This document shows, piece by piece, positions 1-64,000 of a stretch of 64,000 bases of DNA. The stretch is taken from positions 2,046,001-2,110,000 of the forward strand of contig NZ_CP132957.1 in the NCBI RefSeq assembly GCF_030863805.1, written 5' to 3'. A program made the translations under genes and the position numbers. Origin of the DNA: Kineothrix sp. MB12-C1. Lineage in GTDB: Bacteria > Bacillota > Clostridia > Lachnospirales > Lachnospiraceae. The notes beneath the pieces are model-generated. The model made no database searches, was not told the DNA's origin, and saw only the letters and a list, made by a program, of their open reading frames with translations. The first letter of the stretch is position 1; the number at the start of each line of letters is the position of its first letter.

Positions 1-4
1 ACAA

Positions 5-1291
5 ATGGCGAATAATAAAGAGCCGCAAACGAATGTTGAGCAGAAAGTAAAGACGAAATATGAACGTAAAATGGAAGAAAGAAAGATACAGGAGGAGAAG
101 GACAAGCGTAAATCCAGAGCTTTGCAGATTGGTGCCATCATTATTGGTATTGCTATAATCGTTGCAGTCGTCGGTTCTATCGCGGCTTCTGCAATAAATA
201 AGAATAGGGCGTTGAATTCTCCTTATGTAACGGTTGGCAGTTATGAAATTATGGAACCGGAATATCAATATTATTACAGCACTACTGTGAATAATTATCT
301 ATCCACTTATTCACCTATTCTTTCTTATATTGGATTAGATCCGAGTGTAGATTTTAGTTTACAGCAATACACAGAAGACCTCACATGGAAGGATCTGTTC
401 GATCAGATGACGGTAGAGCAGATTAAGCAGACGAAAGCTATAGTGGATGATGCGGCAGCTCAACAGTTTACTTATGATGATACCCAGCGATATGAGGAAG
501 TATTAGCATCTATGACTGCAGATGCGCAGGCGAAGAATTTGTCCATAAATGAATATTATAAGACAAGTTATGGTCCATATGCATCGGAGAAAGTTCTGGA
601 ACCTTATATCAAAGAGGGTATTTTAGCATCGGCATATTATGAAGACTTGATGGCACAGAATGCACCGACGGATCAGGAAATTAAAGACTATTATGCGGAC
701 CATGTACTTGAATATGATAAAGTAGATTATAGAAGCTTTACCTTCAAGGCAGATGTTGCAGAGGACTCTACAAAAGAAGAAATTGATAGAGCAATGCTCG
801 ATATCAAGAAGAAAGCAGAAGATATGATGGAAGCCCGTGAAGAAGGTGCGGATTTCAAAGCGCTTAGCTTAGAGAATGCCTCCGAAGATGATAAGGCGAC
901 CTATGAGGATGCGGAGAGTGACCCTTCCCTTAAAGAGGCCAGAAGTTATAACGGAACAGCATCTGTGATTGCTCAGTGGCTGTATGAAGACGGGAGAGCA
1001 GAAGGTGATATCGCAGTTTTGGAAGATACAGAAAGTAACCAGTATCACGTAGTGGAATTTATCAACAGATATTATGATGAAGCGGATGATACGGCTATCT
1101 CTAATGTAATTGCAGGAGAAAGGGTGACCGAATATATCAATGGATTGACAGAAGCATATACTGTAACGGACAATAGAGGCGAGTTGAAATATCTGAAAGT
1201 TGACTTGATTTCTGCAGTAGAAGAGGCTATATCCGATGGTTCTGCAAGTGAAGAGGATTCCACAACAGAAGAAGTTACAGATACACCTTAA
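5..1291 (+). CDS. Membrane-anchored SurA/PrsA-like putative peptidyl-prolyl isomerase
   Basis: 428 residues. The N-terminus is highly charged and probably coiled (about 1-38), followed by one hydrophobic segment (about 39-64) that should anchor the protein with the bulk outside the membrane. The extracellular part is helical in character and resembles SurA/trigger-factor N-domains (about 75-225), then a region spaced like a degraded parvulin (PPIC) domain (about 225-385) and an acidic Ser/Thr/Glu tail. Such proteins are usually annotated as peptidylprolyl isomerases in Clostridia and are thought to help exported proteins fold. No single diagnostic motif is visible, so enzymatic activity is inference. 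The start is an ATG five bases into the window; upstream context is lost. It ends before a clear terminator. Confidence 0.55.
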   Translation: MANNKEPQTNVEQKVKTKYERKMEERKIQEEKDKRKSRALQIGAIIIGIAIIVAVVGSIAASAINKNRALNSPYVTVGSYEIMEPEYQYYYSTTVNNYLSTYSPILSYIGLDPSVDFSLQQYTEDLTWKDLFDQMTVEQIKQTKAIVDDAAAQQFTYDDTQRYEEVLASMTADAQAKNLSINEYYKTSYGPYASEKVLEPYIKEGILASAYYEDLMAQNAPTDQEIKDYYADHVLEYDKVDYRSFTFKADVAEDSTKEEIDRAMLDIKKKAEDMMEAREEGADFKALSLENASEDDKATYEDAESDPSLKEARSYNGTASVIAQWLYEDGRAEGDIAVLEDTESNQYHVVEFINRYYDEADDTAISNVIAGERVTEYINGLTEAYTVTDNRGELKYLKVDLISAVEEAISDGSASEEDSTTEEVTDTP

Positions 1292-1335
1292 TGAGTTTGC
1301 AGGGGTAGAGAAATAGAATAAAAGGACAACTTATG

Positions 1336-1381
1336 GAGAATTCCACTATGCTTTATAAAAGGCATTGTGGGATTCTCTTTA
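1336..1381 (+). terminator. Rho-independent terminator
   Basis: GAGAATTCCAC and GTGGGATTCTC form a long stem with a central TATGC / GCAT extension, followed by a short T tract. It closes the SurA-like gene 45 bases downstream. Confidence 0.75.
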
Positions 1382-1434
1382 TATTATAGAAAAGATCTTA
1401 TTACAAGAAGAAAGTACCTGATTTAAATAAATAA

Positions 1435-1463
1435 TTGACAAGACAGAGGAATATTGGTATATT
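1435..1463 (+). promoter_or_regulatory. Sigma-A promoter
   Basis: Consensus TTGACA, exactly 17 bases, then TATATT. No long gene follows directly; the first plausible product is the small ORF at 1610, giving a leader of about 140 bases in which I see no further strong structure. Confidence 0.65.
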
Positions 1464-1609
1464 AACCTTGATATTTCAGATGATTTTGTAATTGTTATTT
1501 TGAAATTGGAAGAGAGGGAACTTTTTGTTAATTGTATCTGTTTGTGGAAAATAATTAATTTATGAATAACGCTTGAGTAAATGAAGACACCCGTAAGGAG
1601 TGTTCTGTT

Positions 1610-1720
1610 TTGTTATACTCAAAATCCATGACAGAGAACAATAATACAATATTATATATCGTTGCCATCATAGTATCTATGATTATGGCAGTATGCTTGT
1701 TTATTGATGAACCTATGTAA
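1610..1720 (+). CDS. Small putative membrane peptide, 36 aa
   Basis: I do not recognise this peptide. It starts at a TTG nine bases after a clean AAGGAG (1595-1600); an internal in-frame ATG at 1628 lacks a properly spaced site. The product has a short polar N-terminus, one hydrophobic segment of about 18 residues (ILYIVAIIVSMIMAVCLF) and an acidic end IDEPM. It has its own promoter (1435-1463) and its stop lies inside the stem of a terminator (1710-1755), so it is a self-contained transcription unit. Size and topology resemble small stress-related membrane proteins or type I toxins, but no antisense RNA gene was identified. The opposite strand is also open here (1555-1761) but lacks a ribosome site. 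Confidence 0.5.
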   Translation: MLYSKSMTENNNTILYIVAIIVSMIMAVCLFIDEPM

Positions 1721-1755
1721 GATATCTGTAATGGATAATTCATAGGTTTTTTATT
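1710..1755 (+). terminator. Rho-independent terminator overlapping the small ORF end
   Basis: AACCTATG (1710-1717) pairs with CATAGGTT (1741-1748), and the right arm runs into TTTTTTATTTT. The left arm contains the last sense codons of the 36-codon ORF. Confidence 0.6.
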
Positions 1756-1811
1756 TTCCATTTTTGTTTATAACTTTAGTAGGTTTATTAGAAAATAAAG
1801 CAAGGAAAGGC

Positions 1812-3740
1812 ATGATTATTAAAATGGAAAAGGATTTAAAAATAGTAGCATTTGATGAAATAATAGATTTTTTGGCAAAGCAGGCGCATTCCCCCAGGGC
1901 CAGGAAAATGATATATGAATTAAGGCCATATTTATCGGAGGCTGAACTTAGGAAGAACTTGAAGGATACTACCCAGGCCAGAGAAATGCTGGATGCGGTA
2001 GGAATGCCTCCCACCCCTGCTATGGAACATATGGAAGAACTTCTGGAGAAGGCAGCTAGATATGAGCTTCTATTACCGGAAGAGTTAGAGGAAATAGGAA
2101 TGTTTCTGGCAGCAGTGAAACGTATGAGAGATTATTTGGAAAGAGGAAAGAACTATCGAATTTCTCTTGCCTATTATGATGAAAATTTAATACTTCTGGA
2201 GGGTTTGAAACAGGAACTGGAACGCTGTATTCGTTATGGAAGAGTGGATGATTATGCATCGCCTACGCTACAGGATATACGAAGGAAATTACAGACTTTG
2301 GAAGATAAGATAAAAGAAAAAGCGGAAAATATTCTGCGCACTCATAAAAAGTATATGAGTGAGTCATTTATAGTACACAGAAATGGAAGAATATGCTTAC
2401 CGGTAAAGAAAGATTATAAATCCAAAGTCGATGGAACGGTAGCGGATAAATCGTCCAGCGGAACTACGTTCTTCATAGAACCCTCTGCGGTCGCGAAGTT
2501 AAGAGAAGAAAAAGAGGTTCTGGAAATAGAAGAGGATAATGAGGAAAGAAGAATTATCTATACGTTGATGACAGAAATCACGGAACAGGAAGATGCGCTT
2601 AGGCAGAATCTGGATACTCTTGTAAAGTTGGATTTTATTTTTGCTAAAGGAAAATTAAGTGCCGATATGTATGGCAAGGAGCCGGAGATTAATACGGATA
2701 GATATCTGTACTTGAAGGAGGCGAGGCATCCCTTATTGGATAAAGAAAGTTGTATTCCTTTGGATTTTGAAATAGGAGGTGAGCGAAGGGGCGTTATTAT
2801 AACAGGGCCGAATACCGGAGGGAAAACGGTTGCCATTAAAACAGTAGGACTTTTTAGCCTGATGGCCTGCTCCGGTTTACACCTGCCATGCAAAGAAGCC
2901 AATATTTGCATGAGCAATCAAGTGCTTTGTGATATCGGAGATGGGCAGAATATAGCGGATAACCTCTCCACCTTTTCTTCTCATATTAAGAATACTCTTA
3001 GGATTCTTAGGCAGATAACAGAAGAAAGTCTTGTTATTATGGATGAACTCGGTTCAGGAACCGATCCGGCGGAAGGTATGGGAATTGCCATCGCTATATT
3101 GGAACAGCTTAGAATGAGCGGCTGCCTTTTCCTCATTACGACCCATTACCCGGAGGTGAAGACTTATGCAGAGGGGTTTAAGGAGATTATCAATGCAAGA
3201 ATGGCTTTCGATAGAGAGAATCTAAAGCCTCTATACCGGATGGAAATTGGAAAATCTGGGGATAGCTGCGCTCTTTATATCGCGAAAAGACTCGGTATGC
3301 CGGGGGAAATGCTTCTTATGGCAGCTAAAGAAGCGTATGGAGAAAAAAGAGAAATGCTGCCCGAAGAATTGAAATTAACTGAGGTAGAAGAGCGGATAAA
3401 GAAAGAATATGCTCCTTCTCTTAAGAAGATAAACAAAAGTATACACAGTAATTTACCTGTACAGAGGTTTACAAGAGGGGATAGTGTGACGCTCCTTCCG
3501 GATGGAATAACCGGTATTGTTGTGAAGCCTGAAAATGAGAAAGGAGAAGTAATCGTTCAGATAAAGGGAGAGAAGATAACAGTAAATCATAAGAGGTTAA
3601 AGCTCCAGGTGGCAGCAGCCGAACTTTATCCTGAGGACTATGATTTCTCTATTATCTTCGATACTGTAGAAAATCGAAAGGCGAGGCATAAGATGGAAAA
3701 AGGCTATCAGGGAGATTTGACAATTTATTTAGAGGAATAG
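1812..3740 (+). CDS. MutS2-like DNA-binding ATPase lacking the Smr domain
   Basis: About 642 residues. A MutS core is clear: helical lever/clamp region (about 60-310), Walker A GPNTGGKT and Walker B LVIMDELGSGTDPAEG, then the THYPE switch region. MutS2 proteins suppress homologous recombination or act on stalled or collided ribosomes, and normally have about 780 residues with a C-terminal Smr nuclease domain. Here the protein ends after a short beta-rich tail (about 570-642) with no Smr motif, so it is a short paralogue or lineage form. The start is chosen at ATG 1812 (AAGG six bases upstream); ATG 1824 is also possible, whereas a TTG at 1764 lies in the upstream terminator. Calling it mutS2 outright is uncertain. 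Confidence 0.8.
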   Translation: MIIKMEKDLKIVAFDEIIDFLAKQAHSPRARKMIYELRPYLSEAELRKNLKDTTQAREMLDAVGMPPTPAMEHMEELLEKAARYELLLPEELEEIGMFLAAVKRMRDYLERGKNYRISLAYYDENLILLEGLKQELERCIRYGRVDDYASPTLQDIRRKLQTLEDKIKEKAENILRTHKKYMSESFIVHRNGRICLPVKKDYKSKVDGTVADKSSSGTTFFIEPSAVAKLREEKEVLEIEEDNEERRIIYTLMTEITEQEDALRQNLDTLVKLDFIFAKGKLSADMYGKEPEINTDRYLYLKEARHPLLDKESCIPLDFEIGGERRGVIITGPNTGGKTVAIKTVGLFSLMACSGLHLPCKEANICMSNQVLCDIGDGQNIADNLSTFSSHIKNTLRILRQITEESLVIMDELGSGTDPAEGMGIAIAILEQLRMSGCLFLITTHYPEVKTYAEGFKEIINARMAFDRENLKPLYRMEIGKSGDSCALYIAKRLGMPGEMLLMAAKEAYGEKREMLPEELKLTEVEERIKKEYAPSLKKINKSIHSNLPVQRFTRGDSVTLLPDGITGIVVKPENEKGEVIVQIKGEKITVNHKRLKLQVAAAELYPEDYDFSIIFDTVENRKARHKMEKGYQGDLTIYLEE

Positions 3741-3781
3741 ATAAGGGAGTTGTAACTGCGAGGGTACTGAAGAGGAAGGCA

Positions 3782-4993
3782 ATGGATAGTGAATATACAG
3801 TAATAGGGGCTCTTTTGAAAATGGAGCGTATAAAACAGAATAAAGGGCAAAAGGAAGTTTGTTATGGGATCTGTGTGCCTTCCTATTTGAGCAAGATAGA
3901 GCATGGTACGGTGAATCCGGATAACGAAATTATTAAGCAATTATATGAACGGCTTGGAATTTCATATGAAATTGATAAGAAAGTGCTTTCTGAGTATAGG
4001 GAAGGGATTTCCAGGTATTTTCACCTTCTTCATTATCATATGGATACTGAAGAAGTTTACGCGGAGCTGCTAGAAGCAGATTCTCAGCTTTTGTATAGTG
4101 CCTTTGCTGTTGACTGGTTAATTATTAAAGGAATTGAGGGGGAGCCGGTTCTTCCACAGATAGGGCGATTGAAGGAGGCTATGAGTGCGGAACAAAAGGC
4201 ATATTATTTATGGCTGTGTTTTAAAGAATATACAGATTCCGCACAGAGGGTATTAGATTATGAAAAAGCATGTACAATAATTAATAATTCCTTCGCGATG
4301 ATTCAATTGTGTAGGGCATATTTTTATCACGGAGATTATCCGGCAATACATAGGATGGAAAATAGAACTGTGGCGGCGGCATTAGAGGAAGGGAATACCT
4401 ATTACTTGGCGGAATACTATTTTTTTAATGGTTCTGCTTATGCCTGCCTGGATATGGAAGAGATGATGATAGCAAATTATAATCGTAGTATCTGCCTATT
4501 GCAAAACACCGGGTGGAAAGAACGTATGCCTGATCTTTACTATAATATGGGAGCCTCCTATATTGCCCTTAAGAAGTATAAGCTAGGTTTGGAGTACTTA
4601 TTAAAAGCACAGGAACTTCAAAAAGAGTCAGAGTTTTTTACAATTCACAAGTTAGCAATTGCCTATATACGTCAAGGAAAAATGGAAGAAGGCAGGGATT
4701 GTCTTAGAAGAATAAAAAAATTATTTTTAGATGAAAAAGCCTATACCGAATTGGAATATTTGATGTATGAGGAAGCATGCATGGAGTGTGAAAAGGGATT
4801 CTTGGATAATCCTGAATACATGAAGTTATTGGACAAATTAATTAAGGTAATTGAAAAGGATAGTCATTTTGGGTTCCTATATTTCTATAAAGAAATTATA
4901 GTAAAAGCTTACGAAAGACAGAGAAAGTATAAAAAAGCTTTGGAGTTCGAACAGAAAATTTCTTCTATAGTTATAAAAATGAACACTAAGTAA
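3782..4993 (+). CDS. XRE-type regulator with TPR domain (RRNPP-like)
   Basis: 403 residues. The first 65 residues form a helix-turn-helix of the Cro/C1 type (LLKMERIKQNKGQKEVC ... YLSKIEHG), and the rest is all-helical with tetratricopeptide-like repeats, most evident near 180-330. This layout is that of PlcR/Rgg/Rap-related regulators that sense peptides or other ligands through the TPR part. No candidate pheromone gene with a signal sequence lies in the 93 bases before the next gene, so peptide control is only a possibility. The MFS transporter gene follows on the same strand and is the likely target. A perfect palindrome GAGAAATTTCTC (5003-5014) between them could be an operator. Confidence 0.75.
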   Translation: MDSEYTVIGALLKMERIKQNKGQKEVCYGICVPSYLSKIEHGTVNPDNEIIKQLYERLGISYEIDKKVLSEYREGISRYFHLLHYHMDTEEVYAELLEADSQLLYSAFAVDWLIIKGIEGEPVLPQIGRLKEAMSAEQKAYYLWLCFKEYTDSAQRVLDYEKACTIINNSFAMIQLCRAYFYHGDYPAIHRMENRTVAAALEEGNTYYLAEYYFFNGSAYACLDMEEMMIANYNRSICLLQNTGWKERMPDLYYNMGASYIALKKYKLGLEYLLKAQELQKESEFFTIHKLAIAYIRQGKMEEGRDCLRRIKKLFLDEKAYTELEYLMYEEACMECEKGFLDNPEYMKLLDKLIKVIEKDSHFGFLYFYKEIIVKAYERQRKYKKALEFEQKISSIVIKMNTK

Positions 4994-5086
4994 TACTTAT
5001 AGGCGAGAAATTTCTCAAGAATATTACTTTTACAATATTTAAGTTTGTTGCTAGAATAGACCTATCGATAAGATAGGAGAAATAAA

Positions 5087-6322
5087 ATGAGTGATTCACA
5101 GAAAAAAACTGTTTGGACAAAAGATTTTTCATGTATTACGGTTGCAACTATTTTGACAGCTATCGGCGGAGAGGCTATGAACCTACCGATAAGTTTATTG
5201 GTATTCGATGAGACACAATCAACGTTACTGGCTGCTTTAGTAATGGTCTGCGGGATGCTTCCTGACATTATTTTACCGGTACTTGTAGCGCCGTTTATTG
5301 ACAAGGGGGAGAAGAAGAAGTGGGTGATAGGGTTGAACCTCATTATGGTAATGCTGTATGCGGTCATGGGGTTGTGGATAAGCGGCCATGAATTTTCTTA
5401 TGGAATCTATCTCATCTTTGTTTTGGCGGTCGGTACTATTTCTGTTCTTTATCGTTTGGCTTATGATGCATGGTATCCTGATTTAATTCCTGTGGGGATG
5501 GAGCAAAAGGGATATGCGGTAAGCGGGACGATATATCCTGTAGTAATTGTAGTTATGTCCCCGCTTGTTACTTTTATTTATGGAAGAGTATCGATGGGAC
5601 ATCTTTTTTTCATAGTGGCTGTAATTACCCTTATAGCCGTTATAATAGAAGGCATTATAAAATCGGATAAAAGAAGCGAGCGGGAGATTTATACTTTTAA
5701 GCAGTATTGGGAAGATATCATAGATGGATTTTCTTATATGAAGAAAGAAAAAGGGATACGCAATATTTATACCTATATGAGTATAACGAATGGAGTATCG
5801 GGCGGTATTGATGTAATTACGCGTGCTTATTATCAGACGCAGCCATGGCTGAGCGTTACGATGCTTGGCTTTTTAAAGAGTGCTGAGATGATAGGGCGGG
5901 TTTTAAGCGGTCTGTTTCAATATAAGAAGGATATACCGGTGAAGAAACGCTACCCATTCACGAAGTTTGTATATGTATTTTATGATTGTATGGATGCATT
6001 ATTGTTATTTATGCCATATCCTTTCATGCTTCTGAATCGTTTCATATGCGGAGGGTTGGGTAACTATAGTGCAACTATAAGGTCGGCGGCGGTACAATCC
6101 TATCTGCCTCAAGAAATGCGCGCAAGAGTAAATGCATTTTTCAGTGTAATATTTTCTATTGGCGGCATTATTTTTCAATTGATCGGTGGAATATTGGGGC
6201 AAATTATGCCATACCGATATGCGGCATTGATTATGGGTATTGTAACATTGATAAGTGTATACTTTCTTATTATTTTGCCGGCCAAAGACAATTGTCCGGT
6301 TTACGAAGCGACTCGTTCATAA
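5087..6322 (+). CDS. MFS transporter
   Basis: 411 residues with about twelve hydrophobic segments, the layout of major facilitator drug or metabolite exporters. I cannot name the substrate. The ribosome site AGGAG (5076-5080) is partly held in a small hairpin, CCTATC (5061-5066) with GATAGG (5072-5077), which could dampen translation. It lies 93 bases after the XRE-TPR regulator gene on the same strand, so that regulator probably controls it. It ends before a new promoter region with two palindromes. Confidence 0.8.
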   Translation: MSDSQKKTVWTKDFSCITVATILTAIGGEAMNLPISLLVFDETQSTLLAALVMVCGMLPDIILPVLVAPFIDKGEKKKWVIGLNLIMVMLYAVMGLWISGHEFSYGIYLIFVLAVGTISVLYRLAYDAWYPDLIPVGMEQKGYAVSGTIYPVVIVVMSPLVTFIYGRVSMGHLFFIVAVITLIAVIIEGIIKSDKRSEREIYTFKQYWEDIIDGFSYMKKEKGIRNIYTYMSITNGVSGGIDVITRAYYQTQPWLSVTMLGFLKSAEMIGRVLSGLFQYKKDIPVKKRYPFTKFVYVFYDCMDALLLFMPYPFMLLNRFICGGLGNYSATIRSAAVQSYLPQEMRARVNAFFSVIFSIGGIIFQLIGGILGQIMPYRYAALIMGIVTLISVYFLIILPAKDNCPVYEATRS

Positions 6323-6360
6323 GTATAAAAGCACTTTCCTTTCAGATGTTTATTATATAC

Positions 6361-6415
6361 CATTGACAACTTTAGTTGTCAATGGTATTATAATTATGAC
6401 AATTAAAGTTGTCAT
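6361..6415 (+). promoter_or_regulatory. Promoter with two palindromic operators
   Basis: CATTGACAACT and AGTTGTCAATG (6361-6384) form a near-perfect palindrome. A second copy of the same half-sites, ATGACAA and TTGTCAT, lies at 6396-6415, with centres 33 bases apart, about three helical turns. TTGACA (6363-6368) with TATTAT (6386-6391) at 17 bases makes a promoter inside the first operator, and TTGTCA (6409-6414) with TAGATA (6432-6437) is a weaker second one. The likely binder is the XRE protein encoded at 6467, giving autoregulation. Confidence 0.65.
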
Positions 6416-6466
6416 ATGAATGGAAAATTGATAGATAAATAGAAATAAGAAGGAAGGATAATTGGA

Positions 6467-6685
6467 ATGCCATTGTATAATCAGTTAAAAGAATACCGTG
6501 CGAAGAAGAATCTGAATCAACAGCAGCTCGGTAGTCTGGTTGGAGCTTCCAGACAGACGATAAGCTTGATAGAGAGAGGAGATTATTCTCCCTCTGTGAC
6601 CTTGGCAATAAAAATTGCAAAGGTATTTGATGCGGCAGTTGAGGATATATTTAGTTATAGCGAGGAGGACGGAAATGAAGAATGA
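6467..6685 (+). CDS. Small XRE-family regulator
   Basis: 72 residues, essentially one helix-turn-helix domain: LKEYRAKKNLNQQQLGSLVG then ASRQTISLIERGDYSPSVTLA, followed by a typical dimer helix (IAKVFDAAVEDIF). Such short regulators are almost always encoded with a membrane-protein partner, here the DUF3169 protein that overlaps its 3' end by 11 bases. Twin TTGACAA/TTGTCAA operators upstream suggest that it represses its own operon. Confidence 0.9.
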   Translation: MPLYNQLKEYRAKKNLNQQQLGSLVGASRQTISLIERGDYSPSVTLAIKIAKVFDAAVEDIFSYSEEDGNEE

Positions 6686-7487
6686 TAATGTATCGGTGAA
6701 TGGAAGACAAGAAGAAGTTATTAAAAAAGATAATAAAAAGGCGAAGAAAAGCTTTACCGTTATTATGTTCATATGTTTGATCGTAGGAGCCATTTTAGGA
6801 TTTCTTACTACATTAGCGGGAAGGGAACTCCTTATAATTACAAAGGTATTCCAAGAATTCATGGAAAACAATGCTGGGGTGTTGAGTATCATTTTGGGTG
6901 GTATTATGATCGGTATAACGGTGGCAGCAAGTATTTGGTGTGTCTGGGAGATTGGCCGGAATAAAAAGAAAGCTGTGGAACTTATAGAGAAGGATGATGA
7001 TATTGAACTTGAAAAAATTGAGAAAAGGCTCTCTTACGGTCTATGGATAACGAACGGTTTGATGATTTTACAATTTCTCTTTTTTTCTGTTATGATATTT
7101 GTTTTTATGAATTTTCTCGCTATATACGAGATAGTAGGATTATTAGTAGGTACGGCTATTATATTTTTGGTAGGAATTTTAGTGCTTATGTTATTACAGC
7201 AGAAACAGATAGATTGTATCAGATTCCTAAATCCCGAGAAAAAGGGAAGTATATATGACATGAATTTCCACAAGAAATGGGAAGAAAGCTGTGATGAGGC
7301 GGAGCTCTTTGTAATATATAGAGCAGCATACAAAGCTTATCGTGCAGCAAATATATTATATATAATATTATGGGCATTCTTTATGCTTATGGGAATGGCT
7401 GTTGGAATTGGTTTTCTTCCTATTCTCACAATTATAATTCTATGGGCCACTTCAACGATGGTATATTCCTATCATTGCATGAAATAA
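6675..7487 (+). CDS. DUF3169 family membrane protein
   Basis: 270 residues from ATG 6675, which has a GGAGG seven bases upstream; a longer open frame from 6615 is ignored because it would overlap the XRE gene by 71 bases. Six hydrophobic segments are visible (roughly residues 28-48, 72-92, 123-143, 151-173, 221-241 and 245-263), with a soluble helical stretch between the fourth and fifth. DUF3169 proteins of Firmicutes occur next to small XRE regulators, as here; their function is unknown to me. Translational coupling with the regulator is likely. Confidence 0.75.
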   Translation: MKNDNVSVNGRQEEVIKKDNKKAKKSFTVIMFICLIVGAILGFLTTLAGRELLIITKVFQEFMENNAGVLSIILGGIMIGITVAASIWCVWEIGRNKKKAVELIEKDDDIELEKIEKRLSYGLWITNGLMILQFLFFSVMIFVFMNFLAIYEIVGLLVGTAIIFLVGILVLMLLQQKQIDCIRFLNPEKKGSIYDMNFHKKWEESCDEAELFVIYRAAYKAYRAANILYIILWAFFMLMGMAVGIGFLPILTIIILWATSTMVYSYHCMK

Positions 7488-7503
7488 GAATATCGAAGAT
7501 GGA

Positions 7504-7532
7504 TTGACATTTATTTGGGTAAATGATATATT
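7504..7532 (+). promoter_or_regulatory. Sigma-A promoter of the ABC-F leader
   Basis: TTGACA, 17 bases, TATATT. It lies about 400 bases upstream of the Lsa-like gene and starts a leader that carries a repeat hairpin, a possible leader peptide and a terminator. Confidence 0.7.
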
Positions 7533-7544
7533 GAAGAAAATCGG

Positions 7545-7570
7545 TAACTGTGAGAGTACTGAACAGTTAT
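7545..7570 (+). repeat. TAACTG-family solo hairpin repeat
   Basis: A 26-base member with arms TAACTGT and ACAGTTA around a GAGAGTACTGA core. Flanks are GAAAATCGG (left) and GAAAATTCA (right), six of nine positions alike, read as a decayed target duplication. It lies just downstream of the promoter and would be part of the leader RNA. Confidence 0.7.
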
Positions 7571-7930
7571 GAAAATTCAAAAGAATGGAGATGTGTGGAT
7601 GATTATTTATTCTTGCTAATCAGTAACTGAATGAGATGCATGATAGTTTGGTCTGTATGAATAATATACAGCGGCCAGGATTCTTTATCATGTGAGCAGG
7701 AATAATTTCAATCGGACATCTTTTTATAAATTACTATAGGCTGTTTATGGCAGGCAACGTTATTTTTTCGTTCATACCATAGTTTATGTGATTTTTCGAG
7801 TGCAGATAATTATTTCTGCACTCTTTTTTATGTATTAGGAAATTTCTAATACGTAAATCCCTGCGTGCAAGTTATGCGCAGCTACGCGCGCGGAACAAAA
7901 GCTATGCTGCCGGAGTATGGAGGTATTTGT
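7571..7930 (+). promoter_or_regulatory. Attenuator-type leader of the ABC-F gene
   Basis: After the promoter, GGAG (7587-7590) precedes a seven-codon reading frame, ATG 7599 to TAA 7619, product MIIYSC. An intrinsic terminator (7798-7829) then lies about 100 bases before the gene, followed by another hairpin (GTATTAG / CTAATAC, 7832-7852) and a GC-rich stretch. Transcription attenuation responding to ribosome-targeting antibiotics is established for several ABC-F resistance genes such as vmlR and lmo0919; the parts here fit that scheme. Which stem competes with the terminator cannot be told by eye. Confidence 0.55.
7798..7829 (+). terminator. Leader terminator (attenuator) upstream of ABC-F gene
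   Basis: GAGTGCAGA pairs with TCTGCACTC and is followed by TTTTTT. It lies between the promoter and the ABC-F start codon with no other gene for it to end. Confidence 0.8.
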
Positions 7931-9526
7931 ATGTCACAAATTAATGTAAATGATTTAACTTTTTATTATGATGGAAGCTACGATAATATTTTTGAGAATG
8001 TATCCTTTCAAATAGATACCGATTGGAAATTAGGATTTATAGCAAGGAATGGAAGAGGAAAAACAACATTTTTACGCCTTTTACAGGGGAAATATGAATA
8101 TAAAGGGACAATTTCCTCATCTGTAAGCTTTGATTATTTTCCTTTTGAGATATCTGATCATCAAAAGGATACGCTCGCTGTTGTGGAGGAAATATATCCG
8201 GACTATGAGTTTTGGAAAGTATGCAGAGAGCTCACTCTTTTACAAGTAGATACGGAGGTTCTCTATAGGCCGTTTGATACTTTAAGCAATGGGGAGCAGA
8301 CGAAGGTAATGTTGGCTATTTTATTTTCCGGGGAAAATAGTTTCCTCCTAATCGATGAGCCAACGAACCATCTGGATATGCCGACGAGAAAATTAGTAAG
8401 TGATTATTTGAATAAGAAAAAAGGATTCTTGCTCGTATCACATGATAGAGCGTTTCTCGATCAGTGTATTGATCATGTATTGACTATCAATAAGACCAAT
8501 ATTGAAATACAAAAGGGCAATTTCTCCAGTTGGTGGGAAAATAAACGGCGGAAAGATGAATATGAAATTGCTGAAAACGAAAACTTAAAGAAAGATATTC
8601 AAAGGATGAAGGAATCTGCGAGGCAGTCAAGGGAGTGGGCAGATAATGTAGAAGCTACTAAGATAGGGAAAAAATCACAGGACCAGGAAAAAAATATTGA
8701 TAGCAGAGCTTATATAGGAGAAAAATCCCGCCGTATGCAAATGCGCCGTAAGAATATGGAGAGGCGGCAGGATAGATCCATAGAAGAAAAATCTGCCTTA
8801 TTAAAAAATATTGAAAGTACAGAAAGTCTGAAGTTGTTTCCTTTAAGACATCATAAGGATGTCCTCGTTCGTATGGAGGAGGTAGGAATTACTTATTGCT
8901 CTTGCCAATATTCTCCTAGGGATAATGATTTGCAGTCCATTACTGATAAATGTGGAGGAAAGGAAAAGCAAGTAGTTCATAACTTTAATCTGGAGATACG
9001 AAATGGAGAGAAGATTGTTTTAGAAGGGAAAAATGGATGTGGAAAATCCAGCATTATCAAATCAATTCTTTCTTCTGTTGATTGGTCCTTTGATGATAGT
9101 ATGGATGAGGATAAGGAAAATAACAGAATACTGACCGGAAGTATCGAAACAGCAGGGGGACTTATTATATCTTATGTACCTCAAGATACATCGCATCTGA
9201 AAGGAACTATTTCTTCCTATGCCGAACGATATGGAATTGATGAGACTATATTTAAGACTCTTCTTAGAAAGTTGGACTTTTCCAGATTACAATTGGAGAA
9301 AAGTATGGAAGAGTACAGCGGAGGCCAGAAAAAGAAAGTATTAATTGCACGGAGCCTCTGCCAGCAGGCACACCTTTATGTATGGGATGAACCGCTGAAT
9401 TTTATCGATGTATTTTCCAGAATTCAGATTGAAGAGCTGATTGAGAAGTACAACCCTACTCTGCTTATGGTGGAACATGACAGAACTTTCGTAGAAAAGA
9501 TAGGAGCTAAGATAATAACATTATAA
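7931..9526 (+). CDS. Lsa-family ABC-F ribosomal protection protein
   Basis: 531 residues, started at ATG 7931 with GGAGG nine bases upstream; the open frame extends upstream into the leader but without family similarity. It has two ATP-binding domains and no membrane segments: NBD1 Walker A GRNGRGKTT (near 40), signature LSNGEQ, Walker B LLIDEPTNHLD; a charged interdomain linker (about 195-300); NBD2 Walker A GKNGCGKSS (near 370), signature YSGGQKKK, Walker B YVWDEPLNFID. The opening and many blocks match what I recall of Lsa(A) (for example WKLGFIARNGRGKTT and ELTLLQVDTEVLYRPF). Lsa proteins dislodge lincosamides, streptogramins A and pleuromutilins from the ribosome. NBD2 is slightly longer than usual. 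Confidence 0.85.
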   Translation: MSQINVNDLTFYYDGSYDNIFENVSFQIDTDWKLGFIARNGRGKTTFLRLLQGKYEYKGTISSSVSFDYFPFEISDHQKDTLAVVEEIYPDYEFWKVCRELTLLQVDTEVLYRPFDTLSNGEQTKVMLAILFSGENSFLLIDEPTNHLDMPTRKLVSDYLNKKKGFLLVSHDRAFLDQCIDHVLTINKTNIEIQKGNFSSWWENKRRKDEYEIAENENLKKDIQRMKESARQSREWADNVEATKIGKKSQDQEKNIDSRAYIGEKSRRMQMRRKNMERRQDRSIEEKSALLKNIESTESLKLFPLRHHKDVLVRMEEVGITYCSCQYSPRDNDLQSITDKCGGKEKQVVHNFNLEIRNGEKIVLEGKNGCGKSSIIKSILSSVDWSFDDSMDEDKENNRILTGSIETAGGLIISYVPQDTSHLKGTISSYAERYGIDETIFKTLLRKLDFSRLQLEKSMEEYSGGQKKKVLIARSLCQQAHLYVWDEPLNFIDVFSRIQIEELIEKYNPTLLMVEHDRTFVEKIGAKIITL

Positions 9527-9534
9527 GTAATTAT

Positions 9535-9562
9535 AAATGCAGGGCCGGGAGGCCCTGTATTT
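9535..9562. terminator. Bidirectional terminator
   Basis: AAATGCAGGGCC and GGCCCTGTATTT form a 12-pair stem with a GGGA loop between two convergent genes, the ABC-F gene (+) and the LacI gene (-). Confidence 0.7.
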
Positions 9563-9573
9563 GATTTCGGCTT

Positions 9574-10578
9574 TTACAATGTTGTCGATTCCCTGACGAT
9601 CAGTTCTGTATCGAGAATAATCTGTTTATCTTCCATATTAGGATTCTTAATTTTCTCAATTAATAATTCACAGGATTGATAACCGAGTTGAAAACAAGGT
9701 TGTTCAATCGTAGTAATCGTCGGTCTTGACATAGTAGATAGTTCGATGTTATCGAATCCTACTACAGAGACATCTTCAGGTACGCGTAAGCCTAACTGCT
9801 TCGCAGCATTGATTGCGCTCACAGCAAACACATCGGAACAGGCGAATATGGCGTCAGGCCTATCCGTCAGGCTTAAGATATGCAGTGCATTGGAGAATGC
9901 CTGGCTATAATTGATTGTAGATAAATGTGTAGTCCATGCAGGATTAATCTCCGCATTCGCTTCTTTTAATGCTGCCAAATATCCTTTTTCTCGATGTCTT
10001 GCATATTTAAAGTGCATATTGCAGTTCATAAAACCGATTTTTTTCCTTCCGGTGGAGATAAGATAATTAACTGCCTTCTTGGCAGCGGCTACGTCATCGA
10101 TACTTACATATGAAACGCCATAATTTTCAGTATATTCCGAACACATAACAACAGGGCAGCGGAAGGTGAGCTCGTCCAGTAATTCCGAGTGAGGCACGGA
10201 AGCCAATATTAAGATTCCGGCAATGGAGTTATTTTTCAGAATATTAGTATAGTCGCTGCTATCCGTATAGAAATCTCTGGATTGAAGGATTAATACATCA
10301 TATCCCTGTGAGTGAGCGGACTTTTGTACGCCGTCAATTACAGGGCTGTTAAAAGGATTATCGAATCCCGGTATGCACATTAATATTACTTTGCTGTTGG
10401 AATCGGATAGTGTAGAAGGCCTCTGAGGTGAGAACTTCAATGCCTCCATAACCTCCAACACGCGCTGTCTGGTTGCCGGCTTTACATTGTCTTTATGATT
10501 AATAATACGGGAAACTGTTGCGATGGATACATCGGCCCTTCTCGCAATTTCCTCTATTGTAATTTTAGAATCGTTCAT
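9574..10578 (-). CDS. LacI-family transcriptional regulator
   Basis: 334 residues. The N-terminal helix-turn-helix and hinge are canonical (ITIEEIARRADVSIATVSRI ... VKPATRQRVLEVM), followed by a periplasmic-binding-protein-type ligand domain (about 62-334) with the usual end SVVGFDNIELSTMSRPTITT. It is transcribed away from the dehydrogenase/ABC locus starting at 10942 and is the obvious local repressor; a CG-centred palindrome at that promoter (10888-10899) fits LacI-family operators. The ligand is probably the sugar or polyol carried by the ABC system, identity unknown. Confidence 0.9.
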   Translation of the reverse strand: MNDSKITIEEIARRADVSIATVSRIINHKDNVKPATRQRVLEVMEALKFSPQRPSTLSDSNSKVILMCIPGFDNPFNSPVIDGVQKSAHSQGYDVLILQSRDFYTDSSDYTNILKNNSIAGILILASVPHSELLDELTFRCPVVMCSEYTENYGVSYVSIDDVAAAKKAVNYLISTGRKKIGFMNCNMHFKYARHREKGYLAALKEANAEINPAWTTHLSTINYSQAFSNALHILSLTDRPDAIFACSDVFAVSAINAAKQLGLRVPEDVSVVGFDNIELSTMSRPTITTIEQPCFQLGYQSCELLIEKIKNPNMEDKQIILDTELIVRESTTL

Positions 10579-10627
10579 TGTTAATAGCTCCTTATCTCAT
10601 TGTCACCTGTGGTTCTATAATTAAAGC

Positions 10628-10672
10628 GTAACAGTGCAGTCCCTCACTATTACGTGGGAAAATCCATTAAAC
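10628..10672 (-). repeat. TAACTG-family repeat, right part, minus orientation
   Basis: Read on the minus strand it has the middle module (AATGGATTTTCCCACG) followed by the right hairpin (GTAATAGTG ... CACTGTTAC), matching the second half of the composite copies at 24645 and 26749. The left half is missing or decayed. It lies about 50 bases upstream of the LacI gene start. Confidence 0.6.
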
Positions 10673-10847
10673 CCATTATAGTAAAGAATGTAAAAAATGT
10701 AAAGAAAAATGAAAAGTAAGAAAAGAATATATAAATAAAAAATAAATAATTGTATTTCAAAAATAAGTTATTAGTAAATATATATAACAAAATGAAAAAA
10801 TATTTATATATAATGATTGAATTGTTATAACCAATGTAAAATTATAA

Positions 10848-10899
10848 TTGACAATATGAAAAGGTGATGCTATTATGAAATTGTAAAATTTACGTAAAT
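10848..10899 (+). promoter_or_regulatory. Promoter with LacI-type operator
   Basis: TTGACA (10848-10853), 17 bases, TATTAT (10871-10876). Just after the -10 box, around the expected start of transcription, lies the perfect palindrome ATTTACGTAAAT (10888-10899), within wider arms TGTAAAATTT and AAATTTTACA (10883-10912). LacI-family operators usually have a central CG step. The LacI protein encoded at 9574 is the likely binder. The rest of 10579-10941 is AT-rich and carries no gene that I can support. Confidence 0.65.
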
Positions 10900-10941
10900 G
10901 TAGAAATTTTACAGAAAATGATATAAGGAGAGAAAAGCCAG

Positions 10942-12090
10942 GTGAAAATATTAAAAGTTGCAGTTATCGGTACAGGCTTTATTGGAAAGCAGCATATTGA
11001 AGCTATTCGAAGAATTCCCGGCACGGAAGTTGTGGCAGTGGTAGATAGTAATGAAGAAATGGCAAAGAGAACGAGTGAACAGTTCTTCATACCTAAATAT
11101 TATAAAGATTGTAAAGAACTGTTAGCGGATATAGATGTAGATGTTATACATAATTGTACTCCCAGCGCTATGCATTATCCGATTAGTAAGGAGGCTGTTG
11201 AAAACGGAAAACACGTTTATTGTGAAAAACCTTTTACATTGACTTGTACTGAATCAGAAGAGTTGGTAACGCTTGCAAAAGAATATAAAGTAGCAGCAGG
11301 AGTTAATTTTAATTATAGACAAAATGCTATGGTTCAGGAGATGAATCAAAGGGTGGAAAATGGAAGTATTGGAAATCTCCTCACTGTTTATGGCGAATAT
11401 ATTCAGGATTGGATGCTTTATGATACTGATTATGACTGGAGACTGGATCCGAAATTAGGCGGTGAGTCGAGAGCTATTGCGGATATCGGTTCTCATTGTT
11501 TCGATACCATCCAGTTTGTATGCGGTAAGAAGATTGTTTCAGTTTATGCCAATTTAACAACGGTACATCCGGTTCGTAAGAAGATGGAGAAGGCAGATGG
11601 AACTTTCTCAGCATCTACAGGAAAAGTCTTAGAAGAAATGTCAATTCATTCTGAAGATTTTGCCTATATTATGGTGAAGTTTGAAGATGGAATGCAAGGG
11701 TTGTTCCATGTATCTCAGGTGGCGGCAGGCAAGAAGAATGCTTTTAAGATCAATGTTTGCGGTGCCGGTTCTTCTCTGGAGTGGAATCAGGAGAGGCCGG
11801 ATAAGCTTTGGATCGGACATAGGGATTCCGGAAATGAGGAGCTCTATGTAGGTGCTCAGTATATGACGGGAGAGGCAAAGAGATATGCAACTTTACCCAA
11901 TGGGCATCCCGTAGGGTGGGCAGATGCTATGCGCAATGGAATTGAGAATTTCTATGAATCTATTCAGAAGGATAGTTATCTTGAGAATCAACAGAATTAT
12001 GTTACCTTTGAAGATGCTCACTATATTATGAAAATAGTGGAAGCATGTTTGGATAGCAATAAATCTCAGTCATGGGTAGATGTTTTATAA
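10942..12090 (+). CDS. Gfo/Idh/MocA-family oxidoreductase
   Basis: 382 residues, GTG start 11 bases after AAGGAG. The N-terminal Rossmann fold has the GTGFIGKQH nucleotide-binding turn, the conserved CEKP motif (near residue 95) with the catalytic-region Lys, and the family's C-terminal alpha/beta domain with the DIGSH segment (near 180). These enzymes oxidise or epimerise sugars, inositols or amino sugars with NAD(P). It is the first gene of a LacI-controlled unit with a ribose-type ABC importer and a TIM-barrel isomerase, a combination common in inositol or rare-sugar catabolism; the exact substrate cannot be read from sequence. A small CAGAC/GTCTG hairpin (12105-12118) follows. Confidence 0.85.
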   Translation: MKILKVAVIGTGFIGKQHIEAIRRIPGTEVVAVVDSNEEMAKRTSEQFFIPKYYKDCKELLADIDVDVIHNCTPSAMHYPISKEAVENGKHVYCEKPFTLTCTESEELVTLAKEYKVAAGVNFNYRQNAMVQEMNQRVENGSIGNLLTVYGEYIQDWMLYDTDYDWRLDPKLGGESRAIADIGSHCFDTIQFVCGKKIVSVYANLTTVHPVRKKMEKADGTFSASTGKVLEEMSIHSEDFAYIMVKFEDGMQGLFHVSQVAAGKKNAFKINVCGAGSSLEWNQERPDKLWIGHRDSGNEELYVGAQYMTGEAKRYATLPNGHPVGWADAMRNGIENFYESIQKDSYLENQQNYVTFEDAHYIMKIVEACLDSNKSQSWVDVL

Positions 12091-12148
12091 GAACTCGATA
12101 ATCGCAGACAAAAGTCTGTTATTATAAATATTTTAAGGAGGATATATA

Positions 12149-13201
12149 ATGAAGAAGAAGTTAATCGCAGGTTTATTGGCATGTACACTGGTTGCAGTAT
12201 CTTTAATCGGATGTGGAAACAGTGGTGCAGTACAAGAAACCGCAGCAGAGGAAGCTACACAAGAAGAAGTAACAACAGAAGAATCAGCAACGGAAGAAGC
12301 GGCAGAAGAAGTTACATCAGAGACTGAGACAGAAGAAGCAGCAGTTGAGGGACAGATTGCTATTATCGCACCTTCTGCAGAACATGGCTGGCTTGCAGGT
12401 GTTACTTATTATGCAGAATTAAGATGTAAAGAATTAGGTCTTGATTACAAAACTTATCAGTCTGATAGTGTAAACGCACAGGCTAATGATATTCAGGATG
12501 CTATTGCAGCAGGAAGTGCGGCAGTTGTTATGTTCCCTCATAATGATGAAGTTACAATAGCAGCTCAGGAAATTATCGATGCAGGAATTCCTTTGGTAGT
12601 ATTCGACCGTAAAATCGATGTGGATTACAACGCATATATTGCAGGAAATAATGGCGATATGGGTGTTGCAAGTGCGAAATACATCGGTGAGATATTAGGC
12701 GGTCAAGGTACTGTAGCGGTAGAAAACGTACCTAGCTCAGGTTCTGTAAGCACAGAACGTGTAGATGGATTTAAAACAACTATGGCAGAACAATATCCGG
12801 ATATCGTTCTTGTTGACTTCACAGCAGAAGGTTTCGCACAGGAACAAGGATTGAAAGCAGCATCAGATTTATTAGTTGCTAATGCTCAGTTGGATGCAAT
12901 CTACTCTCTCGATGATGAATCTTCCATGGGATTCATACAAGCCATCAAAGAAGCAGGCAGAACAGATATCAAAGCAATCTCTGGAGGCGGCGGAAGCCAG
13001 AGCTATTTCAAAGCAATTGCTGAAACTACAGATATGACATTGTTCTCTGCTACTTACAGTCCAATCATGATGATGGATGCTGTTGATTTGGCAGTTTCCC
13101 TTTTGAAAGGTGAGCAGGTAGATAAGGACAACATTATCCCCAGTACAATTGTAAACCCTGATAATGTTGCAGAATTCTTTGATGAAAGTTCACCGTACTA
13201 A
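12149..13201 (+). CDS. Sugar ABC transporter substrate-binding lipoprotein (ribose type)
   Basis: 350 residues. Signal peptide with lipobox LIGC (Cys 22), then an acidic Thr/Glu linker (about 28-68), then a type I periplasmic-binding fold (IAIIAPSAEHGWLAGVTYYA ... VVFDRKI ... SLDDESSMGFIQAI) as in RbsB-like proteins. It should capture a sugar or polyol at the outer face of the membrane and deliver it to the ATPase/permease encoded next. A strong AAGGAGG precedes the ATG. A repeat element with a GC-rich hairpin lies between this gene and the ATPase gene. Confidence 0.9.
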   Translation: MKKKLIAGLLACTLVAVSLIGCGNSGAVQETAAEEATQEEVTTEESATEEAAEEVTSETETEEAAVEGQIAIIAPSAEHGWLAGVTYYAELRCKELGLDYKTYQSDSVNAQANDIQDAIAAGSAAVVMFPHNDEVTIAAQEIIDAGIPLVVFDRKIDVDYNAYIAGNNGDMGVASAKYIGEILGGQGTVAVENVPSSGSVSTERVDGFKTTMAEQYPDIVLVDFTAEGFAQEQGLKAASDLLVANAQLDAIYSLDDESSMGFIQAIKEAGRTDIKAISGGGGSQSYFKAIAETTDMTLFSATYSPIMMMDAVDLAVSLLKGEQVDKDNIIPSTIVNPDNVAEFFDESSPY

Positions 13202-13215
13202 ATAATTATTGTTCG

Positions 13216-13272
13216 TAACTATTCAGCGGGTCCGCGCATTTACTGCGCGGACCGTAAGAATACGTGGATTTA
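13216..13272 (+). repeat. TAACTG-family repeat, left module, in operon
   Basis: It begins TAACTATTCAG and contains the module's GC-rich hairpin in perfect form: GGTCCGCGC pairs with GCGCGGACC, then CCGTAAGAATA. It lies 15 bases after the binding-protein stop and upstream of the ATPase ribosome site. The right module is absent or too decayed to see. In the mRNA this hairpin could protect the binding-protein message from 3' decay. Confidence 0.7.
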
Positions 13273-13343
13273 TTTTTACTGCTGAAGCTAAGTCGGACCT
13301 AAGTGCCGAAATATATCCCCCTTTTGAAAGGAGAAAGAATGCA

Positions 13344-14873
13344 GTGAATAACTATATCATTGAAATGCAGGGAATCAAAAAATCCTTTGGGCCTAACTTA
13401 GTATTAAAGTCAGTGGATTTATCTTTGAAACCAGGAAGTATTCACGCTTTATTGGGAGAGAATGGAACTGGAAAATCTACTCTGATGAATATACTTTCAG
13501 GTATCTTACCGTATGATGAAGGTAGGATTGCCATGAACGGGGAAGTTCAGAATATGATGACTCCCGGAATTGCAGATATGATGGGAATTGCATTTATTCA
13601 TCAGGAATTAGCATTAATTAATGATTTAAATGTTACAGAGAATCTTTTTCTCGGAGCAGAGAAGAAGAATCATATCTTTTTAGATAAAAAGACGATGGAA
13701 GCAAGGGCGAAAGAAATACTTGCGAGAATGAACGTTACAGTTCATCCCGGAACCTTAGTGAGTGACTTAAATGCCTCCTATAAGCAGATTATTGAAATAG
13801 GTAAGGCTTTACTTAAGGATGCTAAGGTTATTATTATGGATGAACCGACGACATCGCTTACGGATGTGGAGATTGCTCAGGTTTTCACTATTATGAGAAC
13901 CTTGAAAGAGCAAGGAGTCAGCATAGTTTTTATTTCTCATAAATTAAATGAAGTAATTGAAATCTGTGATAGCTATACGATCATGAGAGATGGTGAAGTT
14001 GTTGCTAAGGGAGAAGTAAATGAGGAAACGACAGAACATATGTTGGCTAAGCATATGGTAGGTAAGGAATTATCTTACAATGATATTTACAAGGCAAGAG
14101 ATATTGGAGAAACGGTTCTGGAACTAAAGGCGTTAGAACGTGGCCGAGAGTTCAGAAATATTAACTTATATGTAAAAAAAGGTGAAATAATCGGTGTCAC
14201 AGGACTTCTGGGAGATGGAAGAAGTGAATTGTTCGAGGCAGTATTCGGTACTAAGGATAAGTATGACGGAGAAATCTATGTAAATGGTAAGCTTGTAAAA
14301 ATGACATCTACATCGTTAGCCCAAAGTTTGGGGATTAGTTATGTACCGAGGAATAGAAAAGAAAATGGTATTATTAAAGACCTTTCCGTAGCGGAAAATA
14401 TGTCTCTTCCCATGCTGAAAAGATTAAAAAGACATGGTCTTATCAACAGAAAGATGGAAAAAGAATTTAACGATAATTATGTAAAGAATCTTAATATAAA
14501 AGTAAGTGATCTGCAGAACTTAATTACCTCCTTATCGGGAGGGAATCAACAGAAAGCGGTACTTGCTAAAGCGCTTGGAACCAGTCCTCAGCTTGTGATT
14601 CTGGATAATCCCACACAGGGAGTCGATATCGGTGCTAAGCTGGAGATATACAGTATCATTATGGAGTTGGCAAAACAGGGTGTAAGCTTCGTGATTCTAT
14701 CGAGTGAAGCTCAGGAGATCTTTATGACCTGTGATAGAACTTATGTTATGTTCCATGGAGAGATTCGAGGTGAATTCTCCAGAAGTGAAATATCGGAAGA
14801 AAATATTATGTGTGTGGCAACCGGAGGAGCGGTGGATAAGAGCATAAATCATGGGACGGAGGAAATGGAATGA
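13344..14873 (+). CDS. Sugar ABC transporter ATP-binding protein (RbsA/MglA type)
   Basis: 509 residues from GTG 13344, ten bases after GAAAGGAG; an open frame reaching up to 13209 is discarded because it runs through the repeat and lacks similarity. Two ATPase domains: the first with GENGTGKST, DLNASYKQ (signature) and VIIMDEPTTSL; the second with GLLGDGRSE (degenerate Walker A, normal for this family), LSGGNQQKA and VILDNPTQGVD. It energises import of the sugar bound by the preceding lipoprotein. Its stop overlaps the permease start by four bases (ATGA), showing coupling. Confidence 0.9.
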   Translation: MNNYIIEMQGIKKSFGPNLVLKSVDLSLKPGSIHALLGENGTGKSTLMNILSGILPYDEGRIAMNGEVQNMMTPGIADMMGIAFIHQELALINDLNVTENLFLGAEKKNHIFLDKKTMEARAKEILARMNVTVHPGTLVSDLNASYKQIIEIGKALLKDAKVIIMDEPTTSLTDVEIAQVFTIMRTLKEQGVSIVFISHKLNEVIEICDSYTIMRDGEVVAKGEVNEETTEHMLAKHMVGKELSYNDIYKARDIGETVLELKALERGREFRNINLYVKKGEIIGVTGLLGDGRSELFEAVFGTKDKYDGEIYVNGKLVKMTSTSLAQSLGISYVPRNRKENGIIKDLSVAENMSLPMLKRLKRHGLINRKMEKEFNDNYVKNLNIKVSDLQNLITSLSGGNQQKAVLAKALGTSPQLVILDNPTQGVDIGAKLEIYSIIMELAKQGVSFVILSSEAQEIFMTCDRTYVMFHGEIRGEFSRSEISEENIMCVATGGAVDKSINHGTEEME

Positions 14874-15850
14874 GCAAAGACAAAGTCATAGAAAAAAGAC
14901 TTAATGTAAGGAAGTTTATAAGTGGAAATAGTGCATTAGTTGCCTTGATAGCCTTGTTTATCATTACAGTAATATTGAACGGCAGCACTTTTCTGAATGC
15001 CAGAAATATTCTAAATATCTTTTTGAATAATTCCATTATAGGAATTATTGCTTTAGGTATGACCCTTATTATCATAACAGGGGGAATTGATCTATCGGTA
15101 GGTTCTCAACTTGCAGCATCCGGACTTATTGCAATTTCTGTACTGAATGCGACGGGTAATATTCCTCTTGGAATATTGGCAGCTTTAATGTTCGGTACAT
15201 TTACCGGTGCCGTAACTGGAATATTAATATCCAGATTCAATATTCCGCCATTTATTGTAACGCTGGGAACGATGAGTATCTATCGTTCCGTATCTCAACA
15301 CTTCTTCAATGGAGGGGGCATCCGTGTAGAGGGCAGTGCCAAGGATGCCTTTATCGCAATCTCCAACACGAAGTTGGGAGGCAGTGTCTCCATAATCATT
15401 ATATATTGGCTTATACTTAGTGTAATTATAGCAATATTTGCAGCCAGAACGGCAACAGGCAGACATATCTATGCAGTGGGAAGCAACGAAAAAGCAACCT
15501 TACTTTCCGGTATTAATGTAAATAAAATTAAAGTAATTACATATGCAATCTCCGGCTTTCTTGTGAGTATGGCAGCGATAATAGAGGCAGCCCGCTTAGG
15601 AAGTATGAATTCTGCATCATCAGGAAGTTCCTACGAAATGGATGCAATTGCAGCCGTTGTAATCGGTGGCACGAGTATGTCCGGTGGGCGTGGTAAGATT
15701 ATAGGCACTATATTTGGAGCCTTAACATTAGGTATTATTAATAATATGATGAACCTGCTCGGAGTTCCGACCTTCCTTGTATCCGCAATCAAGGGACTGA
15801 TTATTATCGTAGCAGTGTTGTTACAGACTGTTTTAAATAAAAAGGAATAA
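14870..15850 (+). CDS. Sugar ABC transporter permease (RbsC type)
   Basis: 326 residues with about ten hydrophobic segments. The family loops are recognisable: GMTLIIITGGIDLSVGSQLA after the second segment, the PPFIVTLGTM block and the GGTSMSGGRG loop near residue 265. It forms the membrane channel for the binding protein and ATPase encoded upstream and overlaps the ATPase gene by four bases. Confidence 0.92.
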   Translation: MSKDKVIEKRLNVRKFISGNSALVALIALFIITVILNGSTFLNARNILNIFLNNSIIGIIALGMTLIIITGGIDLSVGSQLAASGLIAISVLNATGNIPLGILAALMFGTFTGAVTGILISRFNIPPFIVTLGTMSIYRSVSQHFFNGGGIRVEGSAKDAFIAISNTKLGGSVSIIIIYWLILSVIIAIFAARTATGRHIYAVGSNEKATLLSGINVNKIKVITYAISGFLVSMAAIIEAARLGSMNSASSGSSYEMDAIAAVVIGGTSMSGGRGKIIGTIFGALTLGIINNMMNLLGVPTFLVSAIKGLIIIVAVLLQTVLNKKE

Positions 15851-15874
15851 TTGAGAAAGGACTGGTTATTAAAT

Positions 15875-16789
15875 ATGAAATTGGGTTTTGTAAGTGCAAT
15901 TTTAGATAGTTTAACATTTGAAGAATTGATTGATAAGGCGGCTGAAATGGGATTTGCCTGTGTGGAAGTTGCCTGTTGGCCTCAGGGGAAATCAGAGCGC
16001 AGATATGCGGGAGTAAGCCATATCGATGTGGAAAACTTAGATGATGAAAAAGTAGCTTATATACAAGCTTATTGTAAGGATAAGAAAGTGGAGATTTCCT
16101 CTTTGGCATTCTATCCGAATCCCATGGATGGAGATTTGGAGAAGCAGGAAGCTAATATAGAACATTTAAAAAAGGTAATTATTGCAAGCGATAAATTGGG
16201 TGTAGGGATGGTAACGACCTTTATCGGGCGTGATCAGACGAAATGCTATGAAGAGAATCTGGAGTTATTTCAAGAAATATGGCCGTCAATTATTAAGCTG
16301 GCAGAAGAGCATAAGGTGAAAGTGGCAATTGAAAACTGTCCGATGCTTTTCGGACGCGACCAATGGCCCGGAGGACAGAACCTTGCAACGACTCCGAAGA
16401 TTTGGAGGAAACTTTTCGAATTGATTCCCAGCAATTACTTCGGGCTTAACTATGATCCTTCCCATTTTGTATGGCAGAAGATGGATTATATCAAACCACT
16501 CTATGAATTTAAGGATAAGATTTTCCATGTCCACTATAAGGATATTAAAGTAAATCTCGATAAATTAAATGATGTAGGCATTATGGCATATCCGCTGGAA
16601 TACATGGAACCTAAGCTTCCCGGCTTGGGCGACGTGAATTGGGGTAAATATGTGAGTGCATTAACAGACATTGGATATAAAGGCTATAGTTGCATTGAAG
16701 TTGAAGATAGAGCTTTTGAAGAAAGTCAGGAAGATATTTATAAAAGTATTTTATTGAGTAAGAAATATTTAGAGCAATACGTTATTTAA
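15875..16789 (+). CDS. Sugar phosphate isomerase/epimerase (xylose-isomerase-like TIM barrel)
   Basis: 304 residues from ATG 15875 (MKLGFVSAIL); a TTG at 15851 directly after the permease stop is an alternative start. The fold is the AP-endonuclease-2-like TIM barrel, with metal-ligand patterns IENCPM, NYDPSHF, HVHYKD and the final VEVED strand. Members isomerise or epimerise keto-sugars or inosose. As the last gene of the LacI-controlled operon it probably acts on the product of the Gfo/Idh/MocA dehydrogenase. A terminator follows 18 bases later. Confidence 0.82.
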   Translation: MKLGFVSAILDSLTFEELIDKAAEMGFACVEVACWPQGKSERRYAGVSHIDVENLDDEKVAYIQAYCKDKKVEISSLAFYPNPMDGDLEKQEANIEHLKKVIIASDKLGVGMVTTFIGRDQTKCYEENLELFQEIWPSIIKLAEEHKVKVAIENCPMLFGRDQWPGGQNLATTPKIWRKLFELIPSNYFGLNYDPSHFVWQKMDYIKPLYEFKDKIFHVHYKDIKVNLDKLNDVGIMAYPLEYMEPKLPGLGDVNWGKYVSALTDIGYKGYSCIEVEDRAFEESQEDIYKSILLSKKYLEQYVI

Positions 16790-16806
16790 TAGTAAGCAAT
16801 ACCTTT

Positions 16807-16848
16807 AAACAGACTTCTGTCAAATAGACAGGGGCCTGTTTATTTTTT
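16807..16848 (+). terminator. Rho-independent terminator
   Basis: AAACAG pairs with CTGTTT and an inner CTGTC with GACAG, followed by ATTTTTT. It closes the sugar operon. Confidence 0.7.
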
Positions 16849-16860
16849 CCTCATTACTAT

Positions 16861-17808
16861 TTATTCGCCGGAGATTTGGATAATCGTCCCCATTCCTTTG
16901 AATCCGGCATCTCCGGTAATTTGCGGTATGCTTTTTTCTCCGATGATATCACTTTTCTCAGCGAAATGAACGTGCCCGGCAAGGACTGCTTCTACAGGGC
17001 TGTCTTTAGCAGTGGTCAAAGCAATGAATTGTGCAGAAACATCATTGGGATAAATTCCGCCATGAATACCGCCCCCAAGAATGACTCCGTTTTGCCATAT
17101 GCCGGAGGCCTTTTTTAAGATAGACGGAGTGTAAAGGGGAACATGAAGCATAAGAATTACAGGTTTTTCCTGGGCAAGTATTGTCTTATATTCCTCCAAA
17201 GCATCAGGTTTAATCTGGTTACTGCTGTTATCCACAGATACAATGATGAATTCCTCATATTCTATGGAATGGATGGAAGTGTTATTGTCCATATAGGGAG
17301 CGAGGAGGGGAAGATATTTAGTGCTGCTTTCCTCTGTCATATATTCCCAGGGGAAAGTCCAGTCGTGATTTCCCAGTGTATAGATGTATGGTATGTTTAT
17401 CTTCTCGAGAGAAGCTTGCAAATAGCTTAGGTTAGAGGCAGAGGGAGAGTCGATAATATCCCCTCCAAGAAGAAGTCCATCGAAGCCTTTCGTATTGGCA
17501 TAATGAACCCATCCCGGGAACTGGTCGGAAGAAGAAACCCCATCTTGAGAAAAGGTATTAAGACGGCTGGATGCATATTCGAATATTTGCTGACCATCTT
17601 TTTCCTTAGGAAGTACAATATGGGTATCCGTTATATATAGAAATTGGTAAGTTTCTTGTACGCCGGGAATCCGAATTTGATAAGTAGTCAGGTTATCTGA
17701 GGAAGGCATAAATGTAGGGCGACGTAGGAAAAGAAAAACTAAGGTGAAGAGAAGTATAAAAATGATAACAAAAATAAAGGCGAGGCGGTATTTGTTGGAA
17801 AACGTCAT
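16861..17808 (-). CDS. Membrane-anchored calcineurin-like metallophosphoesterase
   Basis: 315 residues. One N-terminal membrane segment (about 9-29), then a metallophosphoesterase domain with the full motif series: ITDTHI, GGDIID, GNHDW, HVPLY and GHVH, the di-metal ligands of the family. The catalytic domain should face outside. Substrate is unknown; relatives hydrolyse phosphodiesters or pyrophosphates. The gene is monocistronic, convergent with the sugar operon and separated from it by that operon's terminator. Confidence 0.85.
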   Translation of the reverse strand: MTFSNKYRLAFIFVIIFILLFTLVFLFLRRPTFMPSSDNLTTYQIRIPGVQETYQFLYITDTHIVLPKEKDGQQIFEYASSRLNTFSQDGVSSSDQFPGWVHYANTKGFDGLLLGGDIIDSPSASNLSYLQASLEKINIPYIYTLGNHDWTFPWEYMTEESSTKYLPLLAPYMDNNTSIHSIEYEEFIIVSVDNSSNQIKPDALEEYKTILAQEKPVILMLHVPLYTPSILKKASGIWQNGVILGGGIHGGIYPNDVSAQFIALTTAKDSPVEAVLAGHVHFAEKSDIIGEKSIPQITGDAGFKGMGTIIQISGE

Positions 17809-18129
17809 AAAGTAAGATCCTTTCCTGAAGGTTTTACCATTTATAGCATTAAAAGTTAATATAATAATATACCAATCTAAAGAAGAAATATTGAAGATTT
17901 CATTAATTTTTGAAGAAATAAAAAGTGAGTTACGATAGAAAAGAAAATAAGATATGAAAATAATGGAAGTATTGTATAATACTTACAAATAAATATAATA
18001 TAAATAATATATTTTATAGATTATTAACAAATTATTTACAAATTATCATTCCCACTTCATATGTTGCTGGTATGATGGAATCATAGACAGCGGATTGGTT
18101 TCCTACGGGGAGACTTAGGTGAATTTCAG
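17809..18129. other. AT-rich divergent intergenic region
   Basis: This stretch separates the divergent metallophosphoesterase and DUF3810 genes. It is very AT-rich, with several TATAAT-like strings and a GTATTGTATAATAC near-palindrome, but no promoter that I can place with confidence and no supported gene. Confidence 0.4.
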
Positions 18130-18159
18130 TAACAGTTCAGTCGAAGGCTGAACTATAAC
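18130..18159 (+). repeat. TAACTG-family solo hairpin, variant
   Basis: Thirty bases starting TAACAGTTCAG and ending CTGAACTATAAC, with AGTTCAG / CTGAACT arms. Flanking nine-base strings GAATTTCAG (18121-18129) and GAACTTCAT (18160-18168) agree at seven positions, read as a target duplication. It ends 21 bases before the DUF3810 start and close to its GGAGG. Confidence 0.6.
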
Positions 18160-18180
18160 GAACTTCATAGGAGGTGCGGG

Positions 18181-19404
18181 ATGAGGCGGAGAGGGTTCTT
18201 GGTATTATTGGGGATTTTCGCATTTATGGCAGCGATTAATGCTGTGGCATGGGAAAGCCCTGCATTTTGTGATTTTTATGTACGTAATATTTATCCGTTT
18301 TGGGTTAATACATATGGACGTTTTATGGGGATATTCCCTTTTTCTGTGGGAGAGATAATGATTGCAGTAAGTCTGGTAGTAACGGTAATAGCCGTGATAC
18401 TAGGATTTGTTGCGGTCATTTTTTTATTAGGATTCAGGAATTCTTCTCCATATAAGAAAGTAATAACGGTTTGCAGAAAGTATCTTACCGCTTATATATG
18501 GATATTTGCCGGAGTATTTGCAATGATGACCTTGACTTGTTTTATTCCGTATCATAGTTCCTCTTTGATGGAGAGATATGGAATGTTCGATAAAATGGCA
18601 GCCGATGACCCGATGCTTCAGGATCTTCTACAGAAGGAGTATACATTAGAGGAATTGGCGGGACTTCGGGATTATGTTGTAATCAGAACGAATGAATTGG
18701 CTAAGAAGGTGGAGCGGGATGAGGAAGGGAATATTATTCATCCTGAGAATATGGAAGAACTTACGATAGAGGCGATGAAGAATCTAAGCGTAAACTGTGA
18801 GCAGCTTGCGGGATATTATCCGATGCCGAAGACCTTATATTTCTCTAACTTTTTCAGCCAGCAGAAGATGAAGGGGTATTTCTTCCCGTTTTCTATGGAA
18901 GCTAATTATAATGGCATTATGCACGAAATTAATCGTCCTGCGACCATTTGCCATGAATATGCACATTTAAAGGGATTCTTATATGAAGAGGAAGCGAATC
19001 TCATTGGATTTCTGGCTTGCGTGAATTCTCCCGATGTAACTTTTCAATACAGCGGATATCTTAGCATATTAAATTACATTAATAATGAATTCTATGAAGC
19101 CATCGGAAGAGATCAGGAAGTATATAATTCCCATGTAAAAATATCCCCTCAAGTCAAGGAGGAAAATATATTCTTAGAAAAGGAGACATGGCGGAAGGTG
19201 GAAGAAAAGGCCGTAATTCAGACGAAGGTCGTAGATAAAGTCTCCGACAAAATATCGGAGACTACGCTTGTACTTAATGGTATAGAAGACGGTATCTTGA
19301 GCTACACGAGAGTAGTGGGGCTGCTGCTTCATTATTATGATGGATCTGATGAAGTACAGCAGACGCTGGCAGGTCCTGAATACCTCGTGCAATTACAAGA
19401 ATAA
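18181..19404 (+). CDS. DUF3810 family membrane protein, metallopeptidase-like
   Basis: 407 residues. Three hydrophobic segments at the N-terminus (about 5-25, 55-85, 100-122), then a soluble domain with HEYAH (an HExxH zinc motif, near residue 259) followed about 12 residues later by EEEAN, which could supply the third zinc ligand. This arrangement is that of DUF3810. Proteolytic activity is inferred from the motif only. A GGAGG lies seven bases before the ATG. Its 3' end overlaps the convergent exonuclease gene by 12 bases. Confidence 0.75.
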
Positions 19405-20142
19405 CCCTACAGGGCAATGGTCAGAGCCCAGTATATCGGAATAAATGACTGCATCCTTCAGACGGTCCTTAAGAGATTCGGATACGAGAAAGTAGTCAAT
19501 CCGCCAACCGGCATTTTTAGCTCTGGCACTGAATCGATAGGACCACCAGGAATAAGCACCTTCTTTATCCGGGTAGAAATAACGGAAGGTATCGATAAAG
19601 CCTGAATTAGTTAGTATAGTGAACTTTTCTCTCTCTTCATCTGAAAAGCCTGCATTTTTGCGGTTGGTTTTAGGGTTCTTTAGATCTATTTCCTTATGAG
19701 CCACATTTAAATCACCGCAGATAATGACGGGCTTTTTCTCTTCTAACCTTTTTAAATAGGTGAGAAAATCCTCTTCCCATTGCATGCGATAAGATAATCT
19801 GGCAAGAGCATCCTGTGAATTGGGCGTATACACGGTAATCATATAGAAATCAGGATATTCCAGCGTAATTACGCGGCCTTCGTGATCATGTTCTTCGATT
19901 CCCATGCCATAAGCGACAGAGAGAGGCTCTTCTTTTGTGAATATGGCAGTTCCTGAATAGCCTTTTTTCTCAGCATAATTCCAATATTGATAGTAACCGG
20001 GAAGATCGAGTTCAATCTGGCCCTCCTGCAATTTAGATTCCTGGATACAGAAAATATCGGCATCTTCTGCCTTTAGAAAATCGAGAAATCCCTTTCCTAC
20101 GCAAGCGCGAAGTCCATTTACATTCCATGATATTAATTTCAT
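19393..20142 (-). CDS. exoA: Exodeoxyribonuclease III / AP endonuclease
   Basis: 249 residues, full length for ExoA/XthA. It opens with [13 protein letters not shown] and carries the expected motifs: CIQESKLQ (metal Glu), [14 protein letters not shown] (Asp/Asn), WSYR and the terminal SDHCPVGL (catalytic Asp-His). It cleaves DNA 5' of abasic sites in base-excision repair and has 3'-exonuclease activity. The gene is convergent with, and overlaps by 12 bases, the DUF3810 gene. Confidence 0.95.
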
Positions 20143-20450
20143 ATGTTCTCATCCTTTCGTAATGCTATCATTTCACAACCAATCGTCATATATACCGCTT
20201 GATTGATAAATTTAAGTTCTTTTATAGTTTAAATAAAAAAAATGAATTTGTAAATTGATTTTGAGAAAATCCCCATTTTACGGTGTTTATAACGATTATT
20301 CAAAATAAAATCAAAGGTGTTAATAAAAAATCAAGAATTTGTTCACACATTGGACACATTTATGACATATTATGTTAAAAGTTGATGCAGACGCAACATC
20401 TGAAAGGTCTGGGTCAACAAATATTTCATATTTCTAGGAGGAGAAAAATT
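20143..20450. other. AT-rich divergent intergenic region
   Basis: It lies between the divergent exoA and lipoprotein genes. The half next to the lipoprotein is extremely AT-rich and must hold its promoter; candidate -10 strings (TATTAT near 20370) are visible without a well-spaced -35 box. GGAGGAG (20437-20443) is the lipoprotein ribosome site. No other gene is supported. Confidence 0.4.
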
Positions 20451-20777
20451 ATGAAAAAGAAATTGGTATTATTATTAACAGCAGTTGCAACATGTGCAAC
20501 ATTGATGGTGGCTTGCGGAAACAGCGAAGCACCTGTAACAGAAGAAACAGCAGTAGTTGAAGAAGCAGCTGAAGAAGTTACAGAAGAAGTAGTGGAAGAA
20601 GCTACAGAAGAAGTAGTAGAAGAAGCTACAGAAGAAGTAGTAGAAGAAGCTACAGAAGAAGTTGCTGAAGAAGCTACAGAAGAAGCAACTGAAGAAGTTA
20701 CAGAAGAAGAAGCTGACGCAGATGCTGTAGATGCAGATGCAGAAGTTACAGAAGAAGAAGTTACAGATGCTGAATAA
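20451..20777 (+). CDS. Acidic repetitive lipoprotein
   Basis: 108 residues. Signal peptide with lipobox MVAC (Cys 22), then nothing but a low-complexity tail: five copies of an eight-residue unit of the type EVVEEATE (about residues 46-85), then Asp/Ala/Glu-rich sequence. There is no folded domain. The tail resembles the linker of the two sugar-binding lipoproteins in this window, as though the gene encoded the linker alone. It could be a cell-surface spacer or a decayed binding protein. Expression signals look real: GGAGGAG before ATG and a terminator after the stop. Function unknown. Confidence 0.6.
   Translation: MKKKLVLLLTAVATCATLMVACGNSEAPVTEETAVVEEAAEEVTEEVVEEATEEVVEEATEEVVEEATEEVAEEATEEATEEVTEEEADADAVDADAEVTEEEVTDAE
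20586..20705 (+). repeat. Five tandem 24-base coding repeats
   Basis: Units begin at 20586, 20610, 20634, 20658 and 20682. The first three are nearly identical, with core GAAGTAGTAGAAGAAGC followed by TACAGAA; the last two are diverged. They encode the EVVEEATE repeats of the lipoprotein and should be prone to copy-number change. Confidence 0.9.
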
Positions 20778-20840
20778 TCAGTAATCGGATTGTTACTTAA
20801 TTTTTACTGTTATCACTGTACAAAAGAAGATAATTAAAAG

Positions 20841-20884
20841 GGAAGCTGTTTACCGTCCATATAGGATGATAAGCAGCTTCTTTG
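20841..20884 (+). terminator. Rho-independent terminator
   Basis: GAAGCTG and CAGCTTC pair with an inner extension, followed by TTT. It lies 64 bases after the repetitive lipoprotein gene. Confidence 0.6.
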
Positions 20885-20912
20885 CAATATTGAATAAAGC
20901 ACTCCGTGCCTT

Positions 20913-22001
20913 TTAATTAGTTGAGGTATCGACCTTGATAAGGTCCTCATAGGGAAGTATTAATTCATTAATTATTTCATAGGAAAAATCCCGCATATCA
21001 GAAAAGGTCTGTTTGTAATTCTCCAAAGTAAGAGGATTGTTGTCATCAATGATTTGCTGTGCCATATATCGGTTGATTTCCGGTGAAAAATGCAGGGTAT
21101 CCATATAATTATTAAGATCTGTTATAATCTCCTTCTCATCTTGAAAATAAAACATTTCTACATTCTCATAGGTAAGTAGTCTGCCTGCAGCCACTTCCAT
21201 ATTATAAAGATAAGCTTCCAAATCGCCTGTACGGTAGGTATTATCCCACCATAGGATAGAATAGGCGGGGAAGAAGAATTTGAATTCGGTCTCCGGATGC
21301 GCCTTGATTTGTTCTTCTACTAAAGAGATATTGGCATGTAATACATCCTCATAATAGTCCTTCTCCTTCATAGGTGCGATATCGGGAGTGCGAAAATAGA
21401 CATTCAAAGCCATATCCTGATTGAATTCCTTCCACTGTGCCCAATTATAAGAATCATTTTCGTCATAGTCACCAATAAGGGAATTGGCAATCATATAAGG
21501 TATTTTTTCGAAGAGTACGCCTTTGTTATAGAGGTATTCCACATCATCGAAATAATTTTTGTTATATAAATACATGGGACAGCCGGTCAACTCATAGGTA
21601 GGTACCGGATCGGCAGCGAGGGAAGAGGTGTCCATGCTGTAGAATACATACTCCAAGTTATGCGACTCATAGGCAACATCGAGAAGATAGCATAGATCAG
21701 CAGTAGCGCCGTAAGAACGAACAGCTTTTATCGTACTGGTTCCGAAGCCATCGTTAAACCAGCCGTTATTATAATTTTCTGAAACGGAGGAACCGACGAT
21801 TAAGCTATCGTAATCGAAGGTGCGCAGCGTACCGATGCACTGGTACTCTTTATCTGTCAGCACTGCCTTTAGCGAGAACCATGGCTTGTGATAATGAAAA
21901 AATGGATCGAAAGCGATGACAAATATTGCAATAATTGCCATTAGGACAGCAATTCTCTTTAAAAAAGATAAAATAAATTTTTTTTCCACGTTAATAACCA
22001 T
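20913..22001 (-). CDS. SGNH-like partner of an MBOAT O-acyltransferase
   Basis: 362 residues. One N-terminal membrane segment (about 12-32) and an extracytoplasmic domain with SLIVGSSVSENYNNGW (near 65-80), which resembles the GDS/GSS nucleophile block of the AlgX/DltD-like SGNH group, and a late DTLHFSPEINRYMAQQ containing the D-x-x-H pair. It starts seven bases after the MBOAT gene stop, so the two form an operon. By analogy with such pairs it probably transfers an acyl group, passed by the MBOAT protein, to a surface polysaccharide or lipid. The acceptor is unknown. Confidence 0.7.
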   Translation of the reverse strand: MVINVEKKFILSFLKRIAVLMAIIAIFVIAFDPFFHYHKPWFSLKAVLTDKEYQCIGTLRTFDYDSLIVGSSVSENYNNGWFNDGFGTSTIKAVRSYGATADLCYLLDVAYESHNLEYVFYSMDTSSLAADPVPTYELTGCPMYLYNKNYFDDVEYLYNKGVLFEKIPYMIANSLIGDYDENDSYNWAQWKEFNQDMALNVYFRTPDIAPMKEKDYYEDVLHANISLVEEQIKAHPETEFKFFFPAYSILWWDNTYRTGDLEAYLYNMEVAAGRLLTYENVEMFYFQDEKEIITDLNNYMDTLHFSPEINRYMAQQIIDDNNPLTLENYKQTFSDMRDFSYEIINELILPYEDLIKVDTSTN

Positions 22002-22008
22002 ACCTTTA

Positions 22009-23505
22009 TTAGAAATTAAAATAAATAAACGTACTGACCTGTGAGAAGGAAATCAAAGACCATACGAATACAATCACAATGTACCAGCAAAACCTGGAAC
22101 TATAAGAGGTTGCTTCCATAATTTGAAAAGAATTTTTCCTCGTTATCACGAAAGCACTGATTACTAAAACGATAAAGAAGAATATGACATAGGTAATAGG
22201 AAGCATATTCGGATTCAGAAGATTAACAGCCTGTTTCACAATATAAAATTCTGGAATATCCATTTTGGCCGCCAGCTTGTAGATATAGCCGGTATGTTTA
22301 AAAGCAAATAAATTTTTAAACATTTGCAATGCATGAGTCATACTCGCACTTCGGAAAAAAAATAGGGATAGGTTAAAAAAGGAAAAGGTAAAAAACCATC
22401 CCAGCCACCTGGGAATATGAACCTTGGCAGGAACCTTCTCCTGATTTCCTTTAATGCCTATGATTCCCAGGTTATCCCATACGACCAAAAGACCTTGCAT
22501 GGTTCCCCATGCCACATAGGTCCAGTTAGCACCATGCCATAGACCGCTTAATGAGAAAATTACCATTGTATTGATAATTGTTCTTAGTCTTCCTTTCTTA
22601 CTTCCTCCGAGAGGAATGTAAACATAGCTGACGAAGAAACGGGAAAGAGTCATATGCCAGCGCTGCCATAGCTCCTTTACGGAACATGCTTTATATGGAG
22701 AATTGAAGTTCACAGGGAGCGCAATGTTGAACATATATCCGAGTCCCAGTGCCATATCGCTGTACCCGCTGAAATCGAAATAAATCTGGAAGGTATAGGC
22801 GAGAATGACGAGGACAGTTGAGGGGGTATCCAAAAAGTAAGTCTGCTCAAAGCCGAAGTTGGTAACTAATGCGAGCACATCGGCCAGGAGAACTTTCTTC
22901 CCGAGTCCCAGAACAAATAGGGAAATGCCCTTGGCAAAGTTAGAAACGTGAAAGCTTCTTTTGCTCAAATCCTCGAATTGAGGAATCATCTCATGATAAA
23001 GAACGATAGGTCCGGCTACTAACTGAGGGAAAAAGGTAACGAAGGTCGTATAGTTAATAAAGGAATAATGCCCTGCCTTTCCGGTGCATCTATCGACAAT
23101 AAAGGATATCTGCTGAAAGGTAAAAAAGCTGATTCCCAAAGGTAGTAAAATATGCTTCAGATTAAAGTCTGCCTGAAAAATATGATTAATATTATCAATG
23201 AAAAAATCATAATATTTAAAGTAAAAAAGAATAGTAAGGTTAATACTAACACCTGCAATAAGTCCTATTTTGTTGGTGAACTTGGTCCGTGAGAAGGTCA
23301 TCAGATAACTCAAGGCATAATTAATGAGAATGCTGATAATAATCACAAGGAGATAATAAGTATTGAAATAGCCATAAAACCATAAGGACATACCTGCAAG
23401 GTACACTTTGGCCAACTCGTATTTCTTCAATTTATTCAGACTATACCAGCCAAGAAGGACCAGAGGAAGAAATATAAAAACAAAAATATAAGAATTAAAA
23501 AGCAT
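22009..23505 (-). CDS. MBOAT family O-acyltransferase (AlgI/DltB type)
   Basis: 498 residues with about eleven hydrophobic segments. Family landmarks are present: the LLPLGISFFTFQQISFIVD block, DFSGYSDMALGLGYMFN, the WQRWHMTLSRFF segment and SGLWHGANWTYVAWG with the invariant histidine. MBOAT proteins move an acyl group across the membrane for O-acylation of exopolysaccharide or teichoic acid. It forms a two-gene unit with the downstream SGNH-like gene. Upstream lies an unusual GC-rich tandem repeat. Confidence 0.92.
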   Translation of the reverse strand: MLFNSYIFVFIFLPLVLLGWYSLNKLKKYELAKVYLAGMSLWFYGYFNTYYLLVIIISILINYALSYLMTFSRTKFTNKIGLIAGVSINLTILFYFKYYDFFIDNINHIFQADFNLKHILLPLGISFFTFQQISFIVDRCTGKAGHYSFINYTTFVTFFPQLVAGPIVLYHEMIPQFEDLSKRSFHVSNFAKGISLFVLGLGKKVLLADVLALVTNFGFEQTYFLDTPSTVLVILAYTFQIYFDFSGYSDMALGLGYMFNIALPVNFNSPYKACSVKELWQRWHMTLSRFFVSYVYIPLGGSKKGRLRTIINTMVIFSLSGLWHGANWTYVAWGTMQGLLVVWDNLGIIGIKGNQEKVPAKVHIPRWLGWFFTFSFFNLSLFFFRSASMTHALQMFKNLFAFKHTGYIYKLAAKMDIPEFYIVKQAVNLLNPNMLPITYVIFFFIVLVISAFVITRKNSFQIMEATSYSSRFCWYIVIVFVWSLISFSQVSTFIYFNF

Positions 23506-23537
23506 ATAATGTGATACCTTTCAAAAATATTAGCAAA

Positions 23538-23720
23538 CGGTGTTTTGGCACCTGCCGGGCAGGCCCAAAACCGGTGTCTTGGCATCTGCCGGGCAGGCGT
23601 TTAAAAACGGTGTCTTGGCATCTGCCGGGCAGGCGCTCAAAAACAGTGTTTTTTCGCTCGCTTCGCTCGTTAAATAGATGCGTAAGCACCTTCCTGTGCA
23701 AGCACGTCGGTGCTTGTACA
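23538..23720. repeat. GC-rich tandem repeat with palindromic cores
   Basis: Three copies of a 34-36 base unit start at 23538, 23572 and 23608, each with GGTGT(C/T)TTGGCA, then CTGCCGGGCAG (a palindrome) and an A-rich end; a partial fourth starts at 23644. It is followed by CGCTCGCTTCGCTCG (an inverted repeat) and a further hairpin AAGCAC / GTGCTT. Base composition is far above the neighbourhood. It sits between the MBOAT start and the next gene and is not a CRISPR (no spacers). Confidence 0.8.
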
Positions 23721-23864
23721 TCTACTTAACTCTGCCCTATCGGACATTATAACATACCTTTAGGGTATTGTTCGATAGAAAGTTTTTGATTTGGGAAATG
23801 GGATAAATTTTCTGTAGTGGGAAATAATGATAGTGAATTAAGTAATAACTATTACATTAAGTAG

Positions 23865-23931
23865 TAACTATTCAACAGGTTTGTACATTTACTGTGCTGA
23901 CCGTAAGAAGACGTGGAAAAATGAGTGAAGG
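23865..23931 (+). repeat. TAACTG-family repeat, left module (with a decayed tandem copy)
   Basis: It starts TAACTATTCAAC, has a decayed version of the module hairpin (GGTTTGTAC / GTGCTGACC), then CCGTAAGAAGACGTGG. A second, shorter match (TAATAACTATTAC) lies just upstream at 23843, so two left ends are tandem. The element runs up to the ribosome site of the lipoprotein gene at 23949. Confidence 0.6.
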
Positions 23932-23948
23932 ATGAAATGGAGGGAATT

Positions 23949-24596
23949 ATGAAAATGCGTTCGTTTGCTGCGGCATTGATAATGACGGTGCTGGTTTGGT
24001 TGCTGGCAGCTCCGATGATGAGCGGTTGTGGGGATGGTCCGGTGTCGGATTCTAATACAAATAGTGTGGAGAATGTGAAGCGTGAGAATGTGAAAATACA
24101 GGAGGCAGAAGTACCGCCGGTGCAGGAGGCGGAAAGTTCTGCATTTGCATCGATGAGGGAAATAAGGACGGCTGTAGTTGAGATTCTTGGGGATAATTAT
24201 TGGCCGGATCAGGAGCTTACGAAGGAGGAATTGGAGACAGAGACTGGAATTACGGAAGATATGTATGAGGATTTCTTCGCGGAGAAGCAAAGTATAGAGA
24301 CGGATATCGATCGAATGATTATCATTAAAGCTAAAAAGGATTCCATTGCGGAAGTGGAGACAATGCTGAATGAATATAGGGAGAGTCTGATGGTGAAATA
24401 TAAGGATCGCCCACAGGAGCTTGGCAAGGTGGAGGCTTCCAGAATTGAGACAGTAGATAGCTATGTGAGTTTTGTTCAGTTAGGTGCGGATACGACAGCA
24501 GCGGCAAAAGTTGGAGATGAAGAGGTAATCTCTCTTTGCCAGCAGGAGAATGAGCGTGCAGTAGATATTATTGAGAAAACCCTATTCGATGAATGA
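23949..24596 (+). CDS. Hypothetical lipoprotein
   Basis: 215 residues from ATG 23949, five bases after GGAGGGA; a GTG at 23925 is rejected as it lies in the repeat. Signal peptide with a lipobox-like end MMSGCG (Cys about 27), a short linker, then one soluble domain of about 160 residues, largely helical, with no motif that I recognise (VVEILGDNYWPDQELTKEEL ... KKDSIAEVETMLNEYRESL). The later part reads like DUF4358-type lipoproteins of Clostridia, which I offer only as a suggestion. It stands between two repeat elements. Confidence 0.65.
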   Translation: MKMRSFAAALIMTVLVWLLAAPMMSGCGDGPVSDSNTNSVENVKRENVKIQEAEVPPVQEAESSAFASMREIRTAVVEILGDNYWPDQELTKEELETETGITEDMYEDFFAEKQSIETDIDRMIIIKAKKDSIAEVETMLNEYRESLMVKYKDRPQELGKVEASRIETVDSYVSFVQLGADTTAAAKVGDEEVISLCQQENERAVDIIEKTLFDE

Positions 24597-24644
24597 CACT
24601 TGCCCCCTATACCCTTGATAGGTTCTATTTTATGGGGTATAATA

Positions 24645-24774
24645 AAACTATTCAGTAGCTCTGCGTGTATACTGCGTTAACCGTAAGAATATGTGAAGAG
24701 ATAAGTGAGAATGCCATTACTAAAGGTGATTCCAATGGATTTTCACGTAACAGTGAGTGTTACTGAACTGCTAC
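24645..24774 (+). mobile_element. TAACTG-family composite element (MITE-like), 130 bases
   Basis: All modules are present: left end ACTATTCAG, decayed GC hairpin, ACCGTAAGAATATGTG, an inner hairpin around AAAGGTGATT and AATGGATTTTCACG, and the right hairpin GTAACAGT ... ACTGCTAC. The right arms carry A:T where other copies have T:A. No clear target duplication remains. It ends 36 bases before the HAD gene. Confidence 0.75.
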
Positions 24775-24810
24775 AAAATAGGATGAAAAGGCAAGGTTAT
24801 TGACGAAAAA

Positions 24811-25473
24811 ATGACGAATACAATTATATTTGACATGGATGGCGTATTATTTGATACGGAAAGAATTAGCTGTGGATGTTGGGAGGAAGTAGGGCAGGCA
24901 ATGGGCCTTGGCGATTTGAGCGAGGGTGTGAGAGGTTGCGTCGGTTTGAATAAAAATGATGCGGAAATACTGATGAAGGAACTTTATGGGGAGGAGTTTC
25001 CCTTTGATGAGTTCCGTACTACTGTGCGTGCATTGATGAAGCAAAGGCTTCTTGAAGAAGGGCTTCCTATAAAAGAAGGAGTTATGGAAATACTCGATTA
25101 TCTGGATAAGGAAGGATATATTATCGGACTTGCATCATCCACAATGAAAAAAACTGTAATGAGTCATTTGGAGAAAGCCCAAATTACTCATTATTTTCGA
25201 GTTGTTATTACGGGAGATATGGTAAAGCATAGCAAGCCAATGCCTGATATTTATTTGATGGCATGCGAGGAGTTGGGAGTTACACCGACGAATGCCATTG
25301 CTATTGAAGATTCTCCAAACGGAATACGCTCAGCTTATCGTGCCGGTATGAAGCCGATTATGGTACCGGATCTCATTGAACCTACTCCGGAAATAGAGTC
25401 CATGCTTTATGGGAAGTTCTATTCTCTGTTGGATGTTATGGATTACTTAAAAATGACAAGCAATGGTGCTTAA
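24811..25473 (+). CDS. HAD-superfamily phosphatase (beta-phosphoglucomutase-like)
   Basis: 220 residues with the four HAD motifs: FDMDGVLFDTE (nucleophile and acid Asp), LASST (motif II), KHSKPMPDIYL (motif III Lys) and IEDSPNGI (motif IV). The helical cap after motif I (about 15-85) is of subclass I, as in beta-phosphoglucomutases and small-sugar phosphatases. The substrate cannot be named. The gene stands alone, between two copies of the repeat family; the ribosome site before ATG is weak (AAGGTTATTGACG). Confidence 0.85.
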   Translation: MTNTIIFDMDGVLFDTERISCGCWEEVGQAMGLGDLSEGVRGCVGLNKNDAEILMKELYGEEFPFDEFRTTVRALMKQRLLEEGLPIKEGVMEILDYLDKEGYIIGLASSTMKKTVMSHLEKAQITHYFRVVITGDMVKHSKPMPDIYLMACEELGVTPTNAIAIEDSPNGIRSAYRAGMKPIMVPDLIEPTPEIESMLYGKFYSLLDVMDYLKMTSNGA

Positions 25474-25544
25474 TGGATTTTCTCTTACTTTCCCGTGTAT
25501 TCTCACGGTCAGCGCAGCAAATGTGCAGACCTGATGAATAGTTA
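25472..25544 (-). repeat. TAACTG-family repeat, left module, minus orientation
   Basis: On the minus strand: TAACTATTCATCAG, hairpin GGTCTGCAC / GCGCTGACC, GTGAGAATACACGG, then GAAAATCCATTA. It starts right at the HAD stop codon (25471-25473), so the gene's end abuts the element. The right module is missing. Confidence 0.65.
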
Positions 25545-25618
25545 TAAAATTTATAACCTTAATTATTGGTCACAAGATGAAAAAGACAGGTGTCCGTTAG
25601 AGTAGAATGGAGGAAAAC

Positions 25619-26725
25619 ATGAAAAAGTCAAAAGTATATTACACAAGTATGAAGACATCGTTCAGCGAGAATCTTCCACAGAAGCTGGAACGGTTAATAA
25701 AAAAGGCAGGAATCGGAGAAATTGATTTTGAAAGAAAGTATGCGGCAATTAAGATTCACTTCGGTGAGCCGGGAAACCTGGCATTCCTCAGACCCAATTA
25801 TGCGGCAGTGGTAGTAAAGGTTGTGAAGGAACTGGGCGGGAAACCATTTTTGACCGATTGCAATACTCTGTATGTGGGCGGACGTAAAAATGCACTCGAT
25901 CATATGGATGCGGCATATCAAAATGGATTTTCTCCATTTTCTACAGGCTGCCATGTTATCATTGCCGATGGATTAAAAGGAACAGATGAAGAATTAGTTC
26001 CTGTAGAGGGCGGCGAATACATAAAAGAAGCTAAAATAGGACGTGCAGTAATGGATGCAGACGTATTCATTTCACTTAATCATTTCAAGGGTCATGAAGC
26101 TACCGGCTTCGGGGGTGCGCTTAAGAATATCGGTATGGGTTGTGGATCCAGAGCAGGTAAGATGGAGATGCACAGTGCAGGTAAGCCTTCTGTTAATCAT
26201 GATCCCTGTATAGGCTGTGGCCGCTGTATCAAGATATGCGCTCATGATGCACCTTCAATTACGAATGGAAAGGCGACGATAGATCACGATAAATGTGTAG
26301 GCTGTGGTCGTTGCATCGGTGTTTGTCCGACGGATGCGATAGTAGCTGCGGGAGATGAATCCAATGATATCTTAAATAGAAAGATTGCAGAATATAGCAA
26401 GGCAGTTCTTTCAGATAGACCTCACTTTCATATCAGTCTGGTAATCGATATATCCCCTAACTGCGACTGTCACTCGGAGAACGATATTCCGATTGTACCC
26501 GATGTAGGAATGTTCGCATCCTTTGACCCGGTCGCTTTGGATCTGGCTTGCGCAGACGCTGTGAACAAGCAGCCGGTTATTGCCGGAAGTCAGTTGGACC
26601 GCATGCCTCACGTTCATCATGATCATTTTATAGATTCTGCTCCGGCCACCAATTGGAAGTCTTCCATAGAACATGCCGTAAAGATAGGTATAGGAAACGC
26701 AGAATATGAAATGATAGAGATATAA
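25619..26725 (+). CDS. DUF362 protein with two 4Fe-4S clusters
   Basis: 368 residues from ATG 25619, which has GGAGG six bases upstream. The N-terminal DUF362 domain (about 1-185; GEPGNLAFLRP, DCNTLY, SLNHFKGHEATGFGGALKNI) is followed by two ferredoxin motifs, CIGCGRCIKIC and CVGCGRCIGVC (about 195-245), and a C-terminal DUF362 part (VPDVGMFASFDPVALDLACAD). Members are cytoplasmic iron-sulfur proteins of unknown reaction, common in anaerobes. It is monocistronic; a composite repeat lies after the stop. Confidence 0.9.
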   Translation: MKKSKVYYTSMKTSFSENLPQKLERLIKKAGIGEIDFERKYAAIKIHFGEPGNLAFLRPNYAAVVVKVVKELGGKPFLTDCNTLYVGGRKNALDHMDAAYQNGFSPFSTGCHVIIADGLKGTDEELVPVEGGEYIKEAKIGRAVMDADVFISLNHFKGHEATGFGGALKNIGMGCGSRAGKMEMHSAGKPSVNHDPCIGCGRCIKICAHDAPSITNGKATIDHDKCVGCGRCIGVCPTDAIVAAGDESNDILNRKIAEYSKAVLSDRPHFHISLVIDISPNCDCHSENDIPIVPDVGMFASFDPVALDLACADAVNKQPVIAGSQLDRMPHVHHDHFIDSAPATNWKSSIEHAVKIGIGNAEYEMIEI

Positions 26726-26748
26726 GTGTTAGAATAAAAGTAATATTA

Positions 26749-26896
26749 TAACTGTTCAGTAGGTCTGCGCATTTGTTGCGCTGACCGTAAGAATGAGTGG
26801 AAAGAATAAGTGAAAATCCCATCACTGAAGGTGATTTTAATGGATTTTCATAAAGCAAATTTTGCTTATGTAACTGTGAGGGGACTGAACAGTTAT
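26749..26896 (+). mobile_element. TAACTG-family composite element (MITE-like), best-preserved copy
   Basis: 148 bases. Ends are TAACTGTTCAGTA and ACTGAACAGTTAT. Order of modules: left end, hairpin GGTCTGCGC / GCGCTGACC, CCGTAAGAATGAGTGG, AAAATCC-ATCAC hairpin with GTGAT and GGATTTT, AAGCAAA-TTTGCTT hairpin, right hairpin GTAACTGT / ACAGTTAT. Flanks GTAATATTA (26740-26748) and ATAATATTA (26897-26905) agree at eight of nine positions, a probable target duplication. No ORF is inside, so it must be moved by an enzyme encoded elsewhere. It ends 19 bases before the BusR-like gene. Confidence 0.8.
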
Positions 26897-26915
26897 ATAA
26901 TATTAGAGGTTTCAT

Positions 26916-27533
26916 ATGAAAATTGACATACCGAAATACCAGCAGATTGCTGCAGATATTGCAACAAAGATTGCATGTGGTGATTATGCGGAGGGCGAAA
27001 AGATATATGTCCGCTCCGCATTAGCCAGCCAATATGGGGTTTCCTCTGAGACGGCAAGGCGTGCAGTATACGTTTTATCCGATATGAAAATTGTGGAAAT
27101 CACAAAAGGCAGCGGCGTTCTTATAAAATCCAGGAAGCTGGCTGTAGATTTCATTAATAAATTCGATTCAGTCAGTCAGATGAGTGAATTGAAAAAACAT
27201 ATTTTGAATAATATAGAGCAGCAAATTACCCAGAGTGCCGAACTAAAAACGATGGTATCTGAATTAATGTACAAGACAGAAAGATTCCGTGTTGTTAATC
27301 CATTTTCACCTTTTGAAATTTCGATTACACAAGAGGCATCTTATATTGGACAGAATCTTTCAGAAAGTAACTTCTGGCACAATACGACAGCTACCATTAT
27401 AGCAATTCGGCGCGGAGAAGAGATTATTATATCACCTGGACCGTATGCGGTAATCTCACTGGGAGACATACTCTATTATGTAGGTGATGAAAATTGCCAT
27501 GAGAGAGTGAGAAGTTTCTTGTATTCAAAATAA
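26916..27533 (+). CDS. BusR-like GntR/RCK_C regulator of osmolyte uptake
   Basis: 205 residues. A GntR-type winged helix (about 1-72; KIACGDYAEGEKIYVRSALA ... VSSETARRAVYVLSDMKIV), a helical connector (about 80-125), and a C-terminal RCK_C/TrkA-C domain (about 130-205). BusR of lactic acid bacteria has this layout, binds c-di-AMP through RCK_C and represses the betaine importer genes. The opuA-type genes follow after a terminator and a fresh promoter, which fits. That this copy also senses c-di-AMP is inference. Start ATG is preceded by AGAGG. Confidence 0.85.
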   Translation: MKIDIPKYQQIAADIATKIACGDYAEGEKIYVRSALASQYGVSSETARRAVYVLSDMKIVEITKGSGVLIKSRKLAVDFINKFDSVSQMSELKKHILNNIEQQITQSAELKTMVSELMYKTERFRVVNPFSPFEISITQEASYIGQNLSESNFWHNTTATIIAIRRGEEIIISPGPYAVISLGDILYYVGDENCHERVRSFLYSK

Positions 27534-27549
27534 ATAATTTAATAAGATA

Positions 27550-27600
27550 AAGGCTGTTGTTTTGCGACCAATTTGGGACATAAAGCAACAGTCTTTTGTT
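27550..27600 (+). terminator. Rho-independent terminator
   Basis: AAAGGCTGTTG and CAACAGTCTTT make an 11-pair stem, followed by TTTTGTTTTG. It separates the regulator gene from the betaine operon. Confidence 0.7.
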
Positions 27601-27611
27601 TTGTTCCAAAT

Positions 27612-27640
27612 TTGACATACAATTTTATCTGTGTTAGCAT
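27612..27640 (+). promoter_or_regulatory. Promoter of the betaine transporter operon
   Basis: TTGACA, 17 bases, TAGCAT. Two similar strings, CCAATTTGGGACATA (27568-27582) and CCAAATTTGACATA (27606-27619), lie 38 bases apart, the second overlapping the -35 box; they are candidate binding sites for the BusR-like protein. Binding is inference. Confidence 0.55.
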
Positions 27641-27698
27641 ACAAAGAGACAACCTGAATATATTATAGTGTTGTTACTTTGTAAAAAGGAGGATATAT

Positions 27699-28898
27699 AT
27701 GCCAAAAGTTGAAGTCAAAGGTCTATATAAGATATTTGGATCTTCGCCCAGACAAGTAATTCCCATGTTGGAGGGAGGCATGAACAAAGGTAAGATATTA
27801 AGAAAACACAAGCATAGCGTTGGTGTAAATAATGCATCATTTACAGTGGAGGAGGGGGAAATCTTCGTTGTAATGGGTCTCTCAGGTAGTGGGAAGTCCA
27901 CGCTTATCCGTTGTTTGAACCGTTTAATAGAGCCAACAGCAGGCAGTGTTTTCATTGATGGCCAGGATATTGCCAAGGCATCTGCCGCCCAACTGCGTGA
28001 AGTACGAAGGAAAAAGGTAGCTATGGTTTTCCAGAACTTTGCACTTTTACCGCATAAAACGGTACTGGAGAATGTAGCATTTGGATTGGAAATACAGGAT
28101 GTGGCATCGGAAGTACGAAAGAAAAAGGCGCAGGAGATGCTGGAGATCGTAGGATTAAAGGGCTATGATAATGCAATGCCAAAGGAATTGTCGGGCGGTA
28201 TGCAGCAAAGAGTAGGTCTTGCAAGAGCCCTTGCTATAGAAGCGGATATTCTTCTGATGGATGAGGCATTTAGTGCTCTGGATCCGTTGATTCGTAAGGA
28301 TATGCAAAATGAGCTCCTGTCTTTGCAGGGAAAAATGAAAAAGACAATAATATTCATTACACACGATTTGGATGAAGCTCTGAAAATTGGTGATAGAATT
28401 GCAATTATGAAAGACGGAAATATCGTTCAGATCGGTGCTGCTGAAGAAATTCTTCAAAATCCTGCTGATGATTATGTCCGTAAGTTCACGCAAGATGTAA
28501 ACCGCGCAAAAATTATTACAGCTTCTGCAATTATGCGTAACGCGGAAGCACTCGTTCTTGAAAAATCTGGAATCCGCACGGCTGCCCGTAGAATGAAAGA
28601 CTTAGGTATCTCTAGTCTTTTCGTCACAGATAAAAGTAATGCTTTACTGGGGATTGTTACTATCGATCAGGTATCCTCACTTATGAAAGAAGGTAAAGAA
28701 GAACTGGAATCTATTATTCACACTAATATTGAAACGGTAAGCCTCGAATCATCAATTGATGAAATTATCCCATTATTTTTGCATTCAAGTTATCCTATTG
28801 CTGTAGTGGATGAGGATAAGAAATTAAAAGGAATTATTGTGAAGTCTGCCGTTCTTGTCGGGATTGCCGGAGAAGGGAGGGAAGACTATGCCGTTTAA
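27699..28898 (+). CDS. opuAA: Glycine betaine ABC transporter, ATP-binding protein
   Basis: 399 residues. ABC domain with GLSGSGKST (Walker A), LSGGMQQRVG (signature), LLMDEAFSALDP (Walker B) and FITHD (switch), preceded by the about 40-residue extension usual for OpuAA/ProV. Two CBS domains follow (about 265-395), the ionic-strength or c-di-AMP sensing part of OpuA systems. It drives uptake of betaine or related compatible solutes under osmotic stress. The AAGGAGG before ATG is strong; the gene overlaps the permease gene by 11 bases. Confidence 0.92.
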   Translation: MPKVEVKGLYKIFGSSPRQVIPMLEGGMNKGKILRKHKHSVGVNNASFTVEEGEIFVVMGLSGSGKSTLIRCLNRLIEPTAGSVFIDGQDIAKASAAQLREVRRKKVAMVFQNFALLPHKTVLENVAFGLEIQDVASEVRKKKAQEMLEIVGLKGYDNAMPKELSGGMQQRVGLARALAIEADILLMDEAFSALDPLIRKDMQNELLSLQGKMKKTIIFITHDLDEALKIGDRIAIMKDGNIVQIGAAEEILQNPADDYVRKFTQDVNRAKIITASAIMRNAEALVLEKSGIRTAARRMKDLGISSLFVTDKSNALLGIVTIDQVSSLMKEGKEELESIIHTNIETVSLESSIDEIIPLFLHSSYPIAVVDEDKKLKGIIVKSAVLVGIAGEGREDYAV

Positions 28899-29775
28899 TG
28901 GAAAAATCCCTATAGGGGACTTTGTAGAAAAAGGTATTGATTGGATGACTAAGAATTTCAGTGGTTTCTTTGCAGCAATTAAGGAAGCTCTTTCTGGAAT
29001 TATTGATGGCACAAGCTGGCTCCTTTCAGCTATTCCGGTCGTTGTTTTCATAATTATAGTCGCCTTTTTGGCATGGTGGATCGCCGGAAAAGGACTTGCG
29101 ATTTTCACCGGAATTGGTCTCTTTCTCATTGCTAATTTAAATCTTTGGGATAAAACGATGCAGACACTCGCTTTAGTAAGTGCTTCTACGTTGATAGCGT
29201 TAGTAGTAGGTCTGCCTCTGGGTATTGTAATGTCAAAGAGCGATACGGCAAATAAGATTATACGGCCGATATTGGATTTTATGCAGACAATGCCAGCCTT
29301 TGTATATCTGATTCCTGCTGTGTACTTTTTCGATTTGGGAACAGTACCTGGTGCAGTGGCCACGATTATCTTCGCCATGCCGCCTATTGTACGCTTGACA
29401 AATCTTGGAATACGCCAAGTGCCTGCGGATGTAGTAGAGGCAGCAAGATCCTTTGGTTCAACCCCGTCACAATTGCTTTTTAAAGTACGAATTCCCCTTG
29501 CGATTCCTACGATTATGGCAGGACTGAACCAAACGATTATGCTATCTCTTTCCATGGTAGTTATCTCTGCTATGATTGGGGCTGACGGCCTTGGAAAAAC
29601 TGTTTATGAAGGCATTACACAGATGAATATCGGAAAAGGATTCGAGGGAGGACTTGCAGTAGTTATTATGGCGATGCTGCTTGACCGTATGACACAATGC
29701 CTCGGTTCAGCTTCTCAAAAGTCGGGGAAAGCATTTGTTAAAAGAATATTAAGCGAACGTTCTAATCATAAATAA
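28888..29775 (+). CDS. opuAB: Glycine betaine ABC transporter, permease
   Basis: 295 residues from ATG 28888, after GGGAGGG. Hydrophobic throughout, with about seven membrane segments; the LDFMQTMPAFVYLIPAVYFF block, RLTNLGIRQVP and the EAARSFGSTPSQLLFKVRIPLA coupling loop are those of ProW/OpuAB. Here binding protein and permease are separate, unlike fused OpuABC forms. It overlaps the ATPase gene by 11 bases. Confidence 0.92.
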   Translation: MPFNGKIPIGDFVEKGIDWMTKNFSGFFAAIKEALSGIIDGTSWLLSAIPVVVFIIIVAFLAWWIAGKGLAIFTGIGLFLIANLNLWDKTMQTLALVSASTLIALVVGLPLGIVMSKSDTANKIIRPILDFMQTMPAFVYLIPAVYFFDLGTVPGAVATIIFAMPPIVRLTNLGIRQVPADVVEAARSFGSTPSQLLFKVRIPLAIPTIMAGLNQTIMLSLSMVVISAMIGADGLGKTVYEGITQMNIGKGFEGGLAVVIMAMLLDRMTQCLGSASQKSGKAFVKRILSERSNHK

Positions 29776-29779
29776 AATG

Positions 29780-29805
29780 TAACTGTAAGGATACCGAACT
29801 GTTAC
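29780..29805 (+). repeat. TAACTG-family solo hairpin with perfect 9-base duplication
   Basis: TAACTGTAAGG ... ACCGAACTGTTAC, 26 bases, lies exactly between two copies of AATAAAATG (29771-29779 and 29806-29814). It sits in the 57-base gap between the permease and binding-protein genes of the betaine operon. Confidence 0.8.
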
Positions 29806-29832
29806 AATAAAATGAGAAAATAGGAGGAAGTT

Positions 29833-30705
29833 ATGTTTAAAAAAATAATTGGAGCAATAATAGCAGTATCATTGACGGCAATAACTCTTATAGGTTGCGG
29901 TAATAATGAAGATGCCGGCTCGAAAGGCACTGTTAAGCTGGCTTATGTCAATTGGGCAGAAGGGATAGCGATGACGAACCTTGCAGCAGCAGTGTTGGAG
30001 GATAAAATGGGATATAAAGTAGATCTGACTATGGCAGATGCTGCACCCGTATTCGCTTCTGTTGCCAGCGGAAATACCGATGCCTTTCTGGACGTATGGC
30101 TTCCCATAACCCATGAAAGTTATCTTGAAAAATATGGTGATGATATAGTAGATCTGGGTATTGTCTATGAAAATGCACTTCTGGGGCTAATCGTCCCCTC
30201 TTATGTTGAAATTGACAGCATAGAAGAACTCAATGAGAATAAGGATATCTTCGAAGGTGAAATTGTAGGAATTGATGCGGGGGCCGGCTTGATGGTGGCA
30301 GCGGAAAAAGCACTGGAAGAGTATGAACTCGATTATAAGCTTCTGACGGGCAGCGGACCGACTATGACAGCAGCCTTGGGAAAAGCAATTGATGCAAATA
30401 ACCCTATCGTAGTGACCGGCTGGGCACCTCACTGGAAGTTCGCAAAATGGGATTTGAAGGTTCTGGAAGATCCTAAGGGAGTATTTGGTGAGGTTGAGAA
30501 TATTTATAAATATTCCAGAAAAGGCTTGGAAGAAGACATGCCGGAAGTCGTAGAATTTATCAAGAACTTTAAAATGTCAGAAGGCGAATTAGGCGATTTG
30601 ATGGGAGAGATTGAAGAGTACGACGGTGAGCCGCTGGATGCAGCCCGTAATTGGATGAATAACAATGAAGAGCTTATTAATAGTTGGATTACAGTTCAGC
30701 CTTAG
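29833..30705 (+). CDS. opuAC: Glycine betaine-binding lipoprotein
   Basis: 290 residues. Signal peptide with lipobox LIGC (Cys 22), then an OpuAC/ProX-type binding domain (KLAYVNWAEGIAMTNLAAAV ... DVWLPITHE ... VVTGWAPHWKF) with several Trp residues suited to cation-pi binding of quaternary amines. It delivers betaine to the OpuAA/OpuAB complex encoded just upstream. GGAGG precedes ATG. The last codons and downstream bases (30690-30718) vaguely resemble a repeat-family hairpin, without a target duplication. Confidence 0.9.
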   Translation: MFKKIIGAIIAVSLTAITLIGCGNNEDAGSKGTVKLAYVNWAEGIAMTNLAAAVLEDKMGYKVDLTMADAAPVFASVASGNTDAFLDVWLPITHESYLEKYGDDIVDLGIVYENALLGLIVPSYVEIDSIEELNENKDIFEGEIVGIDAGAGLMVAAEKALEEYELDYKLLTGSGPTMTAALGKAIDANNPIVVTGWAPHWKFAKWDLKVLEDPKGVFGEVENIYKYSRKGLEEDMPEVVEFIKNFKMSEGELGDLMGEIEEYDGEPLDAARNWMNNNEELINSWITVQP

Positions 30706-30779
30706 GTTAAACTGTAACCTATATGCACACAAAATGCGATAAAACTATATTTTGGTACTTGCAGTACTCACAAAATTTA

Positions 30780-30815
30780 GGGCGAAGAATCTTTTATGAT
30801 TCTTCGCCCAGAGTT
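30780..30815. terminator. Strong terminator between convergent genes
   Basis: GGGCGAAGAATC and GATTCTTCGCCC form a perfect 12-pair stem with a six-base loop between the betaine operon (+) and murG (-). T runs on either side are weak. Confidence 0.75.
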
Positions 30816-30830
30816 TTCATTAGGAAGCTC

Positions 30831-31901
30831 TTAAGAGTGGCGGGTAGCTTCAATTAAATCTGTAATCGTGCGGATGGAGTTAAGCTGGCTGCTCTTACTC
30901 ATCGCATCGCTATATGTCTGTCTTGTAAAATAAAGTTCGTGTATTCTTTCTACTAATAGATTTTCCGTTAAATAATCTTCGTCGATAACAAGACTGAAAC
31001 CTTGAGATTCGAAAGACTTCGCATTTAAAATCTGATCACCCCGGCTACTGTGAGCGGAAAGAGGAATGAGAAGGTTTGGCTTTTTTAAAGCCAAGAGTTC
31101 GCAGATAGAATTAGCACCTGCTCTCGATACGACCACATCTGCCATTGCGAAGATATCCTTAAGTTCTGATTTCACATATTCAAATTGCTTATAGCCTTGA
31201 ATATTCAACATTAGATTATCGACCTTATCCTTGCCACAGATATGAACCACTTGAAAGTCCTGTAAAAGCTTAGGAAGGGCATCGCGTACCGTTTTATTGA
31301 TTGCCTCTGCTCCGAGGCTGCCTCCAATTACCATTATGACAGGCTTATTCGCAGTAAATTTACATATATCATAGGCTGCAATACGATTGCCTCTGGCAAG
31401 CTCTTCCCGTATTGGAGAGCCGGTGAGTACCGCTTTTCCTTCCGGAAGCATTTGAATGGTCTCCGGAAAGTTACAGCATATTTTATCCGCAACAGGAATG
31501 CAGAGCTTATTGGCAAGTCCCGGTGTCATATCCGATTCATGAATAATGCAAGGAATGTCGAGGGAGGCGGCAGCCCGAACGACGGGAACACTAACGAATC
31601 CGCCTTTGGAGAAAACAATATCGGGTGCAATATCTTTTAGATATTTTTTAGCCTCTGAGTAGCCCTTCATAACGCGGAAAGGATCGGTAAAGTTCTTGGG
31701 GTCGAAATATCGACGGAACTTACCGGTAGCTATCCCGAAGTACGGAATATCAAAATCTTCAATTAATTTCTTCTCTATACCTTCGTATGAACCTATATAA
31801 TATATTTCATAATCCAGCTCCCGGAGTCTCGGGATTAACGCAATATTAGGAGTTACATGTCCGGCTGTTCCTCCACCGGTAAGTACGATTCTTTTTGCCA
31901 T
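30831..31901 (-). CDS. murG: UDP-GlcNAc:MurNAc-(pentapeptide)-PP-undecaprenol GlcNAc transferase
   Basis: 356 residues, normal MurG length. N-terminal glycine-rich loop TGGGTAGHVTPN, the HESDMTPGLANK block, GGSLGAEAINK (second glycine loop) and SRAGANSICELLALKKPNLLIP, the donor-binding region. It makes lipid II at the inner face of the membrane. Here it stands alone rather than in the dcw cluster, which happens in Lachnospiraceae and may mean a second copy exists elsewhere. Confidence 0.93.
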   Translation of the reverse strand: MAKRIVLTGGGTAGHVTPNIALIPRLRELDYEIYYIGSYEGIEKKLIEDFDIPYFGIATGKFRRYFDPKNFTDPFRVMKGYSEAKKYLKDIAPDIVFSKGGFVSVPVVRAAASLDIPCIIHESDMTPGLANKLCIPVADKICCNFPETIQMLPEGKAVLTGSPIREELARGNRIAAYDICKFTANKPVIMVIGGSLGAEAINKTVRDALPKLLQDFQVVHICGKDKVDNLMLNIQGYKQFEYVKSELKDIFAMADVVVSRAGANSICELLALKKPNLLIPLSAHSSRGDQILNAKSFESQGFSLVIDEDYLTENLLVERIHELYFTRQTYSDAMSKSSQLNSIRTITDLIEATRHS

Positions 31902-31935
31902 TGATAAAATGCCTCCCGACTTAATTACTCAGTTC

Positions 31936-32036
31936 GTAACAGTTCGATCCTCTCACCGTCACAAATGTGACTGTTCAGTATCCTCACTGTCACATGGAAA
32001 ATCCGTTAAAATCACCTTTGATGATGTTCACTTATT
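31936..32036 (-). repeat. TAACTG-family repeat: middle module plus two tandem right hairpins
   Basis: On the minus strand the middle module (AATAAGTGAACATC, AAAGGTGATTTTAACGG) is followed by hairpin GTGACAGT / ACAGTCAC (31967-31993) and a second hairpin GTGACGGT / ACTGTTAC (31936-31962). The first shows G:C where others have A:T at the third pair. The TSCPD gene's last codons AAT AAG TGA lie within the element's own sequence. Confidence 0.65.
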
Positions 32037-32273
32037 ACTTATCATGGCTGTAAGTGCGTTTGCAAGTTGATCTGGGCAGGAGGTTACCCTATGGCCGCAG
32101 GTGATTCCCTGTAACCGTTCGATAGCATCCTGTGCCTTCATTCCTTCTACTAGCTTGGAGATTCCCTGTAAATTACCGTTGCATCCGCCTGTAAAGGAAA
32201 CGGATTGTATAATGTCATCACTTAGTTCAACATCTATGGATGAGGGGCATACGCCCTTTGGCTGATATTTCAT
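32028..32273 (-). CDS. TSCPD domain-containing protein
   Basis: 81 residues: MKYQPKGVCPSSIDVELSDD ... GGCNGNLQGISKLVEG ... ITCGHRVTSCPDQLANAL. Four cysteines and the TSCPD-type signature (GVCPSSID, GGCNGN, SCPDQLA) match the small stand-alone TIGR03905-type family, related to the C-terminus of vitamin B12-dependent ribonucleotide reductases. Function unknown; metal binding is plausible. The final Asn-Lys-stop comes from a repeat element that runs into the gene's end. Confidence 0.8.
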   Translation of the reverse strand: MKYQPKGVCPSSIDVELSDDIIQSVSFTGGCNGNLQGISKLVEGMKAQDAIERLQGITCGHRVTSCPDQLANALTAMISNK

Positions 32274-32497
32274 CTTAAGTAACCATGCCTTTCGTAAACA
32301 TATGAAACAATTATAGCAGAGAAGAAACTAATTTTCCAGTGGTTTCCTTCACGTGTCGAAATTCGCAATGCCTTACACCGTACATTCTATTGAGATGCGA
32401 CAGGGTTTTGTTTATAATATTTGAATTAATAGTTATAATTAATACTTAGTTTCTAAGACGAGGTTATTGTATTCAAGTTAGGAAAGGGAGGCAGTTC

Positions 32498-33268
32498 ATG
32501 TTTGAGGTCTTTTTGGAGAATAAACTTCTCAGCGGTGCTTTTTTTCTATTGCTGCTATTGAGCATTCTATGCCAGGTCATGGCAGGAGTGATATACCGAA
32601 GGATGATAAAAGAGACAGAAAACATGTCTTCTACGGGAAATAAATTACTAAAACAATGTAAGTTAAAGTTCGCCAATTGCTATCAGTTAAATGAAGGTGT
32701 ATCGAATATTCCAGTGTTTGTGGATAAGTTCATGGCGAAGATGTCCTTTATGGGGATATCGTTAACGAGTATTAAACACTTATCCGGTCAGCTTATGCTT
32801 CTGTCAGTTGCTGTTGCAGGCGGCGGTGCTTGCCGAGAGATTATGCACGGGGAAACGGTAGGCAAGGTACTTCCTTATTATATTGTCAGTTTTTTGGGAT
32901 TATATGTATTTTTCTCTATTTCCGGGCTTGTGGATATACAGGGGAAAAGAGAACGGCTGAAAATCAACCTTGTGGACTATCTGGAAAATCATATGGTCAA
33001 TAAGCTGCGCCAATCCGCTATCGACTGGGCTGAGATTACCGGTGGGGATACTATTAAGAAGGAGGACAAGCCTGATAAGCAAGTGAATCGTGATATCTGC
33101 GCCTTACGTGAAGAAATCGGTCTTGCCCCAAGGCGTGGGGAAGCGGAAACAAGCTCAAAAGATGAAACAGAAGAGAGAAAGGAGCGTGTTCCCCAGAAAA
33201 AAACTCCTGCATTTTCTCATAAAGAAAAGCAAGAGCTGGAAGAGCTGCTTCGGGAATTCTTTGTATAG
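32498..33268 (+). CDS. Hypothetical membrane protein
   Basis: 256 residues, not recognised. One hydrophobic segment at the N-terminus (about 9-32), two more near 95-115 and 130-150, and a long charged, probably disordered cytoplasmic tail (about 185-256) ending in a Lys/Glu helix. The layout suggests a membrane protein with cytoplasmic head, as in MotA/TolQ-type or sporulation proteins, but no motif decides. AAAGGGAGG precedes ATG. The ISLre2 copy is inserted 18 bases after its stop codon, so the gene itself is intact. Confidence 0.65.
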   Translation: MFEVFLENKLLSGAFFLLLLLSILCQVMAGVIYRRMIKETENMSSTGNKLLKQCKLKFANCYQLNEGVSNIPVFVDKFMAKMSFMGISLTSIKHLSGQLMLLSVAVAGGGACREIMHGETVGKVLPYYIVSFLGLYVFFSISGLVDIQGKRERLKINLVDYLENHMVNKLRQSAIDWAEITGGDTIKKEDKPDKQVNRDICALREEIGLAPRRGEAETSSKDETEERKERVPQKKTPAFSHKEKQELEELLREFFV

Positions 33269-33286
33269 CGCGGGTCATGTGTGAAT

Positions 33287-34957
33287 GCTAGGGTAAAGTT
33301 TTTGTAGGATATTAATTGAATAAAAAGAGAACGCCTCTTTGTGTTATGATTTTAACGACTAAGAAAAAATCGGACACAAAGGAAGGTGCTCTCTATGATT
33401 AAAAGTATACAACAGTTTGAAGAAAATGGGGCAAAAAATTTAACAGGAGTTCTGGAAAAGTTTTTGAAAGATCCTCAACAACAAGCAGAGTTTATCTATG
33501 GAATTACAGATAGTGTAGTACAGTTAGGACTGGACATGATTGCGGAGACTTTTGAAAGTATGGATGAAGAACTGAGAAACAGCGGATACAGAAGGAGAAA
33601 CTGGGTCATAAGCAGACGAGATGAAACATCCCTGATTACCAGCCTTGGAACTGTGAGATATTGCAAGACACTGTTTAAGAACAAGAAGACTGGAGCCTGT
33701 GAATATCTGCTAGATCGGATCATGGGATTAGAAAGCCATGTAAGGATGACAGAAGATGCACAGGCGCAGATGCTTGAGGAAGCGGTCGACAGTAGCTATC
33801 GCAAAGGAGGAATCAGAGCCAGTCTTTCCGAAAAAGTCAGCAAACAGACAGTAAAAAATAAGATACATGATCTGAAATTTCATACAAAACCAGAAAAAAT
33901 AGAGAATAAAAAACAGGTTTCCTATCTTTATATTGATGCAGATGAAGATCATGTGTCATTGCAGTATCTCGAGAAAAAGGGAGATATCACGAAACCTCGA
34001 AGCAACACCAGTATGCCTAAAATAGCCTATGTATATGAAGGTGCGGAATCAGAAGCGCCTAAAAGCGAAAGGTTTAAGCTGATCAATCCGAAGTACTTTG
34101 GGGGCATATATGAGGGAAGCAAAGGAGTAGAACAGTTCTGGCGAGAGATTTATGAGTATATCAGCGCCACCTATGACATGGATGCCATAAAACAGATTTA
34201 TATTAATGGAGATGGTGCAGCCTGGATAAAAAGCGGACGTAAATTTATAGCCGGATCAACCTTCGTACTGGATAAATTCCATATGCAGAAATATATCACA
34301 GCAGCAACTTCGCATTTAATGGATTCGTCAGAGGATGCAAGAAGTGAACTGTATGGTGCCATACACAAGAGAGCGAAATGGATGGCATCCGAGACCTTTG
34401 AAAAAATCCTGAATATAACAGAAAACGAAGCACAAAGGAAAAAGGTAGAAAGTAGTATGGCTTATATCCTAGGGCATTGGGATGGGATCATGCAGGGTTT
34501 GAGAAATAAAGAAACACAAGTGGGATGCAGTGCAGAAGGACATGTGAGCCATATCTACGCAGACAGGATGAGTTCCAGACCATTAGGGTGGAGTAAGCAT
34601 GGAGTTCACCAAATGGCAAAGCTAAGGATTTATAAAGCAAACAAAGGAAATATGTTGGAGTTGGTGAGAATGCAAAAGCAGGAGTTGCCCATGGCAGTGG
34701 GTACAGAAGAAAGAATCTATTTAAGCAGCGAGATGTTTCGATCGGAAAGCAAGCGACTGACAGAGGAACAACGCTATGTAGAAAGGATAACTCATAGCAT
34801 TCCCTTTCCAGAAGTGAAAAAGATAGCTTATTTTAAAAACCACATTTGGGGATTGTAAAAAGAATAGAAAGTAGGTATATTGTGAAAAGAGGTTAAATCT
34901 AAAACACATCAAGGGGATTCTCTACCCAATTAAATCCTACAGTAAATTTACGCTATC
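33287..34957 (+). mobile_element. Complete ISLre2-family insertion sequence
   Basis: 1671 bases containing one transposase gene. Imperfect terminal inverted repeats: left GCTAGGGTAAAG then TTTTTGTAGGAT, right (read inward) GATAGCGTAAAT then TTACTGTAGGAT. Direct repeats TGTGTGAAT flank it (33278-33286 and 34958-34966), and the tenth base G is also shared. An intact gene, matched ends and identical target copies point to a recent insertion and perhaps activity. Confidence 0.9.
33395..34858 (+). CDS. ISLre2 family transposase (UPF0236)
   Basis: 487 residues from ATG 33395 (AAGGAAGG ten bases upstream). Recognised by overall pattern: GITDSVVQLGLDMIAETFES near the N-terminus, LYIDADEDHVSLQ (first acidic residues), IYINGDGAAWIKSG, LDKFHMQKYI and the C-terminal CSAEGHVSHIYADRMSSRPLGWS. 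The DxD/DG/E layout fits a DDE-type transposase. It is uninterrupted from start to stop and fills most of the insertion sequence. Confidence 0.9.
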   Translation: MIKSIQQFEENGAKNLTGVLEKFLKDPQQQAEFIYGITDSVVQLGLDMIAETFESMDEELRNSGYRRRNWVISRRDETSLITSLGTVRYCKTLFKNKKTGACEYLLDRIMGLESHVRMTEDAQAQMLEEAVDSSYRKGGIRASLSEKVSKQTVKNKIHDLKFHTKPEKIENKKQVSYLYIDADEDHVSLQYLEKKGDITKPRSNTSMPKIAYVYEGAESEAPKSERFKLINPKYFGGIYEGSKGVEQFWREIYEYISATYDMDAIKQIYINGDGAAWIKSGRKFIAGSTFVLDKFHMQKYITAATSHLMDSSEDARSELYGAIHKRAKWMASETFEKILNITENEAQRKKVESSMAYILGHWDGIMQGLRNKETQVGCSAEGHVSHIYADRMSSRPLGWSKHGVHQMAKLRIYKANKGNMLELVRMQKQELPMAVGTEERIYLSSEMFRSESKRLTEEQRYVERITHSIPFPEVKKIAYFKNHIWGL

Positions 34958-35076
34958 TGTGTGAATGTTTCTCTTGAAAAAGAAATTCAACTTTGCTAAA
35001 CTTAACGTGACCACCCAATATATTACGAATATAAACCCGGGAAACACTGAACCGGGCGGATAAAGGAGCGAAACAA

Positions 35077-36426
35077 ATGAGTAATAAAGTTACATTTGAT
35101 TATTCCAAGGCTTCACAGTTTATAAGTGACAACGAAGTGGAACTTATGAAGAAGCTGACATTGGATGCAAAGGAAGTTCTAGTTTCCAAGACAGGTGCGG
35201 GTAATGATTTCCTCGGATGGATTGATTTGCCGGTAAACTATGATAAAGAAGAATTTGATAGAATTAAAAAGGCGGCTGCTAAGATTCAGGCTGATTCAGA
35301 GGTACTTCTTGTTATCGGTATTGGCGGTTCCTATTTGGGAGCCAGGGCAGCTATCGAGTTTTTAAGACACAGTTTTTACAATTCGGTGGATAAGTCTGTT
35401 AGAAAGACACCTGAGATTTATTTCGTAGGTAATTCTATCAGTTCCACATATATTAAACATCTTATGGATGTAATCGGAGATAGAGATTTCTCCATCAATA
35501 TGATAAGTAAATCCGGAACGACTACAGAGCCTGCTATTGCATTCCGCGTATTCAAAGAAATGATGGAAAAGAAATATGGTAAGGCCGAAGCGGCAAAGAG
35601 AATCTACGCTACTACTGATAAGTCGAGAGGTTCTCTTAAGAGCCTTGCTACAGAGGAAGGCTACGAATCCTTCGTTGTTCCTGATGATGTAGGCGGACGT
35701 TTCTCTGTACTCACCGCAGTAGGATTACTTCCGATAGCAGTTAGCGGAGCGGATATTGACCTTTTGATGGAAGGTGCGGCAAGTGCAAGAAAGAGTGCGC
35801 TAGAATCCTCCTTTGAGGACAACGAGGCATTGAAGTATGCTGCCCTTCGTAATATCTTATTAAGAAAAGGCAAGACAATAGAGATTCTGGCTAACTATGA
35901 GCCTTGTGTACATTTTGTTTCTGAATGGTGGAAACAGTTGTACGGTGAGAGCGAAGGAAAAGACCAAAAGGGTATCTTCCCTGCAAGTGTAGACCTTACT
36001 GCAGATTTACATTCTATGGGACAGTTTATTCAGGATGGTTCAAGAACCCTTTTCGAGACGGTAATTAATATCGAAACGAGCAGAGAAGAAATCATACTCG
36101 GTACAGAGCCGGTAGACTTGGATGGACTTAATTATCTTGCAGGTAAGACCGTGGATTTCGTGAATAAGAGCGCCATGAATGGAACGATTCTCGCACATAC
36201 CGATGGAAATGTTCCTAACTTGATTATAAATGTACCTGAGGTAAACGAGTTCTACCTCGGTGAACTATTTTACTTCTTCGAGTTCGCATGTGGTGTAAGC
36301 GGATATCTGCTTGGAGTAAATCCTTTCGATCAGCCGGGTGTAGAAAGCTATAAGAAGAATATGTTCGCCCTTCTCGGTAAGCCGGGATACGAAGCGCAGA
36401 GGGAAGAATTGCTGAAGAGATTATAA
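35077..36426 (+). CDS. pgi: Glucose-6-phosphate isomerase
   Basis: 449 residues, the length of Firmicute Pgi. SIS-domain landmarks: [32 protein letters not shown] (phosphate loop), [15 protein letters not shown], the catalytic Glu region [13 protein letters not shown], and [16 protein letters not shown] with the catalytic Lys. It interconverts glucose-6-phosphate and fructose-6-phosphate. AAAGGAG precedes ATG. The insertion sequence ends 119 bases upstream; the promoter must lie in that gap or inside the IS. A CCCGG / CCGGG hairpin lies in the leader (35037-35058). Confidence 0.95.
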
Positions 36427-36467
36427 TTCTGAAGCAATTCGGAACTTAATATTAATATAGATACAGG

Positions 36468-36493
36468 TAACTGTGAGGGTACTGAACAGTTAC
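36468..36493 (+). repeat. TAACTG-family solo hairpin
   Basis: 26 bases, the cleanest arms of the family: TAACTGT and ACAGTTA around GAGGGTACTGA, extended by an outer G:C pair. Flanks AGATACAGG and AGATGTAGT agree at six of nine positions. It lies 41 bases after pgi and just before that gene's terminator. Confidence 0.75.
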
Positions 36494-36505
36494 AGATGTA
36501 GTTGG

Positions 36506-36548
36506 AAATATCCCCTGGGAGCAATTGCTCTTAGGGGATTTATTTTAT
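36506..36548 (+). terminator. Rho-independent terminator of pgi
   Basis: AAATATCCCCT pairs with AGGGGATTT around an inner GAGCAATTGCTC palindrome, followed by TTATTTTATTT. Confidence 0.8.
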
Positions 36549-36584
36549 TTAATTAGGAAAGTGCTCCTATTAAATAACCGATTG

Positions 36585-36630
36585 ATGCGCAGCCATATAG
36601 TATGAAAATGCGCAGCCATATAGTATGAAA
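36585..36630 (+). repeat. Perfect 23-base tandem duplication
   Basis: ATGCGCAGCCATATAG followed by TATGAAA occurs twice head to tail (36585-36607 and 36608-36630) without a mismatch. It lies between the pgi terminator and the probable riboswitch, in no gene. Confidence 0.9.
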
Positions 36631-36734
36631 ATAGCTGGCTAATAATTGGAATCGGTGATAAAATAAGAAATTAGATTTCAGCGTATAAGAATGTGTAATA
36701 TTTTTAAAATATTATGCGTTCTGCTTAATAAGGA

Positions 36735-36905
36735 ACAATGTGAGAATCATTGACAGCTTACTCTGAGGTGATGCGGACGGCTTGCCCAAGATGCCATTGT
36801 ACAAGGGATATATTTCAGATGTATGAGAAGGCGGGTAAATCGATAGAAGCAAAGTCCTAAGACTTACTGGAATCAATTAATTAATAGGTGAAGCGATGTT
36901 TCGCC
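36735..36905 (+). promoter_or_regulatory. Probable cobalamin riboswitch
   Basis: The stretch has, in order, GAGGTGATGCGG, a GC hairpin arm, GATGCCATTGTA, GAGAAGGCGGG and AAGTCCTAAGAC, which line up with the conserved blocks of cobalamin aptamers (GCCACTG, GGAAGGC, and AGTCAGGAGACC). A hairpin TAGGTGAA / TTCGCCTA (36884-36905 region) follows and could be the expression platform just before the ribosome site. The downstream genes (DUF4430 with ECF component) are commonly B12-regulated. The match is by eye and imperfect. Confidence 0.6.
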
Positions 36906-36933
36906 TATCTCTGGTAAGAGAGGAAGGAGAAAA

Positions 36934-37341
36934 ATGAAACAATGGACTAAAAAACAAAAAATTATGCTAGTGGCGGTTTTTGCCGTTGTAATAGCAGTGG
37001 CAGGAATTGCTGCAGGTCTCTTGAATTACCGTCCCGGGCAGGAAGGTGTGAAGAACTTTCAAGTGATAGTGACTTCTGAGCGGGATGGATATTCGGAAAC
37101 AACAGAGTGTACGTCCGAAGAAGAATACTTAGGCAGTTTTATGCGTAGCTTTGAGGATTGTGAATGGCAAGAATCCGATTATGGCATTTATATCACCGGA
37201 TTCGGTGGAATGCAAGAGGATGTGGATAACCAATATTGGTGGTGTGTGATGGTAAACGGTGAAGCAGCGACTATCGGAGCAGATGAAATACCCTTGCAGG
37301 ATGGAGAAATCTATAGCTTTGTTCTAACGCAAGGCTGGTAA
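36934..37341 (+). CDS. DUF4430 (transcobalamin-C-like) membrane-anchored protein
   Basis: 135 residues. N-terminal membrane segment (about 9-28), then an extracellular DUF4430 domain with the hallmark NQYWWCVMVNGEAA block and a final GEIYSFVLT strand. DUF4430 is homologous to the C-terminal domain of animal intrinsic factor and transcobalamin. Position after a probable cobalamin riboswitch and before an ECF substrate-binding component suggests that it helps capture cobalamin or a corrinoid. AGGAAGGAG precedes ATG. Confidence 0.75.
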   Translation: MKQWTKKQKIMLVAVFAVVIAVAGIAAGLLNYRPGQEGVKNFQVIVTSERDGYSETTECTSEEEYLGSFMRSFEDCEWQESDYGIYITGFGGMQEDVDNQYWWCVMVNGEAATIGADEIPLQDGEIYSFVLTQGW

Positions 37342-37368
37342 TGCCAGGCTACGGAAAGGCGGGAACAA

Positions 37369-37866
37369 ATGCCAATTAAAAAAATAACGAGAATAGCACT
37401 TTTGAGTGCAGTTCTCTATGTTGCCAAGGTGGCACTGGAATTTCTTCCGAATGTGGAGTTAGTCTCTTTCTTGATCATCATTTATACACTTGTATTCGGA
37501 GCAGAGACTTTTATTATAATTACCGTATTCAATATGTTCGAATTAATACAATGGGGATTTGGCATTTGGTGGGTATCCTATCTCTATGTGTGGCCTCTTC
37601 TTTGCCTCTTTGTTCTTCTGTTGAAGCGCTTCCTGGGGGAGGAATTCGTACTTTGGGCTATTGCTTCGGGAGTTTTCGGACTGATATTCGGATCTTTATT
37701 CGCTATTGCTTATCTTCCTGTGGATCATTCCTATGCGTTAGCATATTGGATTAGCGGTTTGACCTGGGATGTATGGCATGGAATCTGTAATTTTTTAATT
37801 ATGTTATTAATAGGAAAACCAGTATATCAAGTGATGATGATAGCGAAAAAGAAAGATGATTCGTAA
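37369..37866 (+). CDS. ECF transporter substrate-specificity component
   Basis: 165 residues, five or six hydrophobic segments, the size and look of ECF S components (ITRIALLSAVLYVAKVALEF ... SGLTWDVWHGICNFLIMLLIG). It would bind the vitamin in the membrane and use an energising EcfA/T module encoded elsewhere. With the adjacent DUF4430 gene and the probable riboswitch, cobalamin is the best guess for substrate. The stop codon TAA is the first three bases of a repeat element inserted at the gene's end. Confidence 0.75.
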   Translation: MPIKKITRIALLSAVLYVAKVALEFLPNVELVSFLIIIYTLVFGAETFIIITVFNMFELIQWGFGIWWVSYLYVWPLLCLFVLLLKRFLGEEFVLWAIASGVFGLIFGSLFAIAYLPVDHSYALAYWISGLTWDVWHGICNFLIMLLIGKPVYQVMMIAKKKDDS

Positions 37867-37889
37867 CTGTTCAGTATCTTCACAGTTAC
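37864..37889 (-). repeat. TAACTG-family solo hairpin forming a stop codon
   Basis: 26 bases with arms TAACTGT and ACAGTTA. Flanks GATGATTCG (37855-37863, coding) and GATAATTCC (37890-37898) agree at seven of nine positions. The ECF gene's stop TAA is the start of the element, and its final codons are the left target copy. Confidence 0.75.
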
Positions 37890-38057
37890 GATAATTCCCC
37901 TTAAATAAGATTTGAAGATAAAAATAATAAATTATTAAGTATTTTGTCAAAGATTGTTCACTCTTTTTATATACAAATATGGTAAGATGAATAAAATTAG
38001 CAGTAAAAGGAAATAATATTGGGGTGTAGTTTACATTATGAAAGGTAGGAAGAGAAG

Positions 38058-38318
38058 GTGGAATCGGTAAAAGTAGTTTTTAATTCAATGGAGGAATGTG
38101 AGAGATATATTAGAGCGGTGGAGAACTTTCCCTCTAATATCGACTTGCAGTGTGGAAGTCGTATCATCGATGGGAAGTCTGTGCTCGGTCTTCTTGGATT
38201 TGGACTTAGGAAGGTTCTGGAGCTAAGAACACATACGGAAGATACGGAAGCATGGGAAAAGCTTCTTGAGAAGATAGAGTTCTGTACATGTGAAGATGAA
38301 ATAAAAATGGCAATATAA
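38058..38318 (+). CDS. HPr-like protein without the active-site histidine
   Basis: 86 residues, GTG start after GAGAAGG. The C-terminal two thirds have the HPr pattern around regulatory Ser46 (DGKSVLGLLGFGL, then a beta strand and final helix). The segment that should hold phosphorylatable His15 (normally GLHARPA) reads SMEECERYIRAVE, with no His. It therefore cannot act in PTS phosphotransfer but could keep a regulatory role as Bacillus Crh does. It stands alone; a terminator follows. Confidence 0.65.
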   Translation: MESVKVVFNSMEECERYIRAVENFPSNIDLQCGSRIIDGKSVLGLLGFGLRKVLELRTHTEDTEAWEKLLEKIEFCTCEDEIKMAI

Positions 38319-38333
38319 CAAAAGAGATATAAA

Positions 38334-38372
38334 AATAACTACCCAGCTCAAATCAGAGGGGGTAGTTATTTT
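38334..38372. terminator. Rho-independent terminator
   Basis: AAATAACTACCC pairs with GGGTAGTTATTT, then TTTTATTTT. It serves the HPr-like gene and, read the other way, may also end the GNAT gene. Confidence 0.8.
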
Positions 38373-38780
38373 TTATTTTGTAAGTTGATTTCTTAGCATT
38401 CCGCATTTATCTTCCGGTAAATATTCAAAATGGTGCTTATGGTACAGCAAGTCAGCAGGATAATTTGCTATCAGGCATATATAACTGTCTTCATGGGCGT
38501 GCTTATCGAAGTAGTTATCTATGGCTTTCATAATTTCTTCTGCATAGCCTTTTCTTTGATAATCCTTATCCACCATAATATCGCTTACTACATAGGTGAT
38601 GCCTCCATCGCCAACGATTCTTCCAAACGCAATTAAAATTCCTTCATCATATAAAGATACCGTGAACAATGAATTATCCAAGGCGATCTGACTTCTTCCT
38701 AAGTCCTTATTTCCCATCCCGGAACGCAATCTAAGGCTTATATAGTCTTGGGCTGAGGGAGTTTTGTAAATAAGTTGCAT
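38373..38780 (-). CDS. GNAT family N-acetyltransferase
   Basis: 135 residues from ATG 38780 (AAAGGAG 11 bases upstream); an upstream in-frame ATG at 38840 lacks a site. The acetyl-CoA-binding motif is clear: IMVDKDYQRKGYAEEIMKAI (near 75-95), followed by CLIANYPADLLYHKHHF. The substrate is unknown; relatives acetylate small amines or protein N-termini. Confidence 0.85.
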   Translation of the reverse strand: MQLIYKTPSAQDYISLRLRSGMGNKDLGRSQIALDNSLFTVSLYDEGILIAFGRIVGDGGITYVVSDIMVDKDYQRKGYAEEIMKAIDNYFDKHAHEDSYICLIANYPADLLYHKHHFEYLPEDKCGMLRNQLTK

Positions 38781-38976
38781 AGCTGTTGATTCTCCTTTAC
38801 CGGTATCATGGGGAAAAATACCTTTTGACCCCAACATCATAACATAGGTAATAATAAGTATTCACTTTGTGATTGTCAATATATTTGTGTATAGTATCAT
38901 TGCTATTCGGTCAATATATGTGGACGATATTTCTATAAAGATGGTATAATTTTAAGATTGATAAAGGAGACAACAA

Positions 38977-39366
38977 ATGAAAGAAAAAGAAAATAGTAGA
39001 AATCAAGATAATAATGATGGAGAAATACTAAGAACAATTGACGAGTACATTGCGGGACAGCCTGAGAATATTCGGCCTCTTTTGAATCAGGTGAGGGATA
39101 CAATTCGCACAGCGATTCCGGATGCTCAGGAGCGGATATCGTGGAAGATGCCAACTTATTGGAAAAAACATAATATTATCCATTTTGCATCCTTTAAAAA
39201 TCACATAGGAATCTACCCTGGAGCAGAAGCCATGGTGTATTTTGCAGAAAGGCTCGCAGAGTATAAGACGAGTAAAGGCTCATTACAGCTTCCGCACAAT
39301 AAGCCTCTACCTCTGGAATTAATCGCTGAAATTGCAAGGTGGAGCTATAAGACGAATTCTATTTAA
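38977..39366 (+). CDS. DUF1801 family protein (YdhG-like)
   Basis: 129 residues. After a charged, variable N-terminus, the DUF1801 fold begins at about residue 20: IDEYIAGQPENIRPLLNQVRD, then WKMPTYWKKHNIIHFASFKNHIGIYPG and the final KPLPLELIAEIARW. Some relatives are described as iron chaperones (frataxin-like fold, YdhG); function here is open. AAAGGAG precedes ATG. Its end overlaps the convergent rhodanese gene by eight bases. Confidence 0.85.
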   Translation: MKEKENSRNQDNNDGEILRTIDEYIAGQPENIRPLLNQVRDTIRTAIPDAQERISWKMPTYWKKHNIIHFASFKNHIGIYPGAEAMVYFAERLAEYKTSKGSLQLPHNKPLPLELIAEIARWSYKTNSI

Positions 39367-39745
39367 CCGTTTCATAAGGCCAGTCGATAATACCGCCGAA
39401 TTCATATACATTAGTGTAACCGAGATCAGCTAAGCTCTGTGCCGCCAATTTACTTCGGCGTCCGCTGCGGCAATAGACTAAAATGGTTGTGTCTTTGTCT
39501 GCAAGCTCGTCCTCAGCTCTTACATTAATTTCGTTGTCGGGTATTAAGTAGGCGCCTTCGATATGCCCTTCTTCATACTCTGTCTGTGTACGGACATCCA
39601 AAAGAATATATTCGTCTTCACCATCGATGATTGTTTTTGCTTCATCGGCAGTGATTGGCGTATATTTTGTTTGCTCTGTTTTTTCTTCTTTTCCACAGCC
39701 TGTTAACAAGAAACAGAGCATTGTTAATAAAAGTATTCGCTTCAT
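39359..39745 (-). CDS. Rhodanese-domain lipoprotein
   Basis: 128 residues. Signal peptide with lipobox LTGC (Cys 17), short linker, then a single rhodanese domain (about 32-125): YILLDVRTQTEYEEGHIEGA and the active-site loop CRSGRRS with the catalytic Cys. It should act outside the membrane, in sulfur transfer or redox chemistry. GGAG lies shortly before ATG. It shares its strand with the AraC gene just upstream (33 bases). Confidence 0.9.
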   Translation of the reverse strand: MKRILLLTMLCFLLTGCGKEEKTEQTKYTPITADEAKTIIDGEDEYILLDVRTQTEYEEGHIEGAYLIPDNEINVRAEDELADKDTTILVYCRSGRRSKLAAQSLADLGYTNVYEFGGIIDWPYETVK

Positions 39746-39777
39746 AATGGAGTTCTCCTCTCAAATTGTTTCATAAA

Positions 39778-40635
39778 TTAGGAATGAAACTGAGCGTATT
39801 TCTTCGGGGATATTCCCACGGCTTTGGTGAATGCCTTCAAAAAATTACTGTAGTCGTTAAAGCCGCATTTTTCATAAGTTTCAGTCACTGAGCATCCTTC
39901 GTTTAACAAGGACTTTGCGATAGTGATTCTTCTTGCAGTTATATATTTGTTAATGGTAGTGCCTGTGGTGGACTTAAAAATACGGCATAAATAGGAACTG
40001 CTTAAGTAAAAGTATTCGGAAAGCTTCTCCAATGTCAAATCTTCAGAAATATGCTGATTGATATAAGAAAGAATATCATCCACCTGCGCATGATTGGTGG
40101 TGACTGCCTGGTTACAAGTGAGGAAACGGGACTCATTAAAAAACCTATTTAAAAATATCATAAGTTCTGTAAGAGCAGAACGCTCTGTTAAGTCTGTGCC
40201 AAATCCTTCTGCAGCAGCTATTTTGTGTATAAGATAAATAAAACGAGTGCCTAAATCAGGGTCGAGATGAAATTTATGTGGGTATTCAGTATCCCTGTGA
40301 GTAAAGCAATGACCTAAATCAGTGATAGCAGAAGAGATACTGCTTAAATAATCGGGGTGGATAGAGATGACAATCCTTTCATGGATTCGGGCATCTATCT
40401 GTGTCAAATGATGACTTTCATATTGATTAATAAAGAAGATATCCCCCGGTTCAATCGTATAAAAACGATTATCGATGAGAAATTGTTTTCCTCCGGATAT
40501 GGAATAGTAAATTTCATAGCAATCATGAATATGCATGTCCAAAGGCTTCTCATCGCTGTAAAGATGCGCGAGAGAAAAATGTTTATTGGCAATGCAATGC
40601 TGAAGCGCTTCCTTGTTAGACATGAATTCTTTCAT
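39778..40635 (-). CDS. AraC-family regulator with cupin sensor (paralogue 1)
   Basis: 285 residues. N-terminal cupin-like sensor (about 15-150; HIHDCYEIYYSISGGKQFLID), C-terminal double helix-turn-helix (about 185-285; LTLEKLSEYFYLSSSYLCRIFKS and GFNDYSNFLKAFTKAVGISPKKYAQF). It is a close paralogue of the regulator at 41892, and the two promoters are also alike. The sensor cupin probably binds a sugar or sugar acid. It lies near the kdu locus but points away from it. Confidence 0.9.
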   Translation of the reverse strand: MKEFMSNKEALQHCIANKHFSLAHLYSDEKPLDMHIHDCYEIYYSISGGKQFLIDNRFYTIEPGDIFFINQYESHHLTQIDARIHERIVISIHPDYLSSISSAITDLGHCFTHRDTEYPHKFHLDPDLGTRFIYLIHKIAAAEGFGTDLTERSALTELMIFLNRFFNESRFLTCNQAVTTNHAQVDDILSYINQHISEDLTLEKLSEYFYLSSSYLCRIFKSTTGTTINKYITARRITIAKSLLNEGCSVTETYEKCGFNDYSNFLKAFTKAVGISPKKYAQFHS

Positions 40636-40737
40636 GATTTTCTATGCCCGTTCCTTTTCTCATGTTTTGCGGGTCTCAAAGTCATGTTTTTTCATACAAG
40701 CATGAAACACATGATCGTTTGACCCTGGTATCATTTT

Positions 40738-40766
40738 ATTATAATATGCATATTCAATATCTGCAA
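40738..40766 (-). promoter_or_regulatory. Promoter of AraC paralogue 1
   Basis: On the minus strand TTGCAG, 17 bases, TATAAT. The -35 region lies in AATATTGCAGATATTGAA, which recurs upstream of the second AraC gene with four changes. The shared string may be an operator for one or both regulators. Confidence 0.7.
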
Positions 40767-40778
40767 TATTTTTGGATT

Positions 40779-41438
40779 TTAAACTCGTTTTAGTATATTT
40801 TTTGAAATAGTTCTTGTAAAAAGTTGTATAAAGGGCCCAAGTAGTAAAACAGTAAGAAGGGTTCCGATACCGACTAACTTATTGGCTAATCCACCGGCTA
40901 TAAGGGCTATAATTACTGTGGTTCCATCACAGGCGATTCGACAGAAATAATAAGGGATGCGTGTCCGTTCTGCTAATCCCAATGAAAGGTAATCAAAAGG
41001 AGCAATACCGGAGGCTGAAGTCTGATAGAGGGACACGCCCATTGCCGATATAAGAATAGCAAATAATAAAACGATCATTCGAACCGGATAAGTACCAGGA
41101 AGTGTAACGAAACGATTATCTAAATACATGAATAAGTCTGCTGCATAGCCAACCAGAACCCAATTTACTAACGTTCCGATTCCGATGTATTTTTTACCGA
41201 AAAAAAACTGAAAGCTAAAAAGAAATAAATTAAAGAATAAAAGAAAGGTTCCGTAATTCAAAGGGGTGAGCATGGATAAAGATAATGTCATGGAAGAAAA
41301 AGGATCGTTGCCCAATGAGGCATGACGGTAAAAAGCAACCCCGACTCCAAGCAGAGTATTACCAATGAGCGTGCATAGAATTCGGCGCATGCCAAGTCCG
41401 GATAGATATTTTGTTAAAGAGGCGAGTATTTTCTTCAT
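40779..41438 (-). CDS. YczE-family membrane protein
   Basis: 219 residues from the ATG at 41438 (AAGGAG 12 bases upstream); an ATG at 41462 or further upstream is possible. Five to six hydrophobic segments with the family pattern GVGVAFYRHASLGNDPFSSM near the start and its internal echo GVSLYQTSASGIAPFDYLSLG in the second half. YczE/YyaS-type proteins (DUF6198) are integral membrane proteins of unknown function; in Bacillus YczE influences surfactin or bacillomycin production. Upstream lies a region of gene remnants. Confidence 0.8.
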   Translation of the reverse strand: MKKILASLTKYLSGLGMRRILCTLIGNTLLGVGVAFYRHASLGNDPFSSMTLSLSMLTPLNYGTFLLFFNLFLFSFQFFFGKKYIGIGTLVNWVLVGYAADLFMYLDNRFVTLPGTYPVRMIVLLFAILISAMGVSLYQTSASGIAPFDYLSLGLAERTRIPYYFCRIACDGTTVIIALIAGGLANKLVGIGTLLTVLLLGPFIQLFTRTISKNILKRV

Positions 41439-41594
41439 TTCAGTCAGTTTCTCCTTCGTCATAGTAAAAGAGCTTCCCGCTAAAGCGCTTGTAAACAAAC
41501 ACCGTATAGGAAACTCTTTGGTAATTATATATTACAAATGTTGTTTTGTAAATATTTTTTACTGTGTGTTGCTAGGTTCGGGCGAAGATTCATT

Positions 41595-41714
41595 TTATTC
41601 TACTATAAAATGTCCCATTTTCTTTTCTAGTGTATTCATATTTTCCATTAAGTTCTGGGAGATAGAGTCCATCTTTTCCGCATCTGTCAAAAGTTCATCT
41701 GCCAGGATGCTGTC
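41595..41714 (-). pseudogene. Remnant of a methyl-accepting chemotaxis protein, C-terminus
   Basis: On the minus strand 39 codons to TAA encode DSILADELLTDAEKMDSISQ NLMENMNTLEKKMGHFIVE in pieces, with heptad spacing and a short tail like chemoreceptor C-termini. There is no start, ribosome site or upstream frame. The next 76 bases on the plus strand (41715-41790) are a different open fragment (YVRRGCEDFQMTEEGMK then stop), not recognised, so two gene ends seem to have been joined by deletion. Confidence 0.45.
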
Positions 41715-41864
41715 TTTTTATATTAATGGCTATGCCTATGTGCGCAGAGGCTGTGAAGATTTCCAGATGACGGAGGAAGGAATGAAATAGTGACAGAAGT
41801 AACAGCGGCATACAGCCACGGCCGATAAAAGGCGTGGTTTATATTCTGTCTCATAGTTCAGAGA

Positions 41865-41890
41865 TAACTGTGAAGGTACTGAACAGTTAT
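41865..41890 (+). repeat. TAACTG-family solo hairpin
   Basis: 26 bases, arms TAACTGT and ACAGTTA with an outer A:T pair where the copy at 36468 has G:C. Flanks GTTCAGAGA and ATTAAGAGT agree at six of nine positions. Its right flank contains the stop codon of the AraC gene at 41892 (minus strand). Confidence 0.7.
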
Positions 41891-41891
41891 A

Positions 41892-42752
41892 TTAAGAGTT
41901 GAATTGGGCATATTTCTTCGGGGATATGCCCACTGCCTTAGTAAAGGACTTTAAGAAGTTACTGTAATCGTTGAAGCCGCATCTGTCACAGGCTTCCGTG
42001 ACGGAAAGTCCTTCATTTAATAAGGATTTGGCGATGGTAATTCTTCGTGCGGTAATATACTTATTGATGGTGGTTCCGGTGGTGGACTTGAAAATACGGC
42101 ACAAATAAGAAGAACTTAAATGAAAATGCGAAGAAAGGGTTTCCAAAGTAAGGTCCTCAGAGATATTTCTATTGATGTAAGTAAGCATATCATCTACTTG
42201 TGCATGATTGGTAACCACGGCCTCTTCCATAGGTTTACTATGGCAGAATTCATAAAAGCTTCGATTCAAAAAAACCATGAGGTCTGTAAACATAGCACGT
42301 TCCATCAAATCATAGCCGAAGCCTTCGCTATCGGCTATTTTATGTATTAAATAGATGAAACGTTTGCTCATTTCGGAATCCAAATGGAGCTTATGGGGAA
42401 ATCCATCGAATCTATGAGTGAAGCAATAGCTTAAATCAGTATGAGCGGAAGAAAGCTCCCGCAGATAATCAGGATGAACAGAAATAACAATTCGTTCATG
42501 AATACCCGTATCCACCTGGGTCAAATAGTGACTTTCATATTGGTTAATAAAGAAAATATCTCCGGGTTCAATATCATAGAATTGGTTGTCAATTAGAAAT
42601 TGCTTCCCGCCGGATATTGAATAATAGATTTCACAGCAGTCATGAATATGCATATCCATCGTCTTCTCATCGCTGTAAAGATGAGCAAGAGCAAAATATT
42701 TATTCGTAATGCAATGCTGAGTTGCCATTTTACACGATGTAAATTCCTTCAT
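41892..42752 (-). CDS. AraC-family regulator with cupin sensor (paralogue 2)
   Basis: 286 residues from ATG 42752 (GGAAAGGA nine bases upstream), matching the start of its paralogue at 40635; longer frames are ignored. Cupin sensor with HIHDCCEIYYSISGGKQFLID, then the AraC DNA-binding pair (LTLETLSSHFHLSSSYLCRI, GFNDYSNFLKSFTKAVGIS). It is divergent from kduI, with 182 bases between, and is the best candidate regulator of the kdu genes. Identity to the other copy is high over the whole length, implying recent duplication. Confidence 0.9.
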   Translation of the reverse strand: MKEFTSCKMATQHCITNKYFALAHLYSDEKTMDMHIHDCCEIYYSISGGKQFLIDNQFYDIEPGDIFFINQYESHYLTQVDTGIHERIVISVHPDYLRELSSAHTDLSYCFTHRFDGFPHKLHLDSEMSKRFIYLIHKIADSEGFGYDLMERAMFTDLMVFLNRSFYEFCHSKPMEEAVVTNHAQVDDMLTYINRNISEDLTLETLSSHFHLSSSYLCRIFKSTTGTTINKYITARRITIAKSLLNEGLSVTEACDRCGFNDYSNFLKSFTKAVGISPKKYAQFNS

Positions 42753-42802
42753 AAATTCAATTCCTTTCCCTAATGTCTTATATTCCACTTACCTTGAGCT
42801 CT

Positions 42803-42831
42803 ATTATAAGCGCTGTGTTCAATATTTGCAA
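42803..42831 (-). promoter_or_regulatory. Promoter of AraC paralogue 2
   Basis: On the minus strand TTGCAA, 17 bases, TATAAT. Its -35 region, AATGTTGCAAATATTGAA, is nearly the same as that of AraC paralogue 1. It lies in the gap that must also hold the divergent kduI promoter, for which I see no confident boxes. Confidence 0.7.
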
Positions 42832-42934
42832 CATTTGTGAAAACAAAAGACAAGAATTGGGATAAACAGTATGATAAGATGAGGTCACAAAGGATAGTAG
42901 ATGTTACATGTTGAGAAGAAAGGGAGGGAAAAGC

Positions 42935-43798
42935 ATGGAACTTAGAACGGCAGTTTCACCAAGAGATGTGAAACACTATACGACGGAGAGACTAAGGGAA
43001 GAATTCCTGATTCAGGATTTATTTAAAGCAGACGAGATTAAGCTTGTATACAGCCATATTGACCGAATTATTACGGGGTCGGCAACTCCGGTTTCCAAGG
43101 AATTAGAACTGACAGCAGGAGATGAACTGCGGGCAGAATATTTTCTGCAAAGAAGGGAAATGGGCGTAATTAATATCGGTGGTGCAGGTACGATCATCGT
43201 TGATGGAAAGTGTTATAAGGTAGGCTTCAAAGAGGGTATGTATATAGGAATGGGCGCGAAGGATATCTTTTTTGCAAGTAAAGATGTATCCAATCCTGCG
43301 AAATTCTACATCAACAGTGCGCCAGCCCATAAGTCTTATCCTACCGTATTGATTAGACCTGAGGGAGAACCCGAAGAAGGTGTGGTTATCGTAAAGGATG
43401 AAAATAAAGTGGAATTAGGCTGCTTAGAGGATGCCAACCATAGAGTCATTTGCAAATATATACTTCCGGGGCAGGTGGAGAGCTGCCAGCTAGTTATGGG
43501 AATGACTAAGCTTGAGCCGGGAAGCGTATGGAATACGATGCCTTGTCACACTCATGACAGACGTATGGAGGTATATCTCTATTTCGAGATGCAGCAGGAT
43601 GCCTTCGTTATGCATTATATGGGGGAACCAGACGAAACGAGACATATTGTAATGAGAAATGAAGAAGCAGTAATATCACCGAGCTGGTCTATTCACTCCG
43701 GCAGCGGCTCCAGAGCATATACTTTTATCTGGGGAATGGTAGGTGAAAATCAGGCATTTGATGACATGGACGGAGTAGCCATGAAGGATTTACGATAG
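42935..43798 (+). CDS. kduI: 5-keto-4-deoxyuronate isomerase
   Basis: 287 residues from ATG 42935, after AGGGAGGG. The protein matches KduI along its length: ELRTAVSPRDVKHYTTERLREEF at the start, GVINIGGAGTIIVDGK, and the cupin metal site MPCHTHDRRMEVYLYFEMQ (His, His, Glu). It converts 5-keto-4-deoxyuronate, made from unsaturated uronates released by pectin or glycosaminoglycan lyases, to 2,5-diketo-3-deoxygluconate. First gene of the sugar-acid run, with kduD 43 bases downstream. Confidence 0.93.
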   Translation: MELRTAVSPRDVKHYTTERLREEFLIQDLFKADEIKLVYSHIDRIITGSATPVSKELELTAGDELRAEYFLQRREMGVINIGGAGTIIVDGKCYKVGFKEGMYIGMGAKDIFFASKDVSNPAKFYINSAPAHKSYPTVLIRPEGEPEEGVVIVKDENKVELGCLEDANHRVICKYILPGQVESCQLVMGMTKLEPGSVWNTMPCHTHDRRMEVYLYFEMQQDAFVMHYMGEPDETRHIVMRNEEAVISPSWSIHSGSGSRAYTFIWGMVGENQAFDDMDGVAMKDLR

Positions 43799-43841
43799 AT
43801 TATATGAAACAAATCGATTGGTCGGAAAAGGAGAAAAGGAT

Positions 43842-44648
43842 ATGAGTACAGTAATGAATAAGTTTTCACTGGAAGGCAGAGTTGCGTTAGTAACAGGAGC
43901 TTCTTACGGAATTGGTTTTGCAATTGCCTCCGCTTATGCAGAAGCAGGAGCAACGATTGTATTTAATGATATTAAGCAGGAATTAGTAGATAAGGGCCTT
44001 GCAGCTTATGAAGAAATAGGAATTAAAGCTCACGGCTATGTATGTGATGTAACGAACGAAGATCAGGTACAAGAGATGGTGACTCTCATCGAAAAGGAAG
44101 TAGGAGTGATCGACATCCTTGTGAATAATGCGGGAATTATCAAACGCGTTCCTATGTGTGATATGACAGCAGCAGAATTCCGCCAGGTAATCGATGTAGA
44201 TCTGAATGCCCCCTTTATTGTTTCTAAAGCAGTAATCCCCAGTATGATTAAGAAGGGGCACGGTAAGATCATAAATATCTGTTCCATGATGAGCGAGCTT
44301 GGACGTGAGACGGTATCCGCCTATGCGGCTGCTAAGGGAGGGCTTAAAATGCTCACTAAGAATATTGCTTCCGAATATGGTGAGTTCAATATTCAGTGTA
44401 ACGGCATTGGTCCCGGTTATATCGCTACACCTCAGACAGCACCTCTTCGTGAGACTCAGCCTGATGGCTCAAGACATCCTTTTGATCAGTTTATTATTGC
44501 AAAGACTCCGGCAGCGCGCTGGGGAGAAGCGGAAGACTTGGAAGGACCTGCGGTATTCCTGGCTTCCGATGCATCTGACTTTGTAAACGGTCATGTGCTT
44601 TATGTGGATGGTGGTATTCTTGCGTATATCGGTAAACAACCTCAGTAA
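43842..44648 (+). CDS. kduD: 2-dehydro-3-deoxy-D-gluconate 5-dehydrogenase (SDR)
   Basis: 268 residues from ATG 43842 (AAAAGGAG upstream). A classical short-chain dehydrogenase: TGASYGIG (NAD loop), NNAG, catalytic Ser in ICSMMSE and YAAAKGG (Tyr-Lys pair). KduD reduces 2,5-diketo-3-deoxygluconate to 2-keto-3-deoxygluconate, the next step after KduI. Adjacency to kduI makes the assignment firm; gluconate 5-dehydrogenase is the nearest alternative. Confidence 0.9.
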   Translation: MSTVMNKFSLEGRVALVTGASYGIGFAIASAYAEAGATIVFNDIKQELVDKGLAAYEEIGIKAHGYVCDVTNEDQVQEMVTLIEKEVGVIDILVNNAGIIKRVPMCDMTAAEFRQVIDVDLNAPFIVSKAVIPSMIKKGHGKIINICSMMSELGRETVSAYAAAKGGLKMLTKNIASEYGEFNIQCNGIGPGYIATPQTAPLRETQPDGSRHPFDQFIIAKTPAARWGEAEDLEGPAVFLASDASDFVNGHVLYVDGGILAYIGKQPQ

Positions 44649-44663
44649 TTGATAACGATAGGG

Positions 44664-44718
44664 TAGCTATTCAGTAGGTCTGCGCATTTATTGCGCAGAC
44701 CGTAAGAATACTTGGAAA
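44664..44718 (+). repeat. TAACTG-family repeat, left module
   Basis: It starts TAGCTATTCAGTAG and has a perfect module hairpin, GGTCTGCGC with GCGCAGACC, then CGTAAGAATAC. Compared with the copy at 13216, the fifth stem pair is T:A instead of C:G, a compensatory change. It lies between kduD and the RpiB-like gene and runs into the latter's GGAAAGGAG. Confidence 0.7.
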
Positions 44719-44734
44719 GGAGTAAATTAGAAAA

Positions 44735-45376
44735 ATGAAAATAGCTTTAATTAATGAAAACAGCCAGGCGGCTAAGAATGAATTGATTTATGATACTTTG
44801 AAAAATGCAGTGGAGCCACTCGGTCATGAAGTATATAATTATGGAATGTACAGTGCGGAGGACCCGAATGTTCTTACTTATGTGCAAAATGGTATTCTCG
44901 CAGCAGTGCTTCTTCAAGCGGGAGCAGTTGACTATGTGGTGACCGGCTGCGGTACGGGAGAAGGCGCTATGCTCGCCTGCAATTCCTTCCCGGGAGTGCT
45001 GTGCGGACATATTGTAGACCCTTCAGATGCTTATATGTTTGCTCAGATCAACGATGGTAATGCGATTGCTCTTCCTTTTGCCAAAGGCTTCGGCTGGGGT
45101 GCAGAGCTGAATCTTTCTTATATTTTCGAGAAGTTATTCTCCTGCGAAAGCGGACAGGGGTATCCGAAGGATAGAGTGATTCCTGAGCAGAGAAATAAAA
45201 AGATTCTCGACGAAGTGAAGAAAGTGACTCATCAGGATATGGTAACAATTCTAAGGAATCTGGACAGAGAGTTGGTAAAAGGAGCTTTATCGGGTGAAAA
45301 ATTTAAAGAGTATTTCTTTGCAAATTGTAAAGATAATGCAATTGCATCTTGTGTAAAAGAAATTTTGGAAGGTTAA
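44735..45376 (+). CDS. RpiB/LacA/LacB-family sugar isomerase
   Basis: 213 residues, longer than usual RpiB (about 150). The N-terminal 150 residues follow the family: MKIALINENSQAAKNELIY, then VVTGCGTGEGAMLACNSFPG (the anionic hole and catalytic Cys-region), and the PSDAYMFAQINDGNAIALPFA block. The last 60 residues are a helical extension. Members isomerise aldose/ketose phosphates. In kdu loci such proteins are frequent partners, but their substrate is not settled. A repeat element lies just upstream; the next gene starts 14 bases downstream. Confidence 0.75.
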   Translation: MKIALINENSQAAKNELIYDTLKNAVEPLGHEVYNYGMYSAEDPNVLTYVQNGILAAVLLQAGAVDYVVTGCGTGEGAMLACNSFPGVLCGHIVDPSDAYMFAQINDGNAIALPFAKGFGWGAELNLSYIFEKLFSCESGQGYPKDRVIPEQRNKKILDEVKKVTHQDMVTILRNLDRELVKGALSGEKFKEYFFANCKDNAIASCVKEILEG

Positions 45377-45389
45377 AGCAGGTATAAGT

Positions 45390-46199
45390 ATGGCGGTTTT
45401 AGCACTTAAAGTTCTTGATAAAAATGGAAATACAATATGTGTAAGCAACGGGGATGACTATGTCAGCCTCGTTTGCACTGCGGAATATGCCGAGGGAGAC
45501 CGTATTGTATTGGAAACTTCGGAGAAGAATATTCATGTAGTTTTACAGATGGATGACGCTATGGGACCGGCGTTTGTATATATTACGGATAATGTATCTT
45601 ATCAGATACCTTTTGGTGAAAAGAGAATTTGCTATTCCCCTAAGGTATTTTATGGTAACAGACATTATTTATATGCACGGATAGCGCGAGAGGATGAAAT
45701 AAAGGCTTATAGGAATCTGGCGTTGAACGTATATGATCAGCATGGAGAAACGAATTGCTATCCTCATGCCACAGCGAATGTGGAGACAAGAGGGGAATCC
45801 GTTTTTGCTGCCCACAATGCGATTGATGGAGTATGTGAGAATCGTTCCCATGGAGAGTGGCCTTACGAATCATGGGGAATTAACAGACAGAAGGATGCAC
45901 AAATGAGTGTGGATTTCGGACATGAGGTGGAAACGGACAAAATTGTTCTGTATACTCGTGCGGATTTCCCTCACGATAGTTGGTGGAAGCAGGTGACGCT
46001 GAGCTTTTCCGATGGAACGAGCATAACTTGGGATTTGGAAAAGAGCAGTTTGCCGCATGTGCTGGAATTCGAGAAGAAGCGTATTACATGGGTACGGCTC
46101 GGTAATCTGATTAAAGCGGACGACCCTTCTCCATTCCCGGCATTGAGTCAGATAGAAGTATATGGTACTATCGTAGAAAAGGAGGAGGAAGCAAAATGA
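45390..46199 (+). CDS. Intracellular protein with galactose-binding-like (F5/8-C type) domain
   Basis: 269 residues without a signal peptide. The first 100 residues are beta-rich and unrecognised. The rest (about 125-262) has the layout of a discoidin-type jelly roll: NVETRGESVFAAHNAIDGV near its start, SWGINRQKDAQMSVDFGHEV, KIVLYTRADFPHDSWWKQ and the final FPALSQIEVYGT strand. Such domains normally bind glycans outside the cell, so a cytosolic copy is odd. The stop overlaps the aldolase start by four bases (ATGA), showing tight coupling. A role in oligouronide handling is inference. Confidence 0.6.
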   Translation: MAVLALKVLDKNGNTICVSNGDDYVSLVCTAEYAEGDRIVLETSEKNIHVVLQMDDAMGPAFVYITDNVSYQIPFGEKRICYSPKVFYGNRHYLYARIAREDEIKAYRNLALNVYDQHGETNCYPHATANVETRGESVFAAHNAIDGVCENRSHGEWPYESWGINRQKDAQMSVDFGHEVETDKIVLYTRADFPHDSWWKQVTLSFSDGTSITWDLEKSSLPHVLEFEKKRITWVRLGNLIKADDPSPFPALSQIEVYGTIVEKEEEAK

Positions 46200-47158
46200 A
46201 TCCAATTTTAGAAGAAATCAGCAAAATAGGTATTGTGCCTGTTATTGCATTAGATGATGTGAAGGATGCGAAGCCTCTTGCAGAGGCACTGATTAAGGGT
46301 GGGCTGCCTTGTGCAGAAATTACCTTCCGAACGGAAGCGGCTGAGGAATCCATCCGTATTATGGCGCAGGAATTCCCCCATATGTTGGTGGGAGCAGGAA
46401 CTGTTCTTACGATAGAGCAGGTAGATCGGGCAGTTTCAGCAGGTGCGAAGTTCATCGTAAGCCCCGGGCTGAATCCGAAGGTAGTTTCCTACTGTGTAGG
46501 TAAGAATATTCCGGTACTGCCGGGTACGGCTAATCCCAGCGATGTGGAAGCTGCTATTGAGTTAGGTTTGGATGCGGTCAAGTTCTTTCCTGCACAGGCC
46601 GCGGGCGGAATTGAGATGATCAAAGCGATGAGTGCTCCTTATGGTAAGATGAAGTTCATGCCTACAGGAGGTATAACGGCAGATAACTTAAAAGAATATC
46701 TCGATTTTGGTAAGATTATTGCATGCGGCGGAAGTTGGATGGTAAAGAAAGATTTGCTGGAGGCAGGAAACTTCAATAAGATAGAAGAACTGACAAGAGA
46801 GGCTGTAACGAAGATGTTAGGCTTCGAGTTGAAACATGTAGGAATCAACGAAGCGGATGAGGCGGCAGCCGACCATACGGCAGGAAGCTTTGAGGCAATC
46901 TTTGGAATGACGAAAAAGGCAGGGGTAAGTTCCATTTTTGCAGGAACGGGTATTGAAGTGATGAAATCCCCCTACCTCGGAAAGAACGGTCATATTGCGA
47001 TTGGTACGAATTATATTGAAAGAGCGATGTATCATTTGGAGAGGCAGGGCGTTGAATTTGACGAAGAGACTGCCAAGAGAGATGATAAAGGTAGCTTGAA
47101 GGCAATTTATTTGAAAGGTGAGATCGGCGGTTTCGCAGTGCATCTCCTACAGAAATAG
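46196..47158 (+). CDS. kdgA: KDPG/KHG aldolase fused to a VOC domain
   Basis: 320 residues, where normal KdgA has about 210. The aldolase part (about 1-210) has GIVPVIALDDVKDA, GLPCAEITFRTEAAEE (catalytic Glu), VGAGTVL and DAVKFFPAQ (Schiff-base Lys), ending in FMPTGGI. The C-terminal about 110 residues (HVGINEADEAAAD ... SPYLGKNGHIAIGTNYIERA ... IGGFAVHLLQK) look like one glyoxalase/bleomycin-resistance-type (VOC) module. The aldolase splits 2-keto-3-deoxy-6-phosphogluconate into pyruvate and glyceraldehyde-3-phosphate; the role of the VOC part is unknown. Overlap with the gene upstream is four bases. Confidence 0.88.
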   Translation: MNPILEEISKIGIVPVIALDDVKDAKPLAEALIKGGLPCAEITFRTEAAEESIRIMAQEFPHMLVGAGTVLTIEQVDRAVSAGAKFIVSPGLNPKVVSYCVGKNIPVLPGTANPSDVEAAIELGLDAVKFFPAQAAGGIEMIKAMSAPYGKMKFMPTGGITADNLKEYLDFGKIIACGGSWMVKKDLLEAGNFNKIEELTREAVTKMLGFELKHVGINEADEAAADHTAGSFEAIFGMTKKAGVSSIFAGTGIEVMKSPYLGKNGHIAIGTNYIERAMYHLERQGVEFDEETAKRDDKGSLKAIYLKGEIGGFAVHLLQK

Positions 47159-47176
47159 GAAGGAGAATATAGAATT

Positions 47177-48202
47177 ATGAGTAAGAAAACAGTAACATTT
47201 GGAGAAATTATGTTAAGGCTGGCACCGGAAGGTTATTATCGCTTCGTGCAGGCACAAAGCTATGGAGCTACTTATGGCGGTGGAGAAGCCAACGTAGCAG
47301 TATCCCTTGCTAATTATGGTCTAGACTCCGCTTTTGTGACTAAGCTTCCCGCGCATGAAATCGGACAAGCAGGCATAAATTCTTTAAGACAGTTCGGTGT
47401 GGATACATCCAATATCGTACGTGGCGGAGAGAGAGTAGGAATCTATTTTCTTGAAAAAGGCGCTTCCCAAAGGCCTTCTAAGGTTATTTATGACAGAGCA
47501 GGATCTTCGATTGCCGAGGCGGCAGAGGATGATTTCGATTGGGATAAGATTTTCGGAGATGCAGATTGGTTTCATTTTACAGGAATTACTCCTGCGCTTG
47601 GAGATAATGTTGCTAAGATCTGTCTGCAGGCTTGTAAGAAGGCGAAGGAAAAAGGAATTACCATAAGCTGTGATTTAAATTACAGAAACAAACTGTGGAG
47701 CAAAGAAAAGGCCGGAGAAGTAATGGGTGAACTTTGTCAATATGTGGATGTATGCATTGCCAATGAAGAGGATGCCGGTGATGTATTCGGTATAAAGGCT
47801 GCAGATACGGATGTGACTACAGGTAAAGTAAATCACGAAGGCTATAAAGAAGTGGCAAGGGAACTTGCAGACCGCTTTGGATTTAAGAAAGTAGCGATTA
47901 CTTTGAGAGAATCTCTTTCTGCGAACGATAATAATTGGGCGGCAATGCTTTATTGCGGCGGTGAATATTATTTTAGCAAGAAATATACGATGCATATCGT
48001 GGACCGTGTGGGCGGCGGAGATTCCTTCGGAGCAGGGTTGATTTATGCGAGTTTATCGGATATGGATCCGCAGGAATCCATAGAATTTGCAGTGGCAGCA
48101 AGCTGTTTGAAGCATAGCATCGAAGGAGACTTCAATCAGGTCAGTGTGGGAGAAGTGAAGAAATTGGCAGGCGGAGATGCTTCGGGGCGCGTACAAAGAT
48201 AA
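47177..48202 (+). CDS. kdgK: 2-keto-3-deoxygluconate kinase (PfkB family)
   Basis: 341 residues. PfkB-family kinase: GEIMLRLAPEGYYRFVQAQS at the N-terminus, YGGGEANVAVSLANYG, the DLNYRNKLWS block and the signature VDRVGGGDSFGAGLIYA with the catalytic Asp. It phosphorylates KDG to KDPG for the aldolase encoded just upstream. Spacing to kdgA is 18 bases with AGGAAGGAG. A strong terminator follows, ending the kdu/kdg run. Confidence 0.9.
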   Translation: MSKKTVTFGEIMLRLAPEGYYRFVQAQSYGATYGGGEANVAVSLANYGLDSAFVTKLPAHEIGQAGINSLRQFGVDTSNIVRGGERVGIYFLEKGASQRPSKVIYDRAGSSIAEAAEDDFDWDKIFGDADWFHFTGITPALGDNVAKICLQACKKAKEKGITISCDLNYRNKLWSKEKAGEVMGELCQYVDVCIANEEDAGDVFGIKAADTDVTTGKVNHEGYKEVARELADRFGFKKVAITLRESLSANDNNWAAMLYCGGEYYFSKKYTMHIVDRVGGGDSFGAGLIYASLSDMDPQESIEFAVAASCLKHSIEGDFNQVSVGEVKKLAGGDASGRVQR

Positions 48203-48221
48203 AATATAGTAATACTTTTTA

Positions 48222-48256
48222 AGGCCATCATAGCGATATGATGGCTTTTTGTTTTT
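48222..48256 (+). terminator. Rho-independent terminator after kdgK
   Basis: GCCATCATA and TATGATGGC form a perfect nine-pair stem with GCGA loop, then TTTTTGTTTTTG. Confidence 0.9.
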
Positions 48257-48299
48257 GTGTATAAAAACTAAAGCATAGTTTTATAAATGGTGTATAATA

Positions 48300-48463
48300 T
48301 TACTGTTCACAGCCACTATTCCGCGAAGTTAAAATCGCGGTGCCAAATGCTTTATCTTGGCATTTTCATGCGATTTTGCAAGTGCTTCGGGCGCCAAATT
48401 GCATGTTCTTTGTGCAATTTGTGTGATATTGTTGCTGTGAACACCATAGGTGTGAACAGTAAC
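48300..48463 (+). mobile_element. MITE-like element with perfect 9-base target duplication
   Basis: 164 bases between identical copies of TGTATAATA (48291-48299 and 48464-48472). Ends are TTACTGTTCACA and TGTGAACAGTAA plus C, clearly related to the TAACTGTTCAG family, while the interior is different: several hairpins such as CGCGA / TCGCG, TGCCAAATGC / GCATTT and GTTCACACC-type arms. No ORF is inside. It lies between kdgK and the histidine kinase gene. Each target copy contains a TATAAT string, so the insertion has duplicated a possible -10 box. Confidence 0.75.
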
Positions 48464-48518
48464 TGTATAATAGATAATCACGGAACTCATAAGAAAATTA
48501 GCAGAGGACAAGATAGGA

Positions 48519-50342
48519 ATGAAAGAATATATTGAAGGTTTTTTGGGAAGAAAGTCGAGTATACAAAGAAAGGTAATCGCCGCATATCTGCTTTTGGCGG
48601 TACTTCCCATCATTATTATTACATTATCGGCGAGCTTTATCTATTATAATAGGATTTTGGAGGGTGCTTACAGTCTTGTGGAGGAGAATGCAAGGCAGCA
48701 TGAAATTGTAGTTCAGGAAAGAATGGATTCATTGAAAGGTGTTTTATATGAAATGCTTATCAATACAGAGTGTATTAGATTGGCCGATAGCATTAATTCA
48801 GGGGATGAAGACTCTTTTCTTGTAGACGGATCACATATGGAAACACTCCTTAGAAGAAGTGTCTATACGTATCAGGGAATTAAGAGTGCTGCTTTTATTG
48901 CTGATAACAGGCAATACGTAACTTATTCCAAGTTTTATGGCAGTATCAATGAGAGTATTTGGTCAGATGAAGAACAGAGAAATGCTATTTATGATAAAGT
49001 CAATAAGGAGCAGCAGCTGGCTTTTGCGGCGGCCGTCAATTTAAGCAATACGAAGGAAAGAGATGACTATGTGATTATGATGGGATATCCGGTGAAGCAC
49101 TTGAAGACGAAAGTGCAAGAGGGTGTACTTATCATGGCTCTCGATGATGAAATGCTTTTGTTTGACAAGGGTGATGAAGCACATGGGGAGAAAAGAGCCG
49201 CCAATGGGATTACAACGGTAATTTTAGATGATGAAGAGAAAGTTATTGCAGGAGTTGCCAGCATTGATGTTAATAAGAAATATGAAGATTATCTGAGCGA
49301 GAAGTTCGATAGTATTAAGGGAATATCTGAGAACCGAAGAAAGATTGAAGGGACTGTATGGACGATTGTTAATATTATCGATACGGCTGTGTACCGTAGG
49401 GATATTTATCATTTAGTAAGTATGGTTTTTGTTCTTATGGTGGCGGTTACCTGTTTCTTTTTCCTGCTTCTATTTGTTGCCTCACGTAAATATATCGATA
49501 CGATTCAGAAGATTGCTCAAGGGATTCATGATTATGAAGGAATCGGCAAAGGGGAGATTCAAGTAGACGTAGGGGAAGAGGATGAGCTGTATGTAATTGT
49601 AGGGCAGTTCCATAAGATGACGACTAGGGTTAACTCGCTTGTAGAAATGCTGCGCCAGAGGAATGAAGAAATTAAGGAGGCGGCAATTAATCAAAAACAT
49701 GCGGAGATAAAGGCTTTGGAAGCACAAATCAATCCTCACTTTCTGTTTAATACGCTGGATTCTATTAATTGGAGGGCGATTGAGCATGACGAGGAGGAAA
49801 TTAGCGATATGCTCGGGACTTTGGGGAGCCTTTTGAGATATAGTGTTTCCAATATCGACATGGAAGTTGTGTTGGAAGCAGAGATAAGCTGGCTGAAAAA
49901 ATATATCTTTCTTCAAAGGGATAGATTTCATAATTCTTTTGACTGTCGGTATAATATTACGGAAGAGGCGATGTCATTTCCCATTTATAAAATGCTTCTG
50001 CAGCCTATTATAGAAAATATAATTTTACATGCCTTTGAGGAAGTAAGAGAGGGGGGAATGATTGATGTTATGGCTTTCGTTCGCCCGGATGAAAAGTTGG
50101 AAATCCGTATTAAGGATAATGGTTGCGGAATGTCCGAGGAAGCGCTTGCGGAGATTAGGGAAGAGATTAAGGAAAAGAGACCTTTGAATAGTAAGAGCAT
50201 AGGCATTAGCAATATTATTCATAGGCTAAGGATATATTATCAGGAAGAAGCGGGGCTTACGGTGAAGAGTACGCTTGAAGAAGGCAGCGAATTTATTCTA
50301 CTTATACCAAAGAGGAAAAAGAGAGAGGAGATCAAACTATGA
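48519..50342 (+). CDS. Sensor histidine kinase (YesM type)
   Basis: 607 residues. Membrane segments at about 22-44 and 290-315 enclose an extracellular sensor (Cache-like). Then a HAMP linker (about 315-370), a coiled segment, and a His_kinase/HATPase unit of the LytS/YesM class: EAQINPHFLFNTLDSINW (phospho-His), IIENIILHAFEE (N box) and IKDNGCGMSEE (G box). It probably senses the oligosaccharide, or its binding protein, outside and signals to the response regulator whose gene overlaps by four bases. Confidence 0.92.
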   Translation: MKEYIEGFLGRKSSIQRKVIAAYLLLAVLPIIIITLSASFIYYNRILEGAYSLVEENARQHEIVVQERMDSLKGVLYEMLINTECIRLADSINSGDEDSFLVDGSHMETLLRRSVYTYQGIKSAAFIADNRQYVTYSKFYGSINESIWSDEEQRNAIYDKVNKEQQLAFAAAVNLSNTKERDDYVIMMGYPVKHLKTKVQEGVLIMALDDEMLLFDKGDEAHGEKRAANGITTVILDDEEKVIAGVASIDVNKKYEDYLSEKFDSIKGISENRRKIEGTVWTIVNIIDTAVYRRDIYHLVSMVFVLMVAVTCFFFLLLFVASRKYIDTIQKIAQGIHDYEGIGKGEIQVDVGEEDELYVIVGQFHKMTTRVNSLVEMLRQRNEEIKEAAINQKHAEIKALEAQINPHFLFNTLDSINWRAIEHDEEEISDMLGTLGSLLRYSVSNIDMEVVLEAEISWLKKYIFLQRDRFHNSFDCRYNITEEAMSFPIYKMLLQPIIENIILHAFEEVREGGMIDVMAFVRPDEKLEIRIKDNGCGMSEEALAEIREEIKEKRPLNSKSIGISNIIHRLRIYYQEEAGLTVKSTLEEGSEFILLIPKRKKREEIKL

Positions 50343-51079
50343 AAACAATCGTTATCGTAGAGGACGAGTTCAGAATTAGGCAGGGACTTTCCAATCTGAT
50401 TAACAAAGTGGACATGGGATGTAAAGTAATAGGGGAAGCAGAGAATGGATATGAAGGGCTTAAGATGATTCAGGATATGGAGCCGGATATTGTGATTACG
50501 GATATTCAGATGCCTAAGATCGATGGTTTACAGATGATTGAAAAGGCAAAAGAAATGGGAGCCCGATGCATCTTTGTGATACTTAGCGGTTATGCTGATT
50601 TCGAATATGCCAGAAAAGGGATTCATCTCGGTGTCAAAGAATATTTGCTTAAACCTGCCACTATATCGAGTGTGAAGGAAATGTTGTTAAAGTTCACAGG
50701 CGGAAAAGGGAAAGAGATAAGCAATATTGGGGAAGAAGGATACTCGGGAATGGTAAAGGAAATGCTCGCCATTATCGAAGAAAGTTATGGCATGCGCTTG
50801 GGGCTGGATACCTTTGCCGAAAAGTTTCGCCTGACCCCTGAATATATCAGTAATTTGTTCGCCAAAGAGACAGGAATGACATTTTCCAACTATTTGAAGA
50901 AGATTAGAATTGAAAAGGCCAAGGAACTTATTTTATCCACGGATATGAAAATTTATGAAGTGGCATGCAGTGTAGGTTATTCGGATCAGAAGTATTTTTC
51001 TAAGGTTTTTAAAGAGTATACAGGAGTATCAGCGAAGCAGTTTGCTGTAGATATACAAAAAAATAAAAGAAAAGGGTAA
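50339..51079 (+). CDS. Response regulator with AraC output domain (YesN type)
   Basis: 246 residues. Receiver domain (about 1-120) with phospho-acceptor Asp in IVITDIQMPKIDG and Lys in YLLKPA; C-terminal AraC helix-turn-helix pair (about 140-245: LGLDTFAEKFRLTPEYISNLF, KIYEVACSVGYSDQKYFSKVF). Unlike many YesN proteins it has no long middle domain. The next genes encode the ABC importer and glycosidases, its likely targets. Confidence 0.93.
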   Translation: MKTIVIVEDEFRIRQGLSNLINKVDMGCKVIGEAENGYEGLKMIQDMEPDIVITDIQMPKIDGLQMIEKAKEMGARCIFVILSGYADFEYARKGIHLGVKEYLLKPATISSVKEMLLKFTGGKGKEISNIGEEGYSGMVKEMLAIIEESYGMRLGLDTFAEKFRLTPEYISNLFAKETGMTFSNYLKKIRIEKAKELILSTDMKIYEVACSVGYSDQKYFSKVFKEYTGVSAKQFAVDIQKNKRKG

Positions 51080-51176
51080 GCTTTTATACACTTTTTTTAA
51101 AATATTGGAATTTTATATATGTTCTCCGGCAATTATACTAAAGTTACAAACATTAAGAAATAAAGGAGGATAACAA

Positions 51177-52499
51177 ATGAAAAAGAGTATTGCATTATTA
51201 CTGACATTGGCAATGGTTACCGGAACGCTTGTAGCGTGCGGCAGTAGTTCAGAGCCATCAACAGGAGGAACAACAGAGGCTACAGAAAATACAGCAGAAG
51301 AGGCAGAACCTGCTGAAAGCAACGAAAGCGCTGAAGATACTTCTTCTGCTTCCGCAGATGGAAGAACGGAAATTACATTCTGGCATTATATGTCGGAAGA
51401 CAAAGAGGGTAAATTTGTAAATGAAGCGGTAGAGGAATTCAATAATTCTCAGGATGAAATTTTTGTTACTGCTCAGTATTTACCTCGTGCTGAACTTATG
51501 AAACAGTATACAATCGGTGTTGTATCCGGAGAACTTCCGGACTGTGGTATGGTGGATAACCCGGATCACAACTCTTATGCATCCATGGGTGTTTTCGAAG
51601 ATATTACAGATCTTTACAATTCATGGGAAGAAGCAAGTTTCTTAGAAGGATCCATTAACTCGGCTTACTATGAAGGCAAGTTATACGGACTTCCTTGGGG
51701 AAATAATGCATTAGGTCTTTTCTACAATAAAGAAATGTTAGAAGCGGCAGGTGTGGAAGTTCCCACAACATGGTCTGAATTAGAAGCAGCTTGTGAAGTA
51801 CTGACAACAGATACGACCAAAGGACTTGCAATTTCAGCTATCGGTAATGAAGAAGGTACTTTCCAGTACATGCCTTGGTTATTATCTTCAGGCGGCAGTG
51901 TGACAGATTTGACATCAGAAGGTTCTAAGGAATCTATGTCATATTTATCCGGATTGATTGAAAAAGGATATATAAGCAAAGAGTGCGTAAACTGGACACA
52001 GGCAGATGCTGAGAAGCAATTTGCAGCAGGACAGGCAGCAATGATGATTAACGGCCCTTGGCAGTTCTCAGGACTTGCGAATGATGCGCCTGATCTCGAA
52101 TATGGTGTAGCGAAGGTTCCGAAGGCTGACAACGGAGAATATGCTTCCGTACTCGGTGGTGAAAACGTGGCTATCTGCGCAGGTGCTAACGTAGAAGCAT
52201 CTTGGAAATTCTTAACATGGATCACAAGTAAAGAAAAATCACAGGAAATTTGTAGATCTATCGGACGTTTCTCTCCCAGAGCTGACGTAGATGTTCAGGA
52301 AATGTTCAAAGATGATCCATTGAGCTCTGTATTTGCAGAAGTAATGCCTACAGCACACTCCAGAGGTCCTTCACCTGATTGGCCGGAGATTTCTGCAGCG
52401 ATCTATACCGCACAGCAGGAAGTATTTACAGGACAAAAAGATGTGGATACTGCAATGGCAGATGCACAGGCTAAAATTGATGCAATTGGCTCGAGATAA
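51177..52499 (+). CDS. Oligosaccharide ABC transporter substrate-binding lipoprotein
   Basis: 440 residues. Signal peptide with lipobox LVAC (Cys 21), an acidic Ser/Thr/Glu linker (about 24-60), then a family 1 extracellular solute-binding domain (EITFWHYMSEDKEGKFVNEA ... LPWGNNALGLFYNKEMLEAAGVEVPTTW ... AMMINGPWQFSGL). It binds an oligosaccharide for the two permeases encoded next. AAAGGAGG precedes ATG. A terminator-like hairpin follows, which would make this message more abundant than those of the permeases. Confidence 0.93.
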   Translation: MKKSIALLLTLAMVTGTLVACGSSSEPSTGGTTEATENTAEEAEPAESNESAEDTSSASADGRTEITFWHYMSEDKEGKFVNEAVEEFNNSQDEIFVTAQYLPRAELMKQYTIGVVSGELPDCGMVDNPDHNSYASMGVFEDITDLYNSWEEASFLEGSINSAYYEGKLYGLPWGNNALGLFYNKEMLEAAGVEVPTTWSELEAACEVLTTDTTKGLAISAIGNEEGTFQYMPWLLSSGGSVTDLTSEGSKESMSYLSGLIEKGYISKECVNWTQADAEKQFAAGQAAMMINGPWQFSGLANDAPDLEYGVAKVPKADNGEYASVLGGENVAICAGANVEASWKFLTWITSKEKSQEICRSIGRFSPRADVDVQEMFKDDPLSSVFAEVMPTAHSRGPSPDWPEISAAIYTAQQEVFTGQKDVDTAMADAQAKIDAIGSR

Positions 52500-52508
52500 A
52501 AGATAAAG

Positions 52509-52557
52509 AAGGTCCCATCGCATGTACAATATTATATTGTGATGTGATGGGACTTTT
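52509..52557 (+). terminator. Intercistronic terminator-like hairpin
   Basis: GTCCCATC and GATGGGAC pair, extended inward by GTACAATA / TATTGTGA-type pairs, then TTTTT. It lies between the binding protein and permease genes, where partial termination and 3' protection commonly boost the binding protein. Confidence 0.75.
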
Positions 52558-52593
52558 TGAATATATTAATTGTTTTGGAAAGGAAGGTTGCGT

Positions 52594-53493
52594 ATGCAGT
52601 CAAATAAACGGGAGAAAAAGGAAGAGATACTCGGATATTTTTTTATTGTGCCGGCAGTGGCTTATATGCTTATATTTATTGGATACCCGATTGCGTATAA
52701 CTGGATTATCAGCTTTCAGGATGTGACTGCGAAGACATTGGGAAGTGCGGCAAGGGATTTTATCGGTTTTGGCAATTATAAGATGATTTTTATGGATGTT
52801 ACATTTAGAAATGCTCTTCTTCACACATTTATTTATACCATTGGATGTCTGGTCATCCAATTCTCACTTGGATTTTTGTTTGCGATGTTTTTTGCTAAGA
52901 AGTTTACACTCTCGAAACCAATCAGAGGATTCATCGTTATCAGCTGGATGCTTCCGGTTACGGTAACGGCACTTGTTTTTAAATTTATGTTTGCAGAAAG
53001 TAATGGTATCATCAATACGATTTTGATGAATTTAAATATAATTAAGCAGCCGATCGGGTGGCTTTTGCAGGGTAATACGGCTATGATTGGATTGATTATC
53101 GCTAACTCCTGGGTAGGAGTTCCTTTCAACATGCTGCTGCTTACGACAGGACTTAATAATATTCCCGGCGATATTTATGAAGCGGCCGATATCGATGGGG
53201 CGAATGGAATGCAGAAGTTTACTAAGATCACACTCCCTTTGCTCAAGCCAACAATTATGTCTGTATTAGTGCTCGGTTTCGTTCTAACCTTTAAGGTGTT
53301 CGATCTTGTCTATGTAATGACAGGAGGCGGACCGGTAGATGCGACAGAAGTATTGTCCACATATTCTTATAAGCTGTCCTTCCAGTTATTCCATTTTGGT
53401 GAAGGAGCTGCTGTGGCTAATGTACTATTTGTCTGCCTGCTCTTAGTGGCACTGGTTTATTTAAGGACAATTTCAAAAGATGAAGTGATGTAA
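52594..53493 (+). CDS. Sugar ABC transporter permease (MalF/UgpA type)
   Basis: 299 residues from ATG 52594 (GGAAGG upstream), six membrane segments. The coupling motif EAADIDGANGMQKFTKITLPLLKP near residue 200 is that of sugar importer permeases. It pairs with the permease encoded at 53523 and the binding protein at 51177. No ATPase gene is present in the locus, so a shared MsmX/UgpC-type ATPase elsewhere must be used. Confidence 0.92.
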   Translation: MQSNKREKKEEILGYFFIVPAVAYMLIFIGYPIAYNWIISFQDVTAKTLGSAARDFIGFGNYKMIFMDVTFRNALLHTFIYTIGCLVIQFSLGFLFAMFFAKKFTLSKPIRGFIVISWMLPVTVTALVFKFMFAESNGIINTILMNLNIIKQPIGWLLQGNTAMIGLIIANSWVGVPFNMLLLTTGLNNIPGDIYEAADIDGANGMQKFTKITLPLLKPTIMSVLVLGFVLTFKVFDLVYVMTGGGPVDATEVLSTYSYKLSFQLFHFGEGAAVANVLFVCLLLVALVYLRTISKDEVM

Positions 53494-53522
53494 GCGAAAT
53501 TCGTGCGAAAGGAGTTTTGAAA

Positions 53523-54359
53523 ATGAAAAGTATACACCTTACTCTTAAACAAAAAAATATCTTACTCAGCATAGTAGCCGTAATCATCGCTTGTATTTTC
53601 TTATTTCCGCTCTACTGGATTGTCATTAATTCCTTTAAGCTGGATAGCGAGATTTTCGCGAGCAGACCGACTATGTGGCCTGAGAAGTTCACCTTAAATG
53701 CATATAAAGATCAGTTAGGAAGTCTGTCTACCACCATGAAGAACTCAATTATTATTGCAGTCGGTTCCATGTTATTATCCTTATGTTTGTCCGTTCCGGC
53801 AGCCTATGGATTGGCAAGGTATAAAGTGCGTGGAATGAAGATGTTTGTATTGATTTTCCTTATTACGCAGATGCTCCCTGCTTCTTTGGTGCTGACCCCC
53901 TTATTCCTGATTTTTTCTAAATTGGGAATTCTGAATACGTATTGGGCACCGATTTTATCGACAGCGACCATATCGATACCGTTTATTGTATTGATGTTGC
54001 GCCCGGGATTTTTAAGTATGCCAAAAGAGTTAGAAGATGCGGCGAAGATAGATGGCTGTAATGCATTGACGGCGTTCTTCCGTATTGCCATTCCCATTTC
54101 AAAACCTACGGTAATTACCGCGTCCTGTTTTAGCTTTGTGTTTGCATGGAATGACTTGGCTTATTCCATGACCTTTAATACAAAAGAAATGATGAGACCG
54201 ATGACCTCGGCTATTTATACATTTATGAATCAGTATGGAACGAAATGGAATAGTATTATGGCGTTCGGCGTGTTGCTGATTCTTCCGAGCTGTATTATCT
54301 TCGTAACGATGCAGAAGCATATTGTGGAAGGTATGACCAGCGGTTCTGTAAAAGGATAA
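53523..54359 (+). CDS. Sugar ABC transporter permease (MalG/UgpE type)
   Basis: 278 residues from ATG 53523 (GGAG eight bases upstream; a TTG at 53517 is in frame). Six membrane segments and the coupling motif EDAAKIDGCNALTAFFRIAIPISKP. Second half of the importer channel. It is followed closely by the GH31 gene, so transport and hydrolysis are co-expressed. Confidence 0.92.
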   Translation: MKSIHLTLKQKNILLSIVAVIIACIFLFPLYWIVINSFKLDSEIFASRPTMWPEKFTLNAYKDQLGSLSTTMKNSIIIAVGSMLLSLCLSVPAAYGLARYKVRGMKMFVLIFLITQMLPASLVLTPLFLIFSKLGILNTYWAPILSTATISIPFIVLMLRPGFLSMPKELEDAAKIDGCNALTAFFRIAIPISKPTVITASCFSFVFAWNDLAYSMTFNTKEMMRPMTSAIYTFMNQYGTKWNSIMAFGVLLILPSCIIFVTMQKHIVEGMTSGSVKG

Positions 54360-54400
54360 CATCATAAATTATAGTTGAGAAAGAAAGGAAATTAAGAAAG

Positions 54401-56386
54401 ATGAGCGTATTTAGACAGGAAGGAAATTGCTTGAAGTTTCATTATGATGCGGAGGAACTTTGGATTGAGCCCTGGGGAGCTAATAGCTTCCGGGTTCGTG
54501 CTTCTAAGATGGCACAGATGCCTCAGGAATGCTGGGCGCTTGAGATGGAAGTGGAGAAGACCGAAGCTGAAATAACGATAGAAGAAGGATGCGCATCGAT
54601 TAAAAACGGTAAGATTAAAGCGACAGTTTCCCGTTACGGAAAGCTGACTTTTTATAATCAGAAGGACGAAGTTCTTCTGGATGAATATTTAAGAAACCGC
54701 TTGGATGTATTTGCTGATTATTGCAGTGCTTTGGAGGTAGAGGCGAGAGAGTTTAAACCGATTCCGGGTGGAGACTATCATTTATCCATGAGATTCGTGT
54801 CGAATCCTGAAGAGAAAATCTATGGTATGGGGCAGTATCAGCAGCCTTATTTGAATCTAAAGGGCGCGGACTTGGAACTGGCACAGAGAAACTCTCAGGC
54901 TAGTGTACCATTTGCAATTTCCTCCCTTGGATATGGATTCCTCTGGAATAATCCGGCAGTAGGAAGAACGATTTTTGGTAAGAACATTACTACTTGGGAG
55001 GCGTATTCCACAAAAGGGCTTGATTATTGGATTACAGCGGAAGATACACCTGCGAAAATAGAAGAAGCATATGCTAAGGTAACGGGAACAGTACCGATGA
55101 TGCCTGATTATGCTATGGGATTCTGGCAGTGTAAGCTTCGTTACCAGACGCAGGAAGAATTGCTGGAAGTAGCGAGAGAATATAAGAGAAGAGGACTTCC
55201 CATTTCTGTTATTGTTATTGATTATTTCCATTGGCCGCTGCAAGGTGATTGGAGATTTGATCCGGAATATTGGCCCGATCCTGATGCAATGATAGCAGAG
55301 CTGAAAGAGATGGGTATCGAGCTTATGGTATCCATATGGCCCACCGTAGACTATCGCAGCGAGAACTTCGATGAGATGAGAGAAAAGGGATATTTAATCC
55401 GCACCGATAGAGGATTCCGTATGGTGATGGATTTCCAAGGCAATACGGTTCACTACGATGCTACGAATCCGGAAGCCAGAGAATATGTATGGCAGAAGGC
55501 GAAGAAGAATTATTACGATAAAGGCGTAAAGGTCTTCTGGCTGGACGAAGCAGAGCCGGAATATACGGTTTATGATTTCGATAACTACCGTTATCATATG
55601 GGGCCTAATGTGCAGATCGGTAATATCTATCCTGCTTTGTATGCGAAAACCTTCTTTGATGGTATGAAGGCAGAAGGACAGGAGAATATTATCAACTTAC
55701 TGCGTTGTGCATGGGCAGGTTCTCAGAAATATGGTGCTCTCGTATGGTCTGGAGATATTCACTCCAGTTTCTCAAGTTTGCGCAATCAGTTGGCAGCAGG
55801 ATTGAATATGGGAATTGCAGGAATTCCTTGGTGGACCACAGATATTGGCGGTTTCCATGGTGGGGATCCGACAGACCCTGACTTCCAGGAATTGTTAGTT
55901 CGATGGTTCGAATATGGGACCTTCTGCCCGGTTATGCGTCTGCATGGATATAGAGAACCTTTGAAAGAGCCCATGGGAAAAGAAGGTGGAGCGGCTTGTG
56001 TGTCCGGAGCGGATAATGAAGTATGGTCCTTCGGTGAAGAAGCTTATGAAATCTGCAAGACCTATTTACAGATAAGAGAAGATATGAAGCCTTATATTAC
56101 AGAGCGTATGAAAGAAGCCCATGAAAAGGGAACGCCCGTTATGCGTCCTCTGTTCTATGACTTCCCTCAGGATAAAAAAGCATGGGAAGTCGAGGATGAG
56201 TATATGTTCGGTCCTGATTACCTCGTTGCACCAATCCTTTATGCAGGCATGAGAAAACGAGAAGTTTACTTGCCGGCAGAAGACAATTGGAAGAATTATT
56301 GGACCGGAGAGGTATTCCGGGGAGGAAGTGTTATTGAGGTGGATGCTCCGCTTGCACAGCTTCCGGTATTTGTAAGAAGTAAATAA
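54401..56386 (+). CDS. GH31 family alpha-glycosidase
   Basis: 661 residues, no signal peptide, hence cytosolic. N-terminal beta-sandwich (about 1-215), then a GH31 barrel with nucleophile region VFWLDEAEPEY (Asp), general-acid region LVWSGDIHSSFSSL, and GIPWWTTDIGGF; the RLHGYREP and MRPLFYDFP blocks follow. GH31 includes alpha-glucosidases, alpha-xylosidases and sulfoquinovosidases; the WLDEAEPEY form resembles the alpha-xylosidase/oligosaccharide subgroup, but the aglycone cannot be predicted. The stop codon lies inside the left target copy of a repeat element. Confidence 0.88.
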   Translation: MSVFRQEGNCLKFHYDAEELWIEPWGANSFRVRASKMAQMPQECWALEMEVEKTEAEITIEEGCASIKNGKIKATVSRYGKLTFYNQKDEVLLDEYLRNRLDVFADYCSALEVEAREFKPIPGGDYHLSMRFVSNPEEKIYGMGQYQQPYLNLKGADLELAQRNSQASVPFAISSLGYGFLWNNPAVGRTIFGKNITTWEAYSTKGLDYWITAEDTPAKIEEAYAKVTGTVPMMPDYAMGFWQCKLRYQTQEELLEVAREYKRRGLPISVIVIDYFHWPLQGDWRFDPEYWPDPDAMIAELKEMGIELMVSIWPTVDYRSENFDEMREKGYLIRTDRGFRMVMDFQGNTVHYDATNPEAREYVWQKAKKNYYDKGVKVFWLDEAEPEYTVYDFDNYRYHMGPNVQIGNIYPALYAKTFFDGMKAEGQENIINLLRCAWAGSQKYGALVWSGDIHSSFSSLRNQLAAGLNMGIAGIPWWTTDIGGFHGGDPTDPDFQELLVRWFEYGTFCPVMRLHGYREPLKEPMGKEGGAACVSGADNEVWSFGEEAYEICKTYLQIREDMKPYITERMKEAHEKGTPVMRPLFYDFPQDKKAWEVEDEYMFGPDYLVAPILYAGMRKREVYLPAEDNWKNYWTGEVFRGGSVIEVDAPLAQLPVFVRSK

Positions 56387-56388
56387 GG

Positions 56389-56414
56389 TGACTATAAAGT
56401 TATTGAACAGCTAC
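56389..56414 (+). repeat. TAACTG-family solo hairpin, decayed
   Basis: TGACTATAAAG ... TTGAACAGCTAC, 26 bases, with weakened arms. Flanks TAAATAAGG (including the GH31 stop) and TAAGATAAG agree at five of nine positions. It lies between the GH31 and dehydrogenase genes. Confidence 0.5.
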
Positions 56415-56442
56415 TAAGATAAGAAAGGGTACGGTTATTACT

Positions 56443-57465
56443 ATGATGAAAGCGGCAGTATTTTACGGAGAAAAGGATCTGCGGATAGAAGAAATCGAAA
56501 TACCCAAGCCTGGATGTGGGGAAGTTCTGCTTAAGGTACATGCTTGTGGTGTGTGCGGAACCGATGTCCATATCTATGAAGGAGATGAGGGAGCAGCCAA
56601 AAGCCCTGCAGGTACTGTTCTCGGACATGAATTCTCCGGGGAAATTGTAGAAGTCGGTAAAGGCGTTACACGGTTAAAAGCAGGGGATCGTGTCTGTGTG
56701 GATCCGAATAAGTTGTGCGGAAAATGTGAATATTGCCTGAGCGGCATCGGACATTTTTGTGAAAACATGGTGGGTATCGGAACGACAGTGAACGGCGGAT
56801 TCGCGGAATATTGTGTAATCCCACAGGAACAGGCCTATGTCATCTCGGACAATCTTACCTTCGAGGAAGCAGCGATGGCAGAGCCGGTGGCTTGCTGCCT
56901 GCACGGAATCGATCTATGCGAGATTCATCCGGGAGATACGGTAGCGGTATTCGGCATGGGAATGATTGGCCTTCTTATGATGCAGCTCGCACGTATTAGC
57001 GGAGCAGCGAAAATCATTGCAATAGAACCGGTGGAGGTAAAGCGGAATCAGGCGCTGCAATTGGGCGCCGATCTGGTTATCGATCCGATTAATGAAGATA
57101 TTAAGGAAGTTCTTGCCGCAAATAATATCGGACGTGTTAACACTGTTATTGAATGTGTGGGAAGAATCGATAGTATGAAACAAGCTATGGAAATTGCAGG
57201 TAAGAAATCAGTGGTAATGCTATTTGGATTAACAAGGCCGCAGGAAGAGCTTCCCGTAAAGCCTTTCGATCTTTTTAGAAAAGAGATTACCTTAAAGGCT
57301 TCCTTTATCAACCCGTATACACAACAGCGGGCGGTAGCACTTATCGAATCGGGTAACATCGATGTGAAGTCTATGATCTCAAACAGACTTCCCCTGGGAG
57401 AGCTGGAAAAGGTGCTGGGAGACAGTGCGATGCGCAGTCAAGGAAAGATTATTATTAATTTATAA
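56443..57465 (+). CDS. Zinc-dependent medium-chain alcohol/polyol dehydrogenase
   Basis: 340 residues; two ATGs in a row at 56443 and 56446 may both serve. Catalytic zinc site CGVCGTDVHIYEGD and GHEFSGEIVE, structural zinc cysteines in CGKCEYCLSGIGHFC, and the NAD loop VFGMGMIGLL. It belongs with sorbitol, threonine and galactitol-phosphate dehydrogenases. Placement between two alpha-glycosidase genes suggests that it oxidises a sugar or polyol released by them. Confidence 0.88.
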   Translation: MMKAAVFYGEKDLRIEEIEIPKPGCGEVLLKVHACGVCGTDVHIYEGDEGAAKSPAGTVLGHEFSGEIVEVGKGVTRLKAGDRVCVDPNKLCGKCEYCLSGIGHFCENMVGIGTTVNGGFAEYCVIPQEQAYVISDNLTFEEAAMAEPVACCLHGIDLCEIHPGDTVAVFGMGMIGLLMMQLARISGAAKIIAIEPVEVKRNQALQLGADLVIDPINEDIKEVLAANNIGRVNTVIECVGRIDSMKQAMEIAGKKSVVMLFGLTRPQEELPVKPFDLFRKEITLKASFINPYTQQRAVALIESGNIDVKSMISNRLPLGELEKVLGDSAMRSQGKIIINL

Positions 57466-57510
57466 AAAGAATAGTAACCGAAATAAAAATGATTGTGAAG
57501 GAGCGAAACT

Positions 57511-59787
57511 ATGAAATTTACAAATGGATATTGGCGTATCAGAGAAGAAATTGATCCCGTTTATGCCGTTGAATATTATGATTCTGAGATAAAAAATAAT
57601 GAGTTGACCGTATATGCAGCGACTAAGCATATGGGAGACCGTGGCGATACGCTGAACCAACCTATGCTTACGGTAACCTTATCCAGCCCAATGGAGGATG
57701 TGATAAAAGTTTCGGCAGTACATTTCAAAGGGGCTTTGAATCTGGGACCTCATTACGAAGTGACACAGCAGGGCGGCGATTTCATCTCTATTACAGAAGA
57801 TGAGGACAAAATTATCTATACATCCGGTAAGACGAGTGCAATTATTTATAAAGGGATGAATGCGTGGAAGATTGAATTCAAAGAAGGAGATAGACTTCTG
57901 ACTGAAAGCAGCTATCGCAATCTCGCTTATATGAAAAACAAAGAAACGAAGAAAAACTATATGGTAGAACAGCTCCTGCTAGACGTAGGCGAATATGTTT
58001 ACGGTATGGGTGAGCGTTATACTCCTTTTGTTAAAAACGGACAGATAGTGGAAATCTGGAATGAAGATGGAGGAACAGCTTCGGAGCAGACGTACAAAAA
58101 TATTCCTTTTTATATTACGAACAAAGGTTACGGAGTGTTTGTAGGACATGCAGGAGATGTTCACTTTGAAGTAGGAAGCGAAAAGGTAGAGCGTGTACAG
58201 TTCAGCGTATGTACAGAACAGATAGAATATTATATTTTAAATGGACGTACACCGAAAGGAACTGTACAGTTATATACAGAACTGACAGGTAAACCTGCAC
58301 TTCCGCCTTCATGGTCTTTCGGTCTTTGGCTGACTACATCTTTTACTACAAGCTATGATGAGGAAACGACAACAAGTTTTATCCAGGGAATGGCTGACAG
58401 AGATATTCCGTTGCATACCTTCCACTTCGATTGCTTCTGGATGAAGGGCTACGAGTGGTGCAACTTCGAATGGGATAAAGATACGTTCCCGGATCCGGAA
58501 GGAATGTTGAAACGCTATAAAGATAGAGGGCTGCATATATGCGTATGGATTAACAGCTATATCGGCCAGAAATCAGCACTCTTTGATGAAGGCATGGAAC
58601 ACGGATATTTCGTGAAGAACTTGGATGGTTCGGTATGGCAGTGTGATAGATGGCAGGCAGGAATGGCACTTGTTGACTTCACGAACCCTGCAGCCTGCAA
58701 ATGGTATGAAGAGAAGCTGGAAAGGCTGATCGACATGGGAGTGGATAGTTTCAAGACAGACTTCGGAGAAAGAATTCCTGTTACCGGAGTGAAATACTAT
58801 GATGGTTCCGATACAGTGAAAATGCATAACTATTATGCTTATCTTTACAATAAGGTCGTATTTGAATTGTTGGAAAGAAAGCTTGGAAGGGATAAGGCTC
58901 TTGTATTCGCCAGATCGACAGCAGCAGGCGGACAAAAATTCCCCGTTCATTGGGGCGGTGATTGTACGGCAACCTATCCTTCTATGGCAGAGGACTTAAG
59001 AGGCGGTTTATCCCTGTCTCTTGGCGGATATGGTTTCTGGAGTCATGATATAGGCGGCTTCGAGCAAACGGCATCAGCGGATGTATATAAACGTTGGTGT
59101 GCATTCGGTCTGTTGAGCTCTCACAGTAGACTTCACGGTTCCACTTCTTATCGAGTACCGTGGTTATTCGATGACGAAGCATGCGACATCTTAAGAAAGT
59201 TTGTGAAGTTAAAATGTTCTCTTATGCCTTATCTCTATGCGCAGGCAGTGAAAGCACATAAAGAAGGAATTCCTATGATGCGTCCGATGTTCCTGGAGTT
59301 CCCTGAGGATCTCACATGTGAAACTTTGGATAAACAGTATATGCTGGGAGATTCCTTGCTGGTAGCTCCTATTTTCAAGGAAAGTGGAGAAGTTGCTTAT
59401 TACCTTCCGGAAGGAAAATGGACGAATTATCTTACCGGAGAGGTAAAAGAAGGCGGCAAATGGTATCGTGAAGTATTCGATTATTTCCATTTACCGTTAA
59501 TGGTAAGAGAAAACACTATTCTGGCAGTGGGAAATAACGAGGATAAACCGGATTACGATTATGCCGATGGAACGACGTTGAAGCTGTTCCAGATTCAGGA
59601 TGGTGTTCAGGTTCAGGCTATGATACCGGATATAGACGGTAGAGAAGCGATGACGGTTTCCGTTTCAGCAAAAGATGGTAAAATATCTCTGCAGACAGAG
59701 GGAGGAAAGAACTTTACGGTAGAAGTAGCAGGTCATCCCGAAGCAAGTATAAAGATATCAGGAAATCAGGCTGAAATCGAATTATAA
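57511..59787 (+). CDS. yicI: Alpha-xylosidase, YicI type (GH31)
   Basis: 758 residues, close to E. coli YicI (772). N-terminal beta domain with the YVYGMGERYTPFVKNGQ loop, barrel start FGLWLTTSFTTSYDEETTTS, HFDCFWMKGYEWCNFEWD, nucleophile in DSFKTDFGERIP and general acid in WGGDCTATYPSM, then RLHGSTSYRVPW. These are the YicI hallmarks. The enzyme is cytosolic and removes alpha-1,6-xylose from short oligosaccharides such as isoprimeverose, so the imported substrate may be a xyloglucan fragment. A strong terminator follows. Confidence 0.92.
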   Translation: MKFTNGYWRIREEIDPVYAVEYYDSEIKNNELTVYAATKHMGDRGDTLNQPMLTVTLSSPMEDVIKVSAVHFKGALNLGPHYEVTQQGGDFISITEDEDKIIYTSGKTSAIIYKGMNAWKIEFKEGDRLLTESSYRNLAYMKNKETKKNYMVEQLLLDVGEYVYGMGERYTPFVKNGQIVEIWNEDGGTASEQTYKNIPFYITNKGYGVFVGHAGDVHFEVGSEKVERVQFSVCTEQIEYYILNGRTPKGTVQLYTELTGKPALPPSWSFGLWLTTSFTTSYDEETTTSFIQGMADRDIPLHTFHFDCFWMKGYEWCNFEWDKDTFPDPEGMLKRYKDRGLHICVWINSYIGQKSALFDEGMEHGYFVKNLDGSVWQCDRWQAGMALVDFTNPAACKWYEEKLERLIDMGVDSFKTDFGERIPVTGVKYYDGSDTVKMHNYYAYLYNKVVFELLERKLGRDKALVFARSTAAGGQKFPVHWGGDCTATYPSMAEDLRGGLSLSLGGYGFWSHDIGGFEQTASADVYKRWCAFGLLSSHSRLHGSTSYRVPWLFDDEACDILRKFVKLKCSLMPYLYAQAVKAHKEGIPMMRPMFLEFPEDLTCETLDKQYMLGDSLLVAPIFKESGEVAYYLPEGKWTNYLTGEVKEGGKWYREVFDYFHLPLMVRENTILAVGNNEDKPDYDYADGTTLKLFQIQDGVQVQAMIPDIDGREAMTVSVSAKDGKISLQTEGGKNFTVEVAGHPEASIKISGNQAEIEL

Positions 59788-59793
59788 TAAAAG

Positions 59794-59844
59794 AAGTGCG
59801 CTTTGAAGTGGATTTTTGAGAACCAGATCAAGGCGCACTTTTAT
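59794..59844 (+). terminator. Rho-independent terminator after yicI
   Basis: AAGTGCGCTTTGA and TCAAGGCGCACTT make a 13-pair stem with one wobble, then TTTT. Confidence 0.85.
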
Positions 59845-59966
59845 GCACTATTTTCCGACAGAGGATAGATACTATCTAGTCGGTTAAAATTAATACCGTT
59901 AGCTTCCTGAAAAGCCTTTACGCCTTCTTTGCCGCAGGAAAGTTCAAAGGCGGTGGTGACTGTATC
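59841..59966 (-). pseudogene. Unrecognised gene remnant, C-terminal end
   Basis: On the minus strand about 42 codons stay open to TAA and read like real protein: DTVTTAFELSCGKEGVKAFQ then EANGINFNRLDSIYPLSENS. There is no start codon with a ribosome site; upstream the frame runs into AT-rich sequence with a probable frameshift. I do not recognise the family. It probably marks a gene deleted between yicI and the hydroxyacid dehydrogenase. The rest of the gap (to 60068) shows nothing else. Confidence 0.35.
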
Positions 59967-60068
59967 ACAGAAAAAGAAAATATATCATAATCTTTCCGGC
60001 AGTGCTATAATAGGGACAATGCAAGAAATTGCCTAACCTGATTGGATGTGGAAAGGAGTATAGGATAT

Positions 60069-61025
60069 ATGAAAATTGTAATTTTAGAGAGAAATACAGT
60101 AGGGTTGGATATATCAGTAGAACATTTGAAAGAGTTAGGAGAAGTGACGATATATCCTAATACATCGCGGGATGAGGTGGAGGGACGGGTAAAAGATGCA
60201 GATATTATTATTGCAAATAAATCTCCCTTAAAAGAAGAGACGCTGAGGAATGCGCAGAATGTGAAGTTGATTTGTGAATTTGCAACCGGGTATGATAATA
60301 TCGATTTGGATTACTGTAAAAAAAGGGGAATTAAAGTAGCTAATGTGGTTAATTATTCAACAGCAGCAGTGGCACAGCATACCTTTGCCCTTTGTCTTTA
60401 TGTATTGGAGAAATTGCACCATTATGATAAATATGTGAAATCAGGAGAGTATGCAGCACAAAGTGGGTTTTCCAACTTCTCCATTCCCTTTACCGAGCTC
60501 GATGGAAAGACTTGGGGAATTGTAGGAATGGGGAATATCGGAAGAAAGGTTGCGCGGATAGCAGAAGCCTTCGGTTGTAAAGTTATTTTCTATTCCGCAT
60601 CGGGTAAAAGCGCTTGTACGGATTATAAGCAGGTGGATTTTGATACTTTACTCGGCAAGTCAGATTTCCTGTCGCTGCACTGCCCATTAAGTGATAGAAC
60701 GAGAAATCTCATCAATCTGGATGCGCTGAGGAAGATGAAGAAGACTTCTATCCTTATAAACGTGGCGAGAGGCCCTGTAGTAAATGATGCTGATTTGTAT
60801 ACCGCATTGACAGAAGATATGATTGCCGGTGCCGGGCTGGATGTGACAAGTACGGAGCCGATGAGAGATGAGAACCCCCTTAGTAAGATAATGGATAGCA
60901 ATAAACTGATTATAACCCCGCATCTTGCATGGGCGAGTACTGAGGCGAGAAACCGTGTGGTAGAAGAAACGTATAAAAATATTGAGGCCTTCTTAAAGGG
61001 AGAAGATAGAAACCTCGTAATATAA
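60069..61025 (+). CDS. D-isomer-specific 2-hydroxyacid dehydrogenase
   Basis: 318 residues from ATG 60069 (GAAAGGAG 13 bases upstream). NAD-binding motif WGIVGMGNIGRKVARIAEAFG (in pieces, near 145-165), catalytic Arg in NVARGPVVND, Glu in DVTSTEPM and His in ITPHLAWAS. It reduces 2-keto acids to D-2-hydroxy acids or the reverse; glycerate or hydroxypyruvate and related acids are typical. Substrate undetermined. It stands outside the sugar locus, after its terminator. Confidence 0.9.
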   Translation: MKIVILERNTVGLDISVEHLKELGEVTIYPNTSRDEVEGRVKDADIIIANKSPLKEETLRNAQNVKLICEFATGYDNIDLDYCKKRGIKVANVVNYSTAAVAQHTFALCLYVLEKLHHYDKYVKSGEYAAQSGFSNFSIPFTELDGKTWGIVGMGNIGRKVARIAEAFGCKVIFYSASGKSACTDYKQVDFDTLLGKSDFLSLHCPLSDRTRNLINLDALRKMKKTSILINVARGPVVNDADLYTALTEDMIAGAGLDVTSTEPMRDENPLSKIMDSNKLIITPHLAWASTEARNRVVEETYKNIEAFLKGEDRNLVI

Positions 61026-61028
61026 ACT

Positions 61029-61466
61029 TTACAGATATCCTCTTTTTCTTGCCTCTCCAATCAATTTAGGCTGTATCAGAGGGTATGTCCAATTATCGAT
61101 AAGGTTATCGGTGATGATTATTTCTTCAATTTCACTATGCAGTTCTTGTTCGAATGATTGTATATCTGCAACAAATAGCATCCCGAAACTTTCCTTATCT
61201 AGGAATTCATCTACTCTTATTTTGCCTTTAACCGAATAGACGCATACAGGTTCTATAGTAAACTCGATAGCTCCGGTTTCTTCTTGAAGTTCTCTCCTTG
61301 CAGTTTCAAGAATATCTTCTCCGGTTTCTCTATGCCCGCCGGGTACTTCATATGTATCTCTGTCTTTATGCTTGCAAAACACCCATTTTCCATTGCTCTT
61401 GGAAATAATCACAGCAAATTTCAGCAGATCATCATCTATTTGATTATAAAATGTTACCTCTATCAT
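61029..61466 (-). CDS. Nudix hydrolase
   Basis: 145 residues from ATG 61466 (GGAG nine bases upstream; a GTG at 61472 is in frame). The Nudix box is complete: GGHRETGEDILETARRELQE then ETGA. It hydrolyses a nucleoside-diphosphate-linked compound, identity unknown. Three bases separate its end from the convergent dehydrogenase gene. A perfect 34-base palindrome lies 50 bases upstream. Confidence 0.88.
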   Translation of the reverse strand: MIEVTFYNQIDDDLLKFAVIISKSNGKWVFCKHKDRDTYEVPGGHRETGEDILETARRELQEETGAIEFTIEPVCVYSVKGKIRVDEFLDKESFGMLFVADIQSFEQELHSEIEEIIITDNLIDNWTYPLIQPKLIGEARKRGYL

Positions 61467-61516
61467 ATTCACTGACTCCGGTACTAACCTATCGATTTGT
61501 CACTTGTTCCGATTAT

Positions 61517-61550
61517 AGCTCAATATACCGAATATTCGGTATATTGAGCT
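61517..61550. promoter_or_regulatory. Perfect 34-base palindrome upstream of the Nudix gene
   Basis: AGCTCAATATACCGAAT is followed at once by its exact reverse complement. TATAAT on the minus strand (61512-61517) begins within one base of its edge, so it could be an operator over the Nudix promoter, or the terminator of mtn, though it lacks a T run. Confidence 0.6.
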
Positions 61551-61575
61551 TCCTTCATAAATAGCGAATCAGATC

Positions 61576-62274
61576 TTAAATCTTCTGTATCATATGTGCC
61601 ACGAGCTTCGCACAGTCGGCAGCAGCTTTTCGTTCAAAAGAGGGATAGTCCATCTCTGCGCTCTCATCGGCCTTGTCGGAAATGGCACGTATAATAACAA
61701 AAGGAATGTGATTTAAGGTGGAGGCCTGGGCGATAGCAGCCCCTTCCATTTCAGCGCAGAAGCCTTCGAAGACATTCACAAGACGTTCTTTTACTGCCTT
61801 GTCACTAATGAATTGATCACCGCTGACAACCCGTCCGGAAAAAGCATGGATATCCGGATTAACATCCTCGCAGGCAACCTTGGCCAATGCGATGAGAGAC
61901 GGCTCCGCAATGAATTCACGCTGCCCGAGCTGAGGAATCTCTCCCGGCTGGTAGCCGAATACGGTAGCATCCACATCATGATACATAGCATCAGTGGAAA
62001 TGACGATATCGCCAATATCGATGCTGGGATTGAGAGAGCCGGCAACGCCGGTATTGATAATATGGGTGACATGGAATAAATCTGCTAAGATTTGTACGCA
62101 TATACCGGCATTTACTTTGCCGATACCGCTTCGTACGATTACTACTTCAACATCGTTCAAGCTTCCTTCATGGAAGTCCATAGAAGCTTTCTTAACGATA
62201 TTATTTATCTTCATCTTTTCTTTTAAGGTCTCCACTTCGAGTTCCATGGCACCTATAATTCCGATTTTGTTCAT
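61576..62274 (-). CDS. mtn: 5'-methylthioadenosine/S-adenosylhomocysteine nucleosidase
   Basis: 232 residues from ATG 62274, the canonical start MNKIGIIGAMELEVE; a TTG nine bases earlier is closer to AAAGGA but extends the protein without similarity. Family motifs: GVAGSL, VSGDQFIS, FCAEMEGAAIAQ (ribose-binding Met-Glu) and ISDKAD with the catalytic Asp. It removes adenine from MTA and SAH, giving S-ribosylhomocysteine for LuxS. It lies 50 bases after luxS on the same strand. Confidence 0.95.
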   Translation of the reverse strand: MNKIGIIGAMELEVETLKEKMKINNIVKKASMDFHEGSLNDVEVVIVRSGIGKVNAGICVQILADLFHVTHIINTGVAGSLNPSIDIGDIVISTDAMYHDVDATVFGYQPGEIPQLGQREFIAEPSLIALAKVACEDVNPDIHAFSGRVVSGDQFISDKAVKERLVNVFEGFCAEMEGAAIAQASTLNHIPFVIIRAISDKADESAEMDYPSFERKAAADCAKLVAHMIQKI

Positions 62275-62324
62275 TTGGCACAAAATGTCCTTTCTTAAAT
62301 TGGTAAGAACGTCGTTTCAAAAGC

Positions 62325-62804
62325 TTACTGCGGATAAACGAGGCGGCTGTCATCGATAACGTAAAGAACAGTATCGAGATATTTTTTGGCAAGGTATTTT
62401 GCCATGTTTAAGTTCATGTCCAGATAATTACCGCAGTCTTTTGCGCTGGCACCGGGAATTTCACCCTCGAAGTCACGGATGAACTCATACATTTCCACCA
62501 TTAAGGGAACAATATCCTTGGAAGAATAGTCGCCGTTCAAGAGAAGATAGAAGCCGGTACGGCATCCCATAGGGCCGAAATAGATGGTCTTCTCCTTATA
62601 ATCCGCATGATTGCGCAGGAAGGTAGCTGCCAGATGCTCGATGGCATGCATTTCTGCGGTATTCATAACCGGTTCCTCGTTAGGGGAGGTCATCCGCAAA
62701 TCAAAGGAGGTAATCGTATATTCTCCTACCGCATCTTTGCGAGATACATATACGCCGGGTTGTAATTTTATATGGTCGATGGTAAAGCTTGCTATTTTTT
62801 CCAT
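62325..62804 (-). CDS. luxS: S-ribosylhomocysteine lyase
   Basis: 159 residues from ATG 62804 (AAAGGAG upstream). Zinc site in EMHAIEHLAATF (two His) and AKDCGNYLDMN (Cys), with GCRTGFYLLLNG carrying the catalytic Cys. It splits S-ribosylhomocysteine into homocysteine and the precursor of autoinducer AI-2. Together with mtn it forms a complete SAH-recycling operon. Confidence 0.95.
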   Translation of the reverse strand: MEKIASFTIDHIKLQPGVYVSRKDAVGEYTITSFDLRMTSPNEEPVMNTAEMHAIEHLAATFLRNHADYKEKTIYFGPMGCRTGFYLLLNGDYSSKDIVPLMVEMYEFIRDFEGEIPGASAKDCGNYLDMNLNMAKYLAKKYLDTVLYVIDDSRLVYPQ

Positions 62805-63177
62805 AGAATCTCCTTTTCTAAATAAATACAATTTGAATATAAGCAATAAGCTTAAGGTTCGATATTTTTTATTTTATATTTATTATATCATAAGGCAAGT
62901 ACAAACTGAAAACAATATATTTTGTACTCCAAACTTTCATAATATTTTAAGATATTTGCAAAGACATCTGATGAGTTTCGTGTTATTGATGAAATATAGC
63001 ATAATGAGAGCGTTTCTGGTATTTAAATTCAATAGAAATTGTGAAATACAAACAGAAAATAGAAAGGATTCATGTTAAAATAGTAGAAAGCACTGTAACA
63101 ACTTGCTAAAAAATATAAGGATTAATATAATTAAATAGAAGTCATATGATGAATGCCATAATAATAGGAGCCTGAAT
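62805..63177. other. AT-rich divergent region between luxS and a FadR-type gene
   Basis: Very AT-rich, holding the divergent promoters. No riboswitch, repeat-family copy or small gene with a ribosome site was recognised. GATTAATATAATTAA-like strings near 63120 may be -10 material for the regulator gene. Confidence 0.35.
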
Positions 63178-63888
63178 ATGCAAGAGTTCTCAAGCTATAA
63201 AGAAAAGCTGCTAACAGAGCAGATAGAGGAACAGATTCTCGATTATATTACAAAAGAGCAGATTGAATCGGGTAAGAAGCTTCCCAATGAATTCATTTTA
63301 GCAGAAAAGTTCGGTGTTGGAAGAAGCACCTTAAGAGAAGCGGTAAAACTATTGGTCGCCAGGGGAGTATTGGAAGTTCGCCACGGTTCGGGAACCTATG
63401 TGACGAGTTCCATGCCACTTGATAATGATCCGCTTCATTTACGTGAAATAGAGGATAAAATCTCTCTAGCAATGGATATTGTCAATGTCAGATTAATTCT
63501 GGAGCCGGAGATAGCAGCGCTTGCAGCCTTGAACGCTACGGAGGAAGATATTAAGAGGTTAAGAGAATTATGCAGTATGGTAGAAGATAAAATCATAAAT
63601 GATGAGCCGTATATAAAAGAAGATATAGAATTTCATGCATTTATCGCTAAGTGCTCCAAAAATGTGGTTATGGGGCAATTGATACCTATTATTGATACGG
63701 CGGTTTTGCTATTTGTAAACATAACTCATAAAGCCTTAAAAAGAGAGACAATAGAAACTCATAGAGCAATTACAGACGCGATACAAAAACGTGATTACAT
63801 TGGTGCAAAAACTGCTATGTTAATGCACATTATCTACAACCGGGATAAAATTAAAGAGATCAAAGATAGTAGGAATTCAGACAGATAA
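63178..63888 (+). CDS. FadR-subfamily GntR regulator
   Basis: 236 residues. N-terminal winged helix (about 15-80; GKKLPNEFILAEKFGVGRST, LREAVKLLVARGVLEVRHGSGTYV) and C-terminal all-helical FCD domain (about 95-225) with metal-ligand pattern (DIEFHAFIAKCS, ETHRAITDAI). FCD regulators usually sense sugar acids or other carboxylates. Its gene is followed 17 bases later by a probable dehydratase gene, in line with control of sugar-acid catabolism. The ATG follows TAGGAGCC. Confidence 0.9.
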   Translation: MQEFSSYKEKLLTEQIEEQILDYITKEQIESGKKLPNEFILAEKFGVGRSTLREAVKLLVARGVLEVRHGSGTYVTSSMPLDNDPLHLREIEDKISLAMDIVNVRLILEPEIAALAALNATEEDIKRLRELCSMVEDKIINDEPYIKEDIEFHAFIAKCSKNVVMGQLIPIIDTAVLLFVNITHKALKRETIETHRAITDAIQKRDYIGAKTAMLMHIIYNRDKIKEIKDSRNSDR

Positions 63889-63905
63889 AGAAAGAGGTCA
63901 TCCAT

Positions 63906-64000
63906 ATGTTAAAAAGTCAAGAAGTCAGAAAAATAGCACCGGAAATGGACCCGTTGAAAATGGGAATGGGATGGACGGTTGAAGAACTTGAAAAACCGCA
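63906..64000 (+). CDS. Partial gene, probable IlvD/Edd-family dehydratase
   Basis: Only the first 31 codons lie in the window: MLKSQEVRKIAPEMDPLKMG MGWTVEELEKP, in pieces. The pattern DPLKMGMGWTVEELEKPQ is what I recall from the start of sugar-acid dehydratases of the dihydroxyacid dehydratase family. AGAGG lies upstream. Position behind a FadR-type regulator supports a sugar-acid role. The identification rests on a short stretch. Confidence 0.45.
   Translation, partial: MLKSQEVRKIAPEMDPLKMGMGWTVEELEKP

What the first reader, a model, noticed from the sequence alone, without database searches (positions are those of the whole stretch)
3752..56414. A dense family of modular hairpin repeats that behaves like a MITE
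At least 15 intergenic sites share ends TAACTG and CAGTTA plus one extra pyrimidine. Solo hairpins of 26-30 bases: 7545, 18130, 29780, 36468, 37864, 41865, 56389. Composite copies: 24645-24774 and 26749-26896. Partial copies: 10628, 13216, 23865, 25472, 31936, 44664 and perhaps 3752. The full form is left end, GC-rich hairpin (GGTCTGCGC / GCGCAGACC), CCGTAAGAATA, middle hairpin, right hairpin. None contains an ORF. One copy per about 4 kb is high for a bacterial chromosome, and the build recalls pneumococcal BOX, though the sequence differs from any repeat I know.
Basis: seen in the sequence. Interest (0 to 1): 0.85.

Follow-up and report, generated by a model that had tools for sequence, protein, structure and literature searches.

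The report
Hairpin MITE family of Lachnospiraceae
The repeats are real: they are very short, non-coding mobile DNA elements that fold into hairpins, copied into more than a hundred mostly intergenic sites of this bacterium and also present in many related bacteria, but the enzyme that moves them was not found.

Summary
A covariance model built from 17 copies finds 137 matches (115 at E<1e-3) in the 3.94-Mb genome. No Rfam family matches above its threshold.

The family is mobile. Its ends are GTAACTRTTCAG...CTGAAYAGTTAC. Of 63 two-ended copies here, 23 have an exact 8-bp target duplication and 14 one with a single mismatch. Six of the window's seven solo hairpins have one with at most 2 mismatches. 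Solos (27 bp), 60-104-bp forms, 130-158-bp full forms and one-ended fragments are thus one MITE family and its deletion products.

The same architecture occurs in 57 of 299 family genomes, one per genus. Stems differ between genomes but covary, so the fold is conserved, not just the ends.

Copies here lie in sense with flanking genes 90:11; in a congener the ratio is 27:14. This suggests selection after insertion.

No autonomous partner was found among IS66, IS256, ISL3, IS1595 and DDE_Tnp_1 transposases or by end-plus-duplication scans of the DNA held; other families were not searched.

Verdict: a new, unusually structured MITE family. Its build resembles BOX; kinship to BOX was not tested.

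The parts
26748..26896 (+). full-length copy (149 bp): left end, GC hairpin, CCGTAAGAAT linker, middle hairpin, AAAGC hairpin, right hairpin/end
   Evidence: R1 161.2 bits, E 8e-33; 8-bp duplication gtaatatt/ataatatt, 1 mismatch
24644..24774 (+). old near-full copy without the AAAGC hairpin; no duplication recognisable
   Evidence: R1 106 bits; flanks differ at 5 of 8
13215..13268 (+). left-half copy (left end, GC hairpin, linker)
   Evidence: R1 E 1.6e-9; homology ends at element position 54
23864..23929 (+). left-half copy ending at the start predicted (at 23925) for a + gene
   Evidence: R1 E 1.5e-10
44663..44719 (+). left-half copy beginning 72 bp upstream of the start codon at 44735
   Evidence: R1 E 1.2e-10
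25475..25545 (-). left-half copy, antisense to the flanking + genes
   Evidence: R1 E 2.6e-9 for 25432-25545
31967..32070 (-). right end plus middle part of a copy, left end lost
   Evidence: R1 E 1.1e-5
31936..31963 (-). right-hairpin-like fragment beside the previous one
   Evidence: R1 E 0.99, model positions 121-147; weak on its own
10628..10679 (-). right hairpin plus part of the middle stem
   Evidence: E 6.2, read by eye; weak on its own
7544..7570 (+). solo right hairpin, 27 bp
   Evidence: duplication gaaaatcg/gaaaattc, 2 mismatches
18129..18159 (-). solo hairpin of another subtype, 31 bp
   Evidence: duplication gaatttca/gaacttca, 1 mismatch
29779..29805 (+). solo right hairpin, 27 bp
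   Evidence: exact duplication aataaaat
36467..36493 (+). solo right hairpin, 27 bp
   Evidence: duplication agatacag/agatgtag, 2 mismatches
37863..37889 (-). solo right hairpin, 27 bp
   Evidence: duplication gatgattc/gataattc, 1 mismatch
41864..41890 (+). solo right hairpin, 27 bp
   Evidence: duplication gttcagag/attaagag, 2 mismatches
56388..56414 (+). diverged solo right hairpin, 27 bp
   Evidence: end pattern with 1 mismatch; flanks differ at 4 of 8

Best explanation
This is a family of miniature, non-coding transposable elements (MITEs) of Lachnospiraceae. A DDE-type transposase acting in trans, not identified here, recognises about 12-bp ends (GTAACTRTTCAG...CTGAAYAGTTAC), cuts A+T-rich, mostly intergenic DNA with an 8-bp stagger and inserts the element, leaving an 8-bp target duplication. 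SHOWN: shared ends, 8-bp duplications, copies at many sites, a near-identical recent subfamily, presence in many genera, and internal hairpins conserved with compensatory changes. INFERRED: the transposase class, the stagger, and the need for the internal fold. The element is modular. Deletions between short similar stretches (GTAACT at the left end and in the right hairpin; GTAAGAATAC in the linker and GTGAGGGTAC in the right hairpin) would turn the full form into 27-bp solo hairpins, 60-bp forms and half elements; two-ended products keep the original duplication, as solo LTRs do for retroelements. With time antisense copies appear to be lost, so that old copies sit as sense hairpins in leaders and between co-directional genes, where they probably affect mRNA folding, stability or translation (inferred).
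For: 137 model matches in the genome. 8-bp duplications with <=1 mismatch in 37 of 63 two-ended copies and in other genomes. 21 of 117 solo-hairpin candidates with <=2 mismatches, against 0 of 117 with the right flank shifted by 20 bases. Eight near-identical 135-151-bp copies at unrelated sites. Same architecture in 17 copies from 9 genomes with covarying stems: 12 of 27 pairs changed on both sides; score 0.333 against 0.150 shuffled (0 of 500) and at most 0.085 slid. 57 of 299 family genomes, this one included; 0 of 24 genomes from other families of the order (strict filters). Sense:antisense 90:11 here, 27:14 in G011.
Against: No autonomous element with these ends was found. IS66: no match here or in G011; the ends read for an IS66 copy in G014 and the left boundary read for a group in G009 differ, the others were not delimited. 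IS256: one copy here without these ends. ISL3: none here, one sub-cut-off match in G017. IS1595: none. DDE_Tnp_1: one gene here without these ends. Scans for longer elements with these ends and duplications gave none. No exact empty site was shown. 14 of 63 two-ended copies have flanks differing at 4 or more of 8 positions. The fall of antisense copies with duplication decay is not significant within this genome (13:0 against 12:4, p = 0.11).
Confidence: 0.9

Rival explanations
1. The copies are cis-regulatory RNA leaders, like a riboswitch or attenuator family, spread by duplication or recruited by selection, not by transposition. The left half (GC hairpin plus CGTAAGAA) would be the functional unit.
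For: Compensatory stem changes. 44 left-only against 26 right-only copies among 134; in 38 of the 44 homology stops at consensus positions 40-71, keeping the left hairpin. Median 40 nt from the end of homology to the next sense start codon in the 40 copies that have one. Strong sense bias.
Against: 8-bp target duplications and inverted ends, near-identical copies at unrelated sites, downstream genes of many kinds (read by eye), copies between convergent genes (7 of 134) and antisense in tandem contexts (11 of 134).
Confidence: 0.06
2. They are REP/BIME-type palindromes moved by a Y1 (RAYT) transposase through single-stranded DNA.
For: Short intergenic palindromes and a strand bias in this genome.
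Against: 8-bp target duplications and inverted ends; that REP/RAYT and IS200/IS605 elements make no duplication is recalled. Little strand bias in G011, 32 lead to 24 lag by GC skew. RAYT genes were not searched.
Confidence: 0.02
3. They are relatives by descent of pneumococcal BOX.
For: Similar build: end modules with a removable middle module, hairpins, intergenic sites (passages of PMC3049150). One G011 copy has the middle and right modules twice (L220:4961-5176), which recalls repeated boxB.
Against: Found in 57 of 299 genomes of this bacterial family and in 0 of 24 from other families of the order. No Rfam match. Streptococci were not searched and BOX sequence was not compared.
Confidence: 0.02

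Closest known systems
BOX elements of Streptococcus pneumoniae
   Same: Modular intergenic hairpin repeat: end modules with a middle module that may be absent or repeated; presumed parasitic; slow turnover (passages of PMC3049150). Here the middle hairpin is missing in 10 of 59 two-ended copies and doubled, with the right module, in one G011 copy (L220)
   Different: Other host group; solos here keep 8-bp duplications. PMC3049150 reports 60.8% of BOX insertions on the leading strand, mirroring coding bias; here 114 of 137 (by position, contig ends uncorrected), also close to the local gene bias (351 of 416 genes over 150 aa)
RUP, Correia/NEMIS and ERIC (bacterial MITEs under 200 bp)
   Same: Non-coding, inverted ends, target duplication, hairpin RNA, intergenic (passages of PMC2229807 and PMC3049150)
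   Different: Most of those are said to end in TA and RUP inserts at TA targets; here the duplication is 8 bp and the ends are GTAAC...GTTAC
MITEs of IS66 type (ends GTAA, 8-bp duplication; recalled)
   Same: First four end bases GTAA and 8-bp duplications; an IS66 copy in G014, whose transposase frame is split, has GTAAGCGTCAAATATG ends with an exact 8-bp duplication
   Different: Ends diverge after GTAA; no IS66 transposase match in this genome or in G011

Membership tests
MITE (general class) | short, no transposase gene | tested here: met
   27-158 bp
MITE (general class) | terminal inverted repeats | tested here: met
   11-bp outer helix, 92.5% of cells paired in 17 copies from 9 genomes; position 7 fails in 6 of 17
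MITE (general class) | target-site duplication of fixed length | tested here: met
   8 bp: 23 exact plus 14 with one mismatch of 63; also in other genomes
MITE (general class) | multiple dispersed copies | tested here: met
   137 matches at E<=1, 115 at E<1e-3
MITE (general class) | cognate autonomous element or transposase | tested here: inconclusive
   Five transposase families and end-plus-duplication scans of the held DNA found none; other families not searched
IS66-derived MITE | ends match an IS66 element, transposase in the same genome | tested here: not met
   No PF03050 match in G000 or G011; the IS66 ends that could be read differ
pneumococcal BOX | boxA/boxB/boxC sequence | not tested
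   No direct comparison made; Rfam scan without a match at gathering score
REP/RAYT | no target duplication (recalled) | tested here: not met
   8-bp duplications present
REP/RAYT | associated Y1 transposase | not tested
   no Y1 search was made
known Rfam RNA family | match at gathering score | tested here: not met
   Only a cobalamin riboswitch in the window; at relaxed E the element in L016 gave one match, RF04346 at 21 bits against a threshold of 48.5, E 1.2

The most novel reading that the evidence does not exclude
A transposon whose internal hairpins are maintained by compensatory evolution across many genera, so that the folded interior (GC hairpin, then CGUAAGAA or alike) has a job of its own: either recognition of a folded DNA strand by the transposase, or an RNA leader that makes insertions harmless or useful. 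Its left module has repeatedly been kept as a 5' leader a few tens of bases upstream of start codons of unrelated genes.
Probability: 0.25. Interest if true: 0.75.

Novelty: new member of a known kind. Interest (0 to 1): 0.52.

Why it matters
Lachnospiraceae are among the dominant gut bacteria (recalled), and no MITE family of theirs appeared in the listings of the paper searches made here (open-access papers only). One family with a clear 8-bp signature in 57 of 299 genera gives a marker for annotation, a route to an unknown transposase, and a natural experiment on what hairpin insertions do to mRNA. The covarying interior shows that something beyond the ends is under selection, and that can be tested.

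Tried and rejected
Partner transposase: PF03050/IS66 in 8 genomes, PF00872/IS256 in 4, PF01610/ISL3 in 4, PF12762/IS1595 in 4, PF01609/DDE_Tnp_1 in 3. No match was seen to be bounded by the element's ends. A search of this genome with the 13-bp end of the young subfamily gave 16 places: MITE copies and two fragments. Scans for longer elements with these ends and 8-bp duplications: 1.33 Mb of loci held at the time, overlaps included (its two hits look like a chance pair and two adjacent MITEs), 80 of the 120 loci (largest 183 bp), and 20 stretches of G261 and G289 (largest 139 bp).

A promoter at a fixed distance from the left end: no fixed TATAAT position among 43 left-only and 63 two-ended copies.

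Replication-only explanation of orientation: tandem pairs of lagging-strand genes hold copies in sense 7:1 (two of the seven lie near the contig start and were later counted as leading), while divergent plus convergent gaps favour the leading strand 20:4 (p = 0.0015). Neither cause alone fits this genome. In G011 divergent plus convergent is 5 lead to 10 lag.

A separate mobile unit made of the left half: 4 of 43 left-only copies had any <=1-mismatch repeat of the left 8-mer at 40-111 bases, at differing distances.

Phage or plasmid carriage: 5 of 50,697 phage records, all unannotated 'Bacteriophage sp.' contigs from human faeces; none of 72,556 plasmids; no exact match of one 28-base pattern in viral contigs. 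An exact 39-mer was not in genome contigs; a degenerate 28-mer was.

Empty-site test at the window copy: 15 congeners have the upstream gene; in 13 the downstream DNA could be read and lacks the element (G003 and G013 could not be read), but it is not collinear with this genome, so inconclusive.

Papers: searches (MITEs in Lachnospiraceae/Clostridia and genera; end sequences; 23 papers, by title none on repeats; BOX). Listings only, and searches listed 20 of 368, 10 of 356 and 15 of 53. Passages read: PMC3049150, PMC10969869, PMC2229807.
Full report
CHECK OF THE OBSERVATION. The end pattern TAACTRTTCARYA occurs 15 times in the 64-kb window against 0.90 expected, and the core CCGTAAGAATANNTGG 8 times against 0.48. 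The complete ends are RTAACT...AGTTAY. Only 3752 lacks support (E 5.3); 10628 and 31936 are weak. Rfam finds nothing but a cobalamin riboswitch in the window at gathering scores. Two further loci scanned at relaxed E gave two sub-threshold matches, one of them inside the element (RF04346, 21 bits against 48.5, E 1.2).

COPIES IN THE GENOME. The window is 2046001-2110000 of a single 3,935,490-base contig; the core pattern has 68 places there. A covariance model R1 from 17 copies gives 137 matches at E<=1, 115 of them below 1e-3; 150 of 1980 first-look candidates were scored, so this is a lower bound. Three matches near the contig end repeat three near its start with small differences and were dropped, leaving 134. 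The end pattern gives 325 sites against 60 for the reversed control.

ANATOMY. The full form (about 148 bp) is: left end GTAACTATTCAGCA; hairpin GGTCTGCGCATTTACTGCGCTGACC; linker GTAAGAATACGTGGAAAGATAA; middle stem GTGAAAATCC/GGATTTTCAC enclosing ATCACC/GGTGAT; optional hairpin AAAGCAATCTTTGCTTT; right hairpin GTAACTGTGAGGGTACTGAACAGTTAC, whose 3' arm is the right end. Forms of about 132 bp lack the AAAGC hairpin. Local alignment of 134 copies gives 59 with both ends (10 of them without the middle hairpin), 44 left only, 26 right only and 5 with neither.

TARGET DUPLICATIONS. In the 63 copies that an earlier script called two-ended, the 8 bases on either side agree exactly in 23 and with one mismatch in 14; the others have 2 (8 copies), 3 (4), 4 (5), 5 (3), 6 (3) or 7 (3) mismatches. 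Chance for <=1 mismatch is 25/65536 on even base usage, somewhat higher in A+T-rich DNA. In other genomes the scans required <=1 mismatch for short elements, so they list only such cases: 53 elements, 30 with exact duplications, in 61 loci of G011, G017, G018 and G034 (none in the two G034 loci; one element counted twice; a few of other MITE types); 39 in 80 of the 120 genome-contig loci. In 20 stretches of G261 and G289, each centred on a model hit, 17 of the 20 central hits have an exact or one-mismatch duplication. Solo hairpins: 117 candidates in 556,773 bases, which include right hairpins of full copies; 21 have <=2 mismatches, against 0 for the same sites with the right flank shifted by 20 bases; two of the seven exact ones are hairpins of another type. 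Six of the window's seven solos have <=2 mismatches, one of them exact. Deletion derivatives thus keep the duplication of the parent insertion, or are mobile themselves; the data do not separate these. For the 60- and 61-bp forms the junctions fall in short similar stretches (read by eye), which favours deletion.

AGE. Eight copies of a 135-151-bp subtype starting GTAACAGTTCAGAYAGG are nearly identical at unrelated places, so the family has moved recently here. Related subtypes, and other short repeats with such ends and duplications but different interiors, occur in several genomes.

DISTRIBUTION. R1: 16 of 61 genomes, this one included; 0 of the 24 genomes from other families of the order (strict filters). 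R2, built from 17 copies of 9 genomes: 57 of 299 family genomes, each of a different genus and this one included, at E<=1e-4 (47 of 246 of good quality), with 11 candidates scored per genome, so copy numbers are capped. A scan of named genomes with a degenerate 28-mer stopped at 120 stretches; the 80 listed carry titles such as Eisenbergiella, Fusicatenibacter, Coprococcus comes, Blautia schinkii, Clostridium fessum, Hungatella, Butyrivibrio, unnamed Lachnospiraceae and less specific Clostridia names. Contigs of G011 and G261 have lengths equal to contigs of the sheep-rectum MAG RGIG6476 and of C. fessum SNUG30386; this identity is inferred.

CONSERVED FOLDING. In 17 copies from 9 genomes the first hairpin has quite different stems, for instance GGTCTGCGCA/TGCGCTGACC, GGACTTTGCA/TGTAAAGTCC, GCTCTGAACA/TGTTCAGAGC and GAATTGCGCA/TGCGCAATTC, with loops TTTAC or CTTGC (TTCAC and TTTGC once each) and a following CGT. 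For 27 named pairs, 92.3% of cells pair, 12 pairs change on both sides, and the covariation score is 0.333 against 0.150 (sd 0.015) in shuffles and at most 0.085 with slid partners. Six of ten pairs of hairpin 1, two of six of the inner middle hairpin and four of eleven of the end helix show double changes. In the end helix, position 7 fails to pair in 6 of 17 sequences. The outer middle stem was left out because its columns are not in register. The structure came from these sequences, and they are related (G001 and G003 may share one insertion), so the shuffle count is not a probability. Within this genome alone covariation is slight: 3 of 29 pairs with double changes, covariation term -0.07. 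Whether the fold acts as DNA or as RNA is not known.

ORIENTATION. By my own gene caller, copies in tandem gene contexts lie in sense with the genes 90 to 11 in this genome; the rest are 14+3 divergent (lead+lag), 6+1 convergent and 8+1 inside a predicted gene (134 in all, with three copies near the contig start re-assigned to the other replichore). Genes over 150 aa in the fetched stretches are on the leading strand in 351 of 416 cases. In G011, 57 copies give 27 sense, 14 antisense, 7 divergent, 8 convergent, 1 inside; Fisher test of 90:11 against 27:14 gives p = 0.0027; 27:14 itself gives p = 0.06. G018 gives 3:3 and G017 2:1. In this genome two-ended copies with more than 3 mismatches in the duplication are 13 sense to 0 antisense, those with exact duplications 12 to 4; the difference is not significant (p = 0.11). 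The gene caller is crude, and in the draft genomes strand was taken from GC skew.

LEFT HALVES. In 38 of 44 left-only copies the similarity ends between consensus positions 40 and 71, that is, after the left hairpin and before or at the start of the middle stem; 6 end later. A break inside the left hairpin would be poorly detected, but breaks further right would be easily seen, so the shortage there is real. From the end of similarity to the next sense start codon the median is 40 nt among the 40 copies with one; 4 have none. Sense orientation holds in 30 of 34 tandem cases of the 43 left-only copies. Downstream genes are of many kinds (read by eye). Right-only copies also often begin in the linker (7 of 26 at positions 41-60), so the linker may simply be a deletion hotspot. 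The alternative is that the left module is retained for a function; I rate that at about one in four.

PARTNER. Not found; see Tried and rejected. Of the transposases searched, this genome has one IS256-type gene and one DDE_Tnp_1 gene, and no IS66, ISL3 or IS1595 match. The enzyme may belong to a family not searched, or have been lost since the last burst.

COMPARISON. The build recalls pneumococcal BOX; PMC3049150 (passages) describes boxA/B/C modules, a middle module that may be absent or repeated, low turnover and 60.8% leading-strand placement mirroring coding bias. One G011 copy has its middle and right modules twice (L220:4961-5176). Small bacterial MITEs are treated in PMC2229807 and PMC10969869 (passages). 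Against these, the present family has an 8-bp duplication, other ends and another host group. I file it as a new MITE family: the class tests are met, except that the partner is unknown. IS66-MITE and REP tests are not met where made; BOX membership was not tested.

Noticed in passing
window 36699-36885 (+): Cobalamin riboswitch (RF00174, 46.5 bits), about 200 bases downstream of a solo hairpin.
   Followed up: no
G000 contig ends: 521/3897341, 7191/3903877, 9868/3906493: Matches near the start and end of the contig are near-identical pairs at offsets of about 3,896,700; the single contig probably overlaps itself by some 39 kb with small differences, i.e. an untrimmed circular assembly.
   Followed up: partly
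L173:2716-2880, L229:6997-7159, L126:2351-2633, L387:1299-1431: Other short repeats with GTAAC- or GTTAC-type ends and exact 8-bp duplications but different interiors (L126: beside a copy of this family), in several genomes: a wider group of MITEs possibly moved by the same kind of transposase.
   Followed up: partly
L220:4961-5176 (G011): A 216-bp copy in which the middle and right modules occur twice within one duplication (one mismatch), like a repeated boxB.
   Followed up: partly
L061 and L062 (G009 and G014): Two congeners carry their single match at what looks like the same site at the 3' end of a gene; in G009 the duplication appears to include the stop codon, in G014 the right end is lost (read by eye).
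   Followed up: partly
L030:1615-1687: Sub-threshold match to Clostridiales-1 RNA (25.2 bits, gathering 48).
   Followed up: no
L382 (G011:C38): A decayed DDE_Tnp_1 stretch with stops lies some 200 bases from a MITE copy with an exact duplication; no shared ends were seen.
   Followed up: partly
G000:C1:479198-479830: Two copies facing inward about 630 bases apart with a short open frame between them; not tested as a composite element.
   Followed up: no
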